From a virus, in IMG/VR virus record IMGVR_UViG_3300027730_000007, positions 33,641 to 97,640 of that record: 64,000 nucleotides of DNA; one strand, given 5' to 3'. A program made the position numbers and the translations under genes. Every line of letters begins with the position of its first letter. The first letter of the stretch is position 1. Shown here piece by piece: positions 1-64,000 of this stretch. The notes under the pieces were generated by a model that made no database searches, was not told where the DNA came from, and saw only the letters and a program-made list of their open reading frames with translations.

Positions 1-1
1 A

Positions 2-397
2 CGTGTATTATTTGTTGGTACGATTGACTATTTGCGTAAGAATTCAATCAATAATTTGATACAAAAAACTGCTGATAATAATCAAGAACTCTGGTTGGTT
101 GGTCAATATAACGGTGTTACGGAATCTGAATTAAATATGGGGCCACACGTAAGTTATTTTCCACCAACATCTAGTATTGAAAAATATATACAAGAATGTG
201 ATGAAACTGCTGGTATACTATTAGGTAGAACAACCATTGAAGGTTGGATGTGTGGTAAGAAAGGGTGGATATATGATGTTGACTCATCTGGTACAATACT
301 TAGCAGTTCATTACATGATGTTCCGACAGATATAGATAAATTTTATGCCAATAATGTAGTCAAAGAAATAATAGAAGAATATAAATCAATATTGTAA
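2..397 (+). CDS. Glycosyltransferase, C-terminal part (cut by window start)
   Basis: The frame is open from the first bases and reads LFVGTIDYLRK before any start codon, so the gene begins upstream and only its last 131 residues are here. They look like the C-terminal Rossmann half of a GT-B (GT4-like) enzyme: a LFVGTID strand, ELWLVGQY, then ILLGRTTIEGWMCGKKG where the donor-sugar site of this fold lies. It probably transfers a sugar from a nucleotide donor. The stop overlaps the next start (TAATG), so it heads or belongs to the cluster that follows. A TTG at 32 is not a real start. The GT-B assignment rests on motif resemblance only. Confidence 0.7.
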   Translation, partial: RVLFVGTIDYLRKNSINNLIQKTADNNQELWLVGQYNGVTESELNMGPHVSYFPPTSSIEKYIQECDETAGILLGRTTIEGWMCGKKGWIYDVDSSGTILSSSLHDVPTDIDKFYANNVVKEIIEEYKSIL

Positions 398-1383
398 TGA
401 GTAGCATTAAGGAATGGTTACGGAGTAAAGTGGCTTCAGTATTTATATCATTATCTAACGTAGAGAAGAATACTATAACGCAAGGTTCTGACCAAGTAAG
501 TAATGATACACACTACACTAGAAGGAATACGCAGGGTACCTTAGCTGATTCGTTAATCAATGGTGAGGTTACCCAAGAAGTACAAAACTTGCGTTGGAGA
601 ACCTATAATATATTGAATCAAGTTTCTGGGTATAAGTCCAAAGTAGTTGGTTATGATGAAGATGGCCTACCAGTAACTGAAATGGTTAAATTAGATGTGA
701 GCAAAGAACTAGATAATATTAAATTAGATACTGCTGATTCTTATGTATTAGAGATGGTTGTCGATAATTCTGAAATTACCAACAATACTAATGATATAAT
801 GTTTGGTAAACATTTATTGGTATATGATACCCCTAAGATTATGTTTGGTGAGCTTAACACTAGTGACGATAAAATACCAGAGGCTGTTGAAAAATTTGCG
901 TCACATGGTACAATTAATGACACCGAATACCATGCAATTAATAAAACAGAAAAACCATTATTTGTTGGTCGTGACTTTTTTCCTAAGTTTAATATTGAAG
1001 ATTACACAACCAAATTAAATATTAGAAGAATTGATGAAGAACATAGACTACTAGAATTTTATGTTAGTAAGTACCCAGATACCCATAGGAAGAACTCTGG
1101 GTTATTCATTAAAGAAGTAACAAAGGCAATAGCTAATCCAACCCACATTAACTTTTTAGAGATAAAAAATGTATCATTTGTTACTGATAATACGATTGGT
1201 GCTAGTAACTACTTAAGATTTACTTATGATATACTTAAGTTTGACAAGATAGTTGAATTTAATGGCTCTTACGTTATTAAATTTATCGGCAAGGTAAGCA
1301 TTAATGGGGTAAATATCTTTGAAGAATTTAGGGTTACTGAGCTGGATGATAAATATAAAAATAAAGAAACCAAGAATCGATGA
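397..1383 (+). CDS. Unknown protein, possibly a phage structural protein
   Basis: A 328-residue protein I cannot assign. It starts one base inside the previous stop and its own stop overlaps the following glycosyltransferase start, so it is translationally linked to the cluster. No signal peptide, membrane segment or nucleotide-binding motif is visible. The N-terminus is polar and Ser/Thr/Asn-rich, followed by a conserved-looking stretch around residues 45-75 (GTLADSLINGEVTQEV) and a beta-rich C-terminal half (VEFNGSYVIKFIGKV). This texture suggests a virion protein rather than an enzyme, but that is a guess. Confidence 0.75.
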   Translation: MSSIKEWLRSKVASVFISLSNVEKNTITQGSDQVSNDTHYTRRNTQGTLADSLINGEVTQEVQNLRWRTYNILNQVSGYKSKVVGYDEDGLPVTEMVKLDVSKELDNIKLDTADSYVLEMVVDNSEITNNTNDIMFGKHLLVYDTPKIMFGELNTSDDKIPEAVEKFASHGTINDTEYHAINKTEKPLFVGRDFFPKFNIEDYTTKLNIRRIDEEHRLLEFYVSKYPDTHRKNSGLFIKEVTKAIANPTHINFLEIKNVSFVTDNTIGASNYLRFTYDILKFDKIVEFNGSYVIKFIGKVSINGVNIFEEFRVTELDDKYKNKETKNR

Positions 1384-2039
1384 AACTACTAATAAAATTT
1401 CCAACTAGAAATAGACCACATAAATTCTTAAAGACTTTGCACACTTACATGCGTCATCTTTATGATAAAGATACTGAAATAATTGTAAGCTGTGACCTAG
1501 ATGATACATCAATGTCTGAGTCTTATATAATAGATTTCGTCAGTCAATACCCAAATGTTAAGTTACATTATAGTAACAATAAATCAAAGATTGAAGCGGT
1601 AAATGCTGATTTAACAGATGTTGATTTTGATATTTTATTATTGGCTTCTGATGATATGATTCCAATAATACAAGATTTTGATGTAATAATTAAAAATAAA
1701 ATGATTGAACACTACCCAGATACCGATGGTGTTTTATGGTTTAACGATGGTTACCAAGGCAATCGACTAAATACACTCTGTATCTTAGGTAAAAAATACT
1801 ATGATAGATTTAATTATATTTATAACCCAGAATATATTAGTGTATGGTCTGATAATGAATTTATGGATGTTGCCAATATATTAGGTAAACAAACTTACTT
1901 TGATGATGTAATTATACAACACCAACATCCAGATTGGGGTCATGGTACGCACGATGTCATACATACATTAAATAATAAGTATGGAGTACACGATAAAAAA
2001 ATTTATGAAAATAGGCGAAATAATAATTTTTATTTATGA
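1380..2039 (+). CDS. GT-A type glycosyltransferase (GT2-like)
   Basis: 219 residues. It begins MKLLIKFPTRNRP, the usual opening strand and basic loop of GT2-like enzymes, followed by EIIVSCDLDD and a second acidic cluster LLLASDDM near residue 95 that can serve as the metal/nucleotide-sugar DxD site. Near the C-terminus, VWSDNEFMDVA and HQHPDWGHG resemble the catalytic-base and lid segments of this fold. The ATG overlaps the preceding stop by 4 bases, and the stop overlaps the next start, so the genes form one operon. Sugar and acceptor cannot be read from the sequence. Confidence 0.75.
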   Translation: MKLLIKFPTRNRPHKFLKTLHTYMRHLYDKDTEIIVSCDLDDTSMSESYIIDFVSQYPNVKLHYSNNKSKIEAVNADLTDVDFDILLLASDDMIPIIQDFDVIIKNKMIEHYPDTDGVLWFNDGYQGNRLNTLCILGKKYYDRFNYIYNPEYISVWSDNEFMDVANILGKQTYFDDVIIQHQHPDWGHGTHDVIHTLNNKYGVHDKKIYENRRNNNFYL

Positions 2040-2866
2040 AGACGGCATTCAATACAATGTTAAAAAATGAAGCTAATATACTACCTGTTATATTAGAAAT
2101 ATGGAAAAAATATCCAATAGATTTATTTATATTTTATGACGATAATTCAACTGATGAATCGGTTAAATTAATACGTGAAATTTTAGGTGAGGGTAGATAT
2201 ATAGTAATAAATGATAAATTAACCTTTTTTAACGAATCACATAATCGACAACGAATGATTGATATCTCTAGAGACAATAACGTTGATATTGTTTTTTCTA
2301 TTGATTGTGACGAATTGTTGTCAACAACAATTGTGGATAACTTTACTAATTTTTTAAAAATCTACAATACACATGATATGTTTTTATTTTGGTATAATAG
2401 TGTTAACAATACAATAACTGAATATCGAACAGACCCACAATATATAAATAATTATCGAAGTTTTATATTACCGCTGAATAAAACGGGTAACTTAGACACT
2501 AGTCAATTTAAATACCACACACCAAGAACACCAAATGTTAATTTGCCCAAGATGTACAACAATGATTTTGGTATAATACATTTACAAGCACTTAACACTA
2601 AATATTACGCTATAAAACAGTTATGGTATAAACATCATGAATTTGTCAATTATGGACATAGTGTTGAATTTATTAATTCAAGATATGATTCGGTTGTTAA
2701 TAACTTGAATTTTAATGCAAAAAAAATTGACAATAGATTAATAGAGGGTATTAATATTGACGTAAATATTTTTGAAGGATTGGAAAATGAAAAAGGTTAC
2801 CTAAAATTTATTCAGGATAACTACAATGAAAAATTAATAACATTTGGTAAAGAATTTTTAATATGA
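2036..2866 (+). CDS. GT-A type glycosyltransferase (Glyco_tranf_2_4-like)
   Basis: 276 residues. The N-terminus KTAFNTMLKNEANILPVILE is typical of GT2-related enzymes whose first motif is 'KNE.. L...L'. It is followed by FIFYDDNSTDES (donor-binding strand plus DD) and VFSIDCDELL, a clear DxD-type metal site near residue 93. The C-terminal third contains conserved-looking His positions (HLQAL, YKHHEF) as in the PF13704-like family. ATGA overlap on both sides puts it in the same polycistronic unit. Substrate unknown. Confidence 0.75.
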   Translation: MKTAFNTMLKNEANILPVILEIWKKYPIDLFIFYDDNSTDESVKLIREILGEGRYIVINDKLTFFNESHNRQRMIDISRDNNVDIVFSIDCDELLSTTIVDNFTNFLKIYNTHDMFLFWYNSVNNTITEYRTDPQYINNYRSFILPLNKTGNLDTSQFKYHTPRTPNVNLPKMYNNDFGIIHLQALNTKYYAIKQLWYKHHEFVNYGHSVEFINSRYDSVVNNLNFNAKKIDNRLIEGINIDVNIFEGLENEKGYLKFIQDNYNEKLITFGKEFLI

Positions 2867-3606
2867 ATGATTACACGATTGCTATAACTACGTTTTCTAA
2901 AAGATATGATTATGTTGTTAAACTTATAAAACAAATTAGGTCTCACACTAATAAAACTATTGTCTTATCAATTAATGGTGAGAAAGATGGTATATTTAAT
3001 GATGATTATCGTAAAAAAATACTTGAGTTATGCTCTAGTTATGAGAATGTATATCCATCATTTTTTATTGAGACTAGGGGGTTGTCAAAAATGTGGAATT
3101 CGTTATTGATTATGTCATATTATGATAATATACTAATGTTAAATGATGATATTGAAATATTAGAATCAAACATATTTCAAACCGTTGAAAATCATATTAA
3201 TTCAGACGCTTATCTTGGATTAACCAAAATTAATAATTCATTTTCTCATTTTATCGTTAATAAAACTTTAATGGACCGAATTGGCTATTTTGATGAGCGA
3301 TTATTAGGGTTTGGTGAGGAAGATGGTGATATAACGTATCGACTATTAAAAATTGGAATACCTATCATTAATATATCAGTAACTGGGGTTATTAATATTG
3401 TGACAAATATTAGACACGACCATATTACGGCTGGTATTGGTAAATACTCAAAATTTAATAGGGATTTTATTTATAACTTTAAATATAGTCCAAATATGTC
3501 AAGTAATTATCGTGGTATGTTTGACACACCAATGGACCAAAAGTTGCCAGATTTACATCAATACCCAACCGAACAATTTTTTCTAGAGAATAAATCTAAA
3601 CTATAG
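2863..3606 (+). CDS. GT2 family glycosyltransferase
   Basis: 247 residues with a complete GT-A core. It opens with YTIAITTFSKRYDY, has TIVLSINGEKDG as the second strand and LMLNDDIEIL around residue 95 as the DxD-like metal site. The segment GYFDERLLGFGEEDGDITYRL (about 140-160) contains the ED-type catalytic base seen in many GT2 enzymes. Overlaps both neighbours by 4 bases or less. Likely adds one residue to a surface or virion glycan, the acceptor being unknown. Confidence 0.8.
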   Translation: MNDYTIAITTFSKRYDYVVKLIKQIRSHTNKTIVLSINGEKDGIFNDDYRKKILELCSSYENVYPSFFIETRGLSKMWNSLLIMSYYDNILMLNDDIEILESNIFQTVENHINSDAYLGLTKINNSFSHFIVNKTLMDRIGYFDERLLGFGEEDGDITYRLLKIGIPIINISVTGVINIVTNIRHDHITAGIGKYSKFNRDFIYNFKYSPNMSSNYRGMFDTPMDQKLPDLHQYPTEQFFLENKSKL

Positions 3607-4820
3607 TGAAAATAATAAATCTAGTTGATATCGATATTTATATTAAATTATTAGAACCTGATAATAATAATAGAGATATTAACATATACAAATTATCAAA
3701 GGTAATCCCAACTGGGGAATCACTTATATACCCGAACCCTTTATTCTATTCAAAACATACCAATAATATATATAACCCTATTAATGAAAATATAATGTCA
3801 TTAAAAGGTGTTGGTAAATCTAACACATTTAATATTAATAATTTAGAGTATAAAAAAATAATTGATATACCAGTATTTTTTTTTATTTATAATACTGATA
3901 ACTATTTTCATTTTATTTATGACACATTACCGTATTTAATATCATATTTTAAACTTAAAGAAACAATACCAAACTTAAAGTTATTGGTTAATTATCCAAA
4001 TTCCTCCATGCGACAATTCTATCGATTTGTGAGTGACACATTAAATATTTTAGGTATTAGTGAAACGGATTTTATTTTTGTTAATAATAATATTTTATAT
4101 GATACTGTTTATATTTCTTCATCATACACTCACGGAATCGATTCAAATCTTCCACCTAGAAAAGAAATATATGATTTATATAATTTAATGGTTTCTAAAG
4201 TTAATTTAGATTATAACACACCAAAAAAAATATACGTTTCTAGACGAAGCTGGATACATGGCGATACATCTAACATGGGTACTAATTACACTAACAGACG
4301 TAAGCTTGATATAGAAAATGAATTAGTCGACCTATTAGTTAAAAATGATTATACTGAAGTATTTCCAGAGTCACTAACAATGTTAGAAAAAATACATCTA
4401 TTCTCAAATGCTGAGAAAATAATAGGCCCAATTGGTGGTGGTCTATGTAATGTTTTATTTTCAAAGAAACAATGTGAATTAATCGCTATAATTTCACCAG
4501 AATTTTTTAATGTAAATGAACGATTTACATTTTCATTAAATAATGTAAATTTATTTTTATTTGACGATGTTAAACATACTGAGACGACTGACTTCAAATC
4601 ATTTATGCGAGTTAAATACGGTTCAATAATTGGGGAAATAATTAATGTTTATGATGATTCAGTTAAATTAGCTTATAATAATGTTTCGATTGCTGGATGG
4701 AATAGTGAAACTGAGTATCAAACTATTATAGTCAAAACAAAAGATTGTATTAAGTTAGATAATGGGTTAAATTCCCCATGGACATTTGATATAGGTAAAT
4801 TTAAAGAAAAATTTTTATGA
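3606..4820 (+). CDS. GT61-type glycosyltransferase
   Basis: 404 residues. It starts at GTG, one base inside the previous stop, the only start fitting the overlap pattern of the operon. Hallmarks of the GT61 (DUF563) family are in order: NYFHFIYDTLPYL near residue 95, KKIYVSRRSWIHG near 200, and EVFPESLTMLEKIHLFSNAEKIIGP followed by GGGLCNVLF near 255-285. GT61 enzymes include xylosyl- and other capsule/glycan transferases. The C-terminal ~80 residues extend past the family core and are not recognised. Stop overlaps the next ATG. Confidence 0.8.
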   Translation: MKIINLVDIDIYIKLLEPDNNNRDINIYKLSKVIPTGESLIYPNPLFYSKHTNNIYNPINENIMSLKGVGKSNTFNINNLEYKKIIDIPVFFFIYNTDNYFHFIYDTLPYLISYFKLKETIPNLKLLVNYPNSSMRQFYRFVSDTLNILGISETDFIFVNNNILYDTVYISSSYTHGIDSNLPPRKEIYDLYNLMVSKVNLDYNTPKKIYVSRRSWIHGDTSNMGTNYTNRRKLDIENELVDLLVKNDYTEVFPESLTMLEKIHLFSNAEKIIGPIGGGLCNVLFSKKQCELIAIISPEFFNVNERFTFSLNNVNLFLFDDVKHTETTDFKSFMRVKYGSIIGEIINVYDDSVKLAYNNVSIAGWNSETEYQTIIVKTKDCIKLDNGLNSPWTFDIGKFKEKFL

Positions 4821-5629
4821 CAAATATTAATTATATAGTTTATAGTCACACATCTTATTTGGATATTTTAAATATTCAAACCGATTATTTAAGTGGTCAT
4901 GGTAATTTGACCCTTTTTATTAATTCTAATAATTTATCATTAGATAATTTATATAATAAATATAATAGGGTTATTTTCTATGACGATAGTTTTCAATACG
5001 CTAAACGATTATTAGATTGTTTAACCCAAATAGATGACGAATATTTTTTATTAATTCACGATATTGATATTGTATTAAATGTGGATGGTGAAATATTAAA
5101 AAGTTTTTATGAATTTATGAAATCAAAAAACGTTGATAGAGTCGATTTAAAGCAATCGCACAATCTAAACGTATCAAACGTCATAGAAGTGTCTAAAGAT
5201 GTCTCACCAGCCTTATGGTGCGTTATTAACACTAATGAAATTGGTGAGGGTATTTACCTTGTTAAACAAGAAGACCCAAAAGACTTTATATATAACGTCA
5301 ATCCATCAATCTGGAAGCGTAAATCATTACTACAATTATTAAACACATATTCAGAAAAAACGTATAGAACAATTGAGGGTATAGATGTACAAAATTATTG
5401 TAAATGTTTTGATGTTTATAAATTATATTCTAAAAACGCAATAGAGTGCGGTTATTTTATTTGTTTGGATATTTTTAAATTTTTACATATAAGTCATAGT
5501 GGTAAGTTACTAAGACTAACTAACACATTTACAACGGAGTATAACCAGTCATACGTACCTATTAGTGAAGATTACATTAACATCGTAAATAATTATAATT
5601 TAAAAGATTCAAATAAATGGATACATTAG
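4817..5629 (+). CDS. Putative GT-A glycosyltransferase
   Basis: 270 residues. There is an N-terminal Rossmann-like strand INYIVYSHTSYLDIL, then YFLLIHDIDIVLN near residue 80, whose DxD and hydrophobic context fit a metal-binding GT-A site. A Cys-rich segment (NYCKCFDVYK, ECGYFICLD) near the C-terminus could be structural. The family is not identifiable from motifs alone, and I assign it mainly by the DxD motif and its position among glycosyltransferases. The 3' end overlaps the next gene by 13 bases. Confidence 0.6.
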   Translation: MTNINYIVYSHTSYLDILNIQTDYLSGHGNLTLFINSNNLSLDNLYNKYNRVIFYDDSFQYAKRLLDCLTQIDDEYFLLIHDIDIVLNVDGEILKSFYEFMKSKNVDRVDLKQSHNLNVSNVIEVSKDVSPALWCVINTNEIGEGIYLVKQEDPKDFIYNVNPSIWKRKSLLQLLNTYSEKTYRTIEGIDVQNYCKCFDVYKLYSKNAIECGYFICLDIFKFLHISHSGKLLRLTNTFTTEYNQSYVPISEDYINIVNNYNLKDSNKWIH

Positions 5630-6375
5630 AGAATTATAGGGTTTCATTTATAATAGCGCACAAATATTTTAGGGGTTATGAATCACATTTAAAATATTAT
5701 ATAGAACAAATTTTTAATTTGTATAATAACGCCTTTATTGTTGTTGTTGACAACAATTCAACGTTTAAAAGTGAGATATTTGATACCTTACCAAATAATA
5801 ACAACATCGTATTATTAGATAATAATATTGATTGTAAGTTTGAATTAGGTGCGTATCAGGTAGGTATAAAATATATGATTGATAATAATTTAATACATTT
5901 ATTCGATTATTATGTATTCACACAAGATAATTTTATATTAAAAAATAAATACAATTTTAATAATTTATTTGACCATAACATAAATGCATGTCAAATAAAT
6001 AGTTGGAAAAATGATTGGGCCAAAATGGACGTTTGTGAACCAATTTTAAAAAATATTGGATTGTTTAATAAATTAGACGAGAGTAAACTTTGTTGGTGTA
6101 ATAGTTTCATCACAAGTAAAAAAGTTGTTAATAAATTATATGAATATTTAACCAAAATAGTAATAACTACCAGACATCAAAGTGAGGGTTCTGAACGTTA
6201 TCTAGGCAGAATTTTATTAGAATTAAATGATGGTCACCCAACAATTGATATTGATGGTGATATCGGTGAATTAATTAAAAAATACGATTGTTGGAATGTC
6301 ACACCAAGGAATGAAATTAATTCATACTTTATTAAAGTTGTACAACAAAAAAATGAACGAACTATAGATAAATGA
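5617..6375 (+). CDS. Putative GT-A glycosyltransferase
   Basis: 252 residues. RVSFIIAHKYFRGYESHL is a GT2-like first strand, AFIVVVDNNST a second strand with the typical DNNS turn, and YYVFTQDNFIL the expected region for the metal site, here QDN rather than a full DxD. The atypical site could mean a divergent or inactive enzyme. Overlaps neighbours by 13 and 4 bases. Placed in the glycan cluster by context and fold-like motifs. Confidence 0.6.
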   Translation: MDTLENYRVSFIIAHKYFRGYESHLKYYIEQIFNLYNNAFIVVVDNNSTFKSEIFDTLPNNNNIVLLDNNIDCKFELGAYQVGIKYMIDNNLIHLFDYYVFTQDNFILKNKYNFNNLFDHNINACQINSWKNDWAKMDVCEPILKNIGLFNKLDESKLCWCNSFITSKKVVNKLYEYLTKIVITTRHQSEGSERYLGRILLELNDGHPTIDIDGDIGELIKKYDCWNVTPRNEINSYFIKVVQQKNERTIDK

Positions 6376-7268
6376 TTATTGAAAATATAAATATAGGTAA
6401 AATAGGTTATAATATTAATCATGATATACATATAAACGAGTATTATATGTATATTGTTAATCTATTTAAGGGATGGTTACACTCACAAGATAAAGCTTTA
6501 AATTTAGTAATAGGTAATTATAACTTTAATTTTGGAAATAATAATAAAATAATAAAAATAGATGTTCAATGTGAACATACATTAGTTAAAGATGGTGGTC
6601 GCTCTATAGGTGAACGAATATACGGTCAGGTAAAACATAAAGACGGTAATTATTTAGTTAGAATTGATAAATATGATTATTTAAATTCGTTAGATATTGT
6701 AATAGAATATAGTTTACCTAATATGTTTAATATTTTATCTAATAAAAAATTTAATGATTACTACACCAAAAATATTTATATTGCCCCTATACTTTATGAT
6801 ATTAATTTTTCTAACTTAAATAAAACTGATATTGTAACACTTTTTTCTAAAAACGGTAGTCAACGTAGAGGTAATATTTTAGCTGATATGGTTAAATTAA
6901 ATATTCCAAATAAAACAATCGAGTCTTGCTTTAGTAGTCAATGTATATTGGATTTATATGATAGTTGTAGAATTCTGGTAAATGTCCACCAAACAGACCA
7001 TCATCATACCTTTGAAGAACTTAGGGTATTACCAGCATTATTAAATGGTGTTATCATTATTAGTGAAGACGTACCATTAAAAGAAACTATCAAATACAGT
7101 GATTATATCATTTGGGTTAATTATGATGAAATTGCCAATAAAACACTAGAAGTTATGAATAATTATGATTATTATTATAATAAAATTTTTGGTGATGGTG
7201 TTTTAAGTTTAATTTTAACTAATTTAAAAGATAATAATATAAAAACAATTAATAATATAAAAATATGA
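6372..7268 (+). CDS. Putative GT-B glycosyltransferase
   Basis: 298 residues, extremely AT-rich coding sequence. The C-terminal half looks like the donor-binding domain of a GT-B enzyme: VTLFSKNGSQRRGNILADM, then RILVNVHQTDHHHTFEELRVLPAL followed by GVIIISEDVP and YIIWVNYDEI. The run HHHTFEELR is where GT4-like enzymes carry the E-x7-E donor motif. The N-terminal domain is unrecognised. ATG overlaps the preceding stop and the stop overlaps the following start. Confidence 0.65.
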   Translation: MIIENINIGKIGYNINHDIHINEYYMYIVNLFKGWLHSQDKALNLVIGNYNFNFGNNNKIIKIDVQCEHTLVKDGGRSIGERIYGQVKHKDGNYLVRIDKYDYLNSLDIVIEYSLPNMFNILSNKKFNDYYTKNIYIAPILYDINFSNLNKTDIVTLFSKNGSQRRGNILADMVKLNIPNKTIESCFSSQCILDLYDSCRILVNVHQTDHHHTFEELRVLPALLNGVIIISEDVPLKETIKYSDYIIWVNYDEIANKTLEVMNNYDYYYNKIFGDGVLSLILTNLKDNNIKTINNIKI

Positions 7269-8722
7269 AAGTTGCATTACTTATAGCTGGATATTTAAGA
7301 AGTTATAGTGAGAATATAAACTTCATTAAAAAAGAAATTATTGACAAATACAAAGATGTCGATGTGTATTTACATATAACAAACAGTGAAAACTCAGAGG
7401 ATAAATATTTTAATCAAATAGATGATTCAGATATTAAACGTATTACTTCAGATTTAAATCCTATATCTACAATTATTGAAAAAAATATACACTACACTGA
7501 TGATAAATTAATGAACAATTTAATAAATCATTGGAGTAAGTTATATAAATTGAATAGCTTAAAGAAGCTTACTGAAGAGTATAAAGATGAAAAATATGAC
7601 TTGGTTATTAGATACAGGCCAGACCTTTCAATAAAAACTGAAAATATTTTTTATGAGTTTGCTAAAGGTGTTGTTTTTATACCTAAAGATAGTAAGATTG
7701 ACAAGATACGCTTAACCAAACCAACTGATAAATATCTTTGCGATGCATTGGCTTTTGGTGATTCAGTTAGTATGGATAACTATTTTAATATATATAAAAA
7801 TTTAAGTAAATTAATGGCTAACCATGGGGTGGTTTCTGAGACATTATTATACAAATATCTTAATCTATTTAATATTAACTATAAATTAATCGATATTGAA
7901 TATAGTTTTTTACTCTCTAAATGTAATGTTTTTGCTATTTGTGGTGATTCTGGTTCTGGAAAATCAACACTAAGCAATTTATTAAAAGATACATTTACCG
8001 ATTCATTCAAATTAGAATGTGATAGATACCATAAATGGGAACGAACAAATAGGAATTGGGATACTATAACGCATTTAAACCCAAGAGCTAACTACATAAC
8101 TAAGATGAATGAGGATATTTTTAACCTTAAAGTTGGAAATGAAATATTCCAAGTGGATTATAATCATAATAATGGTAAATTTACAGATAAACAATTAATA
8201 AACCCAGCTAATAATTTAATTGTTTGTGGCCTACATAGTTTATACGGTAAGCATGAATTATTTGATTTGAAAATCTATATGGATACCGATGATAATTTGA
8301 AAAAAAAATGGAAAATAATCCGTGATGTTAAAGAACGTGGATATACAGTTGAAAAAGTATTAGAAAGTATTGAAAAAAGGTCAGCTGATTTTATCCAATA
8401 TATAGAGCCACAAAAAGATGCCTCTGATTTAATAATAAGATTTTTTACGGTGGAAGAAGTTAACTTTAATGACCTCGATGCTAATCCAAAAATAAGTTTA
8501 GAAATCTCAATTAGTAATGTTTTTAATACTGAGAAAATACAAGAAATTCTTAAAACTAAAAGTATCTTATTTACTACTAGTTTTAATGACAAATTTACTA
8601 AATTTATTTTTTTAGATTATGAAAATATTAATTTTTTTAGTAGTGTAGAAATACCTATCACTGGTACCTTTTATGATTATATATTATTTTTTATTTTTCA
8701 ATTAGGGTTTACTAATCAATAA
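7265..8722 (+). CDS. Fusion: glycan-related N-terminal domain + uridine kinase/phosphoribulokinase-like domain
   Basis: 485 residues in two parts. Residues 1-215 begin VALLIAGYLRSY and contain YDLVIRYRPDLSIKT, a domain that accompanies glycosyltransferase clusters. From about 222 a P-loop kinase starts: Walker A GDSGSGKST at 227-235, then CDRYHKWER and HLNPRANYI, the substrate loop typical of the PRK/uridine kinase family. The kinase part runs to about 430, and the last ~55 residues are hydrophobic and unassigned. It could phosphorylate a sugar or nucleoside that the downstream aldolase, phosphatase and nucleotidyltransferase process. The fusion is what makes it odd. Kinase family assignment is firm, substrate unknown. 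Confidence 0.75.
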   Translation: MKVALLIAGYLRSYSENINFIKKEIIDKYKDVDVYLHITNSENSEDKYFNQIDDSDIKRITSDLNPISTIIEKNIHYTDDKLMNNLINHWSKLYKLNSLKKLTEEYKDEKYDLVIRYRPDLSIKTENIFYEFAKGVVFIPKDSKIDKIRLTKPTDKYLCDALAFGDSVSMDNYFNIYKNLSKLMANHGVVSETLLYKYLNLFNINYKLIDIEYSFLLSKCNVFAICGDSGSGKSTLSNLLKDTFTDSFKLECDRYHKWERTNRNWDTITHLNPRANYITKMNEDIFNLKVGNEIFQVDYNHNNGKFTDKQLINPANNLIVCGLHSLYGKHELFDLKIYMDTDDNLKKKWKIIRDVKERGYTVEKVLESIEKRSADFIQYIEPQKDASDLIIRFFTVEEVNFNDLDANPKISLEISISNVFNTEKIQEILKTKSILFTTSFNDKFTKFIFLDYENINFFSSVEIPITGTFYDYILFFIFQLGFTNQ

Positions 8723-8749
8723 AAAAATATTATTTTTTTAATAAAAATT

Positions 8750-9475
8750 ATGGATAAACTTAAACAAATAAGCAACGAAAATAAATTAAACGAAATTAGT
8801 CAAAATACTTATGACAAGTTTAATAACTTTATTTTTTCGGAGGATATAAAATTAACTGGTAAACTTTTACATAGATTTGAATACTTTTTAAAAATAAAAG
8901 ATTTACCAGGTGATATAGTAGAAATTGGTGTATTTAAGGGTTCTGGGGTGGCTAGTTTTATGAAATTTATTGAGATTTACTGCCCAAATTCGAATAAAAA
9001 GGTTGTTGGTTTTGATATTTTCGATACGTTTGAGGCTAAGGAAATTCTTAATAAAGATGGTGATTTAGATAAAGACAATATGACTATTGTTTATGATAGA
9101 GTTGACTCAAAAGACTTAACGCTAGAAGCTGTTACTAACCAAATAATTAAAACCAAAATTACTACCGATAAATTTAAATTAATTAAAGGAGATGTTCAAG
9201 ATACGATACCTAAATTTTTAGAGGAAAACTTAGGCTTTAGAATATCTTTATTATATATTGACGTTGATTTAGATAGGCCCACATATTATTCATTAAAATA
9301 CCTTTGGGATAGAATACTTCCTGGTGGTTATATACTTTTTGATGAGTATGAATACCATAAATTTAGCGAAAGTGCTGGTGTTGAGCGTTTCTTAAAAGAA
9401 ATGGGTATTGAATACAACCTTAAATCAACTAACTGGGTCGCCCCAACAGCCTTTATGCTTAAGAAAGGATTCTAA
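8750..9475 (+). CDS. TylF-like SAM-dependent O-methyltransferase
   Basis: 241 residues. PGDIVEIGVFKGSGVASFM (about 55-75) is the SAM-binding motif I of the TylF/MycF (macrocin O-methyltransferase) family, followed by VVGFDIFDTFE and LLYIDVDLDRPTYYSL, the metal-ligating acidic segment of this family. LPGGYILFDEYEYH contains the later acidic motif. Such enzymes methylate sugar hydroxyls, which fits the neighbouring sugar-building genes. A 27-base AT-rich gap separates it from the kinase fusion. Its stop abuts the aldolase start. Confidence 0.8.
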   Translation: MDKLKQISNENKLNEISQNTYDKFNNFIFSEDIKLTGKLLHRFEYFLKIKDLPGDIVEIGVFKGSGVASFMKFIEIYCPNSNKKVVGFDIFDTFEAKEILNKDGDLDKDNMTIVYDRVDSKDLTLEAVTNQIIKTKITTDKFKLIKGDVQDTIPKFLEENLGFRISLLYIDVDLDRPTYYSLKYLWDRILPGGYILFDEYEYHKFSESAGVERFLKEMGIEYNLKSTNWVAPTAFMLKKGF

Positions 9476-10134
9476 TGGAGCAATTATTAATTTTAGCCAA
9501 ACAAGTGTCAAAATACTGTGTTGGTATGGAAGGCAATATTTCAATGAAAACTGAAGATGGTTTAATAATTAAAGCCAGTGGTTCTAAGTTAGCTAATTTA
9601 AGTTTAAACGACTTAGTTCATTATAATTTAAATGGTGTTCAAATCTCCAACTTAAGAAAGAAAGGTAGTATGGAGTTAAATTTTCACAAATATTTATTGA
9701 GTTTTAATGATATTAATTTTGTATCACATACACACCCAACAAACACTGTTAAAATTTTATCAACTGAGGTTTGTAACCTTTTCTCGTCAAATAGATTATT
9801 CCCAGACCAAGTAATTTTCAATGGTGCCAAATCATGTTTAGTACCGTATGCAAATCCAGGAAAAAACTTAACTAATTTGATTATGAAAGAAGTTGATTTA
9901 TACATTAATACTGAAAATTGTTTCCCCAAACTCATTTTACTTAAAAACCATGGTATTATTACTTGTGGTAAAACAATAGATGAATGTGTAATGTCAACCG
10001 ATATTTGCGATAAAGCCGCTGAGATATTTATTGGAGCTAAGACACTAGGGGAGGTTAACTATTTAAGTAGTGATGCGATTAAAGAATTATTAGAAGATAA
10101 TAATGAAAAATATAGACAAGATTTATTAAAATGA
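9475..10134 (+). CDS. Class II aldolase/adducin family protein
   Basis: 219 residues, close to the size of L-fuculose-phosphate aldolase. Family features: EGNISMKT near the N-terminus, IIKASGSKL (phosphate/substrate loop), a zinc ligand pair in SHTHPTN (about 83-89) and a third His in LLKNHGIITCG (about 160). The acidic catalytic residue position is occupied in the MELNFHKYL region. These enzymes cleave or join ketose phosphates with dihydroxyacetone phosphate. In this operon it could form an unusual sugar phosphate. The start overlaps the methyltransferase stop by one base. Confidence 0.8.
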   Translation: MEQLLILAKQVSKYCVGMEGNISMKTEDGLIIKASGSKLANLSLNDLVHYNLNGVQISNLRKKGSMELNFHKYLLSFNDINFVSHTHPTNTVKILSTEVCNLFSSNRLFPDQVIFNGAKSCLVPYANPGKNLTNLIMKEVDLYINTENCFPKLILLKNHGIITCGKTIDECVMSTDICDKAAEIFIGAKTLGEVNYLSSDAIKELLEDNNEKYRQDLLK

Positions 10135-10424
10135 GGATAATATACGTTGATATAGATGAAACAATCTGTGAAACACCAGAACCAAGAAATTATAATAATG
10201 CAAAACCAATACAAGTTAATATTGATAAAATAAATAAATTATATGATGAAGGTCATACTATTGTTTATTGGACTGCTCGTGGTAGCCGAACACAAATTAA
10301 CTGGTATGATTTAACTAAGAAACAATTAAATGAATGGGGTGCTAAGCATCATGAATTAAATGTTACTAAACCTTATTATGATTTATTTATTGATGATAAA
10401 ACACTTAGAATAGAAGAAATATGA
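10131..10424 (+). CDS. Small HAD-type phosphatase (capsule-cluster type)
   Basis: 97 residues, short for HAD enzymes because there is no cap domain. Motif I is YVDIDETIC (DxDxT), motif II IVYWTARGS, and motif IV YYDLFIDDKT with the paired aspartates. This arrangement matches small HAD proteins in polysaccharide clusters that dephosphorylate sugar phosphates. It overlaps the aldolase stop and the next start by 4 bases, so aldolase, phosphatase and the GDPD-like protein are probably co-translated and act in sequence. Confidence 0.8.
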   Translation: MRIIYVDIDETICETPEPRNYNNAKPIQVNIDKINKLYDEGHTIVYWTARGSRTQINWYDLTKKQLNEWGAKHHELNVTKPYYDLFIDDKTLRIEEI

Positions 10425-10882
10425 AATTAATATCACATAGAGGTAATATTATCGGCCCTAATCCGATTAGAGAAAATTCACCGTCATATATTGATACTGC
10501 AATATCTGCTGGATATGAGGTTGAAGTGGATATAAATTTTACAAACGGTAAATTTTATCTAGGTCATGACACACCAGATTATGAAATTAGTGAAAGGTGG
10601 ATTGCATCTCGTAAAGATAAATTATGGTTTCATTGTAAAAATCTAGAAGCAGCCACTAAAATTAGTGTCTTAGGGGATGGCTATAAATTCTTTTGTCATA
10701 CTTCAGACCCATTTGTTTTAACTAGTAATAAATATGTTTGGGTCCATGATTTAAATATGAATTTATGTGATAGGTGTATAATACCTCTTCTTAATGCCAA
10801 CGATATTAAAAACTATAATGGTAAAATAATTTATGCTGTATGTACTGATTACATAACACTATTAAAATACAAATTAAAATAA
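10421..10882 (+). CDS. GDPD-like (glycerophosphodiester phosphodiesterase fold) protein
   Basis: 153 residues. MKLISHRGN, then ENSPSYIDTAI and GYEVEVDINFTNGKFYLGHD reproduce the HRG..EN and ExD..LxxxHD signature of the GDPD TIM barrel. The protein is about 100 residues shorter than a full GDPD and ends after a predicted strand, so it is either a compact variant typical of capsule clusters or a truncated barrel. Phosphodiester cleavage or a sugar-processing role is plausible. Metal-binding residues of the first half (E, D, H) are present. Confidence 0.7.
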   Translation: MKLISHRGNIIGPNPIRENSPSYIDTAISAGYEVEVDINFTNGKFYLGHDTPDYEISERWIASRKDKLWFHCKNLEAATKISVLGDGYKFFCHTSDPFVLTSNKYVWVHDLNMNLCDRCIIPLLNANDIKNYNGKIIYAVCTDYITLLKYKLK

Positions 10883-10891
10883 AAAATAAAT

Positions 10892-11536
10892 ATGTTTAAT
10901 AATACAAACCCAGAAACAAATGGAGAAAGAAGATTCTTCAACTCAATTAAACAAAATTGTACATTGATATTCGATGTTGGTGCTAGTGATGATTCAATAT
11001 TTCTTAATGATAAAATAGAGATTCATTATTTTGAACCTTTAAAACGTAATTTAGATAATTTAAAATTAAAAGAAAATAAAAATATAAACCCAAAATTTAA
11101 TTATTTTGGGTTAAGTGATATAGAAGAAACTCTTAAATATTATGATAATCATGGTTCATTAATAAATAGGAGTGAAAAGTTTAGTAGAACACCTAGTTAT
11201 TATTCTGGTATTGATGTCTTAGTGAAAAGAGCTGATGAATATGTGAATAATAATAACATTACTAAAATAAGTTTTCTTAAATTAGATGTTGAAGGATATG
11301 AATTAAAAGTATTAAAAGGTTTTGGTGATAAATTAAAAATAGTAGACTATATTCAATTTGAATATGGTTCTGGAACAGCTGATGCTGATTGTACAATGCT
11401 TGAGTTAATTAATTATTTAAAAGGGTTTGGTTTTACTGATTTTTCGTATTTAAGTGACGATGGGTTAGTACCGATAAATGATTTTTCAGACCATTGGTCT
11501 TTTTGTAATATAATGTGTGTTAATTCAAAAAAATAA
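10892..11536 (+). CDS. FkbM family methyltransferase
   Basis: 214 residues. CTLIFDVGASDDS is a Rossmann SAM-binding motif, IHYFEPLKRNLDNL the acidic strand-2 motif, and ISFLKLDVEGYELKVLKGFG the highly characteristic FkbM segment (D-x-E-G-x-E). FkbM enzymes O-methylate sugars or polyketides. Follows the GDPD-like gene after 9 bases and its stop overlaps the next ATG. Confidence 0.85.
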   Translation: MFNNTNPETNGERRFFNSIKQNCTLIFDVGASDDSIFLNDKIEIHYFEPLKRNLDNLKLKENKNINPKFNYFGLSDIEETLKYYDNHGSLINRSEKFSRTPSYYSGIDVLVKRADEYVNNNNITKISFLKLDVEGYELKVLKGFGDKLKIVDYIQFEYGSGTADADCTMLELINYLKGFGFTDFSYLSDDGLVPINDFSDHWSFCNIMCVNSKK

Positions 11537-12621
11537 TGATAATAGATAATATTATATTTAAAAGTCGATTAGATAAATATTTTAATGGTGAATTTAATTT
11601 ACACTCAGAACCAATGTTGACATTGGTTCCAAATATAACAATATATGATGACTATAAATCTAAAAGTGAGGTTAAGTCATTTAATGATGTTAAATTTAGA
11701 ATTGAACCAGAAGGACCACAATCTTTTACAGTTCATCAAATAGGTGTTTGTGGTAATCAAATAATAAATATAACACATAAAATGTTGTCTTATTTCACAT
11801 TAGTAAATAATAATTGGACATATGGGCATAATGAAATAAATAAAATTTACAATAATATACAAAATTCATCTATATTTGAGATGGTTGATGAAGAAGTTTT
11901 TCAGTTTTTTGATTGTTTTCCATACGCACCAGTACATAATCTAGACGATACATACAACTTATTATATTCTTATGTAAAAAGTGGGTTGACATGTAAATTA
12001 TTAGTCTTGAAAACAGATAATTATTATTATAATCAAACTATTAATTCACTTAAAGAATATTTTAATCTTGAATATTTTTATTTAGAACCACATAAAAATT
12101 ATAAATTTAAAAAATTTAACTGCGTTAGACAATATCATTGGATTCAAAATGACGCATTAAGTTTTATACATGATAATTACATAAAAAAAATATGTAATAA
12201 AATAATAGATAAACCAACATATGATAATATATGTTTAATAAAAACTGTTCACCCAACTAACACATCAACTGTTGATACCTTTAATATCACAAATAATTTT
12301 TCTAATATTTTAAAAGAAAAAAATATTTTTAATTTAGATAATATTAGAGATGATTTAGAATATAAAATATATCTTGTAAATAATGCTAAAAATATTATAA
12401 TATCGTATTTATCCCCATTCAATGTTAATATTCATAAACATTGTGTTAAAACAGATGATAAGAATTTTATAATATTAAACGGTGGTTACGGTGGTTCAAT
12501 AATACCACATTTTACTAAATTATTAGATAACAAATATAATTTTTACGGTAGAGAAATTAACGGTGTTTTAATAGATAACAAAATATCCTTGGATGATTTG
12601 AATTCCTTTATAAATTTTTAA
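11536..12621 (+). CDS. Putative GT61-like glycosyltransferase (divergent)
   Basis: 361 residues. The overall pattern recalls the GT61 protein at 3606: a central NICLIKTVHPTNTST segment, a later YLVNNAKNIIISYLSPF region where GT61 enzymes have the 'A..IIGP.G' motif, and GGYGGSIIPHFTKLL near the end. The diagnostic GGGL motif is absent, so this may be a distant relative or a different family. Very AT-rich and overlapping the upstream gene. I am unsure of the family, but a glycan role is likely from context. Confidence 0.45.
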   Translation: MIIDNIIFKSRLDKYFNGEFNLHSEPMLTLVPNITIYDDYKSKSEVKSFNDVKFRIEPEGPQSFTVHQIGVCGNQIINITHKMLSYFTLVNNNWTYGHNEINKIYNNIQNSSIFEMVDEEVFQFFDCFPYAPVHNLDDTYNLLYSYVKSGLTCKLLVLKTDNYYYNQTINSLKEYFNLEYFYLEPHKNYKFKKFNCVRQYHWIQNDALSFIHDNYIKKICNKIIDKPTYDNICLIKTVHPTNTSTVDTFNITNNFSNILKEKNIFNLDNIRDDLEYKIYLVNNAKNIIISYLSPFNVNIHKHCVKTDDKNFIILNGGYGGSIIPHFTKLLDNKYNFYGREINGVLIDNKISLDDLNSFINF

Positions 12622-12623
12622 TA

Positions 12624-14189
12624 ATGAAAAAACCACAATTAATAATTCCAATGTCTGGAATTGGTAAACGTTTTATAGATGCTGGGTACGATGTACCAAA
12701 GCCCTTAATTGAAGTTGATGGTATACCAATAATAGAGCACGTTGTTAATCTATTCGATAGACCAGACGATGTAATTTTCATATGTAACGAAGTACACTTA
12801 ATAGATACCAACATGATTGAGATACTTAAACGTATTTCACCTAATTGTAAAATATATCCAGTCCCAAATGCAAATAGACGTGGGCCAGTGGATGCTGTTA
12901 CCCAGATTTTTGATAAAATAGATGATGATAAAGAAATTATTTTTAGCTATTGTGATTATGGTACCGAATGGGATTATAAAAAATTCCTAAAGGAAACTAG
13001 AGAAAATAATTCAGATGGCGCAATACCATGTTACACTGGATTTCATCCGCATATGTTAGGTAATGATAATTATGCTTTTGTTAAGTGTGATGGTAATCGA
13101 GCGTTGGATATTCAAGAAAAGAAACCATTTACAAACGATAAAATGAGTGAACGTGCGTCAAATGGTACTTACTACTTTAAAAATGGTAAAATTGTTAAAA
13201 AATACTTTAAAGAATTAATTGATAAAAATATTAATATTAATGGAGAATATTATATTAGTTTAGTTTATAAATTATTAATAAACGATAATAAACTAGTTAC
13301 AACATTTTTAATAGATAAGATGTTACAATGGGGTACACCATATGATTTGGAAAACTATAATACATGGTTAGATTATTTCATAAGTGTTAAAAATGAACAA
13401 CCAAAAATAGAAAATCCAGCAAATACAACACTTATACTACCAATGGCTGGTAAGGGTAGTAGGTTTAATGAAGATGGTTACGAACTACCTAAACCAATGT
13501 TAGATGTCATGGGTAAACCAATGATTATTCAAGCGGTTAATTGTTTGCCGAAGTCAGAAAAAAGTATTTTTATTTGTTTAGATGAACACATAAAAAAATT
13601 TAGTATTGATACCATACTAATCGATACCTACAAAAACACTAATATTGTCTCAATAAAAGAGACAACTGAAGGTCAAGCTTGTACATGTGATATAGGTATA
13701 AAAACACATAATGTTAACCTAGAAAATCCAATAATGATTTCAGCCTGTGATAATGGTGTATATTATGATACTAAAGAATATTTAAAACTAATTGAAGATG
13801 ACAGCATTGATGTAATTGTTTGGTCATTTAGAAATAATCAAGCTAGTAAAGTAAATCCAAATGCGTATGCTTGGTTAGATGTTGATGACGAAGGAATTAT
13901 AAAACATGTATCGTGTAAGAATTTTATATATGATAACCCATTAACTACCCACGCAATAATTGGTACTATGTTTTTTAGAAAGGGTAAATATTTTATTGAT
14001 GGTTTTAACGCTAATCTAATGGAAAATGTTAGAACAAACGGTGAATTTTATGTTGATGATGTTTTAAACCAAAATATAAAAGCTGGTTTAAAAGTTAAAG
14101 TTTTTGAGGTAAAACACTACATTTGTTGGGGTACACCTAATGACTATAAAACGTATAACTATTGGAATGAGCACTTTAATTTATTTTAA
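12624..14189 (+). CDS. Tandem sugar-phosphate nucleotidyltransferase (two NTP-transferase domains)
   Basis: 521 residues containing two copies of the nucleotidyltransferase fold. Copy one starts IIPMSGIGKRFIDAGYDVPKP (about 5-25) and copy two LILPMAGKGSRFNEDGYELPKP (about 272-293). Both have the G-x-G-x-R-F and PKP signature, later FSYCDYGTEWD / ISACDNGVYYD metal sites and matching MLQWGTPYD / HYICWGTPND ends. Each copy is about 245 residues. It would activate sugar phosphates as nucleotide sugars for the transferases upstream. It is the last gene of the cluster and is followed by a late-type box. Confidence 0.85.
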   Translation: MKKPQLIIPMSGIGKRFIDAGYDVPKPLIEVDGIPIIEHVVNLFDRPDDVIFICNEVHLIDTNMIEILKRISPNCKIYPVPNANRRGPVDAVTQIFDKIDDDKEIIFSYCDYGTEWDYKKFLKETRENNSDGAIPCYTGFHPHMLGNDNYAFVKCDGNRALDIQEKKPFTNDKMSERASNGTYYFKNGKIVKKYFKELIDKNININGEYYISLVYKLLINDNKLVTTFLIDKMLQWGTPYDLENYNTWLDYFISVKNEQPKIENPANTTLILPMAGKGSRFNEDGYELPKPMLDVMGKPMIIQAVNCLPKSEKSIFICLDEHIKKFSIDTILIDTYKNTNIVSIKETTEGQACTCDIGIKTHNVNLENPIMISACDNGVYYDTKEYLKLIEDDSIDVIVWSFRNNQASKVNPNAYAWLDVDDEGIIKHVSCKNFIYDNPLTTHAIIGTMFFRKGKYFIDGFNANLMENVRTNGEFYVDDVLNQNIKAGLKVKVFEVKHYICWGTPNDYKTYNYWNEHFNLF

Positions 14190-14239
14190 AATTAAAAAAC
14201 TATTAACAAACTAGACTCATGACTATTATAAAATAATGC

Positions 14240-14250
14240 GATATTTATTA
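14240..14250 (+). promoter_or_regulatory. ATATTTATA-type box before phoH-like gene
   Basis: Sense-strand GATATTTATTA ends 11 nt before the ATG at 14262. It belongs to the recurrent box seen before about twenty starts in this window and is a candidate late promoter or leaderless-start signal. Confidence 0.5.
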
Positions 14251-14261
14251 TTAAACAATTT

Positions 14262-15107
14262 ATGCAAAAAAAACCAGTCGCTAGGCGTACTACATCAACC
14301 ACTGAAACACCTAAAAGAACTAGGACCAAAGTAAGTACTGATAAAAATGTGGATATTATATCATTGATAAAGTTAGATATCAAGCATAAAAACGAAACAC
14401 AAAAAAAGCTCTCCTTATCGATTAAAGAAAATGATGTTACCGTATGTACAGGTTCCGCTGGTACTGGTAAGACATACATCAGCGTTTTTGAAGCATTATT
14501 ATTATTAAAAAACAACTCAGACACGTATCGTGAAATAAAGTTGGTCAAATCAATAACACAATTAAAGAATGAAGACATCGGTACACTACCAGGTGATGCG
14601 GTAGAAAAAATGAAATTCCATATGATGTCTTACCTTGATGCATTTTATAAGCTAATAGGTGAAGAATTAACCACCAAGCTTATCGATGCTGGGTACATTA
14701 AATTTGAGGTATTTGGGGCCATTAGAGGTAGGTCATTTAGCAATGCGATAATTCTAGTAGATGAGTTCCAAAACATAAGCCATGATAACGCTAAGACGTT
14801 CCTAACTAGGTTTGGTGATAATACCAAGATTATCATATTAGGTGATAGCGGTCAAATAGATATTCGAAATAAGAACGAAAGCTCATTAGAGCGATTATCT
14901 AAAAGGGTTCAACTTAAACCCATTGATGGTGTTGGTGTTGTAGAATTTAGCGATGCCGATATAGTTAGACATAGATTAACTAGTTATTTTATTGATATAT
15001 TTGATGAGTCGGATAACGTTAAACCAATCAACAAGCCAAAGGTAGAAAATACCCCAAAATCAAATAAAGATTCTTTTTTTGTTCGTGGCTTAGATTTTTT
15101 TAGATAA
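14262..15107 (+). CDS. phoH: PhoH-like P-loop ATPase
   Basis: 281 residues. After a basic, Thr-rich tail of ~25 residues comes the PhoH core: NETQKKLSLSI, Walker A GSAGTGKT at 64-71, the conserved basic KSITQL and LPGDAVEKM segments, and Walker B IILVDEFQN with DE at 167-168. The sensor-like ILGDSGQID follows. PhoH-like proteins are common in T4-type phages and are thought to act as RNA/DNA-associated ATPases, their exact role being unsettled. It has its own upstream box and begins the structural-gene side of the plus strand. Confidence 0.9.
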   Translation: MQKKPVARRTTSTTETPKRTRTKVSTDKNVDIISLIKLDIKHKNETQKKLSLSIKENDVTVCTGSAGTGKTYISVFEALLLLKNNSDTYREIKLVKSITQLKNEDIGTLPGDAVEKMKFHMMSYLDAFYKLIGEELTTKLIDAGYIKFEVFGAIRGRSFSNAIILVDEFQNISHDNAKTFLTRFGDNTKIIILGDSGQIDIRNKNESSLERLSKRVQLKPIDGVGVVEFSDADIVRHRLTSYFIDIFDESDNVKPINKPKVENTPKSNKDSFFVRGLDFFR

Positions 15108-15156
15108 AATACAATCTTTTACTTTACTTATCATATTCCTTTATTAAGTTTGGAAT

Positions 15157-15765
15157 ATGAAAATAAATATATCACTAAATGAGGTATTAAGGGACTTTAT
15201 CAGTCAATTTATTTATACCTATGATAAGTATATAAGTCAAATTGATATTAAAGCAAACGATGTAACTAGTTTTGACTTATTAGATACTTTTAAATTTGAG
15301 TCTATTGATAGACTAAATAGCTTCCTATATCTAGAGGCACCATTAGAAATTTTTGGTCATGCTGACCAAACATATAATGGATTAATGAATGAGTTCAATC
15401 AATTTTTAATGGATATAGAAGACGATGGTGACCATCAAATATCATTGGTCAGTCGTGAAGTTAATAAAGCCATTCCAGCAACATTATTTTTCTTGTCTAA
15501 GACTGGTTGCCGTGCATCAAATATTTCATTTGTTAAAAAACATGAAGATGAATGGAATTATACTGATGTATTAATTACGGCCAACCCAAAAAGCCTAGCA
15601 GCTAAGCCAGATGGTAAGATAAGTGTTAAGGTTAAAACACCGTATAACACTGATGCTAATGCTGACTACGAGATAGAATCAATCTTAGATTTTATCAATG
15701 ATGAAGAACTTAGGGATAAAATCCTAACAAAAATAATAACAACAACTTACGAAGAAATTAACTAA
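15157..15765 (+). CDS. Unknown phage protein
   Basis: 202 residues, acidic, mixed alpha/beta, beginning MKINISLNEVLRDFISQFIYTYDKY. No motif, signal or membrane segment recognised. It follows PhoH after 49 bases and its stop lies one base before the next ATG, so it is likely co-expressed with the small protein at 15767. Position between phoH and baseplate-type genes suggests a virion or assembly role, which is inference only. Confidence 0.75.
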   Translation: MKINISLNEVLRDFISQFIYTYDKYISQIDIKANDVTSFDLLDTFKFESIDRLNSFLYLEAPLEIFGHADQTYNGLMNEFNQFLMDIEDDGDHQISLVSREVNKAIPATLFFLSKTGCRASNISFVKKHEDEWNYTDVLITANPKSLAAKPDGKISVKVKTPYNTDANADYEIESILDFINDEELRDKILTKIITTTYEEIN

Positions 15766-15766
15766 T

Positions 15767-16126
15767 ATGATAGATTTCGGTGGAATTATCTACTATCTTG
15801 ATTTAGATGAATTATCTAAATTTACAACGATTAACCCAAACGGTGAAGAATACCGTGTTACAACTAAGACCAAAACAAAACACTATAATGGTGGTGATGT
15901 TCATTATTATGATGTAATTGAAACCAAAACCCCAAAGGTTACAGAAGTAGATATAACAAAATATGAGTTTATACGGATGATGATTGAGACCTTATTAGAT
16001 GGGATTTATGAAGAAGAAGAAACTGACCTAGGTGCAGATAGGGCTTTATCAAAAAAACCACTAGCTTATCAATTAGCATTTAATACCCTATACCATTATA
16101 ATATTTTAAAAGAAAAAGAACTTTAA
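15767..16126 (+). CDS. Unknown small phage protein
   Basis: 119 residues. The first half is beta-rich with repeated KTKTK / TKTPK stretches, and the second half has an acidic segment (LLDGIYEEEETDLG) then a predicted helix. No family recognised. Immediately adjacent to the genes on both sides (1 and 4 base gaps), so part of one operon. Confidence 0.7.
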   Translation: MIDFGGIIYYLDLDELSKFTTINPNGEEYRVTTKTKTKHYNGGDVHYYDVIETKTPKVTEVDITKYEFIRMMIETLLDGIYEEEETDLGADRALSKKPLAYQLAFNTLYHYNILKEKEL

Positions 16127-16130
16127 TACA

Positions 16131-17294
16131 ATGCAATCAAACAAAAAACAATTTGAAGACCAATTACAACAAGGTAAAAATGTAATTGAAAAACTAGGTA
16201 ATAAGGATTTTACAATCTATTACTTTACCTTAGATACAAAGGGTAATCCAACAGCTGGTATTGCTAATATTTATGAACATGTAAAAATGTTAAACGAATT
16301 AGGTTATAAGGCTGTGATTTTGCATGAGAAAAATGACTACAAGTTAGTCGGTGACGAAAATAGTTATGGTATTAAAGAATGGTTGGGTGAGGAATACGCT
16401 ATGCTACCTCACGCATCAATCGAAAAACAAGAACTTAATATTGGCCCAGCTGATATTATTGTTATACCAGAAATCTTTGCTAATATCATGGACCAGATTA
16501 AAGCCTTCCCATGTAAGAAAGTGGTTTTATCACAAAGCTACAATTATTTGTTGGAATTATTACCACTGGGTAAAAGATGGAATGTGGACTACGGTTTCTA
16601 TGACGTTATTACAACAAGTGTAAAGCAAGCTAGATACCTAACTACACTATTCCCATCAATTAGGACACATATCGTACCTGTGTCGATTGCAGACTACTTT
16701 AAACCTAATGTCAAGCCTAAGCAACCTATCGTATCAATTCTATCTAGAAACCAAAATGATGCGGCTAAGATTGTTAAGGCATTTTACTTAGAATATCCAA
16801 TTTACAAATGGGTTACATTTAAAGAACTTAGAGGCTTACCTAAAAAACAATTTGCTGAGCAATTAAGCAAATCTTGTCTAGCGGTATGGGTTGATGACGA
16901 AGCTGGCTTCGGCACATTCCCATTGGAAGCAATGGAATCAAATACACCAGTAATCGGTAAGATACCTAATATGGTTCCAGAATGGATGGAAGGAACTGAC
17001 GGTGATGGTCAACCAGTTATCAAAAATAATGGCGTTTGGACCAACACAACAATTAATCTTCCAGAATTAATTGCAACTTATATGAAGCTATGGTTTGAGG
17101 ATTCAATTCCTAGTGACCTACTTAATAGTATAGAAAGCTCTAAGGGTCAATACACTACTGAGATGCAAAAAGAAAAGCTTGCGTTGGTTTACCAAACACT
17201 AGTTGATAATAGAGTATCAGAAATGACTCAAATTGTGGATAGCTTAGCATCACAATTGGTAGAAATTGCTGAAGAAACAACAAAAAATGCATAA
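16131..17294 (+). CDS. GT-B (GT4-like) glycosyltransferase in the tail operon
   Basis: 387 residues. The N-terminal domain has GIANIYEHVKMLNELGYKAVIL, the classic acceptor-side helix of GT4 enzymes. The C-terminal domain has PIVSILSRNQNDAAKIV and AGFGTFPLEAMESNTPVIG, matching the E-x7-E donor motif (EAMESNTP). Unlike the AT-rich sugar cluster upstream, its base composition resembles the structural genes around it, and it sits between phage structural genes. It may glycosylate virion or host components. Confidence 0.85.
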   Translation: MQSNKKQFEDQLQQGKNVIEKLGNKDFTIYYFTLDTKGNPTAGIANIYEHVKMLNELGYKAVILHEKNDYKLVGDENSYGIKEWLGEEYAMLPHASIEKQELNIGPADIIVIPEIFANIMDQIKAFPCKKVVLSQSYNYLLELLPLGKRWNVDYGFYDVITTSVKQARYLTTLFPSIRTHIVPVSIADYFKPNVKPKQPIVSILSRNQNDAAKIVKAFYLEYPIYKWVTFKELRGLPKKQFAEQLSKSCLAVWVDDEAGFGTFPLEAMESNTPVIGKIPNMVPEWMEGTDGDGQPVIKNNGVWTNTTINLPELIATYMKLWFEDSIPSDLLNSIESSKGQYTTEMQKEKLALVYQTLVDNRVSEMTQIVDSLASQLVEIAEETTKNA

Positions 17295-17318
17295 AAATAA
17301 TACAATAAAATATACAAA

Positions 17319-18110
17319 ATGTCTAATATATCAATAATAATTCCAGTTCACGAATTGGATGAAACAACAAAGGTAACATTAACAAATGCAATTACTAGCG
17401 TTAAAGAGCAAGTAGTAAGACCATCAGAACTAATTATTGTAGTTCCGAAGGGAAGTGATGCAGCATCATATATTAAAGATTATGACTTTGGCGATTTAGC
17501 TACATCAGTAGTAATTGCTGAAAATGAAGGTGCTACAGATTTTGCAACACAATTTAATTATGGTGTTAAGGTAGCTAAATCAGAATGGGTTAGTCTATTG
17601 GAATATGATGATGAATTAGCTAAGATATGGCTTAAGAATGTTGTGGAATATCGTACAGCATATCCAGATGTTGCCATCTTTATGCCAATCGTTGTAGACG
17701 TGGACCAAAACAATCAATTTAACGGCTTTACAAACGAAGCTGTATGGGCGCAAAACTTTTCAGATGAGTTAGGTATCTTAGATAATAACGCTTTGTTAAT
17801 GTACCAAAACTTTAACGTTGATGGATTTGTAATGAAAAAATCAACATATGAAGAATTTGGCGGTTTCAAAAGCAATATACCGCTAACATTCATTTATGAA
17901 TTCTTGCTTCGTATGACGTTCTTATCTCTTAAGACAATGGTTATACCTAAATTTGGTTACAAACATGTTAACTTAAGACCTAATTCATTATTTTCTAATT
18001 ATAAAAATACTCTATCTCCATTAGATGCAAAATGGTGGTTGGCTCAAGCTAAAAAAGAATATTTCTTTGTTAAAGATAGAGTGATAACAAAAGTACAAGA
18101 AACTGTATAA
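17319..18110 (+). CDS. GT2 family glycosyltransferase in the tail operon
   Basis: 263 residues. SIIIPVHELDE opens the GT-A fold, NEGATDFATQFNYGVKVAKSEWVSLLEYDDEL carries the GT2 'N.G...N.G......I...DxD' pattern with YDDE as metal site, and TYEEFGGFKSN is the usual 'GGF' segment. Probably works with the GT-B enzyme just upstream. Its stop overlaps the next ATG by one base. Confidence 0.85.
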   Translation: MSNISIIIPVHELDETTKVTLTNAITSVKEQVVRPSELIIVVPKGSDAASYIKDYDFGDLATSVVIAENEGATDFATQFNYGVKVAKSEWVSLLEYDDELAKIWLKNVVEYRTAYPDVAIFMPIVVDVDQNNQFNGFTNEAVWAQNFSDELGILDNNALLMYQNFNVDGFVMKKSTYEEFGGFKSNIPLTFIYEFLLRMTFLSLKTMVIPKFGYKHVNLRPNSLFSNYKNTLSPLDAKWWLAQAKKEYFFVKDRVITKVQETV

Positions 18111-18835
18111 TGATTAAAAGAGGACGCAAAAGAAAAAATGACATGTATTTTGGTCCAGAAGAAGAAGAAGCAGTTATTAGATTTTTAGAATCAACAAACG
18201 AAACAGAAAGGAATCAGATTTTTAATAAATGGCTTAAAGGGCCATTTGATAAAATGGTCGAATCAATAATTAGAAAGTACAAGTTATATAGAAAGGATAT
18301 TAGTTTTGAGGAATTACATAGTGATACCGTTTCTTTTCTAGCAACAAAGGTACATAAGTTCGAAAGTGGTCGGGGTAAAAAAGCTTATTCGTATTTTGGT
18401 ACAATTTGTAAGCGTTATATTATAGGTTTATTAATCAAGGATGATAAATACCTAAAACATACCGCATCGTATGATGATATTTCAGAAGATTTAGCAGAAC
18501 GTAGTGAACTAACCTATGTTATTGATACTGACCATTTTTTAATGGATGAATTCATTAAAAAAGTTGTCGTTGGCATTCAAGAAGAACTTGAGAATGAAAA
18601 TTTACCAGCTAAGAAAAGACTTAATGAAAATGAACGTAAGGTTGGTCATGCATTAATTGAAATATTAGAACATTGGGAAATAATATTTGATGGTGAAGAT
18701 AGCGGTTCTAAATATAATAAGAACTCAGTATTGGAAACGATGCGTAACTATACCAACCTATCAACAAAGGATATTAGGATAGCTATGAAGCGATATAAAC
18801 AACTCTATGACCTGTTAAAGAATCATATTTTATAG
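18110..18835 (+). CDS. Possible late-transcription sigma factor (gp55-like)
   Basis: 241 residues, basic N-terminus MIKRGRKRKND. The middle (about 50-130) resembles sigma region 2: a helix with MVESIIRKYKLYRKD, then SFLATKVHKFESGRGKKAYSYFG and ICKRYIIGLLIKDDK, the kind of aromatic/basic -10-reading helix seen in T4-type late sigma proteins. The C-terminal half contains EVRN-like helices and STKDIRIAMKRYKQLYDLL, which could be a helix-turn-helix. If correct, it would recognise the ATATTTATA boxes that precede structural genes. Assignment is by resemblance, so treat it as tentative. Confidence 0.5.
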   Translation: MIKRGRKRKNDMYFGPEEEEAVIRFLESTNETERNQIFNKWLKGPFDKMVESIIRKYKLYRKDISFEELHSDTVSFLATKVHKFESGRGKKAYSYFGTICKRYIIGLLIKDDKYLKHTASYDDISEDLAERSELTYVIDTDHFLMDEFIKKVVVGIQEELENENLPAKKRLNENERKVGHALIEILEHWEIIFDGEDSGSKYNKNSVLETMRNYTNLSTKDIRIAMKRYKQLYDLLKNHIL

Positions 18836-18859
18836 ATTCCAAATAAAACGTAGGTTTAA

Positions 18860-18869
18860 GATATTTATA
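18860..18869 (+). promoter_or_regulatory. ATATTTATA-type box
   Basis: GATATTTATA in the sense direction, ending 14 nt before the ATG at 18884, in a 48-base gap that otherwise holds nothing. Confidence 0.55.
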
Positions 18870-18883
18870 ATAAAGACAAATCG

Positions 18884-19276
18884 ATGCCACGTAAACAAAA
18901 ACAAGATATAAAAATCAATAGTGATGATTCACTATCTGGTTTAATGCAAGAAACATACAATGATGCTTGCTTGCAAATAAACGATGCTCAACGCACGATA
19001 AATGAATTAACGGTAAGCGCAATAGCTACAGATATTGATGACCTGACAAAGGTTGCCAAAGAAAAGGCTGGCCTATTAAAGGTTAAGGATTCTGCGATAC
19101 GAATAAAATTAGAAATCGCAAAATTACAAAGCGATATAATTAAAAATCGTGGTGATGTGGATTCAGTTATATCTGAACGAAATCAAGGTGCACCTTCACT
19201 TTCTGACTTTAATTCCTTAAGGGAAATGTTAAAGAAGGGTAAAGAAAATAATGACGATTCTTTTGATATGGATTAA
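18884..19276 (+). CDS. Unknown helical protein
   Basis: 130 residues, almost entirely predicted helix with heptad-like spacing in AKEKAGLLKVKDSAIRIKLEIAKLQSDI, and an acidic tail. Size and coiled-coil character would suit a small assembly factor or a small terminase subunit, but no diagnostic motif is present, so I make no functional call. First gene after an ATATTTATA box; the next gene starts 3 bases later. Confidence 0.75.
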   Translation: MPRKQKQDIKINSDDSLSGLMQETYNDACLQINDAQRTINELTVSAIATDIDDLTKVAKEKAGLLKVKDSAIRIKLEIAKLQSDIIKNRGDVDSVISERNQGAPSLSDFNSLREMLKKGKENNDDSFDMD

Positions 19277-19278
19277 TA

Positions 19279-20715
19279 ATGAGCATAGTTGAGAAAAAGA
19301 AAAAAGTATTTGGTAATATCGCTGCGATAAAAACGCTAACCCAAGGTATGCCAAAGCTTAATTTAAGCTCATCGTTTTCATCCATTAATAATAGTGGTGA
19401 TGCCATTACATTCTTAACGGATTTAATCAAATCGTTGATTGGTTTTGAAGCCTTGGTAGAGGCTGTTGTTGATATTATAACCCATTCTTTACCAAAGGTT
19501 GAGCGTGAGGTTAAAAAAGCACTAAAGTTAGAACTTAAGACCATTGTTAGTTGTGGTGTTGACCCAAGCTTACCATCATGGGTCAAATCAACAGCTATGT
19601 CATCAACTACAAATAACCTAGTTATTGAATTAAAAAAGGTAGACTTTGCAAATATATTACGTACTGACCCAAATTCGGTAGCTGGTAAGTTGATATATAA
19701 TGACATTACAACACCATTAACCGCTAGCACCGATTTTAATACATTCTTATACGGTGTCATTCAAGATGAGGGTCGTGTATATACTTGGAAAGATATCCTA
19801 AGCATACGATTTGATGCGGTTGGAACCATTAATAGACCTAATAATTCCCTAACTATTAGTGCAGCACTACCATATGATACTAAGACTCTAACGGACCTTA
19901 ACAATGACTTTATAGATAGCCTAGTATTATTTAATAGTGAAAATATTATAAATAAGATAATGGATATCATATACGGTTCAGTATCTAGCTTTATTGGTAA
20001 ATCATTGAAACAACTTGAGAATGAAGTTAAGATAAACGATATCGTTGATAAGATGGTTAATAACGTTAATGTTGGTTCTTTACCAGATTCAGCATTTTCA
20101 TTTACCAAAGAGGAAACATATAAGCAACAAAATACAGCGGCAGACCTTAAAAAGGGTGTGACGGAACTAAAGAACTCAACAACAATCCCATCTAGTGTAC
20201 CAATTGGTGACCTAACTAATTTTACACAAAATATTCTTGCGGTTCAAACAACGATAGAAAAGAAGGATGTCATTAAAACTGGCCTTAATAATATGGCTAC
20301 GTCTAGTGTAGGTAATGTTTCAGATGAAACTGACAAGAATTCTGGTAAATTAAATTTTATTCAAAGAATAATAGAAACCCTAATCAAATCAGTTGTGAAT
20401 ATTGTTCTATCACCAAAGGTAATTATGGTATTTATACTTAACTATAAGATAGTATATGGGCCAAGTGCAACGTTTACAGATGGTGTTGATTTTATCAAGA
20501 AAAATAAAAATTTAATGACCCGAATTATGAAGGTTATTGGTGGGGAAATAATCAAGGTATTATTGGCAATTGCTCTAAAAGAAATTAGCGTATTAGTGGC
20601 TAAAGCAATGGCTAGAAAACAAAAAGAAAAAGCTGTACTTAAATTGGCTCAATTACAGAGTCTTGTTGGTATACCAGCAGATACAATAAAAAACTTAATT
20701 GATAACTTATTATAA
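19279..20715 (+). CDS. Large structural protein, probably baseplate/tail
   Basis: 478 residues. It contains several amphipathic or hydrophobic helices (AITFLTDLIKSLIGFEALVEAVVDII near 38-63; SVVNIVLSPKVIMVFILNYKI near 370-390) and a Thr/Ser-rich middle. No enzyme motif. It leads a run of genes (143-residue protein, small coiled coil, OB-fold hub) typical of a baseplate operon, and shares its stop with the next start. Structural role inferred from context. Confidence 0.7.
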   Translation: MSIVEKKKKVFGNIAAIKTLTQGMPKLNLSSSFSSINNSGDAITFLTDLIKSLIGFEALVEAVVDIITHSLPKVEREVKKALKLELKTIVSCGVDPSLPSWVKSTAMSSTTNNLVIELKKVDFANILRTDPNSVAGKLIYNDITTPLTASTDFNTFLYGVIQDEGRVYTWKDILSIRFDAVGTINRPNNSLTISAALPYDTKTLTDLNNDFIDSLVLFNSENIINKIMDIIYGSVSSFIGKSLKQLENEVKINDIVDKMVNNVNVGSLPDSAFSFTKEETYKQQNTAADLKKGVTELKNSTTIPSSVPIGDLTNFTQNILAVQTTIEKKDVIKTGLNNMATSSVGNVSDETDKNSGKLNFIQRIIETLIKSVVNIVLSPKVIMVFILNYKIVYGPSATFTDGVDFIKKNKNLMTRIMKVIGGEIIKVLLAIALKEISVLVAKAMARKQKEKAVLKLAQLQSLVGIPADTIKNLIDNLL

Positions 20716-21146
20716 TGGCAGAAGAAAAACCAATACCAAGTTCAGGATTTAACATTTCATCGGTTAACGGATTGCTAAATGTAATATTAAGTGCGTTTAA
20801 GATACCAGACACACCAGTAGAACCACTACCACCACCATTAGTCATGGTAGGTGCTAAATTGAGAACTGGACTCTCACCACAGACAATAGCGGCCAATATA
20901 ATTAGCAAGCAATCTAATTCTGGTAGAGTTGTTGGTGATGTGTTTGCAGATGGGCCAAATGTAGAAGAAGCTATGGAGTTAATCAGGGTACAAGAAATTA
21001 TCAACGCAATACTTAACGATGCTAAGGTAGATGTAGTTATACCGCCTGGGATTGCTGTAACTACCGTTGGTGCTAGTCCATTAGGACCAGTAGTATCACA
21101 AGGCGTAACAATAACAATGGGTATCGGTGACGGTATTATACGTTAA
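20715..21146 (+). CDS. Small baseplate-associated protein (unknown)
   Basis: 143 residues. Pro-rich after residue 30 (PDTPVEPLPPPL), then a helical middle and a Gly/Val-rich C-terminal segment (VTTVGASPLGPVVSQG) resembling a beta-structured virion protein. Overlaps the previous stop by one base. Family not recognised. Confidence 0.7.
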   Translation: MAEEKPIPSSGFNISSVNGLLNVILSAFKIPDTPVEPLPPPLVMVGAKLRTGLSPQTIAANIISKQSNSGRVVGDVFADGPNVEEAMELIRVQEIINAILNDAKVDVVIPPGIAVTTVGASPLGPVVSQGVTITMGIGDGIIR

Positions 21147-21157
21147 ATTTATAAACA

Positions 21158-21340
21158 ATGAATGATTTAGAATCAAAATCAAATAATGACATTTTATTAG
21201 AAATAAAACAAATCGAGGCTGACCATGAGGCATTAAAGCTAACTATGTTGAAAGACTTAGATAGGCTTTTTGAATTGGAAGCTAGATTCGAACGTGCAAA
21301 TCAAATAATATTAAATAGATTAAAAGGTACTAATGCTTAA
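21158..21340 (+). CDS. Small coiled-coil protein
   Basis: 60 residues, predicted as one long helix with heptad leucines (EIKQIEADHEALKLTMLKDL). The 3' end overlaps the hub gene by 8 bases, so it is translationally coupled to it. Function unknown; a small assembly partner is possible. Confidence 0.65.
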   Translation: MNDLESKSNNDILLEIKQIEADHEALKLTMLKDLDRLFELEARFERANQIILNRLKGTNA

Positions 21341-22334
21341 TAGTTCATCAAAATCATATAGAGAAAATGGTAACCTATACGCTAATACAAGTATAACACA
21401 AAATATAAAGTATGGTGTTGTAAAAGCATTAGAAAATGAAGGTGGCCCATTGGTTAACAAAGGCTTAGGACGCATCAAGGTGTTCCTAAAGGGTTCTATC
21501 GTTACTGGTGGTGATGATGGTACCGCAGAAGCGGATTTGCCATGGTGTTTTCCATTGTTACCCAAGCACCTATCGGTTCAACCTAAGATTGGTGAGGTTG
21601 TGCTTGTTATGGTATTTAACAATAATCGTCAACATGCTGATAGATTGTATATAGGTCCAATCATTTCACAACTACCATTATTAAATAAAGACCCGTATGA
21701 GTTCTCAGCACTGGCTGGATTTACCTTTGGTCCAGCTGAACCTAACGTAAACCCAAGTCAAATAACTGAGTTAAATGGTGTATTCCCAAATCCTTCAGAT
21801 GTATCGATACAAGGCAGATACAATACCGATATTACACAAAAGGATAACGAAATTATTATAAGAGCTGGTAAATTTGAAACAGTAACGCCAACGCCTAATA
21901 ATCCTTATCAAATTAGATTTAATAGCGCAACTCAAGGATATATTCAAATAAAAAATGATGTTATAACCGTACAGAGTTCTGATAAAACACAACAAAAGAA
22001 AGGTACAATAACAAATATTGTATCAAATAAGATTAACTTATTGACTCATGTTGATGGTAGTCCACGGTTTAATTTAACTAATCAAGATAATTTAATTAGT
22101 GATGAAGAACAAGACCTAATCAATCAAACGGCCCATCAACTACCATTTGGTGATGTTCTATTAGAATATTTATTATTGTTAAAAGATGCTTTGTTTCTAC
22201 ACGTACATAATGGTAATGGTAATCCAGCAACGGATTTAACCGTATCAGGTAATAAACAAGCGCTAGCTGTATTCAAATCTAAAGCAAACCAATTAGAACA
22301 ATCGATGCTATCAAAAAATATTAGAATAAACTAA
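21333..22334 (+). CDS. Baseplate hub/spike protein with gp5-type OB-fold
   Basis: 333 residues. Residues ~25-115 form the OB-fold of T4 gp5/VgrG N-termini: KYGVVKALENEGG, LGRIKVFLKGS, then DLPWCFPLLPKHLSVQPKIGEVVLV, a very characteristic hub segment. After this comes a Pro/Asn-rich region and a beta-rich stretch, and the end has LHVHNGNGNPAT. It lacks a visible lysozyme domain such as T4 gp5 has, so it is likely a hub without lytic activity. Confidence 0.85.
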   Translation: MLNSSSKSYRENGNLYANTSITQNIKYGVVKALENEGGPLVNKGLGRIKVFLKGSIVTGGDDGTAEADLPWCFPLLPKHLSVQPKIGEVVLVMVFNNNRQHADRLYIGPIISQLPLLNKDPYEFSALAGFTFGPAEPNVNPSQITELNGVFPNPSDVSIQGRYNTDITQKDNEIIIRAGKFETVTPTPNNPYQIRFNSATQGYIQIKNDVITVQSSDKTQQKKGTITNIVSNKINLLTHVDGSPRFNLTNQDNLISDEEQDLINQTAHQLPFGDVLLEYLLLLKDALFLHVHNGNGNPATDLTVSGNKQALAVFKSKANQLEQSMLSKNIRIN

Positions 22335-22341
22335 TTTTTTT

Positions 22342-22351
22342 GATATTTATA
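22342..22351 (+). promoter_or_regulatory. ATATTTATA-type box
   Basis: GATATTTATA ends 13 nt before the ATG at 22365, in the 30-base gap after the hub gene. Confidence 0.55.
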
Positions 22352-22364
22352 TATAAAAGAAATT

Positions 22365-23771
22365 ATGGTTATTAGAACCTTTTTTGATAAGAATAATACT
22401 ATCGTTAGTAATAGAAATGTTAATACTGGTCTAAACCCAGTAACTGAATTATTTTATGGTGGTTCTATAGGTGAACAAACATATAGCCGATTTTTGTTTC
22501 ATTTTGATGAAACAAGATTAAAAGCATTATATACTGGTGGCACTTATACTGACTTAACTAAGCTAAGACATACGCTTAGAATGACCAATACTGGTTCGTT
22601 TGATACTGAATTGCTTAATACATCAGTTGCTGGTAAACGTAGAACATCATCATTTGACCTTATCTTATTTAAGATACAACAACCTTGGGATAATGGTGTT
22701 GGTTATGATTATGAAATACCATTATTAGTAAATGGTGAATCAGCATACTATAACGGCCCATCAAATTGGGTAGAAGCACAAACAGGTATTTCTTGGTCTG
22801 GTGGTACTGGCGTATATTCTGGTAGTCCTTCTGGCATAACCGTAACAACCCAACACTTCGATAAGGGTAATGAAAATATTGAAATGGACGTTACCGACTA
22901 TGTAAATGGCCTATTAACAGGTAATACCAATAATGGTCTAGGTATTGCTTTCGATAGAGGTTACGAAGAATTAAATACTATAACCCCACAATATGTTGGT
23001 TTCTTTACCAATAACACTCAAACGTTCTATGAACCATTTATTGAAACAATATATGATAACTATATAACTGATGATAGAAATAATTTCTTTTTAGATAAGC
23101 CAAATAAACTTTACCTATATGTAAATATAGCTGGTAACCCAACTAACCTAGATGCTAAACCAAGCGTAAATATCTATAATTATAATAATGTATTGGTTAG
23201 CGCTTTTACCTCTTCAAATGTAAATCATGTAACGCTTGGTGTATATTCTATAGATTTAACCATACCAACTAATTCAAGCAACGTAGAGACGATGTATTCA
23301 GACGTGTGGACTGGTATTACCATTAATGGTGTGAACAGGGCTAATATTAGCTTAAACTTCGTTGTAAAGGATTCTATGGGTTATTATAGTATAGGTGATA
23401 ACTTCATGCTGCCACAAAAGGTAGCCGTTAACATTTCTGGTATACAAAATAAAGAACGCATTAAGCGTGGTGATGTACGTAAGGTTATCGTATCAGCTAG
23501 AATACCCTATACCGTAGAACAAACACAAAATATTTCAGGTCTTAAGTATCGCTTATATGTTACCGAAGGTACCAGTCAATTAACCGTAATTGATTGGGAA
23601 TCAATTGAAATGGCAAATAATTATTATTATTTCTTATTGGATACTGAAAGTCTAATCCCTAATACTTATTATATTGATGTTCAATCAACAACTGGACAAG
23701 AAGTTACAACACTTAAAAATGTACTTCAATTTGATATCATTAGTCAAGTAGAATTAAGAGGACGTTTATAA
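22365..23771 (+). CDS. Beta-rich tail/baseplate protein
   Basis: 468 residues, rich in Asn, Thr, Tyr and Gly with alternating strands, typical of tail or fibre proteins. Segments such as YSRFLFHFDETRLKALY, LRMTNTGSFD and SNWVEAQTGISW recall carbohydrate-binding (DNRLRE/CBM-like) jelly-roll repeats. The C-terminal part ends in a separate Ig-like stretch (TYYIDVQSTTGQEV). A receptor- or glycan-binding role is plausible but not shown. Followed after one base by the leader-bearing gene at 23773. Confidence 0.65.
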   Translation: MVIRTFFDKNNTIVSNRNVNTGLNPVTELFYGGSIGEQTYSRFLFHFDETRLKALYTGGTYTDLTKLRHTLRMTNTGSFDTELLNTSVAGKRRTSSFDLILFKIQQPWDNGVGYDYEIPLLVNGESAYYNGPSNWVEAQTGISWSGGTGVYSGSPSGITVTTQHFDKGNENIEMDVTDYVNGLLTGNTNNGLGIAFDRGYEELNTITPQYVGFFTNNTQTFYEPFIETIYDNYITDDRNNFFLDKPNKLYLYVNIAGNPTNLDAKPSVNIYNYNNVLVSAFTSSNVNHVTLGVYSIDLTIPTNSSNVETMYSDVWTGITINGVNRANISLNFVVKDSMGYYSIGDNFMLPQKVAVNISGIQNKERIKRGDVRKVIVSARIPYTVEQTQNISGLKYRLYVTEGTSQLTVIDWESIEMANNYYYFLLDTESLIPNTYYIDVQSTTGQEVTTLKNVLQFDIISQVELRGRL

Positions 23772-23772
23772 T

Positions 23773-24078
23773 ATGAAAGAGCAAATAAAAAACCTATTAA
23801 GAGAAGGATTACTTCAAAATAAAGGATTAGAAACAGCTTGCAATACAATGAGCGTGGCATCATATAAAGAAGGTATTGCTTTAATTATTAGTGCTATTGG
23901 TACACCAGAGCAAAATCCATCAATGTGGAAGCGTATCGAGCGACCAATTAAAAACTGGCGAGATGCGGATAAATTAATTAGTCATGAAATTAAAACCAAG
24001 CGTATGTCTGGTGATTCAATGGTTGATGAGTCTAATACTTGGTGGTCTGCTGTTCAATCAACTATTTGTCCTAAATAA
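23773..24078 (+). CDS. Small protein with LLREGL head-targeting-like leader
   Basis: 101 residues. The first 14 residues, MKEQIKNLLREGLL, match the leader shared with 25111, 25593, 48500 and 61304. The LRE tripeptide fits the (L/I)xE cut site of gp21-type proteases. The rest (KTKRMSGDSMVDESNTWWSAVQ) is a conserved-looking small domain of unknown function. Co-transcribed with the tail gene upstream. Inference: a protein packaged inside the head and trimmed after residue 11. Confidence 0.75.
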   Translation: MKEQIKNLLREGLLQNKGLETACNTMSVASYKEGIALIISAIGTPEQNPSMWKRIERPIKNWRDADKLISHEIKTKRMSGDSMVDESNTWWSAVQSTICPK

Positions 24079-24092
24079 TTTTTTTGATTTAC

Positions 24093-24123
24093 TTGACAAT
24101 TATTAATTTTATTAGTATATTTA
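24093..24123 (+). promoter_or_regulatory. Host-type promoter TTG-N20-TATATTTA
   Basis: TTGACA at 24093-24098 and TATATTTA at 24116-24123. The TTG to TA distance is exactly 20, as in the other host-type promoters of this window. It also reads as sigma70-like TTGACA-17-TATATT. It would give a ~100-base 5' leader to the gene at 24229; no other feature is seen in that 150-base gap. Confidence 0.6.
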
Positions 24124-24228
24124 TCATTACATTAGCTCAAGTATCAGTCCCGACCAATAAAATGGTTTAGAGTTGTTAACGCAACAAAGGTATTGGTACA
24201 ATAACAATAAATTAAAAAGTTAATAAAC

Positions 24229-25059
24229 ATGACACAAAAAATGATGGCACCTAATGTGCCAACGGCAAATATTGCTGTAAACAAATCTCGTATTAAATTA
24301 TACGACAAGAATGTAGAAGTACCAACTTACTACTTGAAAAAAGGCCAAGAATTTCAAATTGAATTGGCAAACATGACTACCGATGTAGTCTTAGCAAAAA
24401 TAATACTTAATGGTAAATCTTTATCTCAAGGTGGTCTGGTATTAAACCCAGGTCAGAGAGTCTTCTTGGACAGATACTTAGACGTAGCCAAAAAGTTCTT
24501 ATTTGATACGTATGATGTGTCAAATACACAAGAAGTTAAAGATGCTATTAGAGATAATGGTGATATTAAGGTAGAATTCTATCGAGAAAATATCAACACC
24601 TATCAATCACCAATCGTTATTAGACCACTTGATTACACTTATCATCCTGATATTATAAGATATAATACTTATACATCAAATACTTATTGTGCCTCACAAC
24701 CAGTGTTTGGTCGACCAAACACTAATGATAACACCACACTAACAAGTACCTTAGGGGGTTATTCGTCTGGTCAGATTTTAACTTCGGCTTTATCAGCTAA
24801 TAACTCACCACTTAGAGGGGTGTCAAAATCACTTGAAACTGGACGAGTTGAAAAGGGTTCTGACTCCAATCAAGAATTAACATCGGTTAATAAATCATTC
24901 TATTATCTACCATTCCATACGGTAACGTATAAACTATTACCAATATCGCAAAAGATTAATACCCTTGAGGATATTAATGTAAAAAGATATTGCACATCTT
25001 GCGGTGCTAAGGTCGGTAAAACTGATAGGTTTTGCAGTCAGTGTGGGGCCAAAGCGTAA
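24229..25059 (+). CDS. Unknown protein with C-terminal zinc ribbon
   Basis: 276 residues. The N-terminal 110 residues are beta-rich (FQIELANMTTDVVLAKIILNGK, VLNPGQRVFLDRYLD) and resemble a virion-surface or decoration fold more than an enzyme. The middle is Ser/Thr/Asn-rich and the last 22 residues are a zinc ribbon with two CxxC pairs (CTSCGAKVG, FCSQCGAKA). It has its own promoter and is closed by a terminator, so it is an independent unit. Function unknown; abundant virion protein is a guess. Confidence 0.75.
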   Translation: MTQKMMAPNVPTANIAVNKSRIKLYDKNVEVPTYYLKKGQEFQIELANMTTDVVLAKIILNGKSLSQGGLVLNPGQRVFLDRYLDVAKKFLFDTYDVSNTQEVKDAIRDNGDIKVEFYRENINTYQSPIVIRPLDYTYHPDIIRYNTYTSNTYCASQPVFGRPNTNDNTTLTSTLGGYSSGQILTSALSANNSPLRGVSKSLETGRVEKGSDSNQELTSVNKSFYYLPFHTVTYKLLPISQKINTLEDINVKRYCTSCGAKVGKTDRFCSQCGAKA

Positions 25060-25085
25060 ATAAAATAACTTGAGTTAATGTATAA

Positions 25086-25112
25086 AAAAAAGGAGCATAA
25101 TGCTCCTTTTTT
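25086..25112. terminator. Bidirectional intrinsic terminator
   Basis: Stem AAAAAAGGAGCA (25086-25097) with complementary TGCTCCTTTTTT (25101-25112) and loop TAA, flanked by A and T runs on both sides. It separates the converging genes ending at 25059 and 25111. Confidence 0.85.
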
Positions 25113-25596
25113 ATTTGCTTATAATTTGTTGTATGTCATCAAAACTAACTGAATCATTTATATACCAGAATCTATCAGCATCTCTAAAAGTATCTTCACC
25201 ATCAAAACCATTTCCTAAGATATAATTAGATGACCTAAATAAATACAAATCTTGACTATTATTATCCTTATGGTGCCATGCTATGTCAGTAATCTCATCT
25301 AGGGCTTTATTAAATGTTTCTTCATTATTAAAACCGTAACCACTTAAACCCCACTCTGGGTCAGAATTCCACATTCCACTAACAGGGTCTTCTTTTGGTT
25401 CACTTTCTAAATACACACCTTTAGATTTTCTTTCTTCATAATCAGCCATTGCTTCCTCATAGGTATCGTACCAAGCTTGCATATGTCCACTAAAATTACG
25501 TTCTATATCATTTTCTGGTGAATCAGTCCAACGTAAAAATAGCATCGTATCCTTATTTAAACCCTCTCTTAATAGCTTTCTTATAAGAACTTTCAT
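25111..25596 (-). CDS. Leader-bearing protein of unknown function
   Basis: 161 residues. Leader MKVLIRKLLREGLN is followed by an acidic globular region rich in Trp, Tyr and Asp (WYDTYEEAMADYEER, WNSDPEWGLSGYGF). No catalytic motif recognised. It overlaps the stop of the upstream gene 25593 by 4 bases, and both carry the same leader. Predicted to be cut after LRE (residue 11) by the gp21-type protease. Head-internal cargo is inferred. Confidence 0.75.
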   Translation of the reverse strand: MKVLIRKLLREGLNKDTMLFLRWTDSPENDIERNFSGHMQAWYDTYEEAMADYEERKSKGVYLESEPKEDPVSGMWNSDPEWGLSGYGFNNEETFNKALDEITDIAWHHKDNNSQDLYLFRSSNYILGNGFDGEDTFRDADRFWYINDSVSFDDIQQIISK

Positions 25597-25787
25597 TTTT
25601 TATACTTAATAATATTATCTTTATTTGAATTTTTATCAAATTCATCTTTATCTATAAATTCCCACATATTATTTTCAGCCTTTCTTTTATAGTATAAATT
25701 AGAACCATCAATATCTCTAATTTGATATTCAAATTTGGATTCAACTAATAAACCCTCTCTTAATAGCTTTTTTATATGTTCTTTCAT
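25593..25787 (-). CDS. Small leader-bearing protein
   Basis: 64 residues. Leader MKEHIKKLLREGLLVESK is almost identical to that at 23773. The remaining ~45 residues are charged (YYKRKAENNMWEFIDKDEFDK). An ATATTTATT box lies just 3 bases before the ATG. Too small for an enzyme; possibly a DNA-associated internal peptide. Function unknown. Confidence 0.7.
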   Translation of the reverse strand: MKEHIKKLLREGLLVESKFEYQIRDIDGSNLYYKRKAENNMWEFIDKDEFDKNSNKDNIIKYKK

Positions 25788-25790
25788 ACT

Positions 25791-25799
25791 AATAAATAT
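25791..25799 (-). promoter_or_regulatory. ATATTTATA-type box (minus)
   Basis: Reads ATATTTATT on the minus strand, 3 nt before the ATG at 25787. Such short spacing implies a leaderless transcript if it is a promoter. Confidence 0.5.
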
Positions 25800-25845
25800 G
25801 TTGAACCTTTAGATAAATTATCTTCAGCCCATAATTATTAAACGC

Positions 25846-27438
25846 TTACATTATCAATTCGTACTTAAATAAACCACAATCCCATATTCTATCATAACCT
25901 AATTCGCTAGTCAATTCTTTCTCCGTTTTATTAAAATCCATATTAGGGTATTTTTTCCTTATAGCGTTTTTACCAAAACCAAATTTGTGAAATCGTTTAT
26001 GTTTATCTACTTTTGAATTATAATAGCAATAATTGGGTTTAACCAAACCAACTAGTTTAAACCCAATATTTGTGTAAAGGTTGTTATTTACATCAAGCGT
26101 CCAACGCCTATCAGCAAAACTAATTATATTTTTAGGTGAATAATCGTTTATAAATTGTTTTATGAATTTAGATGCCAACCCACTAATAATATAATTTTGC
26201 TTTGTTGCATATCTAGTTAATTCATATTCACCATCGTTAGTTTTTGTCATGTTACGCTTATTTGAAAAAGTCATTACACCTACTAATTCATTATTATAAT
26301 AAGCCCCATAATTTATTGTTGAGTTATCATTACCTTGGATATGGTTTTCTTTTAAAAATAACCCTTTTTCTTTCCCGTTAATTATCTTGACCTTAACGTT
26401 TCTACCACCTATTTTAATACCATCATTTATTTTTAATATGTGCTTTAATTTATTTTTAACTAATTCCTTATTAAGAACCCATTCATCCTCAAAAATATGT
26501 ATTAATTTAATACCTATTTTCTCACAAGCCATTGTTTTATCTAAATGATAAGTAGAGTTTTTACCCATTTTTTCGGTGTGATAATATAATCCATTATATT
26601 CTATACCTAATTTAATTTTAGGTATTATTAAATCTATCTCTTTACCGTTCAATAGTTTTCTATTTTTGCTCTTCTCAACACTAAAACCTAATTCTTCAAT
26701 AAACTTTTTTATTTCAATTTCACCCTTTGATGTCCAGCTTGGTTTCATATTAATATTAGTTATTTTTATATTGTTTCTAAAAATAACAGACGATGATTCA
26801 GATATTAATTTATTATTAGGAAATAATAATTTATAGTCATTACTACTAATATTGTGTTTAGTTTTTAAATGTGTATTTGATATAAGTTTCATTTTTTTTC
26901 CACATAAATTACAAACAACATAATTTTTTTCGTCAAGGAATAACTCTTCTCTTTCTTTATTTTTTATTGTGGTTTTAAATATGTGTTCTATATTTATTTC
27001 TTTATCCTTTTCAACAATATCAAAATATACCTCAAACCATTTTTTATTATTAACTAATTCATATTTTTTTCGTTGATAAGTGTTAGACGGAATTTTAATA
27101 TCACCATAGGTATTTAAAATATGTCTAGTTAATGTCCCAGATAAATTATTTGGGTCATCAAACTCTATTTTTGTTTTTTTACAAATGGCAACTAATTTTT
27201 TATTGGAATTATTTATTGAATACAGTTTAGTGTTAGATTTTTCAATATCATGACTATTACCAATTTTAACTTGCCCACCCTTTTTATTAATCGCTATAGA
27301 ATGCTCAGTTAAAATTAATCTAATCCTATCATTACCAACTTTAAATAATTCACCAAGTTTATGTATACTAACTTTATCTTCTTCATATAATAAAATAATT
27401 TTTTTTATATCTTCTTCTGTTAGATTTGTTTTTGCCAT
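25846..27438 (-). CDS. Free-standing homing endonuclease
   Basis: 530 residues from the ATG at 27438. A TTG further up overlaps the promoter -7 box and is rejected. Order: an N-terminal helix-turn-helix (EEDIKKIILLYEEDKVSIHKLGELF); a C2-type zinc site (VCNLCGKKMKL with distal His); a PD-(D/E)xK/Vsr-like nuclease core (KGEIEIKKFIEELGF, KEIDLIIPKIKLGIEYNG, then YHLDKTMACEKIGIKLIHIFEDEW); a C-terminal GNAT-like domain (VGVMTFSNKR, YELTRYATK, ISFADRRW). This domain set is common in phage homing nucleases. It lies just downstream of the capsid gene, behind its own host-type promoter. Confidence 0.85.
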   Translation of the reverse strand: MAKTNLTEEDIKKIILLYEEDKVSIHKLGELFKVGNDRIRLILTEHSIAINKKGGQVKIGNSHDIEKSNTKLYSINNSNKKLVAICKKTKIEFDDPNNLSGTLTRHILNTYGDIKIPSNTYQRKKYELVNNKKWFEVYFDIVEKDKEINIEHIFKTTIKNKEREELFLDEKNYVVCNLCGKKMKLISNTHLKTKHNISSNDYKLLFPNNKLISESSSVIFRNNIKITNINMKPSWTSKGEIEIKKFIEELGFSVEKSKNRKLLNGKEIDLIIPKIKLGIEYNGLYYHTEKMGKNSTYHLDKTMACEKIGIKLIHIFEDEWVLNKELVKNKLKHILKINDGIKIGGRNVKVKIINGKEKGLFLKENHIQGNDNSTINYGAYYNNELVGVMTFSNKRNMTKTNDGEYELTRYATKQNYIISGLASKFIKQFINDYSPKNIISFADRRWTLDVNNNLYTNIGFKLVGLVKPNYCYYNSKVDKHKRFHKFGFGKNAIRKKYPNMDFNKTEKELTSELGYDRIWDCGLFKYELIM

Positions 27439-27453
27439 ATTTTTTATTTTATA

Positions 27454-27484
27454 CAAAGATACCAAATTAAAACCATAACGTCAA
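27454..27484 (-). promoter_or_regulatory. Host-type promoter of the homing endonuclease gene
   Basis: On the minus strand TTGACG (27484-27479) and TATCTTTG (27461-27454), with TTG-N20-TAnnTTTG spacing. It matches the Bacteroidota -33/-7 pattern exactly, and the ATG follows the box by 15 bases. Confidence 0.8.
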
Positions 27485-27538
27485 GTTTCAATCCGTTTAA
27501 TTTTAATCCAAATATATTTTAAATATGCTTAAAAACAA

Positions 27539-27566
27539 AAAAGCCATACAAAAATGTATGGCTTTT
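27539..27566 (-). terminator. Intrinsic terminator after the major capsid gene
   Basis: Perfect 12-bp stem, AAAAGCCATACA (27539-27550) with TGTATGGCTTTT (27555-27566), loop AAAA, followed on the minus strand by a T-rich tract. It insulates the capsid operon from the homing endonuclease promoter. Confidence 0.85.
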
Positions 27567-27587
27567 AAGTTATTGATTTACAATAAA

Positions 27588-29480
27588 TTATCTCAATTCA
27601 GCAACGTTAAACGTTGGTACACCATCTACACGGATAGCTCCGTAAAAGCGGTTATTTACCATTTTTTTAGCGTAACGTGTCATGATACCCTTAACTGGGG
27701 CAAAGTTAAACGGATTGTACATAGTTGGTGTAAGTTGCAAAGGCACGTATGGTGCGTAGATGTAACCTGTATCCAACAATGATTTACCTTTGTGACCGAT
27801 GATGATTGAGTATGCTGGTGCATAAGGGTCACGGTACACTTGGTAACGTCCGCTTAATGTACCGATTCTCTCAATACCCATGTTGTATTGGTCTTGCTCA
27901 GGGTTAGCATCACTTACGTGGAAGTATTCCAAATCATCAAATATCGCTGAAATTTCAGAAGATACTACGATAATGTTAGCACCACCACGAAGAGTTGACT
28001 TGTGGATTTGAGCACTAGTTTGGTTTACTCTTGTGATAAGAGTTTGATTCCAGTCTTTTTGTGTGTAAGGACTTGCAGCAGAAGAAGCTCTTCTCCAACC
28101 GTTATAATCCCAACGTAATTGCCATGCAGAACCTGTACGCAAATCTCTAAGGATTTCACGGTCAATTTCAGCAGCAACTTGTTCTGACAACATAGCTGTC
28201 AATTCAGCTTCAGCATCAATGTTGTGGAATGCACTAACGTCTTGAGCCAATTCTGGTGACCATGTTGCACGTAATTTACGTTCTTCAACACTTACTACTA
28301 CTTCGTCAAGTCTAAATGAAACTTCACCAAGTTCTGTTTCCAATTCAAGAGAAGCGTATTCAGCCCATCCAAAAACAAGACCAGCAGTAGTTGTAATCGC
28401 TGATACAGTTGTTGCAGAAGCACCAACATAACCATCATAAGTTTCAGTACCAGCTACGGCAACACCGCTTGCAGTGGTACCAACTGGGTGACGTAAGTCA
28501 ACCTCAACATACATTACATTACTAGAATTCGCTGCACCAGTTTTTGTACCTTGAACGATAGCCTTACCGTATTGTTGTGTAACTACACGGAATGGCACCT
28601 TACTACCACCAACAACAATTTTATTACCATCACTATCTAAGATAGCATTAGTAGTAACACATTGTAATGAAGCCAAGAATGACTCAGTATCCATGTTGTT
28701 ACCGTCTGGGCCAGTCAATACTCCACGGCCATTAGTACCAGCACCACCACTGAAACCAGACATTGTTAAAAGAACAGTTCTAACTGAACCATCAGTTGCT
28801 CTTGGGAAAGAAGCTGATGGGGTCAATACTGTAAAAGTACCGTCAGAATTTAAAATGTTAGCGTTTGCATTAGTAATCGCATAGGTTTTCATTGTAAGAG
28901 TACCTTTAGAGTTATCGAACAAACCATCATCATAGAATGCATCATACAAGTTTTTAGCTTGCATTTGAGTCAACTTAACACCGTTAGTAGAAACGATAGC
29001 TGGAACAGCAGCAGAAGTTGCAGAACCATCATGCTCACCGTTAAGACCAGTGTGTGCTGAGTATTGTGTTCCATAAGTGGCATCAGTTGATGATACACCA
29101 TTGTAGTTGCTACCAGCAACAGCTGGGTTAGCACCGTTAACACGGCTAGATGTTTGTGGAACGAAGTAGAACAATTTACCAATTGGCATGTTCATAGCTT
29201 GAACCGATACGATATCATTCGCTAATAATTTAGAGAAAACTCTACGTACAATTGGGAATACAACTGTTTCGAAAGAACCAGATGATGTCGCTGTTGTGCT
29301 TTCGCTCAACAATTGAGAAGCTTGGTTCTCATACAATTGTGCAACGTTTTCTTTAACGTGGCCTTTTAGACCTTCTAGGAAGCCTAAGCTTTCCCATTTT
29401 GCTTGGGTTTCTTGACGGATAGCCTTCATGTGGTTCAATCCGATGTTACCAACTTGTCCAGATGTTAATAAATGTGACAT
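27588..29480 (-). CDS. Major capsid protein, T4 gp23-like
   Basis: 630 residues (T4 gp23: 521). Diagnostic stretches in order: SFETVVFPIVRRVFSKLLAND (about 70-90), VQAMNMPIGKLFYFVPQT, then ERKLRATWSPELAQDV, AEAELTAMLSEQVAAEIDREI, and near the end GRYQVYRDPYAPAYSIIIGHKG and APYVPLQLTPTMYNPF. A Thr/Gly/Ser/Ala-rich insertion around residues 110-270 accounts for the extra length. LLSE60-S61 fits the (L/I)xE cut that removes the N-terminal propeptide of gp23 (after residue 65 in T4). Follows the scaffold gene after 28 bases and is closed by a strong terminator. Confidence 0.95.
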   Translation of the reverse strand: MSHLLTSGQVGNIGLNHMKAIRQETQAKWESLGFLEGLKGHVKENVAQLYENQASQLLSESTTATSSGSFETVVFPIVRRVFSKLLANDIVSVQAMNMPIGKLFYFVPQTSSRVNGANPAVAGSNYNGVSSTDATYGTQYSAHTGLNGEHDGSATSAAVPAIVSTNGVKLTQMQAKNLYDAFYDDGLFDNSKGTLTMKTYAITNANANILNSDGTFTVLTPSASFPRATDGSVRTVLLTMSGFSGGAGTNGRGVLTGPDGNNMDTESFLASLQCVTTNAILDSDGNKIVVGGSKVPFRVVTQQYGKAIVQGTKTGAANSSNVMYVEVDLRHPVGTTASGVAVAGTETYDGYVGASATTVSAITTTAGLVFGWAEYASLELETELGEVSFRLDEVVVSVEERKLRATWSPELAQDVSAFHNIDAEAELTAMLSEQVAAEIDREILRDLRTGSAWQLRWDYNGWRRASSAASPYTQKDWNQTLITRVNQTSAQIHKSTLRGGANIIVVSSEISAIFDDLEYFHVSDANPEQDQYNMGIERIGTLSGRYQVYRDPYAPAYSIIIGHKGKSLLDTGYIYAPYVPLQLTPTMYNPFNFAPVKGIMTRYAKKMVNNRFYGAIRVDGVPTFNVAELR

Positions 29481-29508
29481 ATTTGTTTAGTTTTATTTTT
29501 TGGTTATT

Positions 29509-30738
29509 TTATTTTTGTTCAACTCTACTAATTAAATCAAGGATTCTTTTAGTAGAAGGGTCAACATAAGCAGTCGATTCGTTTAGTTGTTTTGAATTAC
29601 TTGTGCTGGCCTCTTTGATTATTTTATTTTCTACTACTTCACGAACGGTTTCTCTTTTTTCCAATTCACTAGCAATAGTTCTGTACAATCTTTTTGACTC
29701 TTTAAGGTTAGTAACACCAGTATCAAATCTCTTGATAATGTTTTGTTTCTCAGCCTTGGTAGTCGAATGCTCCATAAACAATCTTGTTACATATGTAAGA
29801 TTGCTATTGAAGATAACTGTTTCTACAAGCTTGGTTCTAAATTCTTTTAAGCCATCTCTGAACATTTCGTTCTCAACCTTTAATTTTTTAGCTTCACTTA
29901 ATAGGGTATTATATTTGTTTGCTGTTTCGGTAAGTAATTTCTTTGTAGCGATACTTTCGTCAATTTTTGACTTAGGGTTTTCAGGAGCACCGATTGATTT
30001 AGGTCCTTGGCCACGGTGAGTACCTACACTCATACCTACACCAACACCAATTTTTTCGTCAAGCGTTTCTTCTTCTTCCTCTTCATCACCCATTTCTTCA
30101 TCACCCATTTCTTCATCACCCATTTCTTCATCATCACCTTCGATATCATCAACAGGTACGAAGTCACTTGATTCTTCTTCATCATCAAGTTCAATCTCGT
30201 ATTCCATATCGTCATCGTCAGATGCTGGTAGACCAGATGCTGGCAAACCAATGTCAGATGTCTTAACAATATATTCACCTGGTTCTGAAATGTTTAAACG
30301 TATTTCATCACCAACGATATTGATTTCATCTTCACCGCTTAATTTTTTGTAAATTGCAATAACTTCATCGTCTGATGCAGCTGTCATGTCCAATTCATCT
30401 GATGATTCAAAATCATCCATTCCGTTTTCGTATGAGTCTTCATCATCAGATGATGCCATAGACATATCGCCTAATTCATCACCCAAGTCATCACCCATAT
30501 CATCGATTGACATGTCATCTTTAGTTATTTCTTCAGAAGTCATTGTGTCATCATCTTCGATGTCAACATCAACGCCTTCTTCTTCATAAGCCTCTCTAGC
30601 TAATGATTCTTTCACAACCCCATCAATTTCTTCTTTAGCAATGCTACGAAGTATTTCTTTCGTGTTGGCATCAAGAGCATTTTGAATACTTTTAATATCC
30701 AATAATGCTTCCTCAAGTATATTTTTTTTCTCTGCCAT
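29509..30738 (-). CDS. Prohead scaffold/core protein (gp22-like)
   Basis: 409 residues, directly between the prohead protease and the capsid gene, as gp22 in T4. The central third is extremely acidic (repeated GDEEM, EEEEEET) and the C-terminal half helical. Several protease-type sites are visible: KKLLTE-T, NTLLSE-A and KQLNE-S, which fits a scaffold chopped to peptides after assembly. N-terminus MAEKKNILEEALLDI. Assigned from position, acidity, helicity and cut sites rather than a named domain. Confidence 0.8.
   Translation of the reverse strand: MAEKKNILEEALLDIKSIQNALDANTKEILRSIAKEEIDGVVKESLAREAYEEEGVDVDIEDDDTMTSEEITKDDMSIDDMGDDLGDELGDMSMASSDDEDSYENGMDDFESSDELDMTAASDDEVIAIYKKLSGEDEINIVGDEIRLNISEPGEYIVKTSDIGLPASGLPASDDDDMEYEIELDDEEESSDFVPVDDIEGDDEEMGDEEMGDEEMGDEEEEEETLDEKIGVGVGMSVGTHRGQGPKSIGAPENPKSKIDESIATKKLLTETANKYNTLLSEAKKLKVENEMFRDGLKEFRTKLVETVIFNSNLTYVTRLFMEHSTTKAEKQNIIKRFDTGVTNLKESKRLYRTIASELEKRETVREVVENKIIKEASTSNSKQLNESTAYVDPSTKRILDLISRVEQK
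30091..30135. repeat. Three tandem 15-bp repeats in the scaffold gene
   Basis: Unit CATTTCTTCATCACC repeated at 30091, 30106 and 30121 (last copy altered at its end), with a partial copy before. Encodes the repeated GDEEM units and is a likely site of copy-number variation. Confidence 0.8.
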
Positions 30739-30757
30739 TGTGTTTTATTTGTTTAGT

Positions 30758-30767
30758 AGATAAATAT
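30758..30767 (-). promoter_or_regulatory. ATATTTATA-type box before the scaffold-capsid operon
   Basis: Minus-strand ATATTTATCT, 19 nt before the scaffold ATG. The capsid gene has no box of its own, so this one would drive both. The 117-base gap from 30739 holds nothing else recognisable. Confidence 0.5.
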
Positions 30768-30855
30768 GATTTAGTTATTCATCTTATTTGATAATAAATA
30801 TATCTAGTTTTCAAAAAAGACATTTATATAAAAAAAAAAATGATAAAAATTTGCA

Positions 30856-31575
30856 TTATAATAAAAATTTATTTAAATCATCGATTAAATTTTCTTTTAT
30901 AACATTTTTAGTGGTGGTAACGCTCTCAACGTAAGGCTTAGCTTCTTCAACATTTTTAAATATCCATGCATCTGGTGTTGATGGTGCGGTAACTATATCC
31001 CAACAAATTATCTCGAAATCTTCTTGGACTATTTGTTCACCGTTCTTACCTTCTTTTAGCGAACCTACACCTCTAGATGAAACACCTATCTTAATTCTAT
31101 TTCTTAATAGGTTAGCAACTTCATCACCCTTGGTTGAAACGATACCATAATTAATAAAGCCTGGAGTCATTAGGATTTCCATCTTACCCATTAGTGTATG
31201 ACCTTCCCACCATGTTTCAATAATATTGTGAGATATTCTATCGATAGAAATAACTGAACTTTCTGGGTGGTCACATTCACCTACAGCACCTCTAGATTTA
31301 ATTAATTCTTGATATAGTTCATTTTGTTTTCTTAGAATGTGTTCTGGGTAAACCCTACCATTTCGGTTTAAGATACCGTATTTTTGTAGTATAACATATA
31401 CAACTAGAGGTTCACCGATAATTACCTTACCAGTTTCTAGTTTTTTCATTTCGTTAATGAATGGTAAATTTCTAGGCTCATCAGGACTAATGTAACCAGC
31501 GTCTTGTTCGATGAGGAATCCAAAACCACTTTGACCACGCTTGATAACCTTAATATCGTTATAATTTATTTCCAT
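30856..31575 (-). CDS. Prohead protease, T4 gp21-like (peptidase family S80)
   Basis: 239 residues, matching gp21 in size. ILNRNGRVYPEHIL (about 68-81) is the family signature, GECDHPESS holds the catalytic His (103), and KIGVSSRGVGS holds the nucleophilic Ser (166/167). TAPSTPDAWIF is a further conserved stretch. It would cut capsid, scaffold and internal proteins after (L/I)xE during maturation. The C-terminal tail NVIKENLIDDLNKFLL resembles the leaders of other proteins in this window and could be removed by self-cleavage. Gene order protease-scaffold-capsid is as in T4. Confidence 0.92.
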   Translation of the reverse strand: MEINYNDIKVIKRGQSGFGFLIEQDAGYISPDEPRNLPFINEMKKLETGKVIIGEPLVVYVILQKYGILNRNGRVYPEHILRKQNELYQELIKSRGAVGECDHPESSVISIDRISHNIIETWWEGHTLMGKMEILMTPGFINYGIVSTKGDEVANLLRNRIKIGVSSRGVGSLKEGKNGEQIVQEDFEIICWDIVTAPSTPDAWIFKNVEEAKPYVESVTTTKNVIKENLIDDLNKFLL

Positions 31576-31590
31576 AACATTAGCTTATAG

Positions 31591-31600
31591 ATATAAATAT
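31591..31600 (-). promoter_or_regulatory. ATATTTATA-type box before the prohead protease
   Basis: Minus-strand ATATTTATAT, 15 nt before the ATG at 31575 and just after the terminator at 31615. Confidence 0.55.
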
Positions 31601-31614
31601 AGTGGATAATAAAA

Positions 31615-31639
31615 AAGGCCCTATTTTTGGTAGGGCCTT
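31615..31639 (-). terminator. Intrinsic terminator
   Basis: AAGGCCCTA (31615-31623) pairs with TAGGGCCTT (31631-31639); on the minus strand the stem is followed by a T run. Ends the transcript of 31646-32086. Confidence 0.85.
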
Positions 31640-31645
31640 ATTAAT

Positions 31646-32086
31646 TTACTTTTTTCTTTTATGATAAGAAAATGCGTCATCGCATTCAAATACCTTATCA
31701 ATGATGTGTTGAGTTATATCTTCTAATTGATTTTTTACTGAATCTAAGGTTTCACCAATCTCTTCATAAACAAATATGGTTATCTCACAATTCATAAAGC
31801 TACGCTTACCAAACTTGATTCCAGATTCTCTAATATCAAAATCAACAATCGTTCTATCCTTGATAAATATTTCATTTTTACTAACAAAACGATTATATAT
31901 AACTTGCTTAATTTTCTTATGATTATTTCTAATGATTCTTTGGTAGTTTTCTTCAGAATTATTCCTTGGGTCCACCCATGCTGAAATATTAATGAAAACA
32001 GCTTTTGGATGTTTATTATTTATACTACCAAATATAACATTATATTCGTTAAATTTATTTATCTTAAGTTCTTTTCCTGTTTTCAT
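31646..32086 (-). CDS. Unknown protein with host-type promoter
   Basis: 146 residues, basic, alpha/beta with alternating strands (KAVFINISAWVDP, IVDFDIRESGIKFG, CEITIFVYEEI) and a C-terminal helix. No motif recognised. It lies inside the head module but is isolated: host-type promoter in front, terminator behind. That suggests an early-expressed gene inserted among late genes. Confidence 0.7.
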   Translation of the reverse strand: MKTGKELKINKFNEYNVIFGSINNKHPKAVFINISAWVDPRNNSEENYQRIIRNNHKKIKQVIYNRFVSKNEIFIKDRTIVDFDIRESGIKFGKRSFMNCEITIFVYEEIGETLDSVKNQLEDITQHIIDKVFECDDAFSYHKRKK

Positions 32087-32102
32087 TTTTAAATATTTTA
32101 TA

Positions 32103-32133
32103 CAAGTATAACAAAAAAAAATGAAAGCGTCAA
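32103..32133 (-). promoter_or_regulatory. Host-type promoter
   Basis: Minus strand TTGACG (32133-32128) and TATACTTG (32110-32103) with the TTG-N20-TA spacing. The ACTTGACG block is identical to that upstream of the homing endonuclease. Confidence 0.75.
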
Positions 32134-32138
32134 GTTAT

Positions 32139-32918
32139 TTAATCTAAATTAGACTTTAATTCTACTAATTTTGAAATATTTTTTGAAAAATTTTCATCAA
32201 TTGCTTGAACTGTATTTAACAATTTATCCTTAACTTGTAATAGCTTATCTTTAGCGTTTAAATCAGCGGTACTAAGCTTCTCATTTATCAAATCAATGCA
32301 TTCTCTAACCAGCTGAGAGTAAATCTCTTTTTTCTCCAATTCATTTGAAGATATAAGAACCTTAAGAATCTTCTTTTCCGATTCAGATAATGATTCATAT
32401 TTTTCATTGTATTTAGTAATCATTAGATTGGAAATTACACTATTTGGTAGACCGATTTGTTCAATAATAACCCTTGGTTTATTATTTAAGATATACTTAA
32501 TAACTTTATCCGTTGATTCAACAATAGTATTAATATTATTTGAAGCTTTTTTGGTAAAGATAAGCTTTGAAATATTTTCATATAAGTCATTTGTTTCATC
32601 AACAATATCCCAAGTAATTAGATTAGCCAACTTGGTATTTGCCTCTAATATATCCTTTATTTTATACTTAGCCATTAAGTCAATATTTTCTTTTACAAAT
32701 AATAAAGCCTTACCAGCATCAGTTTCACAGGTATTTTCAAGGTTATTATAAACCATAAATTGAGTGCGAAGAATTTCGTTTTCTTTTATGGTTTTTAAAT
32801 AAGTTTTAAATACATTATTTTTACCATTATCTTTAATAATGATATTTTCAGCTAAGATATTATTAAAGTTATCTTTAATCTTACCAAAATTTTTTACTAT
32901 GCTTGCTATATTTGACAT
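32139..32918 (-). CDS. Unknown helical protein beside the portal gene
   Basis: 259 residues, almost wholly helical with an acidic/basic mix (KALLFVKENIDLMAKYKIKDI). No motif or membrane segment. In T4 the place between portal and protease is occupied by the prohead core proteins gp67/gp68, so this may be a core or portal-associated protein; position is the only evidence. Confidence 0.7.
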   Translation of the reverse strand: MSNIASIVKNFGKIKDNFNNILAENIIIKDNGKNNVFKTYLKTIKENEILRTQFMVYNNLENTCETDAGKALLFVKENIDLMAKYKIKDILEANTKLANLITWDIVDETNDLYENISKLIFTKKASNNINTIVESTDKVIKYILNNKPRVIIEQIGLPNSVISNLMITKYNEKYESLSESEKKILKVLISSNELEKKEIYSQLVRECIDLINEKLSTADLNAKDKLLQVKDKLLNTVQAIDENFSKNISKLVELKSNLD

Positions 32919-32933
32919 TTTGTGTGTTTAATT

Positions 32934-32942
32934 AATAAATAT
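32934..32942 (-). promoter_or_regulatory. ATATTTATA-type box
   Basis: Minus-strand ATATTTATT, 15 nt before the ATG at 32918. Confidence 0.5.
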
Positions 32943-32963
32943 CTTATACATGATAAAGAATTA

Positions 32964-35030
32964 CTATTCACCTAACATTTTATCAATACCATTAATCATA
33001 GTATCAATTTCTTCGTTAACCTTAACATTCTTATCGTAGACCTTAACCTTTTCATCGATATGTGTAGTCTTTGGCTTAATTGACTCAATCAAGGTGTTAA
33101 CAAATCGACCACGGTACTTTTCAGTCCTTTTGTTTAATTTATTAGCCAATATAACCTTCTGTTCACCCAATACACGCTTTATTCTTTTTACAGATTCGGC
33201 AACTTGTTCTGGTGTTTCTTCATCACCAAAAGTTAAATCTTCACCACCTTCTGTATTTGTGTCAGTACCTTCTGGTGTTTCACCTTCTGGCGTATCACCT
33301 TCTGGTGTATCACCAAAATCTAGGTCTTCACCACCAGTACCGCCACCACCAAATGAACCACCTAGGCCACCGCCACCGCCACCGCCACCACTAGCAGCTG
33401 CGTCACCGCCTTCACCTCCACCATTACCACCACCTTGTAGTGCTAAGTCCATATCACCATAGACTCTATCAACTACATCAAAGGTACCAGTATGCTTGAT
33501 AACATTTGCCGAATTAGCTAATTCAGCAGAGGCAGCTTTTTCTATTCGTTGTTCAAGTAAATCTGATTTTATTTCATCATCTGACCAACCCATAATTTCT
33601 CTATGTGCACGAGTCCATGACATCGTAGCAAATCCATTACCAGTATCTGATACTGCATCTTTAAGTAACGTAACTTTTTGTTGCATATGTTCAACTCTAA
33701 GCATATCAGCTTGTGTTGATGGATTATTTAGGGTTAATGTAAAATTATCAAAATCTTCTTCAAAGCCTAATAAGTATAAGTGAATAATAGCTATCTTATT
33801 TAATTCTTGAATCATTGATTGTTGAATCCTATTGATTGTTCTAGAAAATCTAATATCTTGTAGTGCAAGGTTTTTACCATCACCAGTAGTCTCATCGAAC
33901 CCTAAGAATGGCTTAGGCACACGTAATGCAGTAAATAAGTTATTCCTTAAGTATTCAATATCTGCAATCTGGTCAAGATTAGTTGCACCTGGAAGCGTAT
34001 CAATTGGGCTTGGTGCATCTTCACTTCTAACTGGTATAAAATAATCTTGGTCATTAGCCATTTGATTATATCTTAGGTCCATTTGACCAGTTTGTGAATC
34101 CATTACTTGTGCACGTTTGAATCTATCAGCGATACTATTAACATATGCTGGTACATCAGCATCATCAATATTACCTACGTATATTTTGTATATTCTTCTT
34201 TCTGGTGCTCTAGTAACACGATACACCAACATAGCATCCTCAGACATGATAAGTTGTTTCCAAATACGTCTAGCTTTTTCTAAAAAGCTTGTACCATATG
34301 GTAAACGTTTATCCTCACCCAATAATCTAAAGTGGGCCATTTGCCATGAGTTGAACTCAACATTACGACCCCTCCATATAAATTTTGTTTTATCTGTTTT
34401 GTTAGATGATAAATCTACCTCTACAGTACTTCCGTTAATAACACTAAATAAATCATTCTCCCTACGGTCCATTTCATAGTTTGGCATTTGCTTAGCGCCA
34501 ATAATACCGTTTGCATCATCGATATTTAAATAAACGAAATTATCACCGTATTTACATGTGTTTCTAGTCCACATAGGTAATGATGTATGAATATCAAGCC
34601 TATTATAAAATAAGTCCTCTAATATACCCTTAACACGCTTACTATCAGAATAAATATTCATTATTTTACCCTTATCGTTAACGGTTGTGGATTCTTCCAT
34701 CATTACGTCTAATGCGGCAGCGATGGCTGGATAAAACTCCATATTCTCAAAATCACTATATGATGCAATTCTTGTTGTTTCATAGTTGATAGATTGTTGA
34801 AATAATCCGCTATCAACTCTAGACCATTGATTTGCTAGAAATCTATTCTGTTGTTGTTGTAGCTTAATCCTATCAAAATCAGCTTTATTATCCGTTTTTA
34901 ATAGAACATCACTACCAATATTATATCGTTGAGTATTTGTTTTGGCTTGTGCTTGTTTTGGTCTAGTGTTCTCAGGATTAATAACTTGTCCAAGACGTTG
35001 AAATATAGTTAAATTATTTTGCTGTGCCAT
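32964..35030 (-). CDS. Portal protein, T4 gp20-like
   Basis: 688 residues (T4 gp20: 524). Core stretches of the T4-type portal: RIASYSDFENMEFYPAIAAALDVMMEE (about 70-95), MWTRNTCKYGDNFVYL, FIWRGRNVEFNSWQMAHFRLLG, RRIWKQLIMSEDAMLVYRVTRAPERR and IADIEYLRNNLFTALRVPKPFLG. After about residue 535 there is an unusual Gly-rich stretch followed by Glu/Thr/Pro/Gly repeats and a final basic helix containing RVLGE-Q and TLIE-S, both of (L/I)xE form. The tail beyond the core may be cleaved or act as an internal anchor. Confidence 0.93.
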   Translation of the reverse strand: MAQQNNLTIFQRLGQVINPENTRPKQAQAKTNTQRYNIGSDVLLKTDNKADFDRIKLQQQQNRFLANQWSRVDSGLFQQSINYETTRIASYSDFENMEFYPAIAAALDVMMEESTTVNDKGKIMNIYSDSKRVKGILEDLFYNRLDIHTSLPMWTRNTCKYGDNFVYLNIDDANGIIGAKQMPNYEMDRRENDLFSVINGSTVEVDLSSNKTDKTKFIWRGRNVEFNSWQMAHFRLLGEDKRLPYGTSFLEKARRIWKQLIMSEDAMLVYRVTRAPERRIYKIYVGNIDDADVPAYVNSIADRFKRAQVMDSQTGQMDLRYNQMANDQDYFIPVRSEDAPSPIDTLPGATNLDQIADIEYLRNNLFTALRVPKPFLGFDETTGDGKNLALQDIRFSRTINRIQQSMIQELNKIAIIHLYLLGFEEDFDNFTLTLNNPSTQADMLRVEHMQQKVTLLKDAVSDTGNGFATMSWTRAHREIMGWSDDEIKSDLLEQRIEKAASAELANSANVIKHTGTFDVVDRVYGDMDLALQGGGNGGGEGGDAAASGGGGGGGGLGGSFGGGGTGGEDLDFGDTPEGDTPEGETPEGTDTNTEGGEDLTFGDEETPEQVAESVKRIKRVLGEQKVILANKLNKRTEKYRGRFVNTLIESIKPKTTHIDEKVKVYDKNVKVNEEIDTMINGIDKMLGE

Positions 35031-35072
35031 TGTTTTATTTCTATTTTAATTATTATTTGTTAAAAGTCAAGA

Positions 35073-36857
35073 TTATTTAATACCACGAAATAACCAAGCA
35101 TATTGACCTGTTGGGTCTTGCATATTCTTAGATACAATCGGGCTGAAATTAGGTCTAGAATGATTAACGCTATTACCACCTTGTTTGCTAGAGAAACCAG
35201 TTCCACGTTCTTTCTCTATTTCAATTGGTTGGCTACTACCAAGTATCCAACTACTTAACATAGCTTTATTTTGTTTTTCTAAACGCTCTAGATTCTTAAA
35301 AGAGTGTTCTAGGACCCAAAGGGCCATAGCCAATGCCATTATTAGGTCATCATGGAAACCATCTTGATGGTCTGGTTTACCGTTCTTATAGATGAATGTC
35401 TTTAGCTCTGTCGCTAATCTAATTGAGCGAATCTTAATTTCATTTGTTCTAATTTTATATTCTAAATTAGAAATCATCGGTAAACGAACAGATGTTGCTT
35501 GAAAACCAGGTATTTTATTTTCTTTATTATGCGATGATAACTCACGTTGTCTAGCAGATAAAATCTTACCATTTTGTGTATCATAATGTAGCCTCTTATA
35601 ATCAAATTCTAAGAGTTTTAATACCGTAGAAACACCCATACCACCAGTAATATCAACTACGGTATAAGCCTTATATAGATTACCATATTCTTCGACTATC
35701 TGGGCCATTAAGTCTGGTTGTATCTTACCTTGATATTCCATAACTTGTTCCATAGTTGTAAAATCAACAATAACCATCGTGGATGAATCTTGACCGTCAC
35801 CCCTAGCTATATCGACACCGACTATGTACTGATGACCTTCTTTAGGTTCAGCCCATATCCAGAACTCATTATCAGCACCACTAGTATATAAGGGGTCAAT
35901 AACATTATGTTTAACTTGATACTCAATATATTCTTCCTCAATCACGTTACCACCAGACCCAATAAATGATACATCTAGTTCTTGAGCAATCATCTTACGG
36001 TCATTATTCATACCCAAACACATCTCTTCATACCAAGATGAAGTTGGTTTCCAACCATCATTTAATCTTCTATTGTATGAATCAAATGTGAACTCTACTT
36101 CTTCTTCAATCTCATCACCTCGTAACCATCTAAGGTCTTTGTTATAGCGCAAATCTTCATACCATTTCATTTCAATGATATTAAAATTATTATCTTTTGT
36201 TTTAGCCTTAGCATATGTTCGATAGTATAGAGAATCCATACCATGTGGCGTTGAAATTAAGGTAGCCTTACCACCACTACCTAAAGCGGTTAACGCAGCA
36301 CCAAATACTTCAGCACCGTTATCAATAAAGGCTGCTTCATCCATTATAAGGTATGTTGGTGCGAAACCACGTAGAGCATCCTTAGATGTAGCAACCGCTT
36401 TAACACGGCTACCATTTGGAAGTCTAATTTCTTTTTTTGAATCAACGATAAATATTGACTTAGCTTCGTTTTTAGGGTTACCATAATATTCGGTACCCCA
36501 AATCCATCTTGGTAATTGGTCAAGAAAGTCTTTTATCTTACCCAAGAATTCAAATGCTAATTCTTGTTTGTTTGCGATGATTAGTACCGCTTCTGGGTTA
36601 TTCTCGTCAGCAAAACCAACCTTTATAGACATGTAAGCGGCTGTGGTTGTTGACACACCAGCTTGTCTAGGCTTGGTGACCAAATTAAACCTATGCTGTT
36701 CGTAGGCTAAGATAATTTCTTTTTGTCTTGGGAATAATTTGAATGGGACAAAACCTTCTTGTGTCTTATCAAATGTAACTAAATATGTTTCAATTGCGTA
36801 TGTTGGACTAGCTAAACATTTAGCGTATTCTGTATATATTTCTAATGTCGTTAGCAT
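35073..36857 (-). CDS. Terminase large subunit, T4 gp17-like
   Basis: 594 residues, the size of gp17. ATPase: Walker A KPRQAGVST at 62-70, Walker B YLIMDEAAF with DE at 173-174, coupling motif KATLISTPHG near 197. Nuclease: RNase H-like core YIVGVDIARGDGQDSS with the first Asp at 349, later VVDITGGMG and FHDDLIMALAMAL with the last acidic pair. Packages DNA into the head through the portal encoded downstream. No intron or intein seen. Confidence 0.95.
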   Translation of the reverse strand: MLTTLEIYTEYAKCLASPTYAIETYLVTFDKTQEGFVPFKLFPRQKEIILAYEQHRFNLVTKPRQAGVSTTTAAYMSIKVGFADENNPEAVLIIANKQELAFEFLGKIKDFLDQLPRWIWGTEYYGNPKNEAKSIFIVDSKKEIRLPNGSRVKAVATSKDALRGFAPTYLIMDEAAFIDNGAEVFGAALTALGSGGKATLISTPHGMDSLYYRTYAKAKTKDNNFNIIEMKWYEDLRYNKDLRWLRGDEIEEEVEFTFDSYNRRLNDGWKPTSSWYEEMCLGMNNDRKMIAQELDVSFIGSGGNVIEEEYIEYQVKHNVIDPLYTSGADNEFWIWAEPKEGHQYIVGVDIARGDGQDSSTMVIVDFTTMEQVMEYQGKIQPDLMAQIVEEYGNLYKAYTVVDITGGMGVSTVLKLLEFDYKRLHYDTQNGKILSARQRELSSHNKENKIPGFQATSVRLPMISNLEYKIRTNEIKIRSIRLATELKTFIYKNGKPDHQDGFHDDLIMALAMALWVLEHSFKNLERLEKQNKAMLSSWILGSSQPIEIEKERGTGFSSKQGGNSVNHSRPNFSPIVSKNMQDPTGQYAWLFRGIK

Positions 36858-36867
36858 AATATTTTAT

Positions 36868-36876
36868 TATAAATAT
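36868..36876 (-). promoter_or_regulatory. ATATTTATA-type box before the terminase gene
   Basis: Minus-strand CATATTTATA, 10 nt before the ATG at 36857, immediately after the terminator at 36889. Confidence 0.55.
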
Positions 36877-36888
36877 GCTAATAACGAA

Positions 36889-36910
36889 TAAAGGCCCATA
36901 TGGGCCTTTA
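36889..36910 (-). terminator. Palindromic terminator upstream of terminase
   Basis: TAAAGGCCCAT followed directly by ATGGGCCTTTA, a perfect 22-base palindrome, then T-rich on both sides. Ends the preceding minus-strand operon. Confidence 0.8.
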
Positions 36911-36911
36911 T

Positions 36912-38222
36912 TTACATTAATTCATCTAAGTCAAATCCTTCTGGTTCTTGACTATCATCGTCACCAAATAATTCCTTAAAACCAAACCCATCCGAATCTT
37001 GTTCACCAAAAAGTTCTTTAAATTCAAAGCCTTCAGAATCGTTTTTTTCTTTATGTATTTTATTAGAATCAATCTCATCCATAGCTTCATTGAAGTCATC
37101 TTCTTGTAAACTAGCTTTAACTTCATCGACTACCGCTTTAATTATTTTTTTACCTTCTTTGGTATTAGCCATAATTTCTCGCATCTTTACGTTAAACTCT
37201 CTAACTGGCAATGCAGCCAATTCAGAATATATGTGATGCTTTAAATGGAAATCATCTGGTTCGATTAAGTTAGTAAATCTACTCCATAATGCTGGACCTA
37301 TACGCATATCCCAAGGTTCAGCAGCCAAAAAATCTGCCTTATTAATAACATATTCACCGATTCGTTTATTCTTAGGTAAGCCATGTGCAGATAATAACTC
37401 CATAACACCCTTAACCAATTCGTGAATTAATACTGGGAATACTAAGGCTTGTGCATATATTACGGCTTTTGGATTAGACTCAGTTGGGAATTGTACTCTA
37501 ACTACGCCACCATTTTTTGAATCCTCAAGATTTGGTAAGATATAATAAGTGTAATCAGCGCTAGCCATCATCTTAGAATACTTATTTGGCAATCTAGGGT
37601 CCATATCAGTTAATTCCTCATCAACCAAATGAAACATATGATTACATTTTTTTGCTGAACCCTGTGTCATAGCATTTAGGAATCTACGCTTATAAACTTC
37701 TTCATTAGCATTAACTAATTCGTCATGGTTCTTAAAGCTAGACTCAGTTGACATTGGCTTGGCATTTTTAATCGTTCCAACCATATTAATTTCGTTAGTT
37801 AATTCACAATTAATTTCAACAATGTCATCAGCCATATCAAATTCTTCACGAATCATCCTTTCGGCTAGCTTTTCAAGCTTTTTTTTGTGCTTTGCCTCTA
37901 AGCCTTGGGTTTCATAAACCAAGGGCATTAATTCACTTAAAACAACTTTATTATCAATAGAATCAACATCATAAGCTCTCTTATAACGCTTTGCAACTTC
38001 ACTAAAACGTTCACCCATAATCTTTTCTTCAAAGGTTGATTCATCATCATCTGGAAATATTGGATGCTTACCTAATGAGTGTTGTCGATTCATTAAATCT
38101 GATTCTAATTTAGGTGCCATTCGTTCAGATAATCCTTCTGGATAAACAACGCTTTCATTTAAGCCTTTGCTTTTATTTGCTCTGTTTAAAGCAGATTGGA
38201 GAATTTTTTTATAATCACTCAT
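36912..38222 (-). CDS. Phage protein with C-terminal FKELFG repeats (unknown)
   Basis: 436 residues. The N-terminus MSDYKKILQSALNRANKSKG and LNE-S recall the leader/cut-site theme. The core (about 200-330) is a conserved-looking domain containing VFPVLIHELVKGVMELLSAHG and AEPWDMRIGPALW. The HELVK run looks like part of a metallopeptidase site but lacks the second His, so I do not call it one. The last ~45 residues hold short repeats (GFEFKELFG, GFGFKELFG, GFDLDELM) separated by acidic linkers. Just upstream of terminase; probable head or packaging role. Confidence 0.75.
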   Translation of the reverse strand: MSDYKKILQSALNRANKSKGLNESVVYPEGLSERMAPKLESDLMNRQHSLGKHPIFPDDDESTFEEKIMGERFSEVAKRYKRAYDVDSIDNKVVLSELMPLVYETQGLEAKHKKKLEKLAERMIREEFDMADDIVEINCELTNEINMVGTIKNAKPMSTESSFKNHDELVNANEEVYKRRFLNAMTQGSAKKCNHMFHLVDEELTDMDPRLPNKYSKMMASADYTYYILPNLEDSKNGGVVRVQFPTESNPKAVIYAQALVFPVLIHELVKGVMELLSAHGLPKNKRIGEYVINKADFLAAEPWDMRIGPALWSRFTNLIEPDDFHLKHHIYSELAALPVREFNVKMREIMANTKEGKKIIKAVVDEVKASLQEDDFNEAMDEIDSNKIHKEKNDSEGFEFKELFGEQDSDGFGFKELFGDDDSQEPEGFDLDELM

Positions 38223-38223
38223 A

Positions 38224-39261
38224 TTATTTGCTTATTTTTTTTATTAGGTTTTCTTCTAATTGTGCTTTACTAATAATACGTCTTTCGGTAGTTACTTGTG
38301 CTTGTGGTTCAGTATCACCAGTTGCGATATCTTTATAACTACTAATAATGGTACTTAGTTTCCCAAGCGGTACACCAATTTCTTTAGCCATAGCGGTTAG
38401 GAATTGAGCTTGTTCTATTGGTTTATCTAACTTAGCTAAGTAAATACTAAATTTATTTTTTATAAGATTAGCTAACTTGGTAACATCAGCCTGTAACTTA
38501 GGTACATCAGTACCATCGGTACTAACAGCTTCAACCTCATTCATTGCAGATTTAAAATAATTACCAAATCTAAAACGTTTCAAGCCCTTAACATCCATAT
38601 AATCTTCATCTGGCCCTAAACCTTGTCCAGATTTAATCATATCTCTATTTGTTTTAAATTTTGCAACAACCTCACCAGTATTTATGTTAACAAAAAAATG
38701 TTTAAATGATGGGTCGATATCACTTAAATTGATATAAGCCATAAGTGAACCCTTATCTTCATCTTGTTTAATTTCCTTAACATGTGGAACCACTTGTATA
38801 TCTTGCCCAACCATACCCATAGCTTCTTTCATTGGCTTGGCGATGTTTTGGTCAAAGTATTCCATCGTATGAATAATATTCTCATTATTTTCATTAAGGT
38901 CATCAAAACAATATACACCCATAACAACAGCATTAGCTGAGTTAATCCCCCTAACCAATTGATATTGCTTATCACCAATATTAAACGGCTTTGAAACATC
39001 ACCAGTATTAGAATCCTTAACGTTTGATAAATACCTTAGTGTTTCAGCGTCCTTTGGTTCTATGATAGCATCTTGTTCCATCATCGATGACATAGACGCA
39101 CCCATATCTTTAGCATTGCTTTTACCACCCAATTCAAACTCAATATCCTTGTTAGTTTTTTGAATTTGAGACATGCTCTTTGTAATAGCTGGATTTTTAA
39201 GGTCGTCTTTGCTTACATGTATCTTAAATTTGTCATCTTCAGAAATATTGTGTTTTTTCAT
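38224..39261 (-). CDS. Unknown phage protein in the head operon
   Basis: 345 residues, acidic, alpha/beta. Conserved-looking segments: PFNIGDKQYQLVRGINSANAV, GSLMAYINLSDIDPSFKHFFV and GLKRFRFGNYFKSAMNEVE. The tail RRIISKAQLEENLIKKISK resembles the IITESQLxRL leader seen at the N-terminus of 54579 and 56359, but here at the C-terminus. The stop touches the next gene start. Role unknown; probably head-associated. Confidence 0.75.
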   Translation of the reverse strand: MKKHNISEDDKFKIHVSKDDLKNPAITKSMSQIQKTNKDIEFELGGKSNAKDMGASMSSMMEQDAIIEPKDAETLRYLSNVKDSNTGDVSKPFNIGDKQYQLVRGINSANAVVMGVYCFDDLNENNENIIHTMEYFDQNIAKPMKEAMGMVGQDIQVVPHVKEIKQDEDKGSLMAYINLSDIDPSFKHFFVNINTGEVVAKFKTNRDMIKSGQGLGPDEDYMDVKGLKRFRFGNYFKSAMNEVEAVSTDGTDVPKLQADVTKLANLIKNKFSIYLAKLDKPIEQAQFLTAMAKEIGVPLGKLSTIISSYKDIATGDTEPQAQVTTERRIISKAQLEENLIKKISK

Positions 39262-39264
39262 AAT

Positions 39265-39657
39265 CTATTTTGTGTATTTAAGTATTAGGTCTTTTTCATA
39301 AAGTTTATCTTGTGTCTCAGAAATGGTTTCACCAAACCTGAAACTAAGTCGTTTATCTGGATATGTTTCATACGCATTCACATTCTCCCAAGCCAATGCG
39401 ATAACATCATCCACAGCGTCCCAAACAGCAAATGTATCACTGTTTTGAATTACGTCCAAGTTTAACTCAGACTCTAACCTACCAACCTTTTTAATGTAAA
39501 ATTCGTCTGGTGGTTGTGGTCTACCAGATGCTGGATAGGTATCCCAATCGACACCATCAACATCATCAGTTGTGTCAGAGAATATAAACTCATAAAAATA
39601 GTTACCCTCATAATTTTTACCGACATAATTTATATAAATTAAAAAAAATTCATCCAT
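39265..39657 (-). CDS. Unknown small phage protein
   Basis: 130 residues, acidic and aromatic. YVGKNYEGNYFYEFIFSD and DGVDWDTYPASGRPQPP are distinctive, followed by a helical half (FAVWDAVDDVIALAWEN). It looks like a compact single-domain protein belonging to the head operon. No function recognised. Confidence 0.75.
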   Translation of the reverse strand: MDEFFLIYINYVGKNYEGNYFYEFIFSDTTDDVDGVDWDTYPASGRPQPPDEFYIKKVGRLESELNLDVIQNSDTFAVWDAVDDVIALAWENVNAYETYPDKRLSFRFGETISETQDKLYEKDLILKYTK

Positions 39658-39689
39658 TAATCATTCAATAATTCAAAGCATTGTTATTT

Positions 39690-42482
39690 TCATTTAGTAC
39701 CATTAGCTTTAGGTCTTGGTTGTACATTTGGCATTGGTAAAAATGGTTTATTTTTTCTACTAGGTGATGGTTTTGTGTTAGGCTCCACCATTGGTTGAAC
39801 TTTAGGGTCAATAGTTGGCGCAGTCATTGGTTCAGCATCTTGACCAAATGTTTCTTGTAGCTTCATACGTATATAGTTTTCATTAAAGGTAGTGTTTTTT
39901 GTTGAATTTTCCAAATCTTCACCAACAATTTTAGATACAGGTGTTGAAGACCACATCTTACATGACCAATACTTAGGTGTTGTTCTATCTTTAGCGTCAC
40001 TGCATTTATGTCTGGCCCTAAATGATTTTCGTCTTTTTGGGTCGTCTCTTTTTATTTCCATATTAGGGTCACCAAAATTAACTTTAACTACATTACCCTT
40101 CTCATTTTTAACATAAACCTTAAATTTCTTAACGTCACCTTTCATTGGTTTTCCTAGTGGTTTATCATCATATTTACCTTCATAGAGGTTAGCATCCTCA
40201 ACTGTACCGTACTCATCTTCATACCCAGCTTCAGAATCACCATCATAAGCATCTAATGTGTTTGTTAAGAAATGATAAACTTCTTCCATATCGTCATTAG
40301 ATGTTGCTATGTGGTCTAAAGCCCACCCATGACCATCATTTAATAATGCATCTACACTATTATAATCCATCTCTAATAATTCTTTAGATGCGTGTTGAAT
40401 AGTTTTAAGACTTGACCAAAACATATAATTGTTTGATTCGTGTTCACCTTCATTAACTACTATACCTTCGATAGCAGCTTCAATAAAATGATATACTTCT
40501 TCAACATCATCTTTTGATGTAATAACATGCTCGACAGCCCATTGATGACCATCAGCAATCAATGCATCAACTTCTTGTTCGTTCATACCCAATATTTCAG
40601 TTGCATTATCATAAATTCCTTTTAGATTTTGCCAGAACATATAGTTGTTAGATTCTTCTTCTTGATTTTGTTGATAAATACTTAATTTGTTTTCATTGGC
40701 GGCTTTTTTACCCCATGAATCACCCTTACCTTTTGTCTTACAAGCACTAGGTGTTGGTCTGCAAGATGGATATTTACTTCTTTCTTCACCATCCTTTCTA
40801 CCACATGGCTTACATTTTCCGTCTCTACATGTGTTGCAATCTACCCAACCACTACTACCTTCACCACCTCTTCTAGAAAACCAACCATGTAGACCGCTTT
40901 CTTTTTCTTTTGAAAAATCAGTTTTTTTAGCGGCCTCATCAATTTGTTCGTCCGTCATGTTTTTATAATCACCTAACTTATCTAGGTCTTCTTCTTTAAT
41001 TCCTTTCCAAATCTTACCTTTTCTACATCTAACAACAGCACCCGAATTTCCAGTTATTGTGATAATACCACGACCTTCAGTTTCTTGCATCATAACCCAA
41101 GTACCATTTTCTGTTTCTGGACACCAAACATCTGAAATATTTTCTTTAACTAATTTAAAATTAGATGTGTTTTTAAGGGGTTTATTGCTACTATAATGAC
41201 ATGAATAAATGTCTTTATCTTTAGCTTTTTTCCAAGTTACTAGACCAGAGTTTAAAAAGGCTGATAACAAAAATGCGTCTCTATGCTCAATATCTTTTTG
41301 TTTAAAACCAAAAGATTGTTTACCATGTGGACCAGTATATAACCAATTTAATTTATCAATTTTATTTATATTTTCAGTTAGTCTTTCTACTTTTTGTTGA
41401 TTACCATCATAAACGATAGCACTAAATAACCATGCTTGTCTTTGTTCACTAGTTATATCTAAAATATATTTTACCCAATTAGTTCCATATTTAAATATTT
41501 CATCTAACTTAACATTATTACCACCATTATATGGTGCTGAAACAACCAAACTTTTATTATTCTTATTTGCTAATAAATCACTAGTCTCAATTAAAGCTTT
41601 ATCATTTATTCTATCATATTTTTGCAATCTATTTCCTTTAATATCTGGTAATTTAACAACCCACTTATGATTATCAGTTGCTTCAAATATAAAACCATTA
41701 TTGCCGCTTCTAACTACATTAGTTTTAACATCTTTATATCTATGCAAATTTAATATTGGTTTAAATTCCAACTCATCTCTTTCAATATTATATGTCATTA
41801 TTTCGTCACCTAGATTAAGTTGATTAACATCCTTCCAACCATCTCTAGTTAAAGCTTTAGATGTGTTTTCTGGAACACAAGCATAGGCCGATGGCCATAC
41901 ATCATACTTACGTTTTGCAATTCTAGTACATCTATCAGATTCATCTAATATATCATTAGAACCTTCTTGGAACATATTGTTTTTTTTAGGTTTATCTAAA
42001 AATAAATTTTCATAAACTGTAAGTTCGTCTAATTCTTCTAATTCAGCGTCAACCTTAACATCTAAATCTTCTGGATTCGTTGTATCTGTAGATGGCTCTG
42101 TATCTGTGCTACCAGCCTTTTTAACTTTATTTATGATATCTTTTTGGTCTTCAGCATCCATCTCTGAAGTGTGTGATGCCGCTATTACAGAATTAATAGC
42201 AAATTTTTCTAATGCGAAATCTGGTTGACCTTGAGCTTCAGTATATTTTCTAAGCGACTGTCCAAGTTTCCCAGTTAGTTGCTCGATATATTTCTTAGGG
42301 TCTGTCTCTTCATCGGCCTCAACACCAGCATCAAATGGCTTATCATCAAATGGCTTATCATTTGCTGGTGCTGGTGCTGCTAATGGCGCTGCTGCTTGCG
42401 ATGGTGCTGGTGCTGGTGCTGGTGCTGGTGCTGGCTCAGATGAACCAGCAACCTTTAACTTATATTTTGTTTCTTCAGTTAA
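39690..42482 (-). CDS. Multidomain phage protein with intein (downstream frame of a frameshifted gene)
   Basis: The frame is open from just after the A11 run (42,483-42,493), with no ATG until 42161, yet the ~107 residues before that ATG are coding-like (LTEETKYKLKV, an Ala/Pro run, DKPFDDKPFDAG). It is therefore the continuation of 42479-43174 after a -1 shift. From the ATG: an acidic region, KRKYDVWPSAYA at 84-94 interrupted by an intein (95-372) and resuming SGAVVRCRKG (the DUF5872-type motif), a Cys-rich part (DCNTCRDGKCKPCGR), two 63-residue repeats (503-565 and 575-637), a second Cys/Arg domain (RRKSFRARHKCSD) and a Pro-rich tail. Role unknown; probably head or DNA-associated. Confidence 0.8.
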   Translation of the reverse strand, partial: LTEETKYKLKVAGSSEPAPAPAPAPAPSQAAAPLAAPAPANDKPFDDKPFDAGVEADEETDPKKYIEQLTGKLGQSLRKYTEAQGQPDFALEKFAINSVIAASHTSEMDAEDQKDIINKVKKAGSTDTEPSTDTTNPEDLDVKVDAELEELDELTVYENLFLDKPKKNNMFQEGSNDILDESDRCTRIAKRKYDVWPSAYACVPENTSKALTRDGWKDVNQLNLGDEIMTYNIERDELEFKPILNLHRYKDVKTNVVRSGNNGFIFEATDNHKWVVKLPDIKGNRLQKYDRINDKALIETSDLLANKNNKSLVVSAPYNGGNNVKLDEIFKYGTNWVKYILDITSEQRQAWLFSAIVYDGNQQKVERLTENINKIDKLNWLYTGPHGKQSFGFKQKDIEHRDAFLLSAFLNSGLVTWKKAKDKDIYSCHYSSNKPLKNTSNFKLVKENISDVWCPETENGTWVMMQETEGRGIITITGNSGAVVRCRKGKIWKGIKEEDLDKLGDYKNMTDEQIDEAAKKTDFSKEKESGLHGWFSRRGGEGSSGWVDCNTCRDGKCKPCGRKDGEERSKYPSCRPTPSACKTKGKGDSWGKKAANENKLSIYQQNQEEESNNYMFWQNLKGIYDNATEILGMNEQEVDALIADGHQWAVEHVITSKDDVEEVYHFIEAAIEGIVVNEGEHESNNYMFWSSLKTIQHASKELLEMDYNSVDALLNDGHGWALDHIATSNDDMEEVYHFLTNTLDAYDGDSEAGYEDEYGTVEDANLYEGKYDDKPLGKPMKGDVKKFKVYVKNEKGNVVKVNFGDPNMEIKRDDPKRRKSFRARHKCSDAKDRTTPKYWSCKMWSSTPVSKIVGEDLENSTKNTTFNENYIRMKLQETFGQDAEPMTAPTIDPKVQPMVEPNTKPSPSRKNKPFLPMPNVQPRPKANGTK
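41046..41879 (-). other. Intein (278 residues) within the 39690 gene
   Basis: Starts at Cys95: CVPENTSKALTRDGW..LNLGDE is a block A. TDNHKW at 162-167 is block B. VWCPETENGTWV and IITITGN-S at the end are blocks F and G. The last residue is Asn372 preceded by Gly rather than His, and the +1 residue is Ser. Removing 95-372 restores YDVWPSAYA-SGAVVRCRK, a continuous conserved motif. The centre holds AWLFSAIVYDGN and AFLLSAFLNSG, possibly a reduced LAGLIDADG-type endonuclease. Confidence 0.9.
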
Positions 42483-43174
42483 TTTTTTTTTTTATTATTA
42501 AGAAGATTGTCAATATTTTTTAAAGTGTTTGAAAAAGTAATTTTAGACTCATTAACATCATCTTTTTGACCATCTCTTAATTTTTCAAAATCATCAGAAT
42601 CTAATTTACCGTTTTTGTTAACATCAAGCTTTTTTTGACCACCCTTAAGTTCTTCTCTAGCTATAATTTCATCTACAGCCTTTTCAGCTTCGGTCAATTC
42701 ATCATCCTCGTCCTCTTCATCCTCATCTTCTGGCTTAACACCATACTCAACTTCTCTAGATGCTTTTTCATAATCTTCGTCATCTTCCTCAGATATTAGA
42801 TTATCATTTTCAAATATATTGATGTCACTACTAACATTATAAGCTTCAGCAAGGCTTTTAAACTTTAAATTTAATTGCTTAATGGCTTTAGCGTAAGAAG
42901 GGTAAGCTTCTGATTTTTTATTCATAAGACCACCAATGTATTGAAAGTCTTCAGCGAGGATACTTGAAGTCTTAGAAGTAACCTTAATATACCACTCGTG
43001 ATTCTCACGTATAATAGCATATGACTTACCATCTGGACCCATCTTAGTTAACTCTACAACAATATTGCTTGTGTTTTCTTTAATAACAGATTTAACACCC
43101 ATTAATTGTTTCATACGCTCATTGATAGCATCACCCTTAAGACCTACTGGACTAATATTTATGTTTTTCTTCAT
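42479..43174 (-). CDS. Upstream frame of the frameshifted multidomain protein; EF-hand-like
   Basis: 231 residues ending NNKKKN at an A11 run. A -1 shift there joins it to the 39690 frame (…KKKKLTEETKY). The N-terminus KNINISPVGLKGDAINERMKQLMGV is followed by a compact alpha/beta domain (VVELTKMGPDGKSYAII, EWYIKVTSKT), a strongly acidic linker, and KKLDVNKNGKLDSDDFEKLR at about 188-207, an EF-hand/dockerin-like calcium loop (D-x-N-x-N-G-x-L-D). Full product would be ~1,160 residues before intein removal and ~880 after. Confidence 0.75.
   Translation of the reverse strand: MKKNINISPVGLKGDAINERMKQLMGVKSVIKENTSNIVVELTKMGPDGKSYAIIRENHEWYIKVTSKTSSILAEDFQYIGGLMNKKSEAYPSYAKAIKQLNLKFKSLAEAYNVSSDINIFENDNLISEEDDEDYEKASREVEYGVKPEDEDEEDEDDELTEAEKAVDEIIAREELKGGQKKLDVNKNGKLDSDDFEKLRDGQKDDVNESKITFSNTLKNIDNLLNNKKKN
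42483..42493 (-). other. A11 homopolymer at a frame break
   Basis: Eleven A residues on the minus strand end the 0 frame two codons later (AAT TAA), while the -1 frame continues open for 930 codons. A 12-A run or a -1 slip on A-AAA-AAA restores one reading frame. Confidence 0.8.
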
Positions 43175-43207
43175 TTTAATTTATTGTTTTAAATCTTTTT
43201 ATTTTAA

Positions 43208-43462
43208 TTAATATATACCACCAATACCAGTGCTACCGTTAAATACGTTGTTATTATCACCTAATAGGTAACAACCTGTACCACCACTAATTGTATTAAC
43301 CACAATCTTAATACTACTACCCGCACCAATACTAGCAATCGTTCCATTAATCCTAAGATTACAACCAGCAGAACCACCGTATATTTCAGTATACGTATGT
43401 GCTGAGAAAATTGGCGCATCCGCAGATACTATAATGCTATGTGTATCGTTTATATTTGGCAT
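43208..43462 (-). CDS. Small beta-rich virion-type protein
   Basis: 84 residues, Gly/Ser/Ile-rich with alternating strands (CNLRINGTIASIGAGSSIKIVV, GCYLLGDNNNVFNG). Resembles a short decoration, fibre or head-surface protein, but no family is recognised. It has an ATATTTATA box 17 nt upstream, right after a terminator. First gene of the head operon on this strand. Confidence 0.65.
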   Translation of the reverse strand: MPNINDTHSIIVSADAPIFSAHTYTEIYGGSAGCNLRINGTIASIGAGSSIKIVVNTISGGTGCYLLGDNNNVFNGSTGIGGIY

Positions 43463-43479
43463 ATTATTATCGTTTTCTT

Positions 43480-43489
43480 ATAAATATCT
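43480..43489 (-). promoter_or_regulatory. ATATTTATA-type box
   Basis: Minus-strand GATATTTATA, 17 nt before the ATG at 43462, following the terminator at 43501. Confidence 0.6.
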
Positions 43490-43500
43490 ACAAAAATAAA

Positions 43501-43520
43501 AAAACACCCTAGAGTGTTTT
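43501..43520 (-). terminator. Short hairpin terminator
   Basis: AAAACAC (43501-43507) pairs with GTGTTTT (43514-43520), loop CCTAGA, with a T-rich tract downstream on the minus strand. Overlaps the stop of the gene ending at 43519. Confidence 0.65.
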
Positions 43521-43923
43521 ATTTATTGGTTATTATCTTTAATTCTTTAACTGGATGAATTTCAGCGAGTCCATGCCATTTATCATAAACGTATGGCCCA
43601 ACCACTTCAATGCTATCGCCAATGCTAGGTATTGGTATAAGATTTGTATGGTCCTTGCATATCCTAAAGATAGATTTTTTAGCACAAATTATCTCAACTA
43701 CCAAACAACCACCTTCTTTTTTTATGTTATTGGCGAATAATAGTGACGTATCTTGTATCCGTAAATTAATATGGTAATCACCATCAGCTGCACCTGTTAC
43801 ACCCATGACGATACCAGAAATTCGCTTGCTTGGTTCGATAATTGTTAATCTTTTTGGGTGGTGAACTAATTTATCTTGGTCGCTTACGATAAATAATAAT
43901 AGAAATGTTATAACTTTAATCAT
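43519..43923 (-). CDS. OB-fold-like protein with N-terminal hydrophobic segment
   Basis: 134 residues. MIKVITFLLLFIVSDQ is a short signal-peptide or membrane-anchor-like start. The body GVTGAADGDYHINLRIQD, GGCLVVEII and DSIEVVGPYVYDKWHGLAEIHPV is the pattern of a small OB-fold family known from bacterial and phage exported proteins (ending H-G-x-x-E-I-H-P). Possibly secreted to the host periplasm or membrane. Next to thyA (one base gap), so co-transcribed with it. Confidence 0.7.
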   Translation of the reverse strand: MIKVITFLLLFIVSDQDKLVHHPKRLTIIEPSKRISGIVMGVTGAADGDYHINLRIQDTSLLFANNIKKEGGCLVVEIICAKKSIFRICKDHTNLIPIPSIGDSIEVVGPYVYDKWHGLAEIHPVKELKIITNK

Positions 43924-43924
43924 A

Positions 43925-45058
43925 TTAGTTTGATAATGGGAATTTTATTATTGGGTGTGATTTATAATTATCAAAGGTAAAATCGGCAATTGACATATTT
44001 TCATTAAGCACGTTGATATCGGAATGTAGTGGTCCAATTCCGCATTCAAAAGTCTCGGTTGGCCAGAATTCCGTATTAATGTTTAGGGTTGGTAATTCAT
44101 ATGGTTCTCTAGTAATTTGTTCTTTACAACCTTCTATTTGATTTAGATAAATATGACAATCACCTAAGTTACCAATTAATTCATCTGGTACCATATTAGC
44201 AATCTTGCCAAATAAAGATAATAAAATACCATAAGATGCGATATTATACGGAATTCCCAGAGGAACATCACATGAACGTTGATTCCACATTAAAGAGATA
44301 GCCCTAGTTGGTATATTAAACCATTTTAAATCCTCTTCGTATGTGGTATTCAACTCCCATTGAGCGTCCCAATCTTCTAGACTTCTACCATTATGTCTTT
44401 TAGCCCATTCATCAAAGCGTTCTTGCATGGTTAGCTCTCTAGTATATAATTGAAAACCGTAATGGCAAGGAGGTAATATGGCCTTATCAACCTCAGATGG
44501 GTTCCAAGCGGTAACCATCATTCTTCTAGAATCTGGGTTGGTTAATAAATCATTTATTAAGTTTTGTATTTGGTCAATATCAGAGTTCCAGTTACGCCAA
44601 CAGTGTCCATATATCTTACCTAATTCGCCCCATTTATTTGCAAATTCATTATCCGTTTTGATTTTGTTAATAAATTCATCAATAGTAAATTGGTCACCTA
44701 CACTATATGACCCAATACCGTTTTTCGAACTTAATAATTCAGCTTTTCTATCATTTGGGTTGTACGAAAAATCAACATGTTTTTGATAATACTTATAAGC
44801 ATCTCCGTTCCAGATATTACAATCATTATCTACCAAATATTTTATGTTGGTTTGACCCTTAAGGAACCATAATAGCTCAGTAATAATACCTTTGGTATAC
44901 ATTTTTTTTGTGGTAAGTAGTGGAAACCCATCTGACATTTTATGTCGTATTTGTCTGCCAAAAAGAGATATAGTACCACCGTTTCTTGTTTCTTTTTTGG
45001 TACCATTTTCTAGAATGTCTTTTAACAATTCTTGGTATTGCTTATCTAATTTATTCAT
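43925..45058 (-). CDS. thyA: Thymidylate synthase
   Basis: 377 residues, longer than the common 264 because of two insertions (around residues 90-130 and 215-255) as in the longer ThyA forms. Catalytic Cys198 in ILPPCHYGFQL, phosphate-binding SRRMMVTAWNP, QRSCDVPLGIPYNIASY with the Asp/Asn pair, and NLGDCHIYLNQIE are all present. Converts dUMP to dTMP using methylene-THF. It supplies dTMP for replication of the AT-rich genome. Confidence 0.96.
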   Translation of the reverse strand: MNKLDKQYQELLKDILENGTKKETRNGGTISLFGRQIRHKMSDGFPLLTTKKMYTKGIITELLWFLKGQTNIKYLVDNDCNIWNGDAYKYYQKHVDFSYNPNDRKAELLSSKNGIGSYSVGDQFTIDEFINKIKTDNEFANKWGELGKIYGHCWRNWNSDIDQIQNLINDLLTNPDSRRMMVTAWNPSEVDKAILPPCHYGFQLYTRELTMQERFDEWAKRHNGRSLEDWDAQWELNTTYEEDLKWFNIPTRAISLMWNQRSCDVPLGIPYNIASYGILLSLFGKIANMVPDELIGNLGDCHIYLNQIEGCKEQITREPYELPTLNINTEFWPTETFECGIGPLHSDINVLNENMSIADFTFDNYKSHPIIKFPLSN

Positions 45059-45190
45059 ATTTAATCGTTAAATTTTCAATATCCTTATTGCTTAAATTAC
45101 CAATGGGAATTATTAGTCTTTCCTTAAATTTATTTTCTAATAGCTTCCAATTAATAATATTGCTATAGCATTGTCTTTAGTAACCTTCAT
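45051..45190 (-). pseudogene. Possible broken small gene upstream of thyA
   Basis: A short frame MKVTKDNAIAILLIGSY ends at 45137, while an overlapping frame continues INWKLLENKFKERLIIPIGN to a stop within thyA. The two together look like one small protein with a frameshift near 45,140; no homopolymer is present. Otherwise this 134-base gap holds nothing recognisable. Very tentative. Confidence 0.25.
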
Positions 45191-45192
45191 AA

Positions 45193-45654
45193 TTAGTCTT
45201 TTGTTGTTGTATCAGTATATTCACCAAGCTTAACCTTAAGCCTATCTAAGGTAACCTTATTAAAGTCGCCAGTGGTCAAATACTCACCAATAAGTTGGTT
45301 CATGGTGAGAACAAGGGCCTTACCTCTACCATCAGTGCTAGCTTTATCTTCAGCAGTCTTAAGATTCTCGATTTGCGTCAATAATTGTTTTAATTTATCA
45401 GCTGGTAGATTATCTAGTTTTTCGTAGTTGGTGTATTTCTTTTTGATATACGTATTAAATACGGAACCACTACTATCGCTAGTTTCCAAGCGAGTATAAT
45501 CACTTAGCTCAATATTAGGGTACTTATAACGACCACCTGTATTAAATATAACCGTTAGGTCTCTAGTCTTGGGGTCAAAGGTTGACCCACAGATGGTTGA
45601 TGATGAATACATAGCTTTGATTTCACCATTAGTCTCAATTCTTGTTAATAGCAT
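45193..45654 (-). CDS. KTSC-domain protein
   Basis: 153 residues. The N-terminal 75 residues, with SSTICGSTFDPKTRDLTVIFNTGGRYKYPNIEL and SSGSVFNTYIKKKY, follow the KTSC domain pattern (small alpha/beta domain, function unclear, common in phages). The C-terminal half is helical and charged. 13 bases downstream of 45668, so in the same transcript. Confidence 0.8.
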   Translation of the reverse strand: MLLTRIETNGEIKAMYSSSTICGSTFDPKTRDLTVIFNTGGRYKYPNIELSDYTRLETSDSSGSVFNTYIKKKYTNYEKLDNLPADKLKQLLTQIENLKTAEDKASTDGRGKALVLTMNQLIGEYLTTGDFNKVTLDRLKVKLGEYTDTTTKD

Positions 45655-45667
45655 TTTTGTTAATTTT

Positions 45668-45868
45668 TTATGTTGTTATGTTATATCGTTCAATATCGTT
45701 TAGTTGAATTACTCTAACTTTAACAGTATCTGTACCGTCAGTTAACGTAATAAACATATGATTAGCGTTTATCTGAACATGACCATTTTCGTAAGTATTT
45801 GAATTATAACCAAACCTTGACGAAGTATTCGTCCAGACAGTCAATGACTTAAAGTTTTCTTTATTCAT
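45668..45868 (-). CDS. Small unknown protein
   Basis: 66 residues from the ATG at 45868 (MNKENFKSLTVWTNT). A TTG further upstream overlaps the promoter -7 box and is rejected. Beta-rich (HVQINANHMFITLTDGTDTVKVRVIQL). First gene after a strong host-type promoter, so probably early. No family recognised. Confidence 0.6.
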   Translation of the reverse strand: MNKENFKSLTVWTNTSSRFGYNSNTYENGHVQINANHMFITLTDGTDTVKVRVIQLNDIERYNITT

Positions 45869-45882
45869 AATTTCTGTTTGCA

Positions 45883-45913
45883 CAAAGATACAAATATTTA
45901 TTTAAAGAGGCAA
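45883..45913 (-). promoter_or_regulatory. Host-type promoter (minus)
   Basis: Minus strand TTG (45913-45911), 20-base spacer, TATCTTTG (45890-45883). Divergent with the promoter at 45917. Confidence 0.8.
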
Positions 45914-45916
45914 CAC

Positions 45917-45947
45917 TTGATTGTTTAATTTTTAATGATTATATTTT
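45917..45947 (+). promoter_or_regulatory. Host-type promoter of the Clp-like gene
   Basis: TTG at 45917-45919, 20-base spacer, TATATTTT at 45940-45947 (7 of 8 to TAnnTTTG counting fixed positions loosely). The ATG follows at 45961. Back-to-back with the promoter at 45883-45913. Confidence 0.6.
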
Positions 45948-45960
45948 TTAAACACACGAC

Positions 45961-48456
45961 ATGAATAGAGAAATTTACCCAAAAGTAAAAGTGATAATTT
46001 CAGCAGCCTCAAATGAGGCCAAGATATTTGATGATGTTAAGGTTAGACCAGAGCACATAGTATTATCAATCTTAAATGATAACGATAATGAAGGTGCCAA
46101 TGTAATAAAACAATTAAATATCAGCACAACGGAATTTTATGACAGATTAAGTGATTATATACGTAAAAAGGACTTAACACCTAGGGTTGGTAGTACTAGA
46201 AAAACACTACCCTTATCTGATGAATCTAAGGTAATAATGAAAGCCTTAGATAAAGAATGTGAAAAACTAAATGATAACGTTATTGATACAACACATATCA
46301 TGCTAGCAATCTTATTTACAAGCTCACCAGTAACGGAGGTATTATTTCAAGTATATGGTGTGGATTATAAAAAATTTAAAGATATTATTAAAGGTATGAG
46401 AGAAGAACAAACAAAAAATCAATTTGAAGGTGAGGACCATGATGATGTTGACCCAATCAGACGTAAACCAAAAACAACGGATTCTAAAAAAACTCCAGTA
46501 TTAGATAACTTTTGTCGTGATATATCCAAAGCGGTAGAAAAGGGTGAGATTGACCCAGTTGTTGGGCGTAATGTTGAAATTAAACGCCTATCACAAATCC
46601 TGTCTAGAAGAAAAAAAAATAATCCAGTTCTTATCGGTGAGCCAGGTGTTGGAAAAACCTCAGTGGTTGAAGGCTTGGCACTATTAATACATAGCGGAAA
46701 TGCACCAAGACCATTAATTGGAAAACGTATCTATACCTTAGATTTAGCTAGCCTTGTTGCTGGTACCAAGTATCGTGGTCAATTTGAAGAGCGTATGAAA
46801 GCCGTTCTAGAAGAATGTAAGGCTAATCCAGATATTATATTATTCATTGATGAGCTACATACAATTGTTGGTGCTGGTAATGCGTCTGGGTCATTAGATG
46901 CAAGCAATATCTTTAAGCCAGCCCTAGCTCGTGGTGATATTCAAATCATTGGTGCAACAACACTTGATGAATACCGTGAAAATATTGAAAAAGATGGAGC
47001 TTTAACTAGACGCTTTCAACAAATTTTAATTGAAGAACCAACACTAGAAGAAACAAAGATTATCTTAATGAAAATCAAGGAAACATATGAAAAGCATCAT
47101 AAGGTAACATATACCGAAGAAGCTATTGATGAATGTGTTAAATTATCGGCAAGGTATATTATGGACAGGGCAATGCCAGATAAGGCTATTGATGTAATGG
47201 ATGAAGCTGGTGCAACAACCAACGTAAATATTGAAAAACCTAAGAATATTAAAGACCTTGAGGCTAAAAAAACAGCGTTATTTGAAAAGAAAAAAGGTGT
47301 TGTATTAAAACAAAACTACGAAGAAGCCGCTAAGATAAGAGATGAAGAAAAAAAGGTTGATGTAGCTTTTCAAGCAGCTATGGACGAATGGAATACTAAA
47401 TTGGAAAAAAGAACCACGATTGTTGGTGTTGAAATGATTTCTGAAGTAGTATCGATGATGACAGGTATACCTCTATCAAAAATATCCGTACAAGAGAGCA
47501 AAAAATTATTAAATCTAGATAAAGAATTAATGGGTAAGGTTATAGGTCAAGATGATGCCGTAACCAAGGTCGTAAAGGCAATTAAACGAAATCGTATCGG
47601 TATCAAGGATAAAAATAAACCAGTTGGAAGCTTTATCTTCCTTGGGAAGACTGGGGTGGGTAAAACAATGCTTGCCAAGCTTTTAGCTGAACACGTATAT
47701 GGTGATGTTGATGCTTTGATACGTATGGATATGTCAGAATATATGGAAAAACATTCTGTATCTAGGTTGGTTGGTGCGCCTCCTGGGTATGTCGGATATG
47801 AACAAGGTGGTCAATTAACCGAAAAGGTTAGAAGGAAGCCCCATTGTGTTATATTATTTGATGAAATTGAAAAAGCCCACGAAGATGTCTTTAATATATT
47901 ATTGCAATTATTGGATGAAGGACAATTAACTGATGGTCTTGGTAGAAAAGTTAACTTTAAAAATGCATTAATTATACTAACATCAAACATTGGTGTTAAA
48001 GAAGTCAATGCCTTTGGTAAGTCTATTGGGTTTGAAACTTCATCATCTGTTAGTGATGCAATTAGAGCGCATAATATAATTGAAAAAGAGTTAAAAAAGA
48101 AATTTAAGCCAGAGTTTTTAAATAGAATTGATGAAGCCATCGTATTTAGAGCCTTAACACAAGAAGATATACATAAGATAATCTACTTGGAATTAGCTAA
48201 TCTAGAAAAACGTATTAAAGAAATGAACTTTAACCTAAAGATAACCGAAGAAGCTGTTAAATTTCTTGGCGTACAGGGTTACGATGAAACATACGGGGCC
48301 AGACCTCTAGGCAGGGCCATTCAACACTATGTTGAGGATGTCATAGCTGATGATATACTTGGCGGTCTAATCAATGAAGGAGATACAATTAACGTTGATT
48401 TTGATACAGAAAAAGGTGAAATAGTCATCAAAGGAATCAAAACAAAAACAAAATAA
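45961..48456 (+). CDS. clpC: ClpC-like AAA+ unfoldase
   Basis: 831 residues, full length for ClpC. Order: double Clp-N domain (1-145); AAA1 with Walker A GEPGVGKT at 226-233 and IILFIDELHT; a middle region with a UVR-type helix pair (NYEEAAKIRDEEKK, about 452-465) as in ClpC; AAA2 with Walker A GKTGVGKT at 562-569, ILFDEIEKAH and arginine-finger region; C-terminal D2-small domain. An SIGF tripeptide loop (689-691) lies where ClpA/ClpC dock on ClpP. It could therefore use host ClpP. No ClpP gene is in this window. Own promoter and terminator. Confidence 0.93.
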   Translation: MNREIYPKVKVIISAASNEAKIFDDVKVRPEHIVLSILNDNDNEGANVIKQLNISTTEFYDRLSDYIRKKDLTPRVGSTRKTLPLSDESKVIMKALDKECEKLNDNVIDTTHIMLAILFTSSPVTEVLFQVYGVDYKKFKDIIKGMREEQTKNQFEGEDHDDVDPIRRKPKTTDSKKTPVLDNFCRDISKAVEKGEIDPVVGRNVEIKRLSQILSRRKKNNPVLIGEPGVGKTSVVEGLALLIHSGNAPRPLIGKRIYTLDLASLVAGTKYRGQFEERMKAVLEECKANPDIILFIDELHTIVGAGNASGSLDASNIFKPALARGDIQIIGATTLDEYRENIEKDGALTRRFQQILIEEPTLEETKIILMKIKETYEKHHKVTYTEEAIDECVKLSARYIMDRAMPDKAIDVMDEAGATTNVNIEKPKNIKDLEAKKTALFEKKKGVVLKQNYEEAAKIRDEEKKVDVAFQAAMDEWNTKLEKRTTIVGVEMISEVVSMMTGIPLSKISVQESKKLLNLDKELMGKVIGQDDAVTKVVKAIKRNRIGIKDKNKPVGSFIFLGKTGVGKTMLAKLLAEHVYGDVDALIRMDMSEYMEKHSVSRLVGAPPGYVGYEQGGQLTEKVRRKPHCVILFDEIEKAHEDVFNILLQLLDEGQLTDGLGRKVNFKNALIILTSNIGVKEVNAFGKSIGFETSSSVSDAIRAHNIIEKELKKKFKPEFLNRIDEAIVFRALTQEDIHKIIYLELANLEKRIKEMNFNLKITEEAVKFLGVQGYDETYGARPLGRAIQHYVEDVIADDILGGLINEGDTINVDFDTEKGEIVIKGIKTKTK

Positions 48457-48459
48457 ACT

Positions 48460-48485
48460 AAAGCCCTAATCTTAGGGCTTTTTTT
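48460..48485 (+). terminator. Intrinsic terminator after clpC
   Basis: AAAGCCCTAA (48460-48469) pairs with TTAGGGCTTT (48472-48481), two-base loop, then a T run. Confidence 0.9.
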
Positions 48486-48487
48486 AT

Positions 48488-48497
48488 ATATTTATTA
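48488..48497 (+). promoter_or_regulatory. ATATTTATA-type box
   Basis: ATATTTATTA immediately after the clpC terminator and only 2 bases before the ATG at 48500. Confidence 0.5.
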
Positions 48498-48499
48498 TC

Positions 48500-49033
48500 A
48501 TGAAATCGATAATTAAAAAACTTCTTAGGGAAGGCTTAGATAAAACAATAAAATGCAGTCAGTGTAATTGGTCTTGGAAAGAATCTGAGACCGATAAAAA
48601 AGACATGTATGTTTGTCACAAGTGTGGGCATGATAATTCACCAAAAAAAGAATCGTTAAATGAAACCATCTTAACCAAAGACGAAAAAGATATTAAGGCT
48701 ATTGCTGATTTTATTAACTTTGCTAAAGATTATCTAAAGATTACTGATGATGTCCAAATAAAACTAGCGTTTAAAAGAATACCATCACTAACCACAACAG
48801 CCTACTATGATACAAGAGGTGAAATAATGGTCTACGTTAAAGATAGGGCCATAATCGATGTATGTAGGAGCTTAGCGCACGAACTTGTACATCACAAGCA
48901 AAATCTAGATGGTCGCTTAACTAATGTAGCTGAAGATGGTGCTGATGGTAGTGAAATAGAGAACGAAGCAAATGCTGTTGCTGGAAAATTAATTAGGATT
49001 TACGGTAAATTAAACCCAGAACTATATGTCTAA
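48500..49033 (+). CDS. Leader-bearing zinc-ribbon / putative zinc metallopeptidase
   Basis: 177 residues. Leader MKSIIKKLLREGLD; zinc ribbon CSQC (19-22) and CHKC (39-42); a linker; then a compact domain with LAHELVHHKQNLDG, an HExxH site (His127, Glu128, His131), and a downstream SEIENEANAVAGKLIR helix offering a third acidic ligand (E144 or E146), as in minimal gluzincin-like peptidases. Predicted to be carried in the head (leader), cut after LRE (residue 11) and delivered to the host. Peptidase activity is inferred from the motif only. Confidence 0.75.
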   Translation: MKSIIKKLLREGLDKTIKCSQCNWSWKESETDKKDMYVCHKCGHDNSPKKESLNETILTKDEKDIKAIADFINFAKDYLKITDDVQIKLAFKRIPSLTTTAYYDTRGEIMVYVKDRAIIDVCRSLAHELVHHKQNLDGRLTNVAEDGADGSEIENEANAVAGKLIRIYGKLNPELYV

Positions 49034-49901
49034 TGTTAAAATATTATTAAAAGAACATTTATATGTTGTTGATAAAGAAAGTTTATTAACTGAAGAATCA
49101 TTGTTGTTAATTAAAGACTATGAATATGTTAATAATATATTAGGTATTAAATATAATATAAATGAGTCTATTGATACTAATATTAAAATTAAAATAATAC
49201 AAGAACAGCTTATTGTTGAATCAATATTATCGTCAATTAATGATTATATTGGACAAGCTTATACCAAAGGTAAAGAAAAAACGTTAGAGGTAATCGATAG
49301 TATCAAAGGATTAAAAGATATCGCAAAATTGTTCAAAGATATTCTTTTAGATTCAAGTCTTATGAATGTCGCTATTAATAAGATAACGCAAGTCTTGACT
49401 GATACCATGCAAAGAATCAAACAAACAGCCAATAAAATATTAACATCAATAAATATTAATATATCTAATTTTAATGAAAAATTCGAAGCATTAATTAATC
49501 ACATTGAAAGGGTGACGAAAAACTTGGTTTCAGATACTGGTTGGAAAGGTTTTATCTCTTGTCTTGGTTTTACAACTTTATTGGTCTATGTTGAAGAAAA
49601 ATTTTTAAATAATATGCTTCAAAATACCCTAAAGTTTATTGGTGATAATATTAATATATTAGTAAATATAGCTGATATTTTTAATGGTTTTAAATCGTTA
49701 AAATCATTGGTTGGAAACACTCTTGAAATACAACCTATATTATCTTGGTTTTCGGAAATAGGTAAAGGTGCTACATTAGGTGTTGGGTTGGTTGCCATTG
49801 ATGTTATTGGTATCGTCAACAAAGTTTTAACACCAATAATTAAATCCGTTGAGTGGGCCAACAAACTTAAAAAACCTACCCAACAAATTAAAACAATATA
49901 A
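49026..49901 (+). CDS. Unknown helical protein, possibly membrane-interacting
   Basis: 291 residues. The N-terminus SNVKILLKEHLYVVDKESLLTEES has LKE and LTE sites like the leaders. The remainder is helical, with hydrophobic stretches GWKGFISCLGFTTLLVYVEEKFL (about 174) and GATLGVGLVAIDVIGIVNKVL (about 250). These could insert into or span a membrane. Overlaps the peptidase gene by 8 bases. An ejected pore or internal protein is one possibility; not proven. Confidence 0.65.
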   Translation: MSNVKILLKEHLYVVDKESLLTEESLLLIKDYEYVNNILGIKYNINESIDTNIKIKIIQEQLIVESILSSINDYIGQAYTKGKEKTLEVIDSIKGLKDIAKLFKDILLDSSLMNVAINKITQVLTDTMQRIKQTANKILTSININISNFNEKFEALINHIERVTKNLVSDTGWKGFISCLGFTTLLVYVEEKFLNNMLQNTLKFIGDNINILVNIADIFNGFKSLKSLVGNTLEIQPILSWFSEIGKGATLGVGLVAIDVIGIVNKVLTPIIKSVEWANKLKKPTQQIKTI

Positions 49902-49906
49902 ACATT

Positions 49907-50332
49907 ATGCCATATACACATAGAAAAGTCGGTGATAAAGAATGCGTCTTTAAGAAAGACGGTGGTGCTAAAGTAGGTTGCACCAAAGGCGATATCAACA
50001 AATACTTAGCAGCATTATATGCTAACGTAGATGAAGCTAATACAATTAAAGGTGGTAAAGCCGATAAATTAACCATCAAGCAAATAGCCGATAAATTTGG
50101 TAAGTCCGTAGATGATATCAAAGCACAAATAAAAAAAGGTATCACTGTCGAAATGGAACATACTTCAGATAAGGAAAAAGCAACTGAAATAGTTATGGAC
50201 CACCTGTCTGAATTTCCAGATTATTATGATAGACTTAAGAAAATGGAAGATAAAGCCAAAGAAACATTTAAAACAAATGAAGGTTTATCTTATTCAATAA
50301 AACGTTTATTAAGAGAAGGTTTAAATTATTAA
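49907..50332 (+). CDS. DUF5661-type protein with C-terminal LLREGL motif
   Basis: 141 residues. The N-terminal part (VGDKECVFKKDGGAKVGCTKGD) is a short conserved phage module. The middle, KLTIKQIADKFGKSVDDI followed by HTSDKEKATEIVMDHLSEFPDYYDRLKKME, fits the DUF5661 family. The protein ends SIKRLLREGLNY, which is the leader motif placed at the C-terminus. Operon with 48500 and 49026. The 3' end overlaps the converging gene by 12 bases. Confidence 0.8.
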   Translation: MPYTHRKVGDKECVFKKDGGAKVGCTKGDINKYLAALYANVDEANTIKGGKADKLTIKQIADKFGKSVDDIKAQIKKGITVEMEHTSDKEKATEIVMDHLSEFPDYYDRLKKMEDKAKETFKTNEGLSYSIKRLLREGLNY

Positions 50333-50740
50333 ACCAATATATTCGAAGCTACCACATAATCTTTTATTATCAGCATAGTGGTTATTATATAGGTTTTCAT
50401 GCTTCACATCCTTTCGTAGCTTTTTGTGCTTACTTGTCGGTTTCCATAGTGGAGACTTTTCCCTGTACATAATCATTTTTGGATGTGCCGTCCTAGAGAA
50501 AAATCTATGACCCTGCTCTAAGTGTATCTGGGCAATAGCATCCGAAAATCTTACACCAATACCCATACCTTGGAAATCAGGTAATATAACGGTTCTATGC
50601 CCTCGCCAACCATTCTTAAAGGCACCATTTGGTTGAGCTAAGGTGGCCGAAAAACCTACTACTTGGTCGTCCCAAATCGCAATATAACATCTAGCGGCTT
50701 TATTGATGTTGGTATCTAAATAATGATGGTCCTTAAACAT
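50321..50740 (-). CDS. GNAT acetyltransferase half of a split ABC-ATPase/GNAT gene
   Basis: 139 residues from the first ATG, but the frame is open upstream through FFVRPEINIQVYRTSYDSWR to the T9 run at 50,795-50,803. The residues HHYLDTNINKAARCYIAIWDD, VGFSATLAQP and GHRTVILPDFQGMGIGVRFSD form a GNAT domain with the acetyl-CoA-binding QGMGIG loop. Proteins in COG2401 carry ABC ATPase and GNAT in one chain in this order. The gene here is probably that fusion with a frame break. Confidence 0.8.
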   Translation of the reverse strand: MFKDHHYLDTNINKAARCYIAIWDDQVVGFSATLAQPNGAFKNGWRGHRTVILPDFQGMGIGVRFSDAIAQIHLEQGHRFFSRTAHPKMIMYREKSPLWKPTSKHKKLRKDVKHENLYNNHYADNKRLCGSFEYIGLII

Positions 50741-51405
50741 TCTCCAACTATCATAGCTTGTGCGATATACTTGGATATTGATTTCTGGTCGGACAAAAAA
50801 AAACCATTAAGTAATTCACCTGTATCGGTATTTATTACCCAATCTGGTTCTAACCAATCTAATATGTCACTATGACATGTTGATATAACAACGCTATCTA
50901 GATTATTCGTTTCTATATACCTAGATAAAGCCACGCTAGCAGCCTTAGCTACCGTTCTATCCACAACACTAGTGTATTCATCAATTACAGCACCAGACCT
51001 AAGCTTCCTAGCTAAGTCAGCCCTGAACTTTTCACCATTGGATAATACGTTATAAGACTTATACCACGATGGTATCGTATTAAAGCCCACAGAGCTTAAT
51101 TTATTGATACCATCGGCTGGACTATCAAAATGTGAAATAATAGCCTTAGCTTCGTCCCAAATAGGTTCCTCTTCGATTCCAAAGTGTTTAAGTAGTGTCG
51201 ACTTTCCACTTCCGCTACTACCTACGATAACACCAAGCTTAAATTTCTTGGGTATCTTACTTGGTAACTTCCATGGGTAAAACTTAGAAGTGCCATCAAA
51301 AATGCAATCAAAGGCTGTTTCACTAGCAGTTACGTATTCATCTTTAATGACAGATGATGTTAATGGAATGGTTTCTCGTTCTAATTTTTCTATTAATTTA
51401 TCCAT
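50716..51405 (-). CDS. ABC-type ATPase half of a split ABC-ATPase/GNAT gene
   Basis: 229 residues from the ATG at 51405; upstream codons are ignored because an ATATTTATA-type box lies directly before this ATG. Walker A GSSGSGKST at 62-70, signature NVLSNGEKFRAD, Walker B AVIDEYTSVVD, H-loop ISTCHSD. The annotated C-terminus after GFFLSDQKS is out of frame with the real continuation (see 50321). The ATPase type with an attached GNAT is often found in phages; a role in nucleic-acid modification has been proposed for such pairs, but is not evident here. Confidence 0.85.
   Translation of the reverse strand: MDKLIEKLERETIPLTSSVIKDEYVTASETAFDCIFDGTSKFYPWKLPSKIPKKFKLGVIVGSSGSGKSTLLKHFGIEEEPIWDEAKAIISHFDSPADGINKLSSVGFNTIPSWYKSYNVLSNGEKFRADLARKLRSGAVIDEYTSVVDRTVAKAASVALSRYIETNNLDSVVISTCHSDILDWLEPDWVINTDTGELLNGFFLSDQKSISKYIAQAMIVGECLRTIII
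50795..50803 (-). other. T9 homopolymer at a frame break
   Basis: Nine T on the minus strand inside the ABC-ATPase/GNAT gene. With ten T the frame reads GFFFVRPEINIQV and continues into the GNAT domain. Confidence 0.75.
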
Positions 51406-51406
51406 G

Positions 51407-51416
51407 TATAAATAAT
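51407..51416 (-). promoter_or_regulatory. ATATTTATA-type box
   Basis: Minus-strand ATTATTTATA, one base before the ATG at 51405. Confidence 0.4.
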
Positions 51417-51454
51417 AGATTAAAACTATCCTAAGTAAAGTATAATAAATAAAA

Positions 51455-51485
51455 TGGCCAGATAACAATGAAGGTTATCTAGCCA
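51455..51485 (-). terminator. Intrinsic terminator
   Basis: TGGCCAGATAAC (51455-51466) pairs with GTTATCTAGCCA (51474-51485) with one mismatch, followed on the minus strand by a T-rich tract. Follows the gene ending at 51515. Confidence 0.75.
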
Positions 51486-51514
51486 GTATTATTATAACTA
51501 ATAATTAGTTACTA

Positions 51515-51709
51515 TTATTTGGTTGCAGTAAGTGCCTTAAATTGAGCCTCAAGCTTTGCAATTTTACCTTCCAAGATGGTATCTTTTTTGGTAGTTTGTT
51601 CTTGCAACCAAATCTTTTTTTGTGAAGCGACTTCTTTGTTTACGATGTTCTCAATCAACTCAACAAGAGCACTTTCTTTTACTTTAACTGTCTTTTTTGT
51701 GTTTGACAT
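51515..51709 (-). CDS. Small helical protein
   Basis: 64 residues from MSNTKKTVKV. The longer frame would start at a less likely codon beyond the gap. Helical with a coiled-coil end (ILEGKIAKLEAQFKAL). KESALVELIENIVNKE recalls the (L/I)xE leader theme (LIE-N). Unit of its own between a box at 51744 and a terminator. Function unknown. Confidence 0.6.
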   Translation of the reverse strand: MSNTKKTVKVKESALVELIENIVNKEVASQKKIWLQEQTTKKDTILEGKIAKLEAQFKALTATK

Positions 51710-51743
51710 ATTTCGAGGTTTTAAATCATTCTTATAACTAAAC

Positions 51744-51752
51744 AATAAATAT
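51744..51752 (-). promoter_or_regulatory. ATATTTATA-type box
   Basis: Minus-strand ATATTTATT, 34 nt before the ATG at 51709. Confidence 0.4.
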
Positions 51753-51792
51753 ATGGAATTTATTAAAAGTTATAATAATGATAAAAAAAATA

Positions 51793-52305
51793 TTAACACT
51801 TATAATCTGCGCCATAGCTTGAGGCGAACGCATCGGGTTTTACCTTGAAGCTATAGCCCATACCTATGATATAACCAATAGATTGTTGTAATGCCTTATT
51901 GGATTCATATAACGGATTTTGATTTATGTCGGCATGTACTTCTAATGGAATTTCATATTGGTCCAGTATTGGAGCTATCTCATATGCGACTTCAATTGAT
52001 TTACTTACTTCAAAAACCATACGCTCAGTTACAGCCTCTTTATTCTTAGCCTTAAAGCTTTTATTATATGTACTAGTAACTAACATAGCCCCTTCACCAT
52101 TACCAGTCTTACGATTATCTTGGCTCTTAAATTTACGTATAATAATTACCGTAGCGAAGCTATAAGCACCCCGTCCTAGTGTTTGTGAATCGGTACCAAC
52201 ATAAACGTTCAAAAAATAGCCATTTTCCATTTCGGTTTTAAAAACATCCTCTAAATATTCTATGATTGATACATCAATTTTTTTATTTCCCCTTGTCCAT
52301 TCCAT
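51793..52305 (-). CDS. YkuK/DUF458-like RNase H-fold protein
   Basis: 170 residues. NVYVGTDSQTLGRGAYSFATVIII is the first RNase H strand pair with the catalytic-type Asp. ERMVFEVSKSIEVAYEI is the central helix, LEVHADINQNPLYESN the second acidic strand, and IIGMGYSFKVKPDAFASSYGADYKC the terminal acidic segment. Matches the YkuK/DUF458 family, whose substrate is not established. Co-transcribed with the LRR gene upstream (17-base gap). Confidence 0.85.
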   Translation of the reverse strand: MEWTRGNKKIDVSIIEYLEDVFKTEMENGYFLNVYVGTDSQTLGRGAYSFATVIIIRKFKSQDNRKTGNGEGAMLVTSTYNKSFKAKNKEAVTERMVFEVSKSIEVAYEIAPILDQYEIPLEVHADINQNPLYESNKALQQSIGYIIGMGYSFKVKPDAFASSYGADYKC

Positions 52306-52322
52306 TTTATTTAATTTTAAAT

Positions 52323-53738
52323 TTATTCAAATCTTGTAGTTGGTAATAAGCGTTGTAACTTATCATAATTATCCTTACCAATATCACTAATACTTACTGT
52401 AATCTTTCCTAGACTACCACCATTACTAATATCCAAGTTAGCAATATCATCAGGTATATAATTAATTGGATTATTATTTATATTCAAAAATAATAAGTTT
52501 TTTAACTTGCCAATACCATTAGGTAATGTTTTTATTTTATTATCACATAAGATTAATATCTCTAACTTCTCTAATGAACCAATAGATGGATGAAGTTCAT
52601 GTAAGTTAGCTTTACTAATTATTAATTGGTCCAGATTTTGAAACGTACTAATATCTGGTAATCTAGGTATAGACCTATCAATAAATCTAATCGTTGATGT
52701 ATTGGAATCTATTACCTCAAATAAAGACTCAGTATAACCAAATGAAACCAGCATCTTTAAATATGGGTTGGTATCTAATCCAGACTTATATGCTTTGGCC
52801 AAGCCAATTAATTCTAAATAAAAGAAATTTCGTAACGCCTCATCTTCACTTAAGACTAAGCTATAAATATCAACGTTTTCTTTGTTTGTTCTATCCTTTA
52901 TCTGATTCGTTTCAAAGTGAATTTGATAAATTTCCTCACTATCACCGTTAAAAAATTTATTATTGATAACGATAAATAACTTAGAAAAAAGATTATCAGG
53001 TCTTTTATGATTCGTAGTATAATTCGCAAACATACCATTTTTATCCCTAGTCGTACACCAGTTAGCAAAGTTACTAAATACCGAACTAGCCGTTACAGTT
53101 AATGGTACGTAAACCGTATATTTCCTATCTTTATAAGGTATTAATGCTTGTCGACCATCAACATACTTATTCATTGTTCTTTCTACGCTACTTGGTTCCC
53201 TAAGAAAAAACGGGTCAACCGCATCAAAAAGTTCAGACAAGTTTCTATATTGATTAATATCTGTTGGGTCCGTAATATCCTTAAGTGAAAATGCGTTATT
53301 ACAAAGTTCCTTGAACTTTTTCTTTCGCTTATGTTCGGCAAATAATATCAAGTATTCGTTAGCTTGTGGTAAATCCTCACTAACAAACATAATAGCATCC
53401 CTTACACTAGAATCAGTATTCTGTTTGATTAACCTAGTAAATACATTCAGCATCCATTGTAGATACATCTTGTTTTCAGTTGGGTCAGCATCAACCATAC
53501 TGGCAAAAACATCAGAACTAACACTAACCTTAGTCAATATAAACTTAGGGTTACTAGGCTTAGGCTTTATACTTAGTAATGCAATAACAACACCAGCTGG
53601 TGTTGTTATTGTCTTAGTTTCATATCCATTTTCATTTAAGGTGTTCGTAATACTACCAACTCCAATATCTGATAACTCAAATATATCAAATTGTTCAGCT
53701 AGAAACAATAATCTGTCAGTCGTATTTATAGTTTTCAT
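52323..53738 (-). CDS. Leucine-rich-repeat protein
   Basis: 471 residues. Residues 1-330 form an unrecognised domain with ANWCTTRDKNGMFANY and EIYQIHFETNQIKDRTN, typical of phage LRR proteins. The C-terminal ~120 residues hold several LRRs (LDQLIISKANLHELHPSIGSLEKLEILIL, KIKTLPNGIGKLKNLLFLNI) and a capping end. Host-type promoter 24 nt upstream, so early expression is expected. A protein-protein interaction with a host target is a reasonable guess. Confidence 0.8.
   Translation of the reverse strand: MKTINTTDRLLFLAEQFDIFELSDIGVGSITNTLNENGYETKTITTPAGVVIALLSIKPKPSNPKFILTKVSVSSDVFASMVDADPTENKMYLQWMLNVFTRLIKQNTDSSVRDAIMFVSEDLPQANEYLILFAEHKRKKKFKELCNNAFSLKDITDPTDINQYRNLSELFDAVDPFFLREPSSVERTMNKYVDGRQALIPYKDRKYTVYVPLTVTASSVFSNFANWCTTRDKNGMFANYTTNHKRPDNLFSKLFIVINNKFFNGDSEEIYQIHFETNQIKDRTNKENVDIYSLVLSEDEALRNFFYLELIGLAKAYKSGLDTNPYLKMLVSFGYTESLFEVIDSNTSTIRFIDRSIPRLPDISTFQNLDQLIISKANLHELHPSIGSLEKLEILILCDNKIKTLPNGIGKLKNLLFLNINNNPINYIPDDIANLDISNGGSLGKITVSISDIGKDNYDKLQRLLPTTRFE
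53583..53610. repeat. Perfect 28-bp palindrome inside the LRR gene
   Basis: AATAACAACACCAG is followed directly by its reverse complement, with no loop. It encodes part of TITTPAGVVI near the N-terminus, about 130 bases downstream of the start codon. No poly-T tract, so not a terminator. Confidence 0.8.
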
Positions 53739-53761
53739 TAAGATGTTTTATACCTTTTAGA

Positions 53762-53792
53762 CAAAGATACAACTTTTTTTCTGTAATTACAA
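53762..53792 (-). promoter_or_regulatory. Host-type promoter of the LRR operon
   Basis: Minus strand TTG (53792-53790), 20-base spacer, TATCTTTG (53769-53762). Confidence 0.8.
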
Positions 53793-53794
53793 GA

Positions 53795-54139
53795 CTACAC
53801 GTAAAATCTTTTAAAAAAATCATCATCTAAAAATTCCTCAATCCTACGTTTGAAAAACCAAGTCACGTTATCAACATAATCAGATTCTCGGTCAATAATG
53901 TCTAATATAACGGCATTTGGATTCTCACCATCAGTTATACGATACTTTATCTCATTTAAATATTCATACTTACCTTGAGAAATTAATTGCTCCATGATTA
54001 CACTGTATATTTCCCATCGATTTTCATCATCTTCACTTAGTGTTAATCTTAGTTTTTCAATATACTTATGATACGCTTTATCTAGTGTGGATTCTTTACC
54101 ATGACTAGGGTTCAATAAATAAAAATTATTTCCCATCAT
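53795..54139 (-). CDS. Unknown protein, paralogue of 54254
   Basis: 114 residues, acidic, helical. The part LNEIKYRITDGENPNAVILDII matches VKELQYKLTDECNPKDIVIEVL in 54254-54577, so the two are duplicated relatives. No leader of the LLREGL type. An ATATTTATA box lies 27 nt upstream. Function unknown. Confidence 0.65.
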   Translation of the reverse strand: MMGNNFYLLNPSHGKESTLDKAYHKYIEKLRLTLSEDDENRWEIYSVIMEQLISQGKYEYLNEIKYRITDGENPNAVILDIIDRESDYVDNVTWFFKRRIEEFLDDDFFKRFYV

Positions 54140-54166
54140 TGTAACTTTTTAATGAATGTTATTTAC

Positions 54167-54176
54167 TATAAATATC
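54167..54176 (-). promoter_or_regulatory. ATATTTATA-type box
   Basis: Minus-strand GATATTTATA, 27 nt before the ATG at 54139, within a 114-base gap that holds nothing else recognised. Confidence 0.5.
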
Positions 54177-54253
54177 ATAACATTCTTAATAATAATGATT
54201 TCTAGACAGATATATTGTAACTTTACTGAATATCAATACTAAAAAATAATACC

Positions 54254-54577
54254 CTAATTAAAATTTTTTATCTTATTATATAAGCGCTCAAGTTCTGGTG
54301 TATACGTCTTAACAGACTCAAGTACCTCGATTACAATGTCCTTTGGATTGCATTCATCAGTAAGCTTATACTGAAGCTCTTTAACTCGTAACATATCATT
54401 TAAACTATTCTTCAGCTCAAGCACCACTTGGTTGTATGTCGCCCACGCTTCACGATTTGAATACGGGCCGTCATGTAGTTGGTTGGTTATTTTATCCTCA
54501 TATTGGTGCTCTAAAACGGTGTCAAATGCACCATAGTGCTCTCGTAATATTCTCCGTATCTTGCCCCTGTAACTCAT
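54254..54577 (-). CDS. Leader-bearing protein, paralogue of 53795
   Basis: 107 residues. N-terminus MSYRGKIRRILREHYG carries an ILRE site in the leader position. The C-terminal half shares the K/QY+hTD-x-NP motif with 53795. Directly follows 54579 (one base), so co-expressed. Predicted internal head protein; function unknown. Confidence 0.65.
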   Translation of the reverse strand: MSYRGKIRRILREHYGAFDTVLEHQYEDKITNQLHDGPYSNREAWATYNQVVLELKNSLNDMLRVKELQYKLTDECNPKDIVIEVLESVKTYTPELERLYNKIKNFN

Positions 54578-54578
54578 C

Positions 54579-54908
54579 TTATTGCATCGTTACGTTTTTC
54601 GATAAATTAAAATCATCAGATATATTCCCATACATCCAATCTCGTATTACTTGCTTCGTGAAATCATCACCCATCTTATACTTATACTTCATGTATTCAT
54701 ATAATGATTTAGGCGTTATTACTTCGTCATCAACCTTAATTCTAATCATTGGTTTCTCATTATACTCACCACCCTCACGTACAAACTTTTCAATTGGTTC
54801 ATAGTTCAGGTCCAATTCTTCTTTCATTTGTCTTACGATTCTTGAATGAAGTACACCCTCACATAAACGCCCCAACTGACTTTCAGTTATGATTAATTTC
54901 TTTTTCAT
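54579..54908 (-). CDS. Protein with IITESQL-type leader
   Basis: 109 residues. MKKKLIITESQLGRLCEG matches the leader of 56359 and has ITE-S and LCE-G sites. The rest (KPMIRIKVDDEVITPKSLYEYMKYKYKM) is a small globular domain that I cannot assign. An ATATTTATA box is 3 bases before the ATG, after a terminator. Confidence 0.7.
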   Translation of the reverse strand: MKKKLIITESQLGRLCEGVLHSRIVRQMKEELDLNYEPIEKFVREGGEYNEKPMIRIKVDDEVITPKSLYEYMKYKYKMGDDFTKQVIRDWMYGNISDDFNLSKNVTMQ

Positions 54909-54911
54909 ATC

Positions 54912-54920
54912 TATAAATAT
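54912..54920 (-). promoter_or_regulatory. ATATTTATA-type box
   Basis: Minus-strand ATATTTATA, 3 nt before the ATG at 54908, right after the thioredoxin terminator. Confidence 0.55.
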
Positions 54921-54934
54921 TAGCAGTAAATAAA

Positions 54935-54952
54935 AAGGCCCTTGAGGGCCTT
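54935..54952 (-). terminator. Intrinsic terminator after thioredoxin
   Basis: AAGGCCCT (54935-54942) pairs with AGGGCCTT (54945-54952) around a two-base loop, followed by a T-rich tract on the minus strand. Confidence 0.85.
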
Positions 54953-54956
54953 AGTA

Positions 54957-55280
54957 TTATGATAATAATGTGTCAATCTTTTTTTGTAAATCTGATTTAC
55001 TTATGACACCAACCATTCGCTCACTTATTTCCCCGTCTTTAAATAATAGTAATGTTGGGATATTTCTAATCCCATAGGACTTTGCAACTTCACCACATTC
55101 ATCAACGTCAATCTTACCAATACCAATATTGGTTTTATCGGTGTTATCTTCAGATAACGCCTTAATAATTGGGGTTAAGGTTTTACATGGGCCACACCAT
55201 TCTGCCGAGAATTGTAATAGGGTTATTTCGTTATTCTTTAAAACATCTGTAATGTTTTTTTCTGTTACTTCTAATACCAT
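54957..55280 (-). CDS. trxA: Thioredoxin
   Basis: 107 residues, the full thioredoxin fold. The active site is FSAEWCGPCKTLTP (Cys29, Cys32), with RNIPTLLLF carrying the cis-Pro and GEISERMVG the last strand region. Likely reduces host or phage proteins (e.g. ribonucleotide reductase, not in this window). Own box (55309) and terminator. Confidence 0.95.
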   Translation of the reverse strand: MVLEVTEKNITDVLKNNEITLLQFSAEWCGPCKTLTPIIKALSEDNTDKTNIGIGKIDVDECGEVAKSYGIRNIPTLLLFKDGEISERMVGVISKSDLQKKIDTLLS

Positions 55281-55308
55281 TTACTTAAATTTTTATTTTT
55301 GTTATTGT

Positions 55309-55317
55309 TATAAATAT
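55309..55317 (-). promoter_or_regulatory. ATATTTATA-type box
   Basis: Minus-strand ATATTTATA, 28 nt before the thioredoxin ATG. Confidence 0.45.
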
Positions 55318-55339
55318 ATAAAACTAAACCCAAATAGCA

Positions 55340-55594
55340 ATGACAGACTCAGATTTAATCCTTAATTTTTTAAAGCGTGAATATACCAATGAACACCCAG
55401 TAATTTATCTTCTCATTAGTGGTAAAAACAAAAGTTCATATGTAACGGCTACCAATTCAATTCATAATCTAACCAATGCAATCTTTATTGATTCAGTTAA
55501 AGAAGAAATTATTAAACTTAGCGTTCAAGAATTTATTAGTCTAAAACAATCAGAATATAGTACTGGTAAATTAAAGACTAAAGCTATCTATTAG
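55340..55594 (+). CDS. Unknown small protein
   Basis: 84 residues, alpha/beta (HPVIYLLISGKNKSSYVTA, then helices). No motif recognised. Divergent from thioredoxin; the 3' end overlaps the converging gene at 55571 by 24 bases. Coding status rests on length and composition. Confidence 0.5.
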   Translation: MTDSDLILNFLKREYTNEHPVIYLLISGKNKSSYVTATNSIHNLTNAIFIDSVKEEIIKLSVQEFISLKQSEYSTGKLKTKAIY

Positions 55595-55873
55595 CTTGGT
55601 GTTATGCGTGTTTACCTTAACCATTAAACGTACAGGTATCTCAAATATCACATACTTCCTTAATAAAAAATAATCGATAAAGTACTTGTTGCGTTCAGCA
55701 ACACCCATATTAAATAATTTTTCTAAGATAGAATCTATCGTTAGATAATGGCTTGATTGTCGTGGACTTAAAGTATCATGTTTTAGGTTTTCACCAAATA
55801 TCCTACAGTAAGACTGATAATCACTACAATATGACTCTAAGTATAATGTTAATGTAACCTCACAGATTATCAT
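55571..55873 (-). CDS. Unknown protein
   Basis: 100 residues from MIICEVTLTLYLESYC (ATG at 55873). The longer frame from 55978 would run across the start region of the opposite gene and is less likely. Contains SDYQSYCRIFGENLKHDTLSPRQ and a helical second half. No family recognised. Start uncertain. Confidence 0.5.
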   Translation of the reverse strand: MIICEVTLTLYLESYCSDYQSYCRIFGENLKHDTLSPRQSSHYLTIDSILEKLFNMGVAERNKYFIDYFLLRKYVIFEIPVRLMVKVNTHNTKLIDSFSL

Positions 55874-55915
55874 ATATACATGGTTATCAAATATTGTCAA
55901 TTTATTCAATTTGTT

Positions 55916-55925
55916 AATATTTATA
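55916..55925 (+). promoter_or_regulatory. ATATTTATA-type box
   Basis: AATATTTATA ends 3 bases before the ATG at 55929. Confidence 0.45.
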
Positions 55926-55928
55926 AGT

Positions 55929-56192
55929 ATGTTTAATGATTTTGATAAATATATAATGTTAAAGTTCTTGACGAACAATTATCCTGTGATAAAAATAAAA
56001 CATAATAAACGTTTTAAACGGGCTATAACATGTCACGATGGTACACGATATTTTTTATCCAATACTACCACGCAACAAAGTTTAAGAAATCACTTAAGCC
56101 AAGTATTAAATAGATTGTTTATTTGTGATGATACTAATTTTATTTCTATGGTCTTAGATAATTTTTCACCAACACGACAAAAAAAGCCTTGA
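55929..56192 (+). CDS. Small basic protein
   Basis: 87 residues from the ATG at 55929 (an earlier in-frame TTG is part of the box region). Basic, with IKIKHNKRFKRAITCHDGTRYFL and a helical C-terminus. May bind nucleic acid, but no motif proves it. Overlaps the converging small membrane-protein gene. Confidence 0.55.
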   Translation: MFNDFDKYIMLKFLTNNYPVIKIKHNKRFKRAITCHDGTRYFLSNTTTQQSLRNHLSQVLNRLFICDDTNFISMVLDNFSPTRQKKP

Positions 56193-56295
56193 TGTAGTTC
56201 CAATATGTAAATATTGGAATTACCGTAAGTAAATAAAATATACTAATATGGCCTTCGCCACATAAGCCTAATGCATGTTTAATTATTTCTATCAT
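56146..56295 (-). CDS. Small membrane protein
   Basis: 49 residues from the ATG at 56295: MIEIIKHALGLCGEGHI then a hydrophobic segment SIFYLLTVIPIFTYWNYI, one likely transmembrane helix. A longer frame beginning at 56343 would start within the promoter, so it is rejected. Host-type promoter directly upstream. Function unknown; early expression in the host membrane is likely. Confidence 0.65.
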   Translation of the reverse strand: MIEIIKHALGLCGEGHISIFYLLTVIPIFTYWNYIKAFFVVLVKNYLRP

Positions 56296-56312
56296 TCTAT
56301 TCGTATTTCTTA

Positions 56313-56343
56313 CAAAGATACGAATAATATTTTTAAAAGACAA
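56313..56343 (-). promoter_or_regulatory. Host-type promoter
   Basis: Minus strand TTG (56343-56341), 20-base spacer, TATCTTTG (56320-56313); ATG follows at 56295. Confidence 0.8.
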
Positions 56344-56358
56344 ATAATTTACCCAGAA

Positions 56359-56805
56359 TTATTTATAAACCTCTAGGATAATTTCCTTAACAACCAAATT
56401 ACCATTAGAATCATTAACCATAACAACCTCAACTTCATTACCAATAGTAACTTGACCACTACCCGTATTTTCTTCGACATTAATCATGGCCCAATCTAAG
56501 CTTATCGGTAACGTGATTACATCTTCATTATCATTAACGTAGTAATAAACTTCAATATCAACTTCTGTCGGCCCTGTAATACCATATAAGCTAATGTCCT
56601 TGATTCCCCAGCTTCTAGCCTCAATCTCGATGTCATAATATACCGTGGCTTTGATTGTTGGTATTTCACTTATTTCATTACCCTTATAGGTCGCACGATA
56701 TGTGCTAAAGCTTAACACAACTTCCCTACTATACCTATTATCTACCTGTTCGGTTAATCTAGATTTTAAACGCTTTAATTGACTTTCAGTAATTATTAAT
56801 TTCAT
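56359..56805 (-). CDS. Protein with IITESQL-type leader
   Basis: 148 residues. Leader MKLIITESQLKRLKSRLTEQ contains two (L/I)xE sites (ITE-S, LTE-Q). The rest is all-beta (TIKATVYYDIEIEA, EVDIEVYYYV, SGQVTIGNEVEVVMV), resembling a small beta-sandwich. An ATATTTATA box lies 10 nt upstream. Predicted head-internal or virion protein; function unknown. Confidence 0.7.
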   Translation of the reverse strand: MKLIITESQLKRLKSRLTEQVDNRYSREVVLSFSTYRATYKGNEISEIPTIKATVYYDIEIEARSWGIKDISLYGITGPTEVDIEVYYYVNDNEDVITLPISLDWAMINVEENTGSGQVTIGNEVEVVMVNDSNGNLVVKEIILEVYK

Positions 56806-56815
56806 AGTTTTTTAT

Positions 56816-56825
56816 TATAAATATC
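56816..56825 (-). promoter_or_regulatory. ATATTTATA-type box
   Basis: Minus-strand GATATTTATA, 10 nt before the ATG at 56805. Confidence 0.55.
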
Positions 56826-56859
56826 GTTTATTTTAATAAAGGTTGTATTATATTTAAAT

Positions 56860-57399
56860 ATGAATAAACCTAAGCTAGAAATAGAACTCATCCCCAAGAC
56901 TTGCTGGTTCTCATCAGTAAGAACTGCCGTTAAGCCAAGCCAATGGGATAAGATTAGATTCTTGTCTTATGAATCCGCTGGCCATAAGTGTGAAATATGT
57001 GGTGATACTGGTAAAAATCAAGGCTATAAGCATAACGTTGAATGTCATGAAATATGGGATTATAACGATGTATCTAAAACTCAAACCCTTGTTGGTCTAA
57101 TATCACTCTGTGTAATTTGTCACCAAGTTAAACATATCGGTAGAGCAATTGCTATCGGAAAACATCAACAAGCACTCAATCAATTGGCTAAGGTTAATAA
57201 ATGGACACCAGAACAAGTTCAACAACATGTCCAAGAGTCATTTGAAGTGCATAAGGAACGCTCAAAGCATGAATGGAAGCTGGATATATCACTTCTTACT
57301 AAAGAACCCTATAACATCGTTATAAAGCCAAATAAAAAACGCATCTTTAAAAAGAAAAAATTTAAAAAACGACCAAAGAAAAAGTTACCTAAAAAATAA
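56860..57399 (+). CDS. HNH-like zinc protein
   Basis: 179 residues. CEICGDTGKNQGYKHNVECHEIWDYND and LISLCVICHQVKHIG give two CxxC pairs and an HNH-type His cluster (ECHE..N..H). A lysine-rich C-terminal tail (KKKKFKKRPKKKLPKK) likely binds DNA. Similar proteins in phages are annotated HNH endonucleases; activity is not verifiable here. Divergent from the leader gene at 56359. Confidence 0.75.
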   Translation: MNKPKLEIELIPKTCWFSSVRTAVKPSQWDKIRFLSYESAGHKCEICGDTGKNQGYKHNVECHEIWDYNDVSKTQTLVGLISLCVICHQVKHIGRAIAIGKHQQALNQLAKVNKWTPEQVQQHVQESFEVHKERSKHEWKLDISLLTKEPYNIVIKPNKKRIFKKKKFKKRPKKKLPKK

Positions 57400-57435
57400 T
57401 TTAATATTTATTTAATATGATTAAATATTATTTAT

Positions 57436-57445
57436 AATATTTATT
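57436..57445 (+). promoter_or_regulatory. ATATTTATA-type box
   Basis: AATATTTATT, 12 nt before the ATG at 57458. Confidence 0.45.
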
Positions 57446-57457
57446 CAAAAAATATAA

Positions 57458-57778
57458 ATGAACATAATACACGTAAAACCAAATGGTCAAGAAATTGAAT
57501 CTTGGATTGCTATCATAGATAATGAAGTTGTTGGTCACATTTTTCTTAAGCATGAAGCTGAAAATAAGATTAAGTTTTTGGATGCGTGGGTACATGATGA
57601 ACATCGTAGGAAAGGAATATATAGAAATCTTTGGGATACTAGATGGGAATATGTGAAAGAACACTATAAGAATAAGCTAGTTTATGCATGGTGTAAGGAT
57701 GTAAGCTTACCACTTCTAATTGAAAAAGGCTTTACTACAGGTGATATATGTACGTATGTTGAATTTAAGATTGAATGA
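57458..57778 (+). CDS. GNAT-family acetyltransferase
   Basis: 106 residues. SWIAIIDNEVVGHIFLKHE and FLDAWVHDEHRRKGIYRNLWDTRWEYVKEH (acetyl-CoA loop RRKGIY) then YAWCKDVSLPLLIEKGFT complete the GNAT core in a short form. Substrate unknown. The 3' end overlaps the converging phosphoesterase by 14 bases. Confidence 0.8.
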   Translation: MNIIHVKPNGQEIESWIAIIDNEVVGHIFLKHEAENKIKFLDAWVHDEHRRKGIYRNLWDTRWEYVKEHYKNKLVYAWCKDVSLPLLIEKGFTTGDICTYVEFKIE

Positions 57779-58484
57779 TTGACCAATTACCAAGCATATC
57801 CTCCACCAATGCAGTGTTAGATTCAACCCAATCACCAGAATTCATATATTCAATATCCTTAATTACTCTAATCTCAGCCTTATGAATATGACCACATATC
57901 ACCCCATCAAAATTTAAGTCTTTTGAATGATTAACCATATGGTTCTCGAATTCACCAATAAAGCTTGTTACACTCTTTACAGAATCTTTGATGTTTTTTG
58001 ATAGCGAATAATATTCTTTACCTCGATATGCTTGGTATTTGTTATACCACTTATTTAACCAAAGAATCAAGTCGTAGCCAATCGAACCCAACTTAGCTAA
58101 CCATTTCATATTATTGGTGAAAACATCGAATATATCTCCATGTAAAACCAAATACCTTTTCCCATTTAACGATTCTAATTCGTAGTCCTCAACAATACTT
58201 ATATTACCAAAACTCAGTGGTATGAAGTCATTTAGAAAATCATCATGATTACCCCTAACCCATATTACCTTCGTGTCATAAGATTTTTTCATTATCTTTA
58301 CCAAGCATTTCATATGTTCCTTGGTCCAAGGATTACCCCTCTTTATCGCCCACCCATCAATAATATCACCATTTAATATTAACGTTTCACACTTAATTTC
58401 ATCTAGAAATTTTAATATGTTTTTTGTTCTTGAATATGTTGAACCTAAATGTAAATCTGAAATGATAACCGTTTTATATTTCAT
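57765..58484 (-). CDS. LpxH-like metallophosphoesterase
   Basis: 239 residues from the ATG at 58484, which overlaps the upstream GT2 stop (ATGA). Metal motifs: SDLHLGS, NGDIIDGW, VRGNHDDFL, VLHGDIFD and VICGHIHKAE, the UDP-2,3-diacylglucosamine hydrolase-like subgroup. In bacteria such genes often sit beside glycosyltransferases, and this pair could act on a nucleotide-linked or lipid-linked sugar. Exact substrate unknown. Confidence 0.85.
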   Translation of the reverse strand: MKYKTVIISDLHLGSTYSRTKNILKFLDEIKCETLILNGDIIDGWAIKRGNPWTKEHMKCLVKIMKKSYDTKVIWVRGNHDDFLNDFIPLSFGNISIVEDYELESLNGKRYLVLHGDIFDVFTNNMKWLAKLGSIGYDLILWLNKWYNKYQAYRGKEYYSLSKNIKDSVKSVTSFIGEFENHMVNHSKDLNFDGVICGHIHKAEIRVIKDIEYMNSGDWVESNTALVEDMLGNWSIIQS

Positions 58485-59185
58485 AACCAATAACCAATAT
58501 CTTTTTTAAAGTGTTCTTTATTGTTTTTATGTAATAAACTGCTTGCAAAATACTTTACCATATTTATGGTACCAAGCTTTTTAAAGCGCCTGTCGTCCGT
58601 ATAATGATATTTGTTTAAAATGTAATGCTTGCCTCGATTAACTTCTTTTGATAAAAAATAATCCTCACAATGCATTAATGTTTCATCAAAACCACCAATG
58701 CTAAAAAATACTCTTTTATCTATCATCATATATGAACCAACAACAAATGGCTTATCTAATTTAGATAAATGAAAAATAACGTTGCATAAGCCGTAAATCG
58801 CTTTAATTACCAAGTCGTCCTCAATGTTTAATAAACACCCTAAGATATCAACGTTCTTTTCTCTAAAGATTCTTAAGGAATCCATTATTAAGCTTGTGTC
58901 TTTAAAATAAACATCTGAATCTAAAAATAATAAGATATCACCCCTAGCCTCTAGCGCCCCCAAGTTTCTCCCAACAGATGGTAAGCCACCTTTGATTATC
59001 CTTAAGTTTGGTAATAAGTTTAAATATTTTTTAATAATACTAATCGTATTATCAGTGGAAGCGTTATCAGCAACGATTATCTCAACATATTTTGGTAATT
59101 TCTGCTCTACCAAAGATGTTAATAATTTACCAATGTATTTCTCTTCATTCTTACAGGGTATAATAATTGATAACGTAATTTCCAT
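58481..59185 (-). CDS. GT2 family glycosyltransferase
   Basis: 234 residues with a textbook GT2 core: SIIIPCKNEEKYIGKLLTSL, EIIVADNASTDNT, GRNLGALEARGDILLFLDSDV (DxD at DSD) and GGFDETLMHCEDYFLS. Translationally coupled to the phosphoesterase. An ATATTTATA-type box is 3 bases before the ATG. Might modify host envelope or virion glycans. Confidence 0.9.
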   Translation of the reverse strand: MEITLSIIIPCKNEEKYIGKLLTSLVEQKLPKYVEIIVADNASTDNTISIIKKYLNLLPNLRIIKGGLPSVGRNLGALEARGDILLFLDSDVYFKDTSLIMDSLRIFREKNVDILGCLLNIEDDLVIKAIYGLCNVIFHLSKLDKPFVVGSYMMIDKRVFFSIGGFDETLMHCEDYFLSKEVNRGKHYILNKYHYTDDRRFKKLGTINMVKYFASSLLHKNNKEHFKKDIGYWL

Positions 59186-59188
59186 ATC

Positions 59189-59196
59189 TATAAATA
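59189..59196 (-). promoter_or_regulatory. ATATTTATA-type box
   Basis: Minus-strand TATTTATA, 3 nt before the ATG at 59185. Confidence 0.4.
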
Positions 59197-59229
59197 GCTT
59201 TGTTTTTATACTAACACATTAAAAAATTG

Positions 59230-59601
59230 TTAATCTAATTTAGCATAATACCATACTATAAATTTACTTACCAAATTCCAAACAGCTTGAATGTCCGTTT
59301 GTTCGTTCGTAATGTATTCGGCATGAGCAAATGAAAAATCCTTGCGAAATTTGATACTAGTTTCCACGCTACATGATACGTATGTTTTAAAGATACTTAT
59401 TTGTGTCGCCTTATCCAAGGCATTAATCTTACGTACCACAGGCATCAACCAATCCCAAGAATCATGATAACGACCATGATGCCTACAAATATAAACCGAA
59501 TATCTTTTATGTGATTCCGCTTTGGTAAAATCAATATCCATAAACTTAGATATGATTTTATTATTTTCTAATATAATTTCTTCATCAAGTTGTATGTTCA
59601 T
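59230..59601 (-). CDS. Unknown conserved-looking phage protein
   Basis: 123 residues. Contains HDSWDWLMPVVRKI, a phrase I associate with a widespread small phage family without known function. Helical throughout. The start overlaps the previous stop by 4 bases. Confidence 0.75.
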   Translation of the reverse strand: MNIQLDEEIILENNKIISKFMDIDFTKAESHKRYSVYICRHHGRYHDSWDWLMPVVRKINALDKATQISIFKTYVSCSVETSIKFRKDFSFAHAEYITNEQTDIQAVWNLVSKFIVWYYAKLD

Positions 59602-59966
59602 TTTTTTCTTAGTTCTTTTTGTACCTTAATATAATCACTGAAAAATGTATCAAATAATACCGTAGTGGCAACATCAACCTTCTTGATATTAAAAGCCCCA
59701 CGTATATCAGATAATGAAACCATTATATCGTCATCATTCTTCTCCTTGGTTCGCTTGACCACAAGCGGCCCCTTATCCTCAACCCCTTCACCAGTACTGG
59801 TTAATTGCTTATATAATGTCTCAATATCAATGCTAACTTCACCAGATTTCATACCCTTTAGCTTTAGATTAATCGTCTGAGTATCCGTAAGCGTTATTAA
59901 TATCTCTCGATTATCAAACCTTATCTTGCTTTCCCTAGTTAAATCTTTATCAAGTATTGTAGCCAT
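59598..59966 (-). CDS. Unknown protein
   Basis: 122 residues, beta-rich first half (EILITLTDTQTINLKLKGMKSGEVSIDI), charged linker, helical end. No family recognised. First gene after a host-type promoter (59983-60013), so probably early, co-transcribed with 59230. Confidence 0.7.
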   Translation of the reverse strand: MATILDKDLTRESKIRFDNREILITLTDTQTINLKLKGMKSGEVSIDIETLYKQLTSTGEGVEDKGPLVVKRTKEKNDDDIMVSLSDIRGAFNIKKVDVATTVLFDTFFSDYIKVQKELRKK

Positions 59967-59982
59967 ATTTTATGCTTTTATA

Positions 59983-60013
59983 CAAAGGTACATAAACTAT
60001 TCCAAAGTTCCAA
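59983..60013 (-). promoter_or_regulatory. Host-type promoter (minus), overlapping a divergent box
   Basis: Minus strand TTG (60013-60011), 20-base spacer, TACCTTTG (59990-59983). The -33 end abuts the plus-strand AATATTTATA box at 60013. Confidence 0.75.
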
Positions 60014-60022
60014 ATATTTATA
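60013..60022 (+). promoter_or_regulatory. ATATTTATA-type box
   Basis: AATATTTATA, 17 nt before the ATG at 60040. Confidence 0.55.
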
Positions 60023-60039
60023 GACAAAGTTACCACTAA

Positions 60040-61302
60040 ATGAAGTTCGTTAGATATAACCCAAGCCTGTTAGTTGAAAATGCTAAGCCAAATATGTCAG
60101 TAAAACAATTGGATGAAATAGACCAATTGGCCTCTAGTATCGATACCCACTTAGGTCAAGAACTACACGTACCAAATGATGTGCTTGATAGCTTTAAGAT
60201 TAAGGATACCCTATCCCCAGATATCTGGCCCGATGGCAACCTATCACCTAAGATTAAAACACAACTAGTAAGAATCGCTAAGGACTTTATTAAAGAACTT
60301 AAGCCCAAGACACCAATAAGGATTAAAGATATTCTTTTTACTGGCTCTTTAGCTAATTATAATTGGTCCAAGTTCTCAGATATTGACATGCATATTCTAG
60401 TCGATTTTAATGACCTAGATGCAAATAAAGATATAGCCAAAGAATACTTTGATGCACAAAAAAATCTCTGGAACCAAAAACATGATATTACCGTATTCAA
60501 TTATCCTGTTGAACTATATGTTCAAGATGTTAAAGAAAAATTGGTGGCAACCGCTGTGTATTCAGTATTGCACGATAAATGGATTAGAAAACCTGAGCGT
60601 GAAAGCTTTAAATTAAATAAAAAAGTCATAAAGGATAAAGCTGATAAATTTATTACACAACTTAAAGATATTAGAACCGCATATAAAAAAGAAGACTACC
60701 AAGAAGTTGTTGATATGGTCACTAGCCTTAAGGCTAAGATTAAAACGATGCGTAAATCAGGACTAGAAAAAGGTGGTGAACTCTCAGATGAAAATATCGT
60801 CTTTAAGGTCCTTAGAAGAACCCAATTTATGGAAATACTAGATAGCTTTAAGGCTAAGGCATATGATAAGCTTATGTCAGTTGTCGAAACGCTAAACGAA
60901 GATGAAAGATGGAACAAGGATGGTGTTGTCTTTATCCGTGGCCAAGTCTTGCCAGATAATGAACAACGACTTTTCGTAACAACTACTAAGAATATACTAA
61001 ACGTAAATAAAAAAAAGAAAGATAACTCAGATGCCATACCAGCTGAAATGATTTCTTTTGGTAATAATCCAGTATATCGTGTCGGTTTAATAGATGGTAG
61101 ACTTAAGCCCCTAAAGGTGGATTGGAAATCTAAGGAATCTATGCTACAACGCTTAGGTCTTACTACGACAAGCCTTGCACTTAACGCTGATACCAAGACT
61201 CCATTGCATTGGAAATCTCTTAAGTATAATAATGTAATAACAGCTATTAATAACCTATCCCAAGAATTACAAGCATTGCCAAATATAAAATGGATTAACT
61301 AA
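60040..61302 (+). CDS. Pol-beta-type nucleotidyltransferase
   Basis: 420 residues. DILFTGSLANYNWSKFSDIDMHI contains the GS (102-103) and DxD (114-116) of the pol-beta nucleotidyltransferase superfamily, with a third carboxylate likely in HDITVFNYPVELY. The following helical part (about 200-300) and a C-terminal beta-rich half are unassigned. The N-terminus NPSLLVE-N matches the leader-type cut site. Possibly packaged in the head and used on host RNA or protein; that is inference. Confidence 0.8.
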   Translation: MKFVRYNPSLLVENAKPNMSVKQLDEIDQLASSIDTHLGQELHVPNDVLDSFKIKDTLSPDIWPDGNLSPKIKTQLVRIAKDFIKELKPKTPIRIKDILFTGSLANYNWSKFSDIDMHILVDFNDLDANKDIAKEYFDAQKNLWNQKHDITVFNYPVELYVQDVKEKLVATAVYSVLHDKWIRKPERESFKLNKKVIKDKADKFITQLKDIRTAYKKEDYQEVVDMVTSLKAKIKTMRKSGLEKGGELSDENIVFKVLRRTQFMEILDSFKAKAYDKLMSVVETLNEDERWNKDGVVFIRGQVLPDNEQRLFVTTTKNILNVNKKKKDNSDAIPAEMISFGNNPVYRVGLIDGRLKPLKVDWKSKESMLQRLGLTTTSLALNADTKTPLHWKSLKYNNVITAINNLSQELQALPNIKWIN

Positions 61303-61303
61303 G

Positions 61304-62059
61304 ATGAATATTAATATAAAAAGACTTCTTAGAGAAGCCCTAGAAAAACGACTCCCAGATACCACGTTCTCCCAAGAATTAAAGCAACACCAATATCCAA
61401 GCCTTAGCAACCCATCCAGAACGGCTGATATTAATCAGCTTTATTATAGAATAAATAAAGCAGCTCAACAAGCAAATGCCTTTATGTCAACAAACCCAGA
61501 TGATAACTACTTTAATTCACCAGAAGATGGTACTGGATTCTACCAAGTAGAACTTAGACATGATGGTCAAATAAAAACCAAGCACATCAAAGCAAGCCCA
61601 GATATGCAACAAATGGATGGTGCCTTTAGACCAAGTGATGTGGGTACTTGTAAGACATACCAAAACATAGCTAGATATTGCTTCGTTAAGGCTGGCAAGA
61701 ATGGTACCAGCGTTGGTGCTAGCCCAGCTGAAGATGCCGCTAATAAGGCCCTAATCATCTTTAGAAATGAACTAATTGACTTCTTGGATGGTTCATCTTA
61801 TGATGATGGTAAAGGCGCAGAAATATCTAGAGAAAAAATGTCACATAAACAAGCATTAAAAAAGCAGAAAAAAGACCTAGAAACCAAGATAGGTCGTAGA
61901 ATATCAGACTCAGAATGGATGGATTTCCTTGAGTCAGGTCAAGAACCTAAGCCTAAGCCTAGTATTACAACTAACCCAGATGCTAATGCTGAATTTGAAA
62001 AAAGACAAGCAATGGCTATCGCTAGAAGAAATGCAGCACTTAAAAATCGTGGTCAATAA
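61304..62059 (+). CDS. Leader-bearing protein of unknown function
   Basis: 251 residues. Leader MNINIKRLLREALEKR; polar middle with conserved-looking VGTCKTYQNIARYCFVKAG; a helical lysine-rich C-terminal part. Starts 1 base after the nucleotidyltransferase stop, so co-expressed and perhaps co-packaged with it. No catalytic motif recognised. Confidence 0.75.
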   Translation: MNINIKRLLREALEKRLPDTTFSQELKQHQYPSLSNPSRTADINQLYYRINKAAQQANAFMSTNPDDNYFNSPEDGTGFYQVELRHDGQIKTKHIKASPDMQQMDGAFRPSDVGTCKTYQNIARYCFVKAGKNGTSVGASPAEDAANKALIIFRNELIDFLDGSSYDDGKGAEISREKMSHKQALKKQKKDLETKIGRRISDSEWMDFLESGQEPKPKPSITTNPDANAEFEKRQAMAIARRNAALKNRGQ

Positions 62060-62453
62060 TATGTACCAATTCAAATTTCCTATCAGTCTTGCCAAGCATC
62101 TCTGTTACCCAAGCCATTGCTTCCTCATCAGTCTCATACCTAGATTCAATATAAGCCCCACCCTCAAACAATGCTTTTAGATATGGTTTTTGAAAGATTG
62201 AATAACCCCCTAAGACTGATTCATCTTCTTCAATATGATAAGCATCATTCCGCATCAAATCCTCAATACTATACAAATGATTAAAACCTGAATAAGCATC
62301 CCGATATCCACCAGAAGTATATCTATTGCTTGGTATTAACCCAAAAAAGTATCTAATTTGCTTAGGTTCTTGCCAGTAATACCTATGCTTGGTCGTTCCA
62401 TGTGTTATGGTAATCGAAGTAATCTTACTGGGTTCAAATGTTCTTGTTTTCAT
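62040..62453 (-). CDS. Unknown protein
   Basis: 137 residues, aromatic and polar (HRYYWQEPKQIRYFFGLIPS, YETDEEAMAWVTEML). No motif recognised. Its 3' end overlaps the converging leader gene by 20 bases. Confidence 0.65.
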   Translation of the reverse strand: MKTRTFEPSKITSITITHGTTKHRYYWQEPKQIRYFFGLIPSNRYTSGGYRDAYSGFNHLYSIEDLMRNDAYHIEEDESVLGGYSIFQKPYLKALFEGGAYIESRYETDEEAMAWVTEMLGKTDRKFELVHIIDHDF

Positions 62454-62478
62454 GTTTTTTATGTATTAATATAAATTA

Positions 62479-63813
62479 TTAAAGACCGAATGCATCAAGA
62501 TAATCATACGCAGCTATTGGGTCACTAGTATTAATATCATTGGTTATTTTTAAATTACCAGCCTTGATAAAGGCTATTATTTTATCAACAACTTCATTAA
62601 ATAAAGCCTCTGGTGCGTTAACGTTTTTATACCCCTTGAATTGTTGAATCTTAAAGATTCTATCCCCAATATCAAAGCTCATTGATATCTTTTGTTTATG
62701 CTTTTCTTGCCATATCTCAGAACCCTTGTTATCTTCAAGCCTTAATTCGAGGGTATATCCATTAATATGATATATAGCACAACTACCAGAATCAACATTA
62801 TTACTATAATTAGCAACACAGTGCTTCATACGTTGACCCTCACGTACCAAATCCTTATTCGTTAATAATAATTCATACCCACTAAGCTCAGCAAATGACT
62901 TGTATTCTGACCTAATCTTTAATGGTCGCTCCTCTTGACCCTCAAATAAATAGTTCGTTACCTCTAAGGCCCAAGCATCATGCTCCTCCTTTAATCGCCT
63001 TAGACTCCAACTAGTATTAACCTTCTTACCAAGCATATCTGCCATCTTACATGTATCCTCGAAGTATTCAGAGTCTAACATCTCTACCCTGATATTCATT
63101 GGATTATGAAGCAAATCCTTAATTAGACACCATTTCTTCGTAATATTACCCCCCTGAAATAATCGGCTTTTCTCAATTTCTTTACCTACCTTAGCTGGCA
63201 CCTTATATATATGACGATATATGGCATTTAAGCTAGTTAACTTTTTAGCTATAATCGTATTGAAGGATAAGGTATCAAAACCAGAAACCCTAATAACATC
63301 AATCCATTCATATCTAGCCCTAAATGCTTGATATATAAGGCTTTCTTCATGTATCTTTGTATCAAGCCCCCTATTGGTTAGCTCAGCACTAATGTAAGAG
63401 TTTACATCACCCCATGTTAAATGATGTACACTACGATTACTTATATGCCAAGACTTATTGTCCTTACAAGTAATACGAGATAATAGCTTCTGTGAACGAT
63501 ATATCTTGTTGGTCTTGCTCATACCAACAGATACCCTAAAGATACAAGCCTCAAAGTTTTTTGGACCATATTCAAATAATACCATCCGAGTATACGTATA
63601 CTCGTTTATATTACCCTTATTAGTCATGTATACCACCCTAGCTAACTTAGGATTCTTTTCATATGTCTCATATAGCTTGCTTATACTTGAGTTTTTGGTC
63701 TCGTATATGAGAGTATACTTGGCCTTAACATTACTCGTATTTTTCTTGCGCTTCGGAGCAGCCTTTGGTACCACCGCTTCCGTTCTATTTCTAGGCTTTA
63801 ATTCTGGTATCAT
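62479..63813 (-). CDS. PcfJ-like protein
   Basis: 444 residues with a basic Lys/Arg/Thr N-terminus. The C-terminal third carries the PcfJ-type motif: EGQRMKHCVANYSNNVDSGSC, then YTLELRLEDN and IQQFKGYKNV. PcfJ relatives occur on conjugative plasmids and phages; function is not settled. The middle has an unassigned helical domain. It follows 63815 closely and is likely co-transcribed with it. Confidence 0.85.
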   Translation of the reverse strand: MIPELKPRNRTEAVVPKAAPKRKKNTSNVKAKYTLIYETKNSSISKLYETYEKNPKLARVVYMTNKGNINEYTYTRMVLFEYGPKNFEACIFRVSVGMSKTNKIYRSQKLLSRITCKDNKSWHISNRSVHHLTWGDVNSYISAELTNRGLDTKIHEESLIYQAFRARYEWIDVIRVSGFDTLSFNTIIAKKLTSLNAIYRHIYKVPAKVGKEIEKSRLFQGGNITKKWCLIKDLLHNPMNIRVEMLDSEYFEDTCKMADMLGKKVNTSWSLRRLKEEHDAWALEVTNYLFEGQEERPLKIRSEYKSFAELSGYELLLTNKDLVREGQRMKHCVANYSNNVDSGSCAIYHINGYTLELRLEDNKGSEIWQEKHKQKISMSFDIGDRIFKIQQFKGYKNVNAPEALFNEVVDKIIAFIKAGNLKITNDINTSDPIAAYDYLDAFGL

Positions 63814-63814
63814 A

Positions 63815-64000
63815 TTATGTTGTTTTTTTCTTATATATCCTAGTCACACCATCCTTATAGGTGAAACGATATTCCGTGTTTGAATAAAAGCCTTCTTCTT
63901 TAAGAACCGCTATGGCTGCTGGTGAAATGTAACAACTTGCCATAACTGAAACCGATTCAGCATGTGCCACACAAATAAGCTCCTCATAATCATCCCACTG
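63815..64000 (-). CDS. Partial unknown protein (C-terminus; cut by window end)
   Basis: The last 61 codons of a minus-strand gene that begins beyond the window. It reads QWDDYEELICVAHAE…FYSNTEYRFTYKDGVTRIY then a lysine-rich end. The stop lies 1 base before the PcfJ-like start, so the two are in one transcript. Family not recognised. Confidence 0.6.
   Translation of the reverse strand, partial: QWDDYEELICVAHAESVSVMASCYISPAAIAVLKEEGFYSNTEYRFTYKDGVTRIYKKKTT

Follow-up and report, generated by a model that had tools for sequence, protein, structure and literature searches.

A shared leader peptide on unrelated phage proteins as a probable capsid-targeting and cleavage signal of the T4 type

The window analysed here, a stretch of 64,000 nucleotides from a viral record of 97,640 bases, carries capsid, prohead protease, core-like and portal genes as well as five genes whose products open with the consensus M(K/N)xx-I-(K/R)-(K/N/R)-L-L-R-E-(G/A) (Table 1). 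A first-pass annotation had reported near-identical leaders on these five proteins with unrelated sequences behind them. All five were found where it had placed them, at true ORF starts, and their bodies continue differently. The MK start that it had given for the leader holds for four of the five, the protein at 61304 beginning with MN. The looser forms reported at 54254 and 49026 are likewise present; relatives of 49026 open with MNTIKALLKEE and MNNTRTLLREE, and the form at 54254 is kept in both G028 and G037. No further strict leader at an ORF start turned up when the whole record was scanned. The C-terminal tag of 49907–50332 and a second cut-like site in 48500, SLNE55/T, had been overlooked.

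Table 1. Features of the window that bear on the leader (a slash marks the predicted or cut-like site).
Feature	Position	Strand	Remarks
Leader cargo 1	23773..24078	+	101 aa, all-helical; MKEQIKNLLRE/G; leader 23773-23805; predicted cut after Glu11 (codon 23803-23805)
Leader cargo 2	25111..25596	-	161 aa, function unassigned; MKVLIRKLLRE/G; leader 25564-25596
Leader cargo 3	25593..25787	-	64 aa, function unassigned; MKEHIKKLLRE/G; leader 25755-25787
Putative late-promoter box of 25593	25792..25798	-	TATTTAT, 4 nt ahead of ATG
Major capsid protein, gp23 type	27588..29480	-	cut-like site QLLSE60/S, Glu codon 29301-29303
Acidic scaffold/core-like protein	29509..30738	-	409 aa with 12 [LI]xE sites; N-terminus MAEKKNILEEA; gene flanked by those of capsid and protease
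Prohead protease, S77/gp21 family	30856..31575	-	PF03420 E=7e-25; phrog_207 E=2e-40
Second core-like protein	32139..32918	-	10 [LI]xE sites in 259 aa
Portal protein, gp20 type	32964..35030	-	–
Putative late-promoter box of 48500	48489..48495	+	TATTTAT, 4 nt ahead of ATG
Leader cargo 4	48500..49033	+	MKSIIKKLLRE/G; leader 48500-48532; zinc ribbon; HExxH metallopeptidase module; second site Glu codon 48662-48664
Looser leader cargo	49026..49901	+	MSNVKILLKE/H; Glu10 codon 49053-49055
Cargo with C-terminal tag	49907..50332	+	DUF5661 body; TNE 50273-50281, then IKRLLREGLNY 50297-50329 and stop
Looser leader cargo	54254..54577	-	MSYRGKIRRILRE/H; Glu13 codon 54539-54541
Second leader class	56359..56805	-	MKLIITESQLKRLKSRLTE/Q; putative late box
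Leader cargo 5	61304..62059	+	251 aa; MNINIKRLLRE/A; leader 61304-61336

Residues 2–10 of the leader are predicted to form a helix which, judging from the sequence, is basic and amphipathic. Family searches with the single cargo proteins of the window found little. The AlphaFold model of the protein at 23773 consists of helices (pLDDT 83) and gave no match in a fold search; its relatives either keep leader and body together or carry the body fused behind other modules. The protein at 25593 has relatives in L016, a record of the G016 type, and the one at 61304 is fused in G035 behind a nucleotidyltransferase of the 60040 type. The protein at 48500 is itself a cargo fusion, and its HExxH module shows a weak fold match to SPRTN/minigluzincin.

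A search for the leader beyond the window, as proposed by the first-pass annotation, matched MKxxIKKLLRE[GA] in 42 stretches of viral contigs, versus no match in bacterial and archaeal genomes totalling 257 Gb, and a chance origin of the leader was rejected on these counts. When the Glu codon was left free the number of matches increased to 44, and when the Leu two residues ahead of it was left free to 43, the extra matches looking unrelated in both cases. The Glu and the preceding Leu of the leader are indispensable. A few leader-like matches are due to chance or are other things altogether: L098 (an HK97-type capsid), L071 and L072 (without the Glu) and L073. Some apparently N-terminal matches (L036/L020, L038, L108) lie within longer ORFs.

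We considered whether the shared start is a DNA or translation-start element, such as a promoter, a leaderless start or a recombination site, rather than a peptide signal. Many leader genes have a TATTTAT box 4–5 nt ahead of the ATG, and the neighbors 25111 and 25593 are alike at the DNA level, both of which would fit such an element. The codons of the leader, however, vary between synonyms (L8 is TTA, CTA, TTG, CTT or CTC, R10 is AGA, AGG, CGT or CGA) roughly as codon usage does; the third position is free while the Glu is fixed. Because the codons vary in this way, the leader is conserved as protein and not as a DNA site. As the tag moreover occurs at C-termini and inside proteins, a DNA-level element is mainly ruled out, and we regard it as extremely improbable. 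The box itself is a putative late promoter, present at 68 of 136 leader genes and 537 of 3125 others (p=2e-17); the half of the leader genes without a visible box was counted with operons not resolved. Based on the phage promoters the host is probably a member of the Bacteroidota.

The first-pass annotation had assigned the protease at 30856 to S80, the family of phiKZ gp175. Its profile matches are instead to Pfam S77, the T4 gp21 type, and its His103 and the serine of GVSSRG are in register with T4 gp21 (5jbl). S77 was detected in 48 of the 51 leader-carrying records that have a gp23 capsid gene and in 3 of 45 random viral contigs. Nor did we find the leader to be equally common without the protease, an outcome that had been named as speaking against the proposal: apart from the remaining three of the 51, whose contigs end near the capsid gene, no leader record without S77 has a solid gp23 match. 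The portal gene is missing as well from 16 of the 17 S77-less leader records tested, G020 having its portal near its cut end; several leader-carrying records are fragments. The co-occurrence of S77 and leader may reflect shared descent alone.

T4 gp21 cuts after L/I-X-E (PMC9026906) and removes 65 residues from gp23 and 10 from gp24 (PMC9958956). In aligned relatives the capsid site of the window phage reads LL(S/T/N)E60/S/A/T/G, in register with FLTE65/A of T4 gp23. The T4 gp24 propeptide, MAKINELLRE/S, ends in ELLRE10/S and thus contains the LLRE tetrapeptide of the leader with the same following residue; gp24 is, however, a shell protein and its propeptide is without the MKxxIKK part. Place and composition suggest a scaffold role for the acidic protein at 29509, and 32139 encodes a putative core protein.

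At residues 8–16, [LI]xE is enriched in most S77-positive genomes of our set, and [LI]xD, [LI]xQ and [AS]xE are not. RM378 and Mel-JY01, both S77 phages, are near background for shared leaders and N-terminal LxE, while the LxE test gave p=0.03 for the S77-minus contig G068. The phiKZ genome showed neither N-terminal [LI]xE enrichment nor an S77 match. A head protease system of the phiKZ (S80) type was rejected for the window phage, given the S77 match of its protease and the lack of [AS]xE enrichment at N-termini.

At junctions between cargo modules where the helix is lost, an exact L/I-x-E stands at the same residue in 15 of 33 cases (2% expected; p=6e-17), although the families behind these junctions are not all independent. 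Without the full leader, P3 and P1 are kept, and P2 and P4–P7 are at background, a retention of single columns that lends indirect support to a cut after the Glu. This junction pattern suggests that cargo may be deliverable as cleavable polyproteins. The C-terminus of 49907 reads SIKRLLREGLNY up to the stop codon, three relatives being tagged in the same way, and an xxE site lies shortly ahead of 9 of the 11 tags that are found inside proteins or at C-termini (p=4e-6).

An amphipathic helix under such strong conservation would, by itself, also fit an uncleaved docking peptide which binds scaffold or capsid like an encapsulin cargo peptide, loads the protein and stays on. Yet the Glu varies no more than the helix does, the junctions keep L/I-x-E after the helix has gone, and gp21 is known to cut T4 gp24 at LLRE/S, so that we consider uncleaved docking improbable. 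Slightly less probable still is targeting to a destination other than the head, such as a different part of the virion or the membrane of the host, with an incidental LxE. Basic amphipathic helices can bind membranes, but against this stand the invariant Glu, the co-occurrence with S77 and gp23, the retention of LxE alone at junctions, the same kind of site in the capsid protein, and the precedent of the T4 ART and internal proteins as head cargo.

The cargo classes comprise ADP-ribosyltransferases (ARTs), GNATs, Nudix proteins, metallopeptidases and proteins of no recognised class. ART-PolyVal is the largest recognised family with 8 of 77, an enrichment that is partly circular, since it was an ART leader gene that brought some of the records into the set; of eight ARTs in records selected by way of other genes, about five have an LxE start, three of these of the MKxxIK type. 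Most cargo proteins are single modules, the multi-domain ones including the L033/L034 fusions and combinations of a GNAT-like domain with a metallopeptidase in L036 and G014. In a PADLOC scan the sole clear match was PDC-S07 (two cargo proteins). The effector-like domains are consistent with injection along with the DNA, and the tag appears to mark dozens of predicted effectors.

Taken together, the leader very probably belongs to a capsid-targeting and gp21-type cleavage system like that of T4, but one in which the leader is another and the cargo is modular and in part polyprotein. MKxxIKKLL, the basic amphipathic stretch of the leader, would dock cargo in the prohead core, and the S77 protease would cut off the leader after its terminal L/I-x-E, just as it would trim the capsid protein at LSE60 and shred the core proteins. 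The tag could equally be used between modules or C-terminally, in the latter case preceded by an xNE site of its own, bare L/I-x-E sites would separate fused modules so that several proteins are delivered as one cleavable polyprotein, and the cargo would enter the host together with the DNA. The sequence tests (invariant Leu and Glu, tie to S77, capsid LxE, late boxes, effector-like cargo, junction LxE) favor the core of the original proposal, a T4-like leader cut by a gp21-type protease, but not its S80 label.

Both T4, on IPI-III and Alt, and the window phage carry a short N-terminal leader ending in L/I-x-E on unrelated proteins, an S77 protease and a gp23-type capsid protein with an LxE propeptide site, predicted in the latter. 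T4 Alt is an ART, as are some of the predicted cargo proteins here. The internal-protein system of T4 delivers anti-defence proteins (PMC9026906, PMC12373910); each of those whose role has been established, Ip1-3, blocks a restriction system of the host (PMC12373910). The T4 targeting sequence MKTYQEFIAEA has only MK, one hydrophobic position and L/I-x-E in common with the basic, 11-residue MKxxIKKLLRE. Because of this difference we describe the leader as working like the T4 sequence and not as a member of the T-even internal-protein family. Furthermore, T4 tags few proteins whereas the repertoire here is much larger, and unlike in T4 there are C-terminal and inter-module tags, cargo fusions divided by LxE, a single phage with more than one class of leader, and an apparent Bacteroidota host. 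Phages phiKZ and SPN3US also have many ejected head proteins and a prohead protease cutting after x-x-E (PMC9026906), but of another family (gp175-type) with S/A-x-E specificity. Polyvalent proteins (Iyer et al. 2017) and head-packaged ARTs (PMC9503650) are multi-domain ART/GNAT/Nudix effectors proposed to be injected; the effector classes are the same here, but the cargo is mostly small and tagged, and multi-domain members have L/I-x-E at their junctions.

We give slightly better than even chances to a broader reading, in which the tag is a position-independent excisable signal (N-terminal, C-terminal or internal) with a helix separable from the cut site, modules joined by L/I-x-E are polyproteins which the prohead protease takes apart inside the head, and the dialects IKKLLRE, FDLKKFLVENKLT, MKKSQLRQIIKEAL and MKLIITESQLKRL serve one and the same purpose in T4-like Bacteroidota phages. 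If so, the injected effector sets of such phages could be read from their genomes. Phage proteins delivered alongside DNA are known for few models; a sequence rule would turn dozens of genes without known function into predicted first-response effectors in a large, mostly uncultured phage group of the Bacteroidota type, and the short tag is a candidate for packing foreign proteins into the heads of other phages. Our literature search found no description of the tag and no virion proteomics of the cultured relative Flavobacterium phage immuto, whose host is Flavobacterium sp. LMO8, or of phages related to it.

The same record contains a second class of leader, represented in the window by 56359 and outside it by MKLIINERQLKLIEDHINE/S and MTKIKITESQYKKIL. 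We infer its leader function; a late box lies 18–21 nt ahead of all three genes. A de novo comparison of N-termini also recovers the T4 internal proteins.

Inspection of the window confirmed a shared basic leader (MKxxIKKLLRE[GA] type) on five genes, named by their start coordinates 23773, 25111, 25593, 48500 and 61304, each at a genuine ORF start with an unrelated body; the looser forms claimed for 49026 and 54254 are also present. A scan of all ORFs of the whole 97,640-base record, of which the window covers bases 33,641–97,640, revealed no other strict leader at an ORF start. We searched the back-translated pattern in 2.9 million viral contigs, which contained 42 matching stretches, nearly all gene starts with differing bodies, and in bacterial and archaeal genomes totalling 257 Gb, which contained none. 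Freeing the Glu codon gave 44 matches, the Leu two before it 43, the Arg 52 (substitute mostly Lys) and the residue after Glu at least 118. In the non-redundant set Glu occupies its position in 30 of 32 cases, the exceptions being unrelated starts, and is mostly followed by G, N, S, A, E, T or Q. The variation of the leader's Leu and Arg codons roughly tracks codon usage, and selection therefore acts on the peptide: judged from sequence comparison, its conservation is protein-level and beyond chance. When entire genomes were scanned, first or second ATGs carried the loose leader more often than internal ATGs did; the excess is clear in the viral contigs G000, G037 and G019 and weak in others.

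The proposed cargo processing would depend on the protease 30856, previously labelled as gp21-type S80. The gp21-type part holds: the protein aligns with the solved T4 gp21 structure 5jbl (3e-16), with His103 and the GVSSRG serine in register. The S80 identity was rejected, as the profile matches are to Peptidase_S77 (S77) and a PHROG family. The surrounding genes form a T4-like head module of portal, core-like, protease, scaffold-like and capsid genes. In five other contigs (G033, G098, G105, G114, G117) the S77 match is in two parts within a single open frame of 419–628 aa, pointing to an extra segment, perhaps an intein or inserted domain, placed in frame within the head protease; G114 and G117 also have one in-frame TAA within an otherwise continuous gp23 capsid gene match.

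Features of the window, with strand and supporting matches
Feature	Position	Strand	Evidence or context
TATTTAT box	25792-25798	-	ends 4-5 nt before ATG
Homing endonuclease	25846-27465	-	phrog_3339, 1.5e-91; between leader gene 25593 and capsid gene
Capsid protein	27588		T4-like head module
Scaffold-like protein	29509		T4-like head module
Prohead protease	30856-31575	-	Pfam Peptidase_S77 (T4 gp21) E=7e-25; PHROG head maturation protease 2e-40
Core-like protein	32139		T4-like head module
Portal	32964		T4-like head module
ATP-dependent protease	45961-48456	+	phrog_4871, E 1e-249; directly upstream of cargo cluster 48500-50332
TATTTAT box	48489-48495	+	ends 4-5 nt before ATG

T4 gp21 cuts after L/I-X-E, and in the internal protein IPIII targeting needs no more than the first 10 residues, and processing depends on residues 8 and 10 (PMC9026906). 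In our alignment the capsid protein of full-length relatives carries LL(S/T/N)E60↓(S/A/T/G) (arrow, predicted cut point) in register with FLTE65↓A of T4 gp23, and ELLRE10↓S of T4 gp24 aligns at the same site. Because gp21 takes off the first 65 residues of gp23 and the first 10 of gp24 (PMC9958956), LLRE↓S is an established gp21 site. The scaffold-like 29509 has 12 [LI]xE sites and the neighbouring 32139 protein 10, as would be expected for shredded core proteins; 24229 has none. A genome-wide comparison with internal positions showed that [LI]xE with its Glu at residues 8–16 is enriched in most of the S77 phages included (G019, p=4e-13; G028, G035 and G037, about 0.001–0.002; T4, 0.02; G014, 0.08). 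The same comparison gave no N-terminal enrichment for [LI]xD, [LI]xQ or [AS]xE, and none for [LI]xE in phiKZ, G083 or G054; the S77 phages RM378 and Mel-JY01 were likewise flat, and G068, a short contig without S77, reached p=0.03.

Bodies behind the leader in one phage are elsewhere fused behind other modules. We aligned 33 non-redundant junctions by body alone and read the residue at the leader-Glu position: L/I/V/M-x-E falls exactly there in 15 of 33 (expected density 0.021; p=6e-17), and in 11 of 28 (p=6e-12) when junctions keeping the whole leader are left out. Of the columns in these 28, P3 (L/I/V/M in 16/28 against 0.23) and P1 (E in 12/28 against 0.08) alone are kept; P2 and P4 to P7 are at or near background. 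This pattern is what tells a site of cleavage from a helix that serves docking. The 23773 family reads FIKKLLRE↓QMIDGQ when stand-alone and KSITE↓QMIDGQ, RGIKE↓EIIDGQ, YPVNE↓QMIDGQ, KKLNE↓NVIDGQ or NNLSE↓QMIDGQ when fused. In 48500 the leader is followed by a zinc ribbon and KKESLNE55↓TILTK leading into a metallopeptidase; the G037 counterpart of this junction is MSKGFIKQLLRE↓AIMTK, L53 and E55 are invariant in six relatives, and pLDDT in the AlphaFold model is <50 only at residues 1–14 and 50–52. Tags also occur C-terminally, as TNE↓GLSYSIKRLLREGLNY before the stop in 49907 and INE↓NNKILIKRLIKENLNK, VNE↓TTKSLIKRLIRENLGL and INE↓TKVLIKKLLNEKLNSF in relatives. [LIVMT]xE lies at most 13 residues upstream in 9 of 11 internal or C-terminal tags (background 0.16; p=4e-6), as freeing the preceding module would need. 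Such modular, putatively cleavable cargo is beyond what the first-pass annotation had observed.

S77 was present in 23 of 40 leader records of a first set and 24 of 50 of a further set, versus 3 of 45 control contigs drawn with a random 15-mer. As many leader records are fragments, a count conditioned on the head module is the better test: among 51 leader records in which gp23 is matched solidly (one of them the window's own), 48 also have S77, and the other three (G006, G040, G091) end close to the capsid gene. The gp20 portal is missing in 16 of 17 S77-less records of the first set and lies near the cut end in the remaining one (G020). Shared descent alone could yield this co-occurrence, which is thus necessary but not sufficient evidence.

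Comparing N-termini of non-homologous proteins de novo within one genome, with an internal position as control, gave 14 shared pairs in the window's record versus 0 (4 at C-termini), 240 versus 17 in G019, 31 versus 4 in immuto, a cultured Flavobacterium phage, and, as positive control, 16 versus 2 in T4, where MKTYQEFIAEA was recovered. Counts near the control were obtained for G083 (9 vs 6), phiKZ (7 vs 6) and RM378 (4 vs 3). The immuto leader families are other than the MKxxIKKLLRE type, and the window's record has a second class, MKLIITESQLKRL...LTE. We consider it highly likely, as predicted from sequence, that the leader works like the T4 capsid-targeting sequence/gp21 system: the window's phage matches it in protease, capsid site and leader architecture but not in leader sequence identity. 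Head loading, cutting after Glu and injection of the cargo are putative. G019 (268,739 bases), possibly two joined genomes, carries S77 and gp23 in two copies each, some 200 kb apart, and its shared N-termini are very numerous, including MNLQESIRRILREE and MKKxELxQIIxEE.

Among 77 non-redundant leader proteins, Pfam assigned ART-PolyVal (ADP-ribosyltransferase, ART) to 8, GNAT to 5 and Nudix to 2, with tRNA nucleotidyltransferase-like, kinase-like and other singletons; most have no recognised family. Head packaging of myovirus ART and Nudix proteins has been proposed on other grounds (PMC9503650), the T4 ART Alt is a gp21 substrate (PMC9026906), and T4 internal proteins have only their leader in common and block distinct restriction systems (PMC12373910). 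By fold, the HExxH metallopeptidase module of 48500 weakly matches SPRTN and minigluzincins. Its zinc ribbon (WxWKxSES..YxCHKCGxDN) also follows the leader in the proteins L085, L097, L123, L154 and L157, where it stands either ahead of various modules or by itself (57 aa) and resembles a second delivery module open to reuse.

Clear late genes (scaffold, protease, others) have TATTTAT a short way upstream, and it precedes 68 of 136 leader genes versus 537 of 3125 other genes (p=2e-17), which fits late expression of leader genes with the box as a putative promoter. Its distance to the ATG of leader genes is most often just 4–5 nt, a spacing that could give leaderless late mRNAs. Exactly this spacing is also seen in many relatives' leader genes, and a second gene class has the box at 14–15 nt. 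By eye, window 397-14189(+) is a long same-strand gene run with glycosyltransferase-like starts, most of its genes being without upstream TATTTAT. Boxes of the TANNTTTG type lie upstream of 25846, 45668, 52323 and 59598; they resemble Bacteroidota promoters and suggest a Bacteroidota host.
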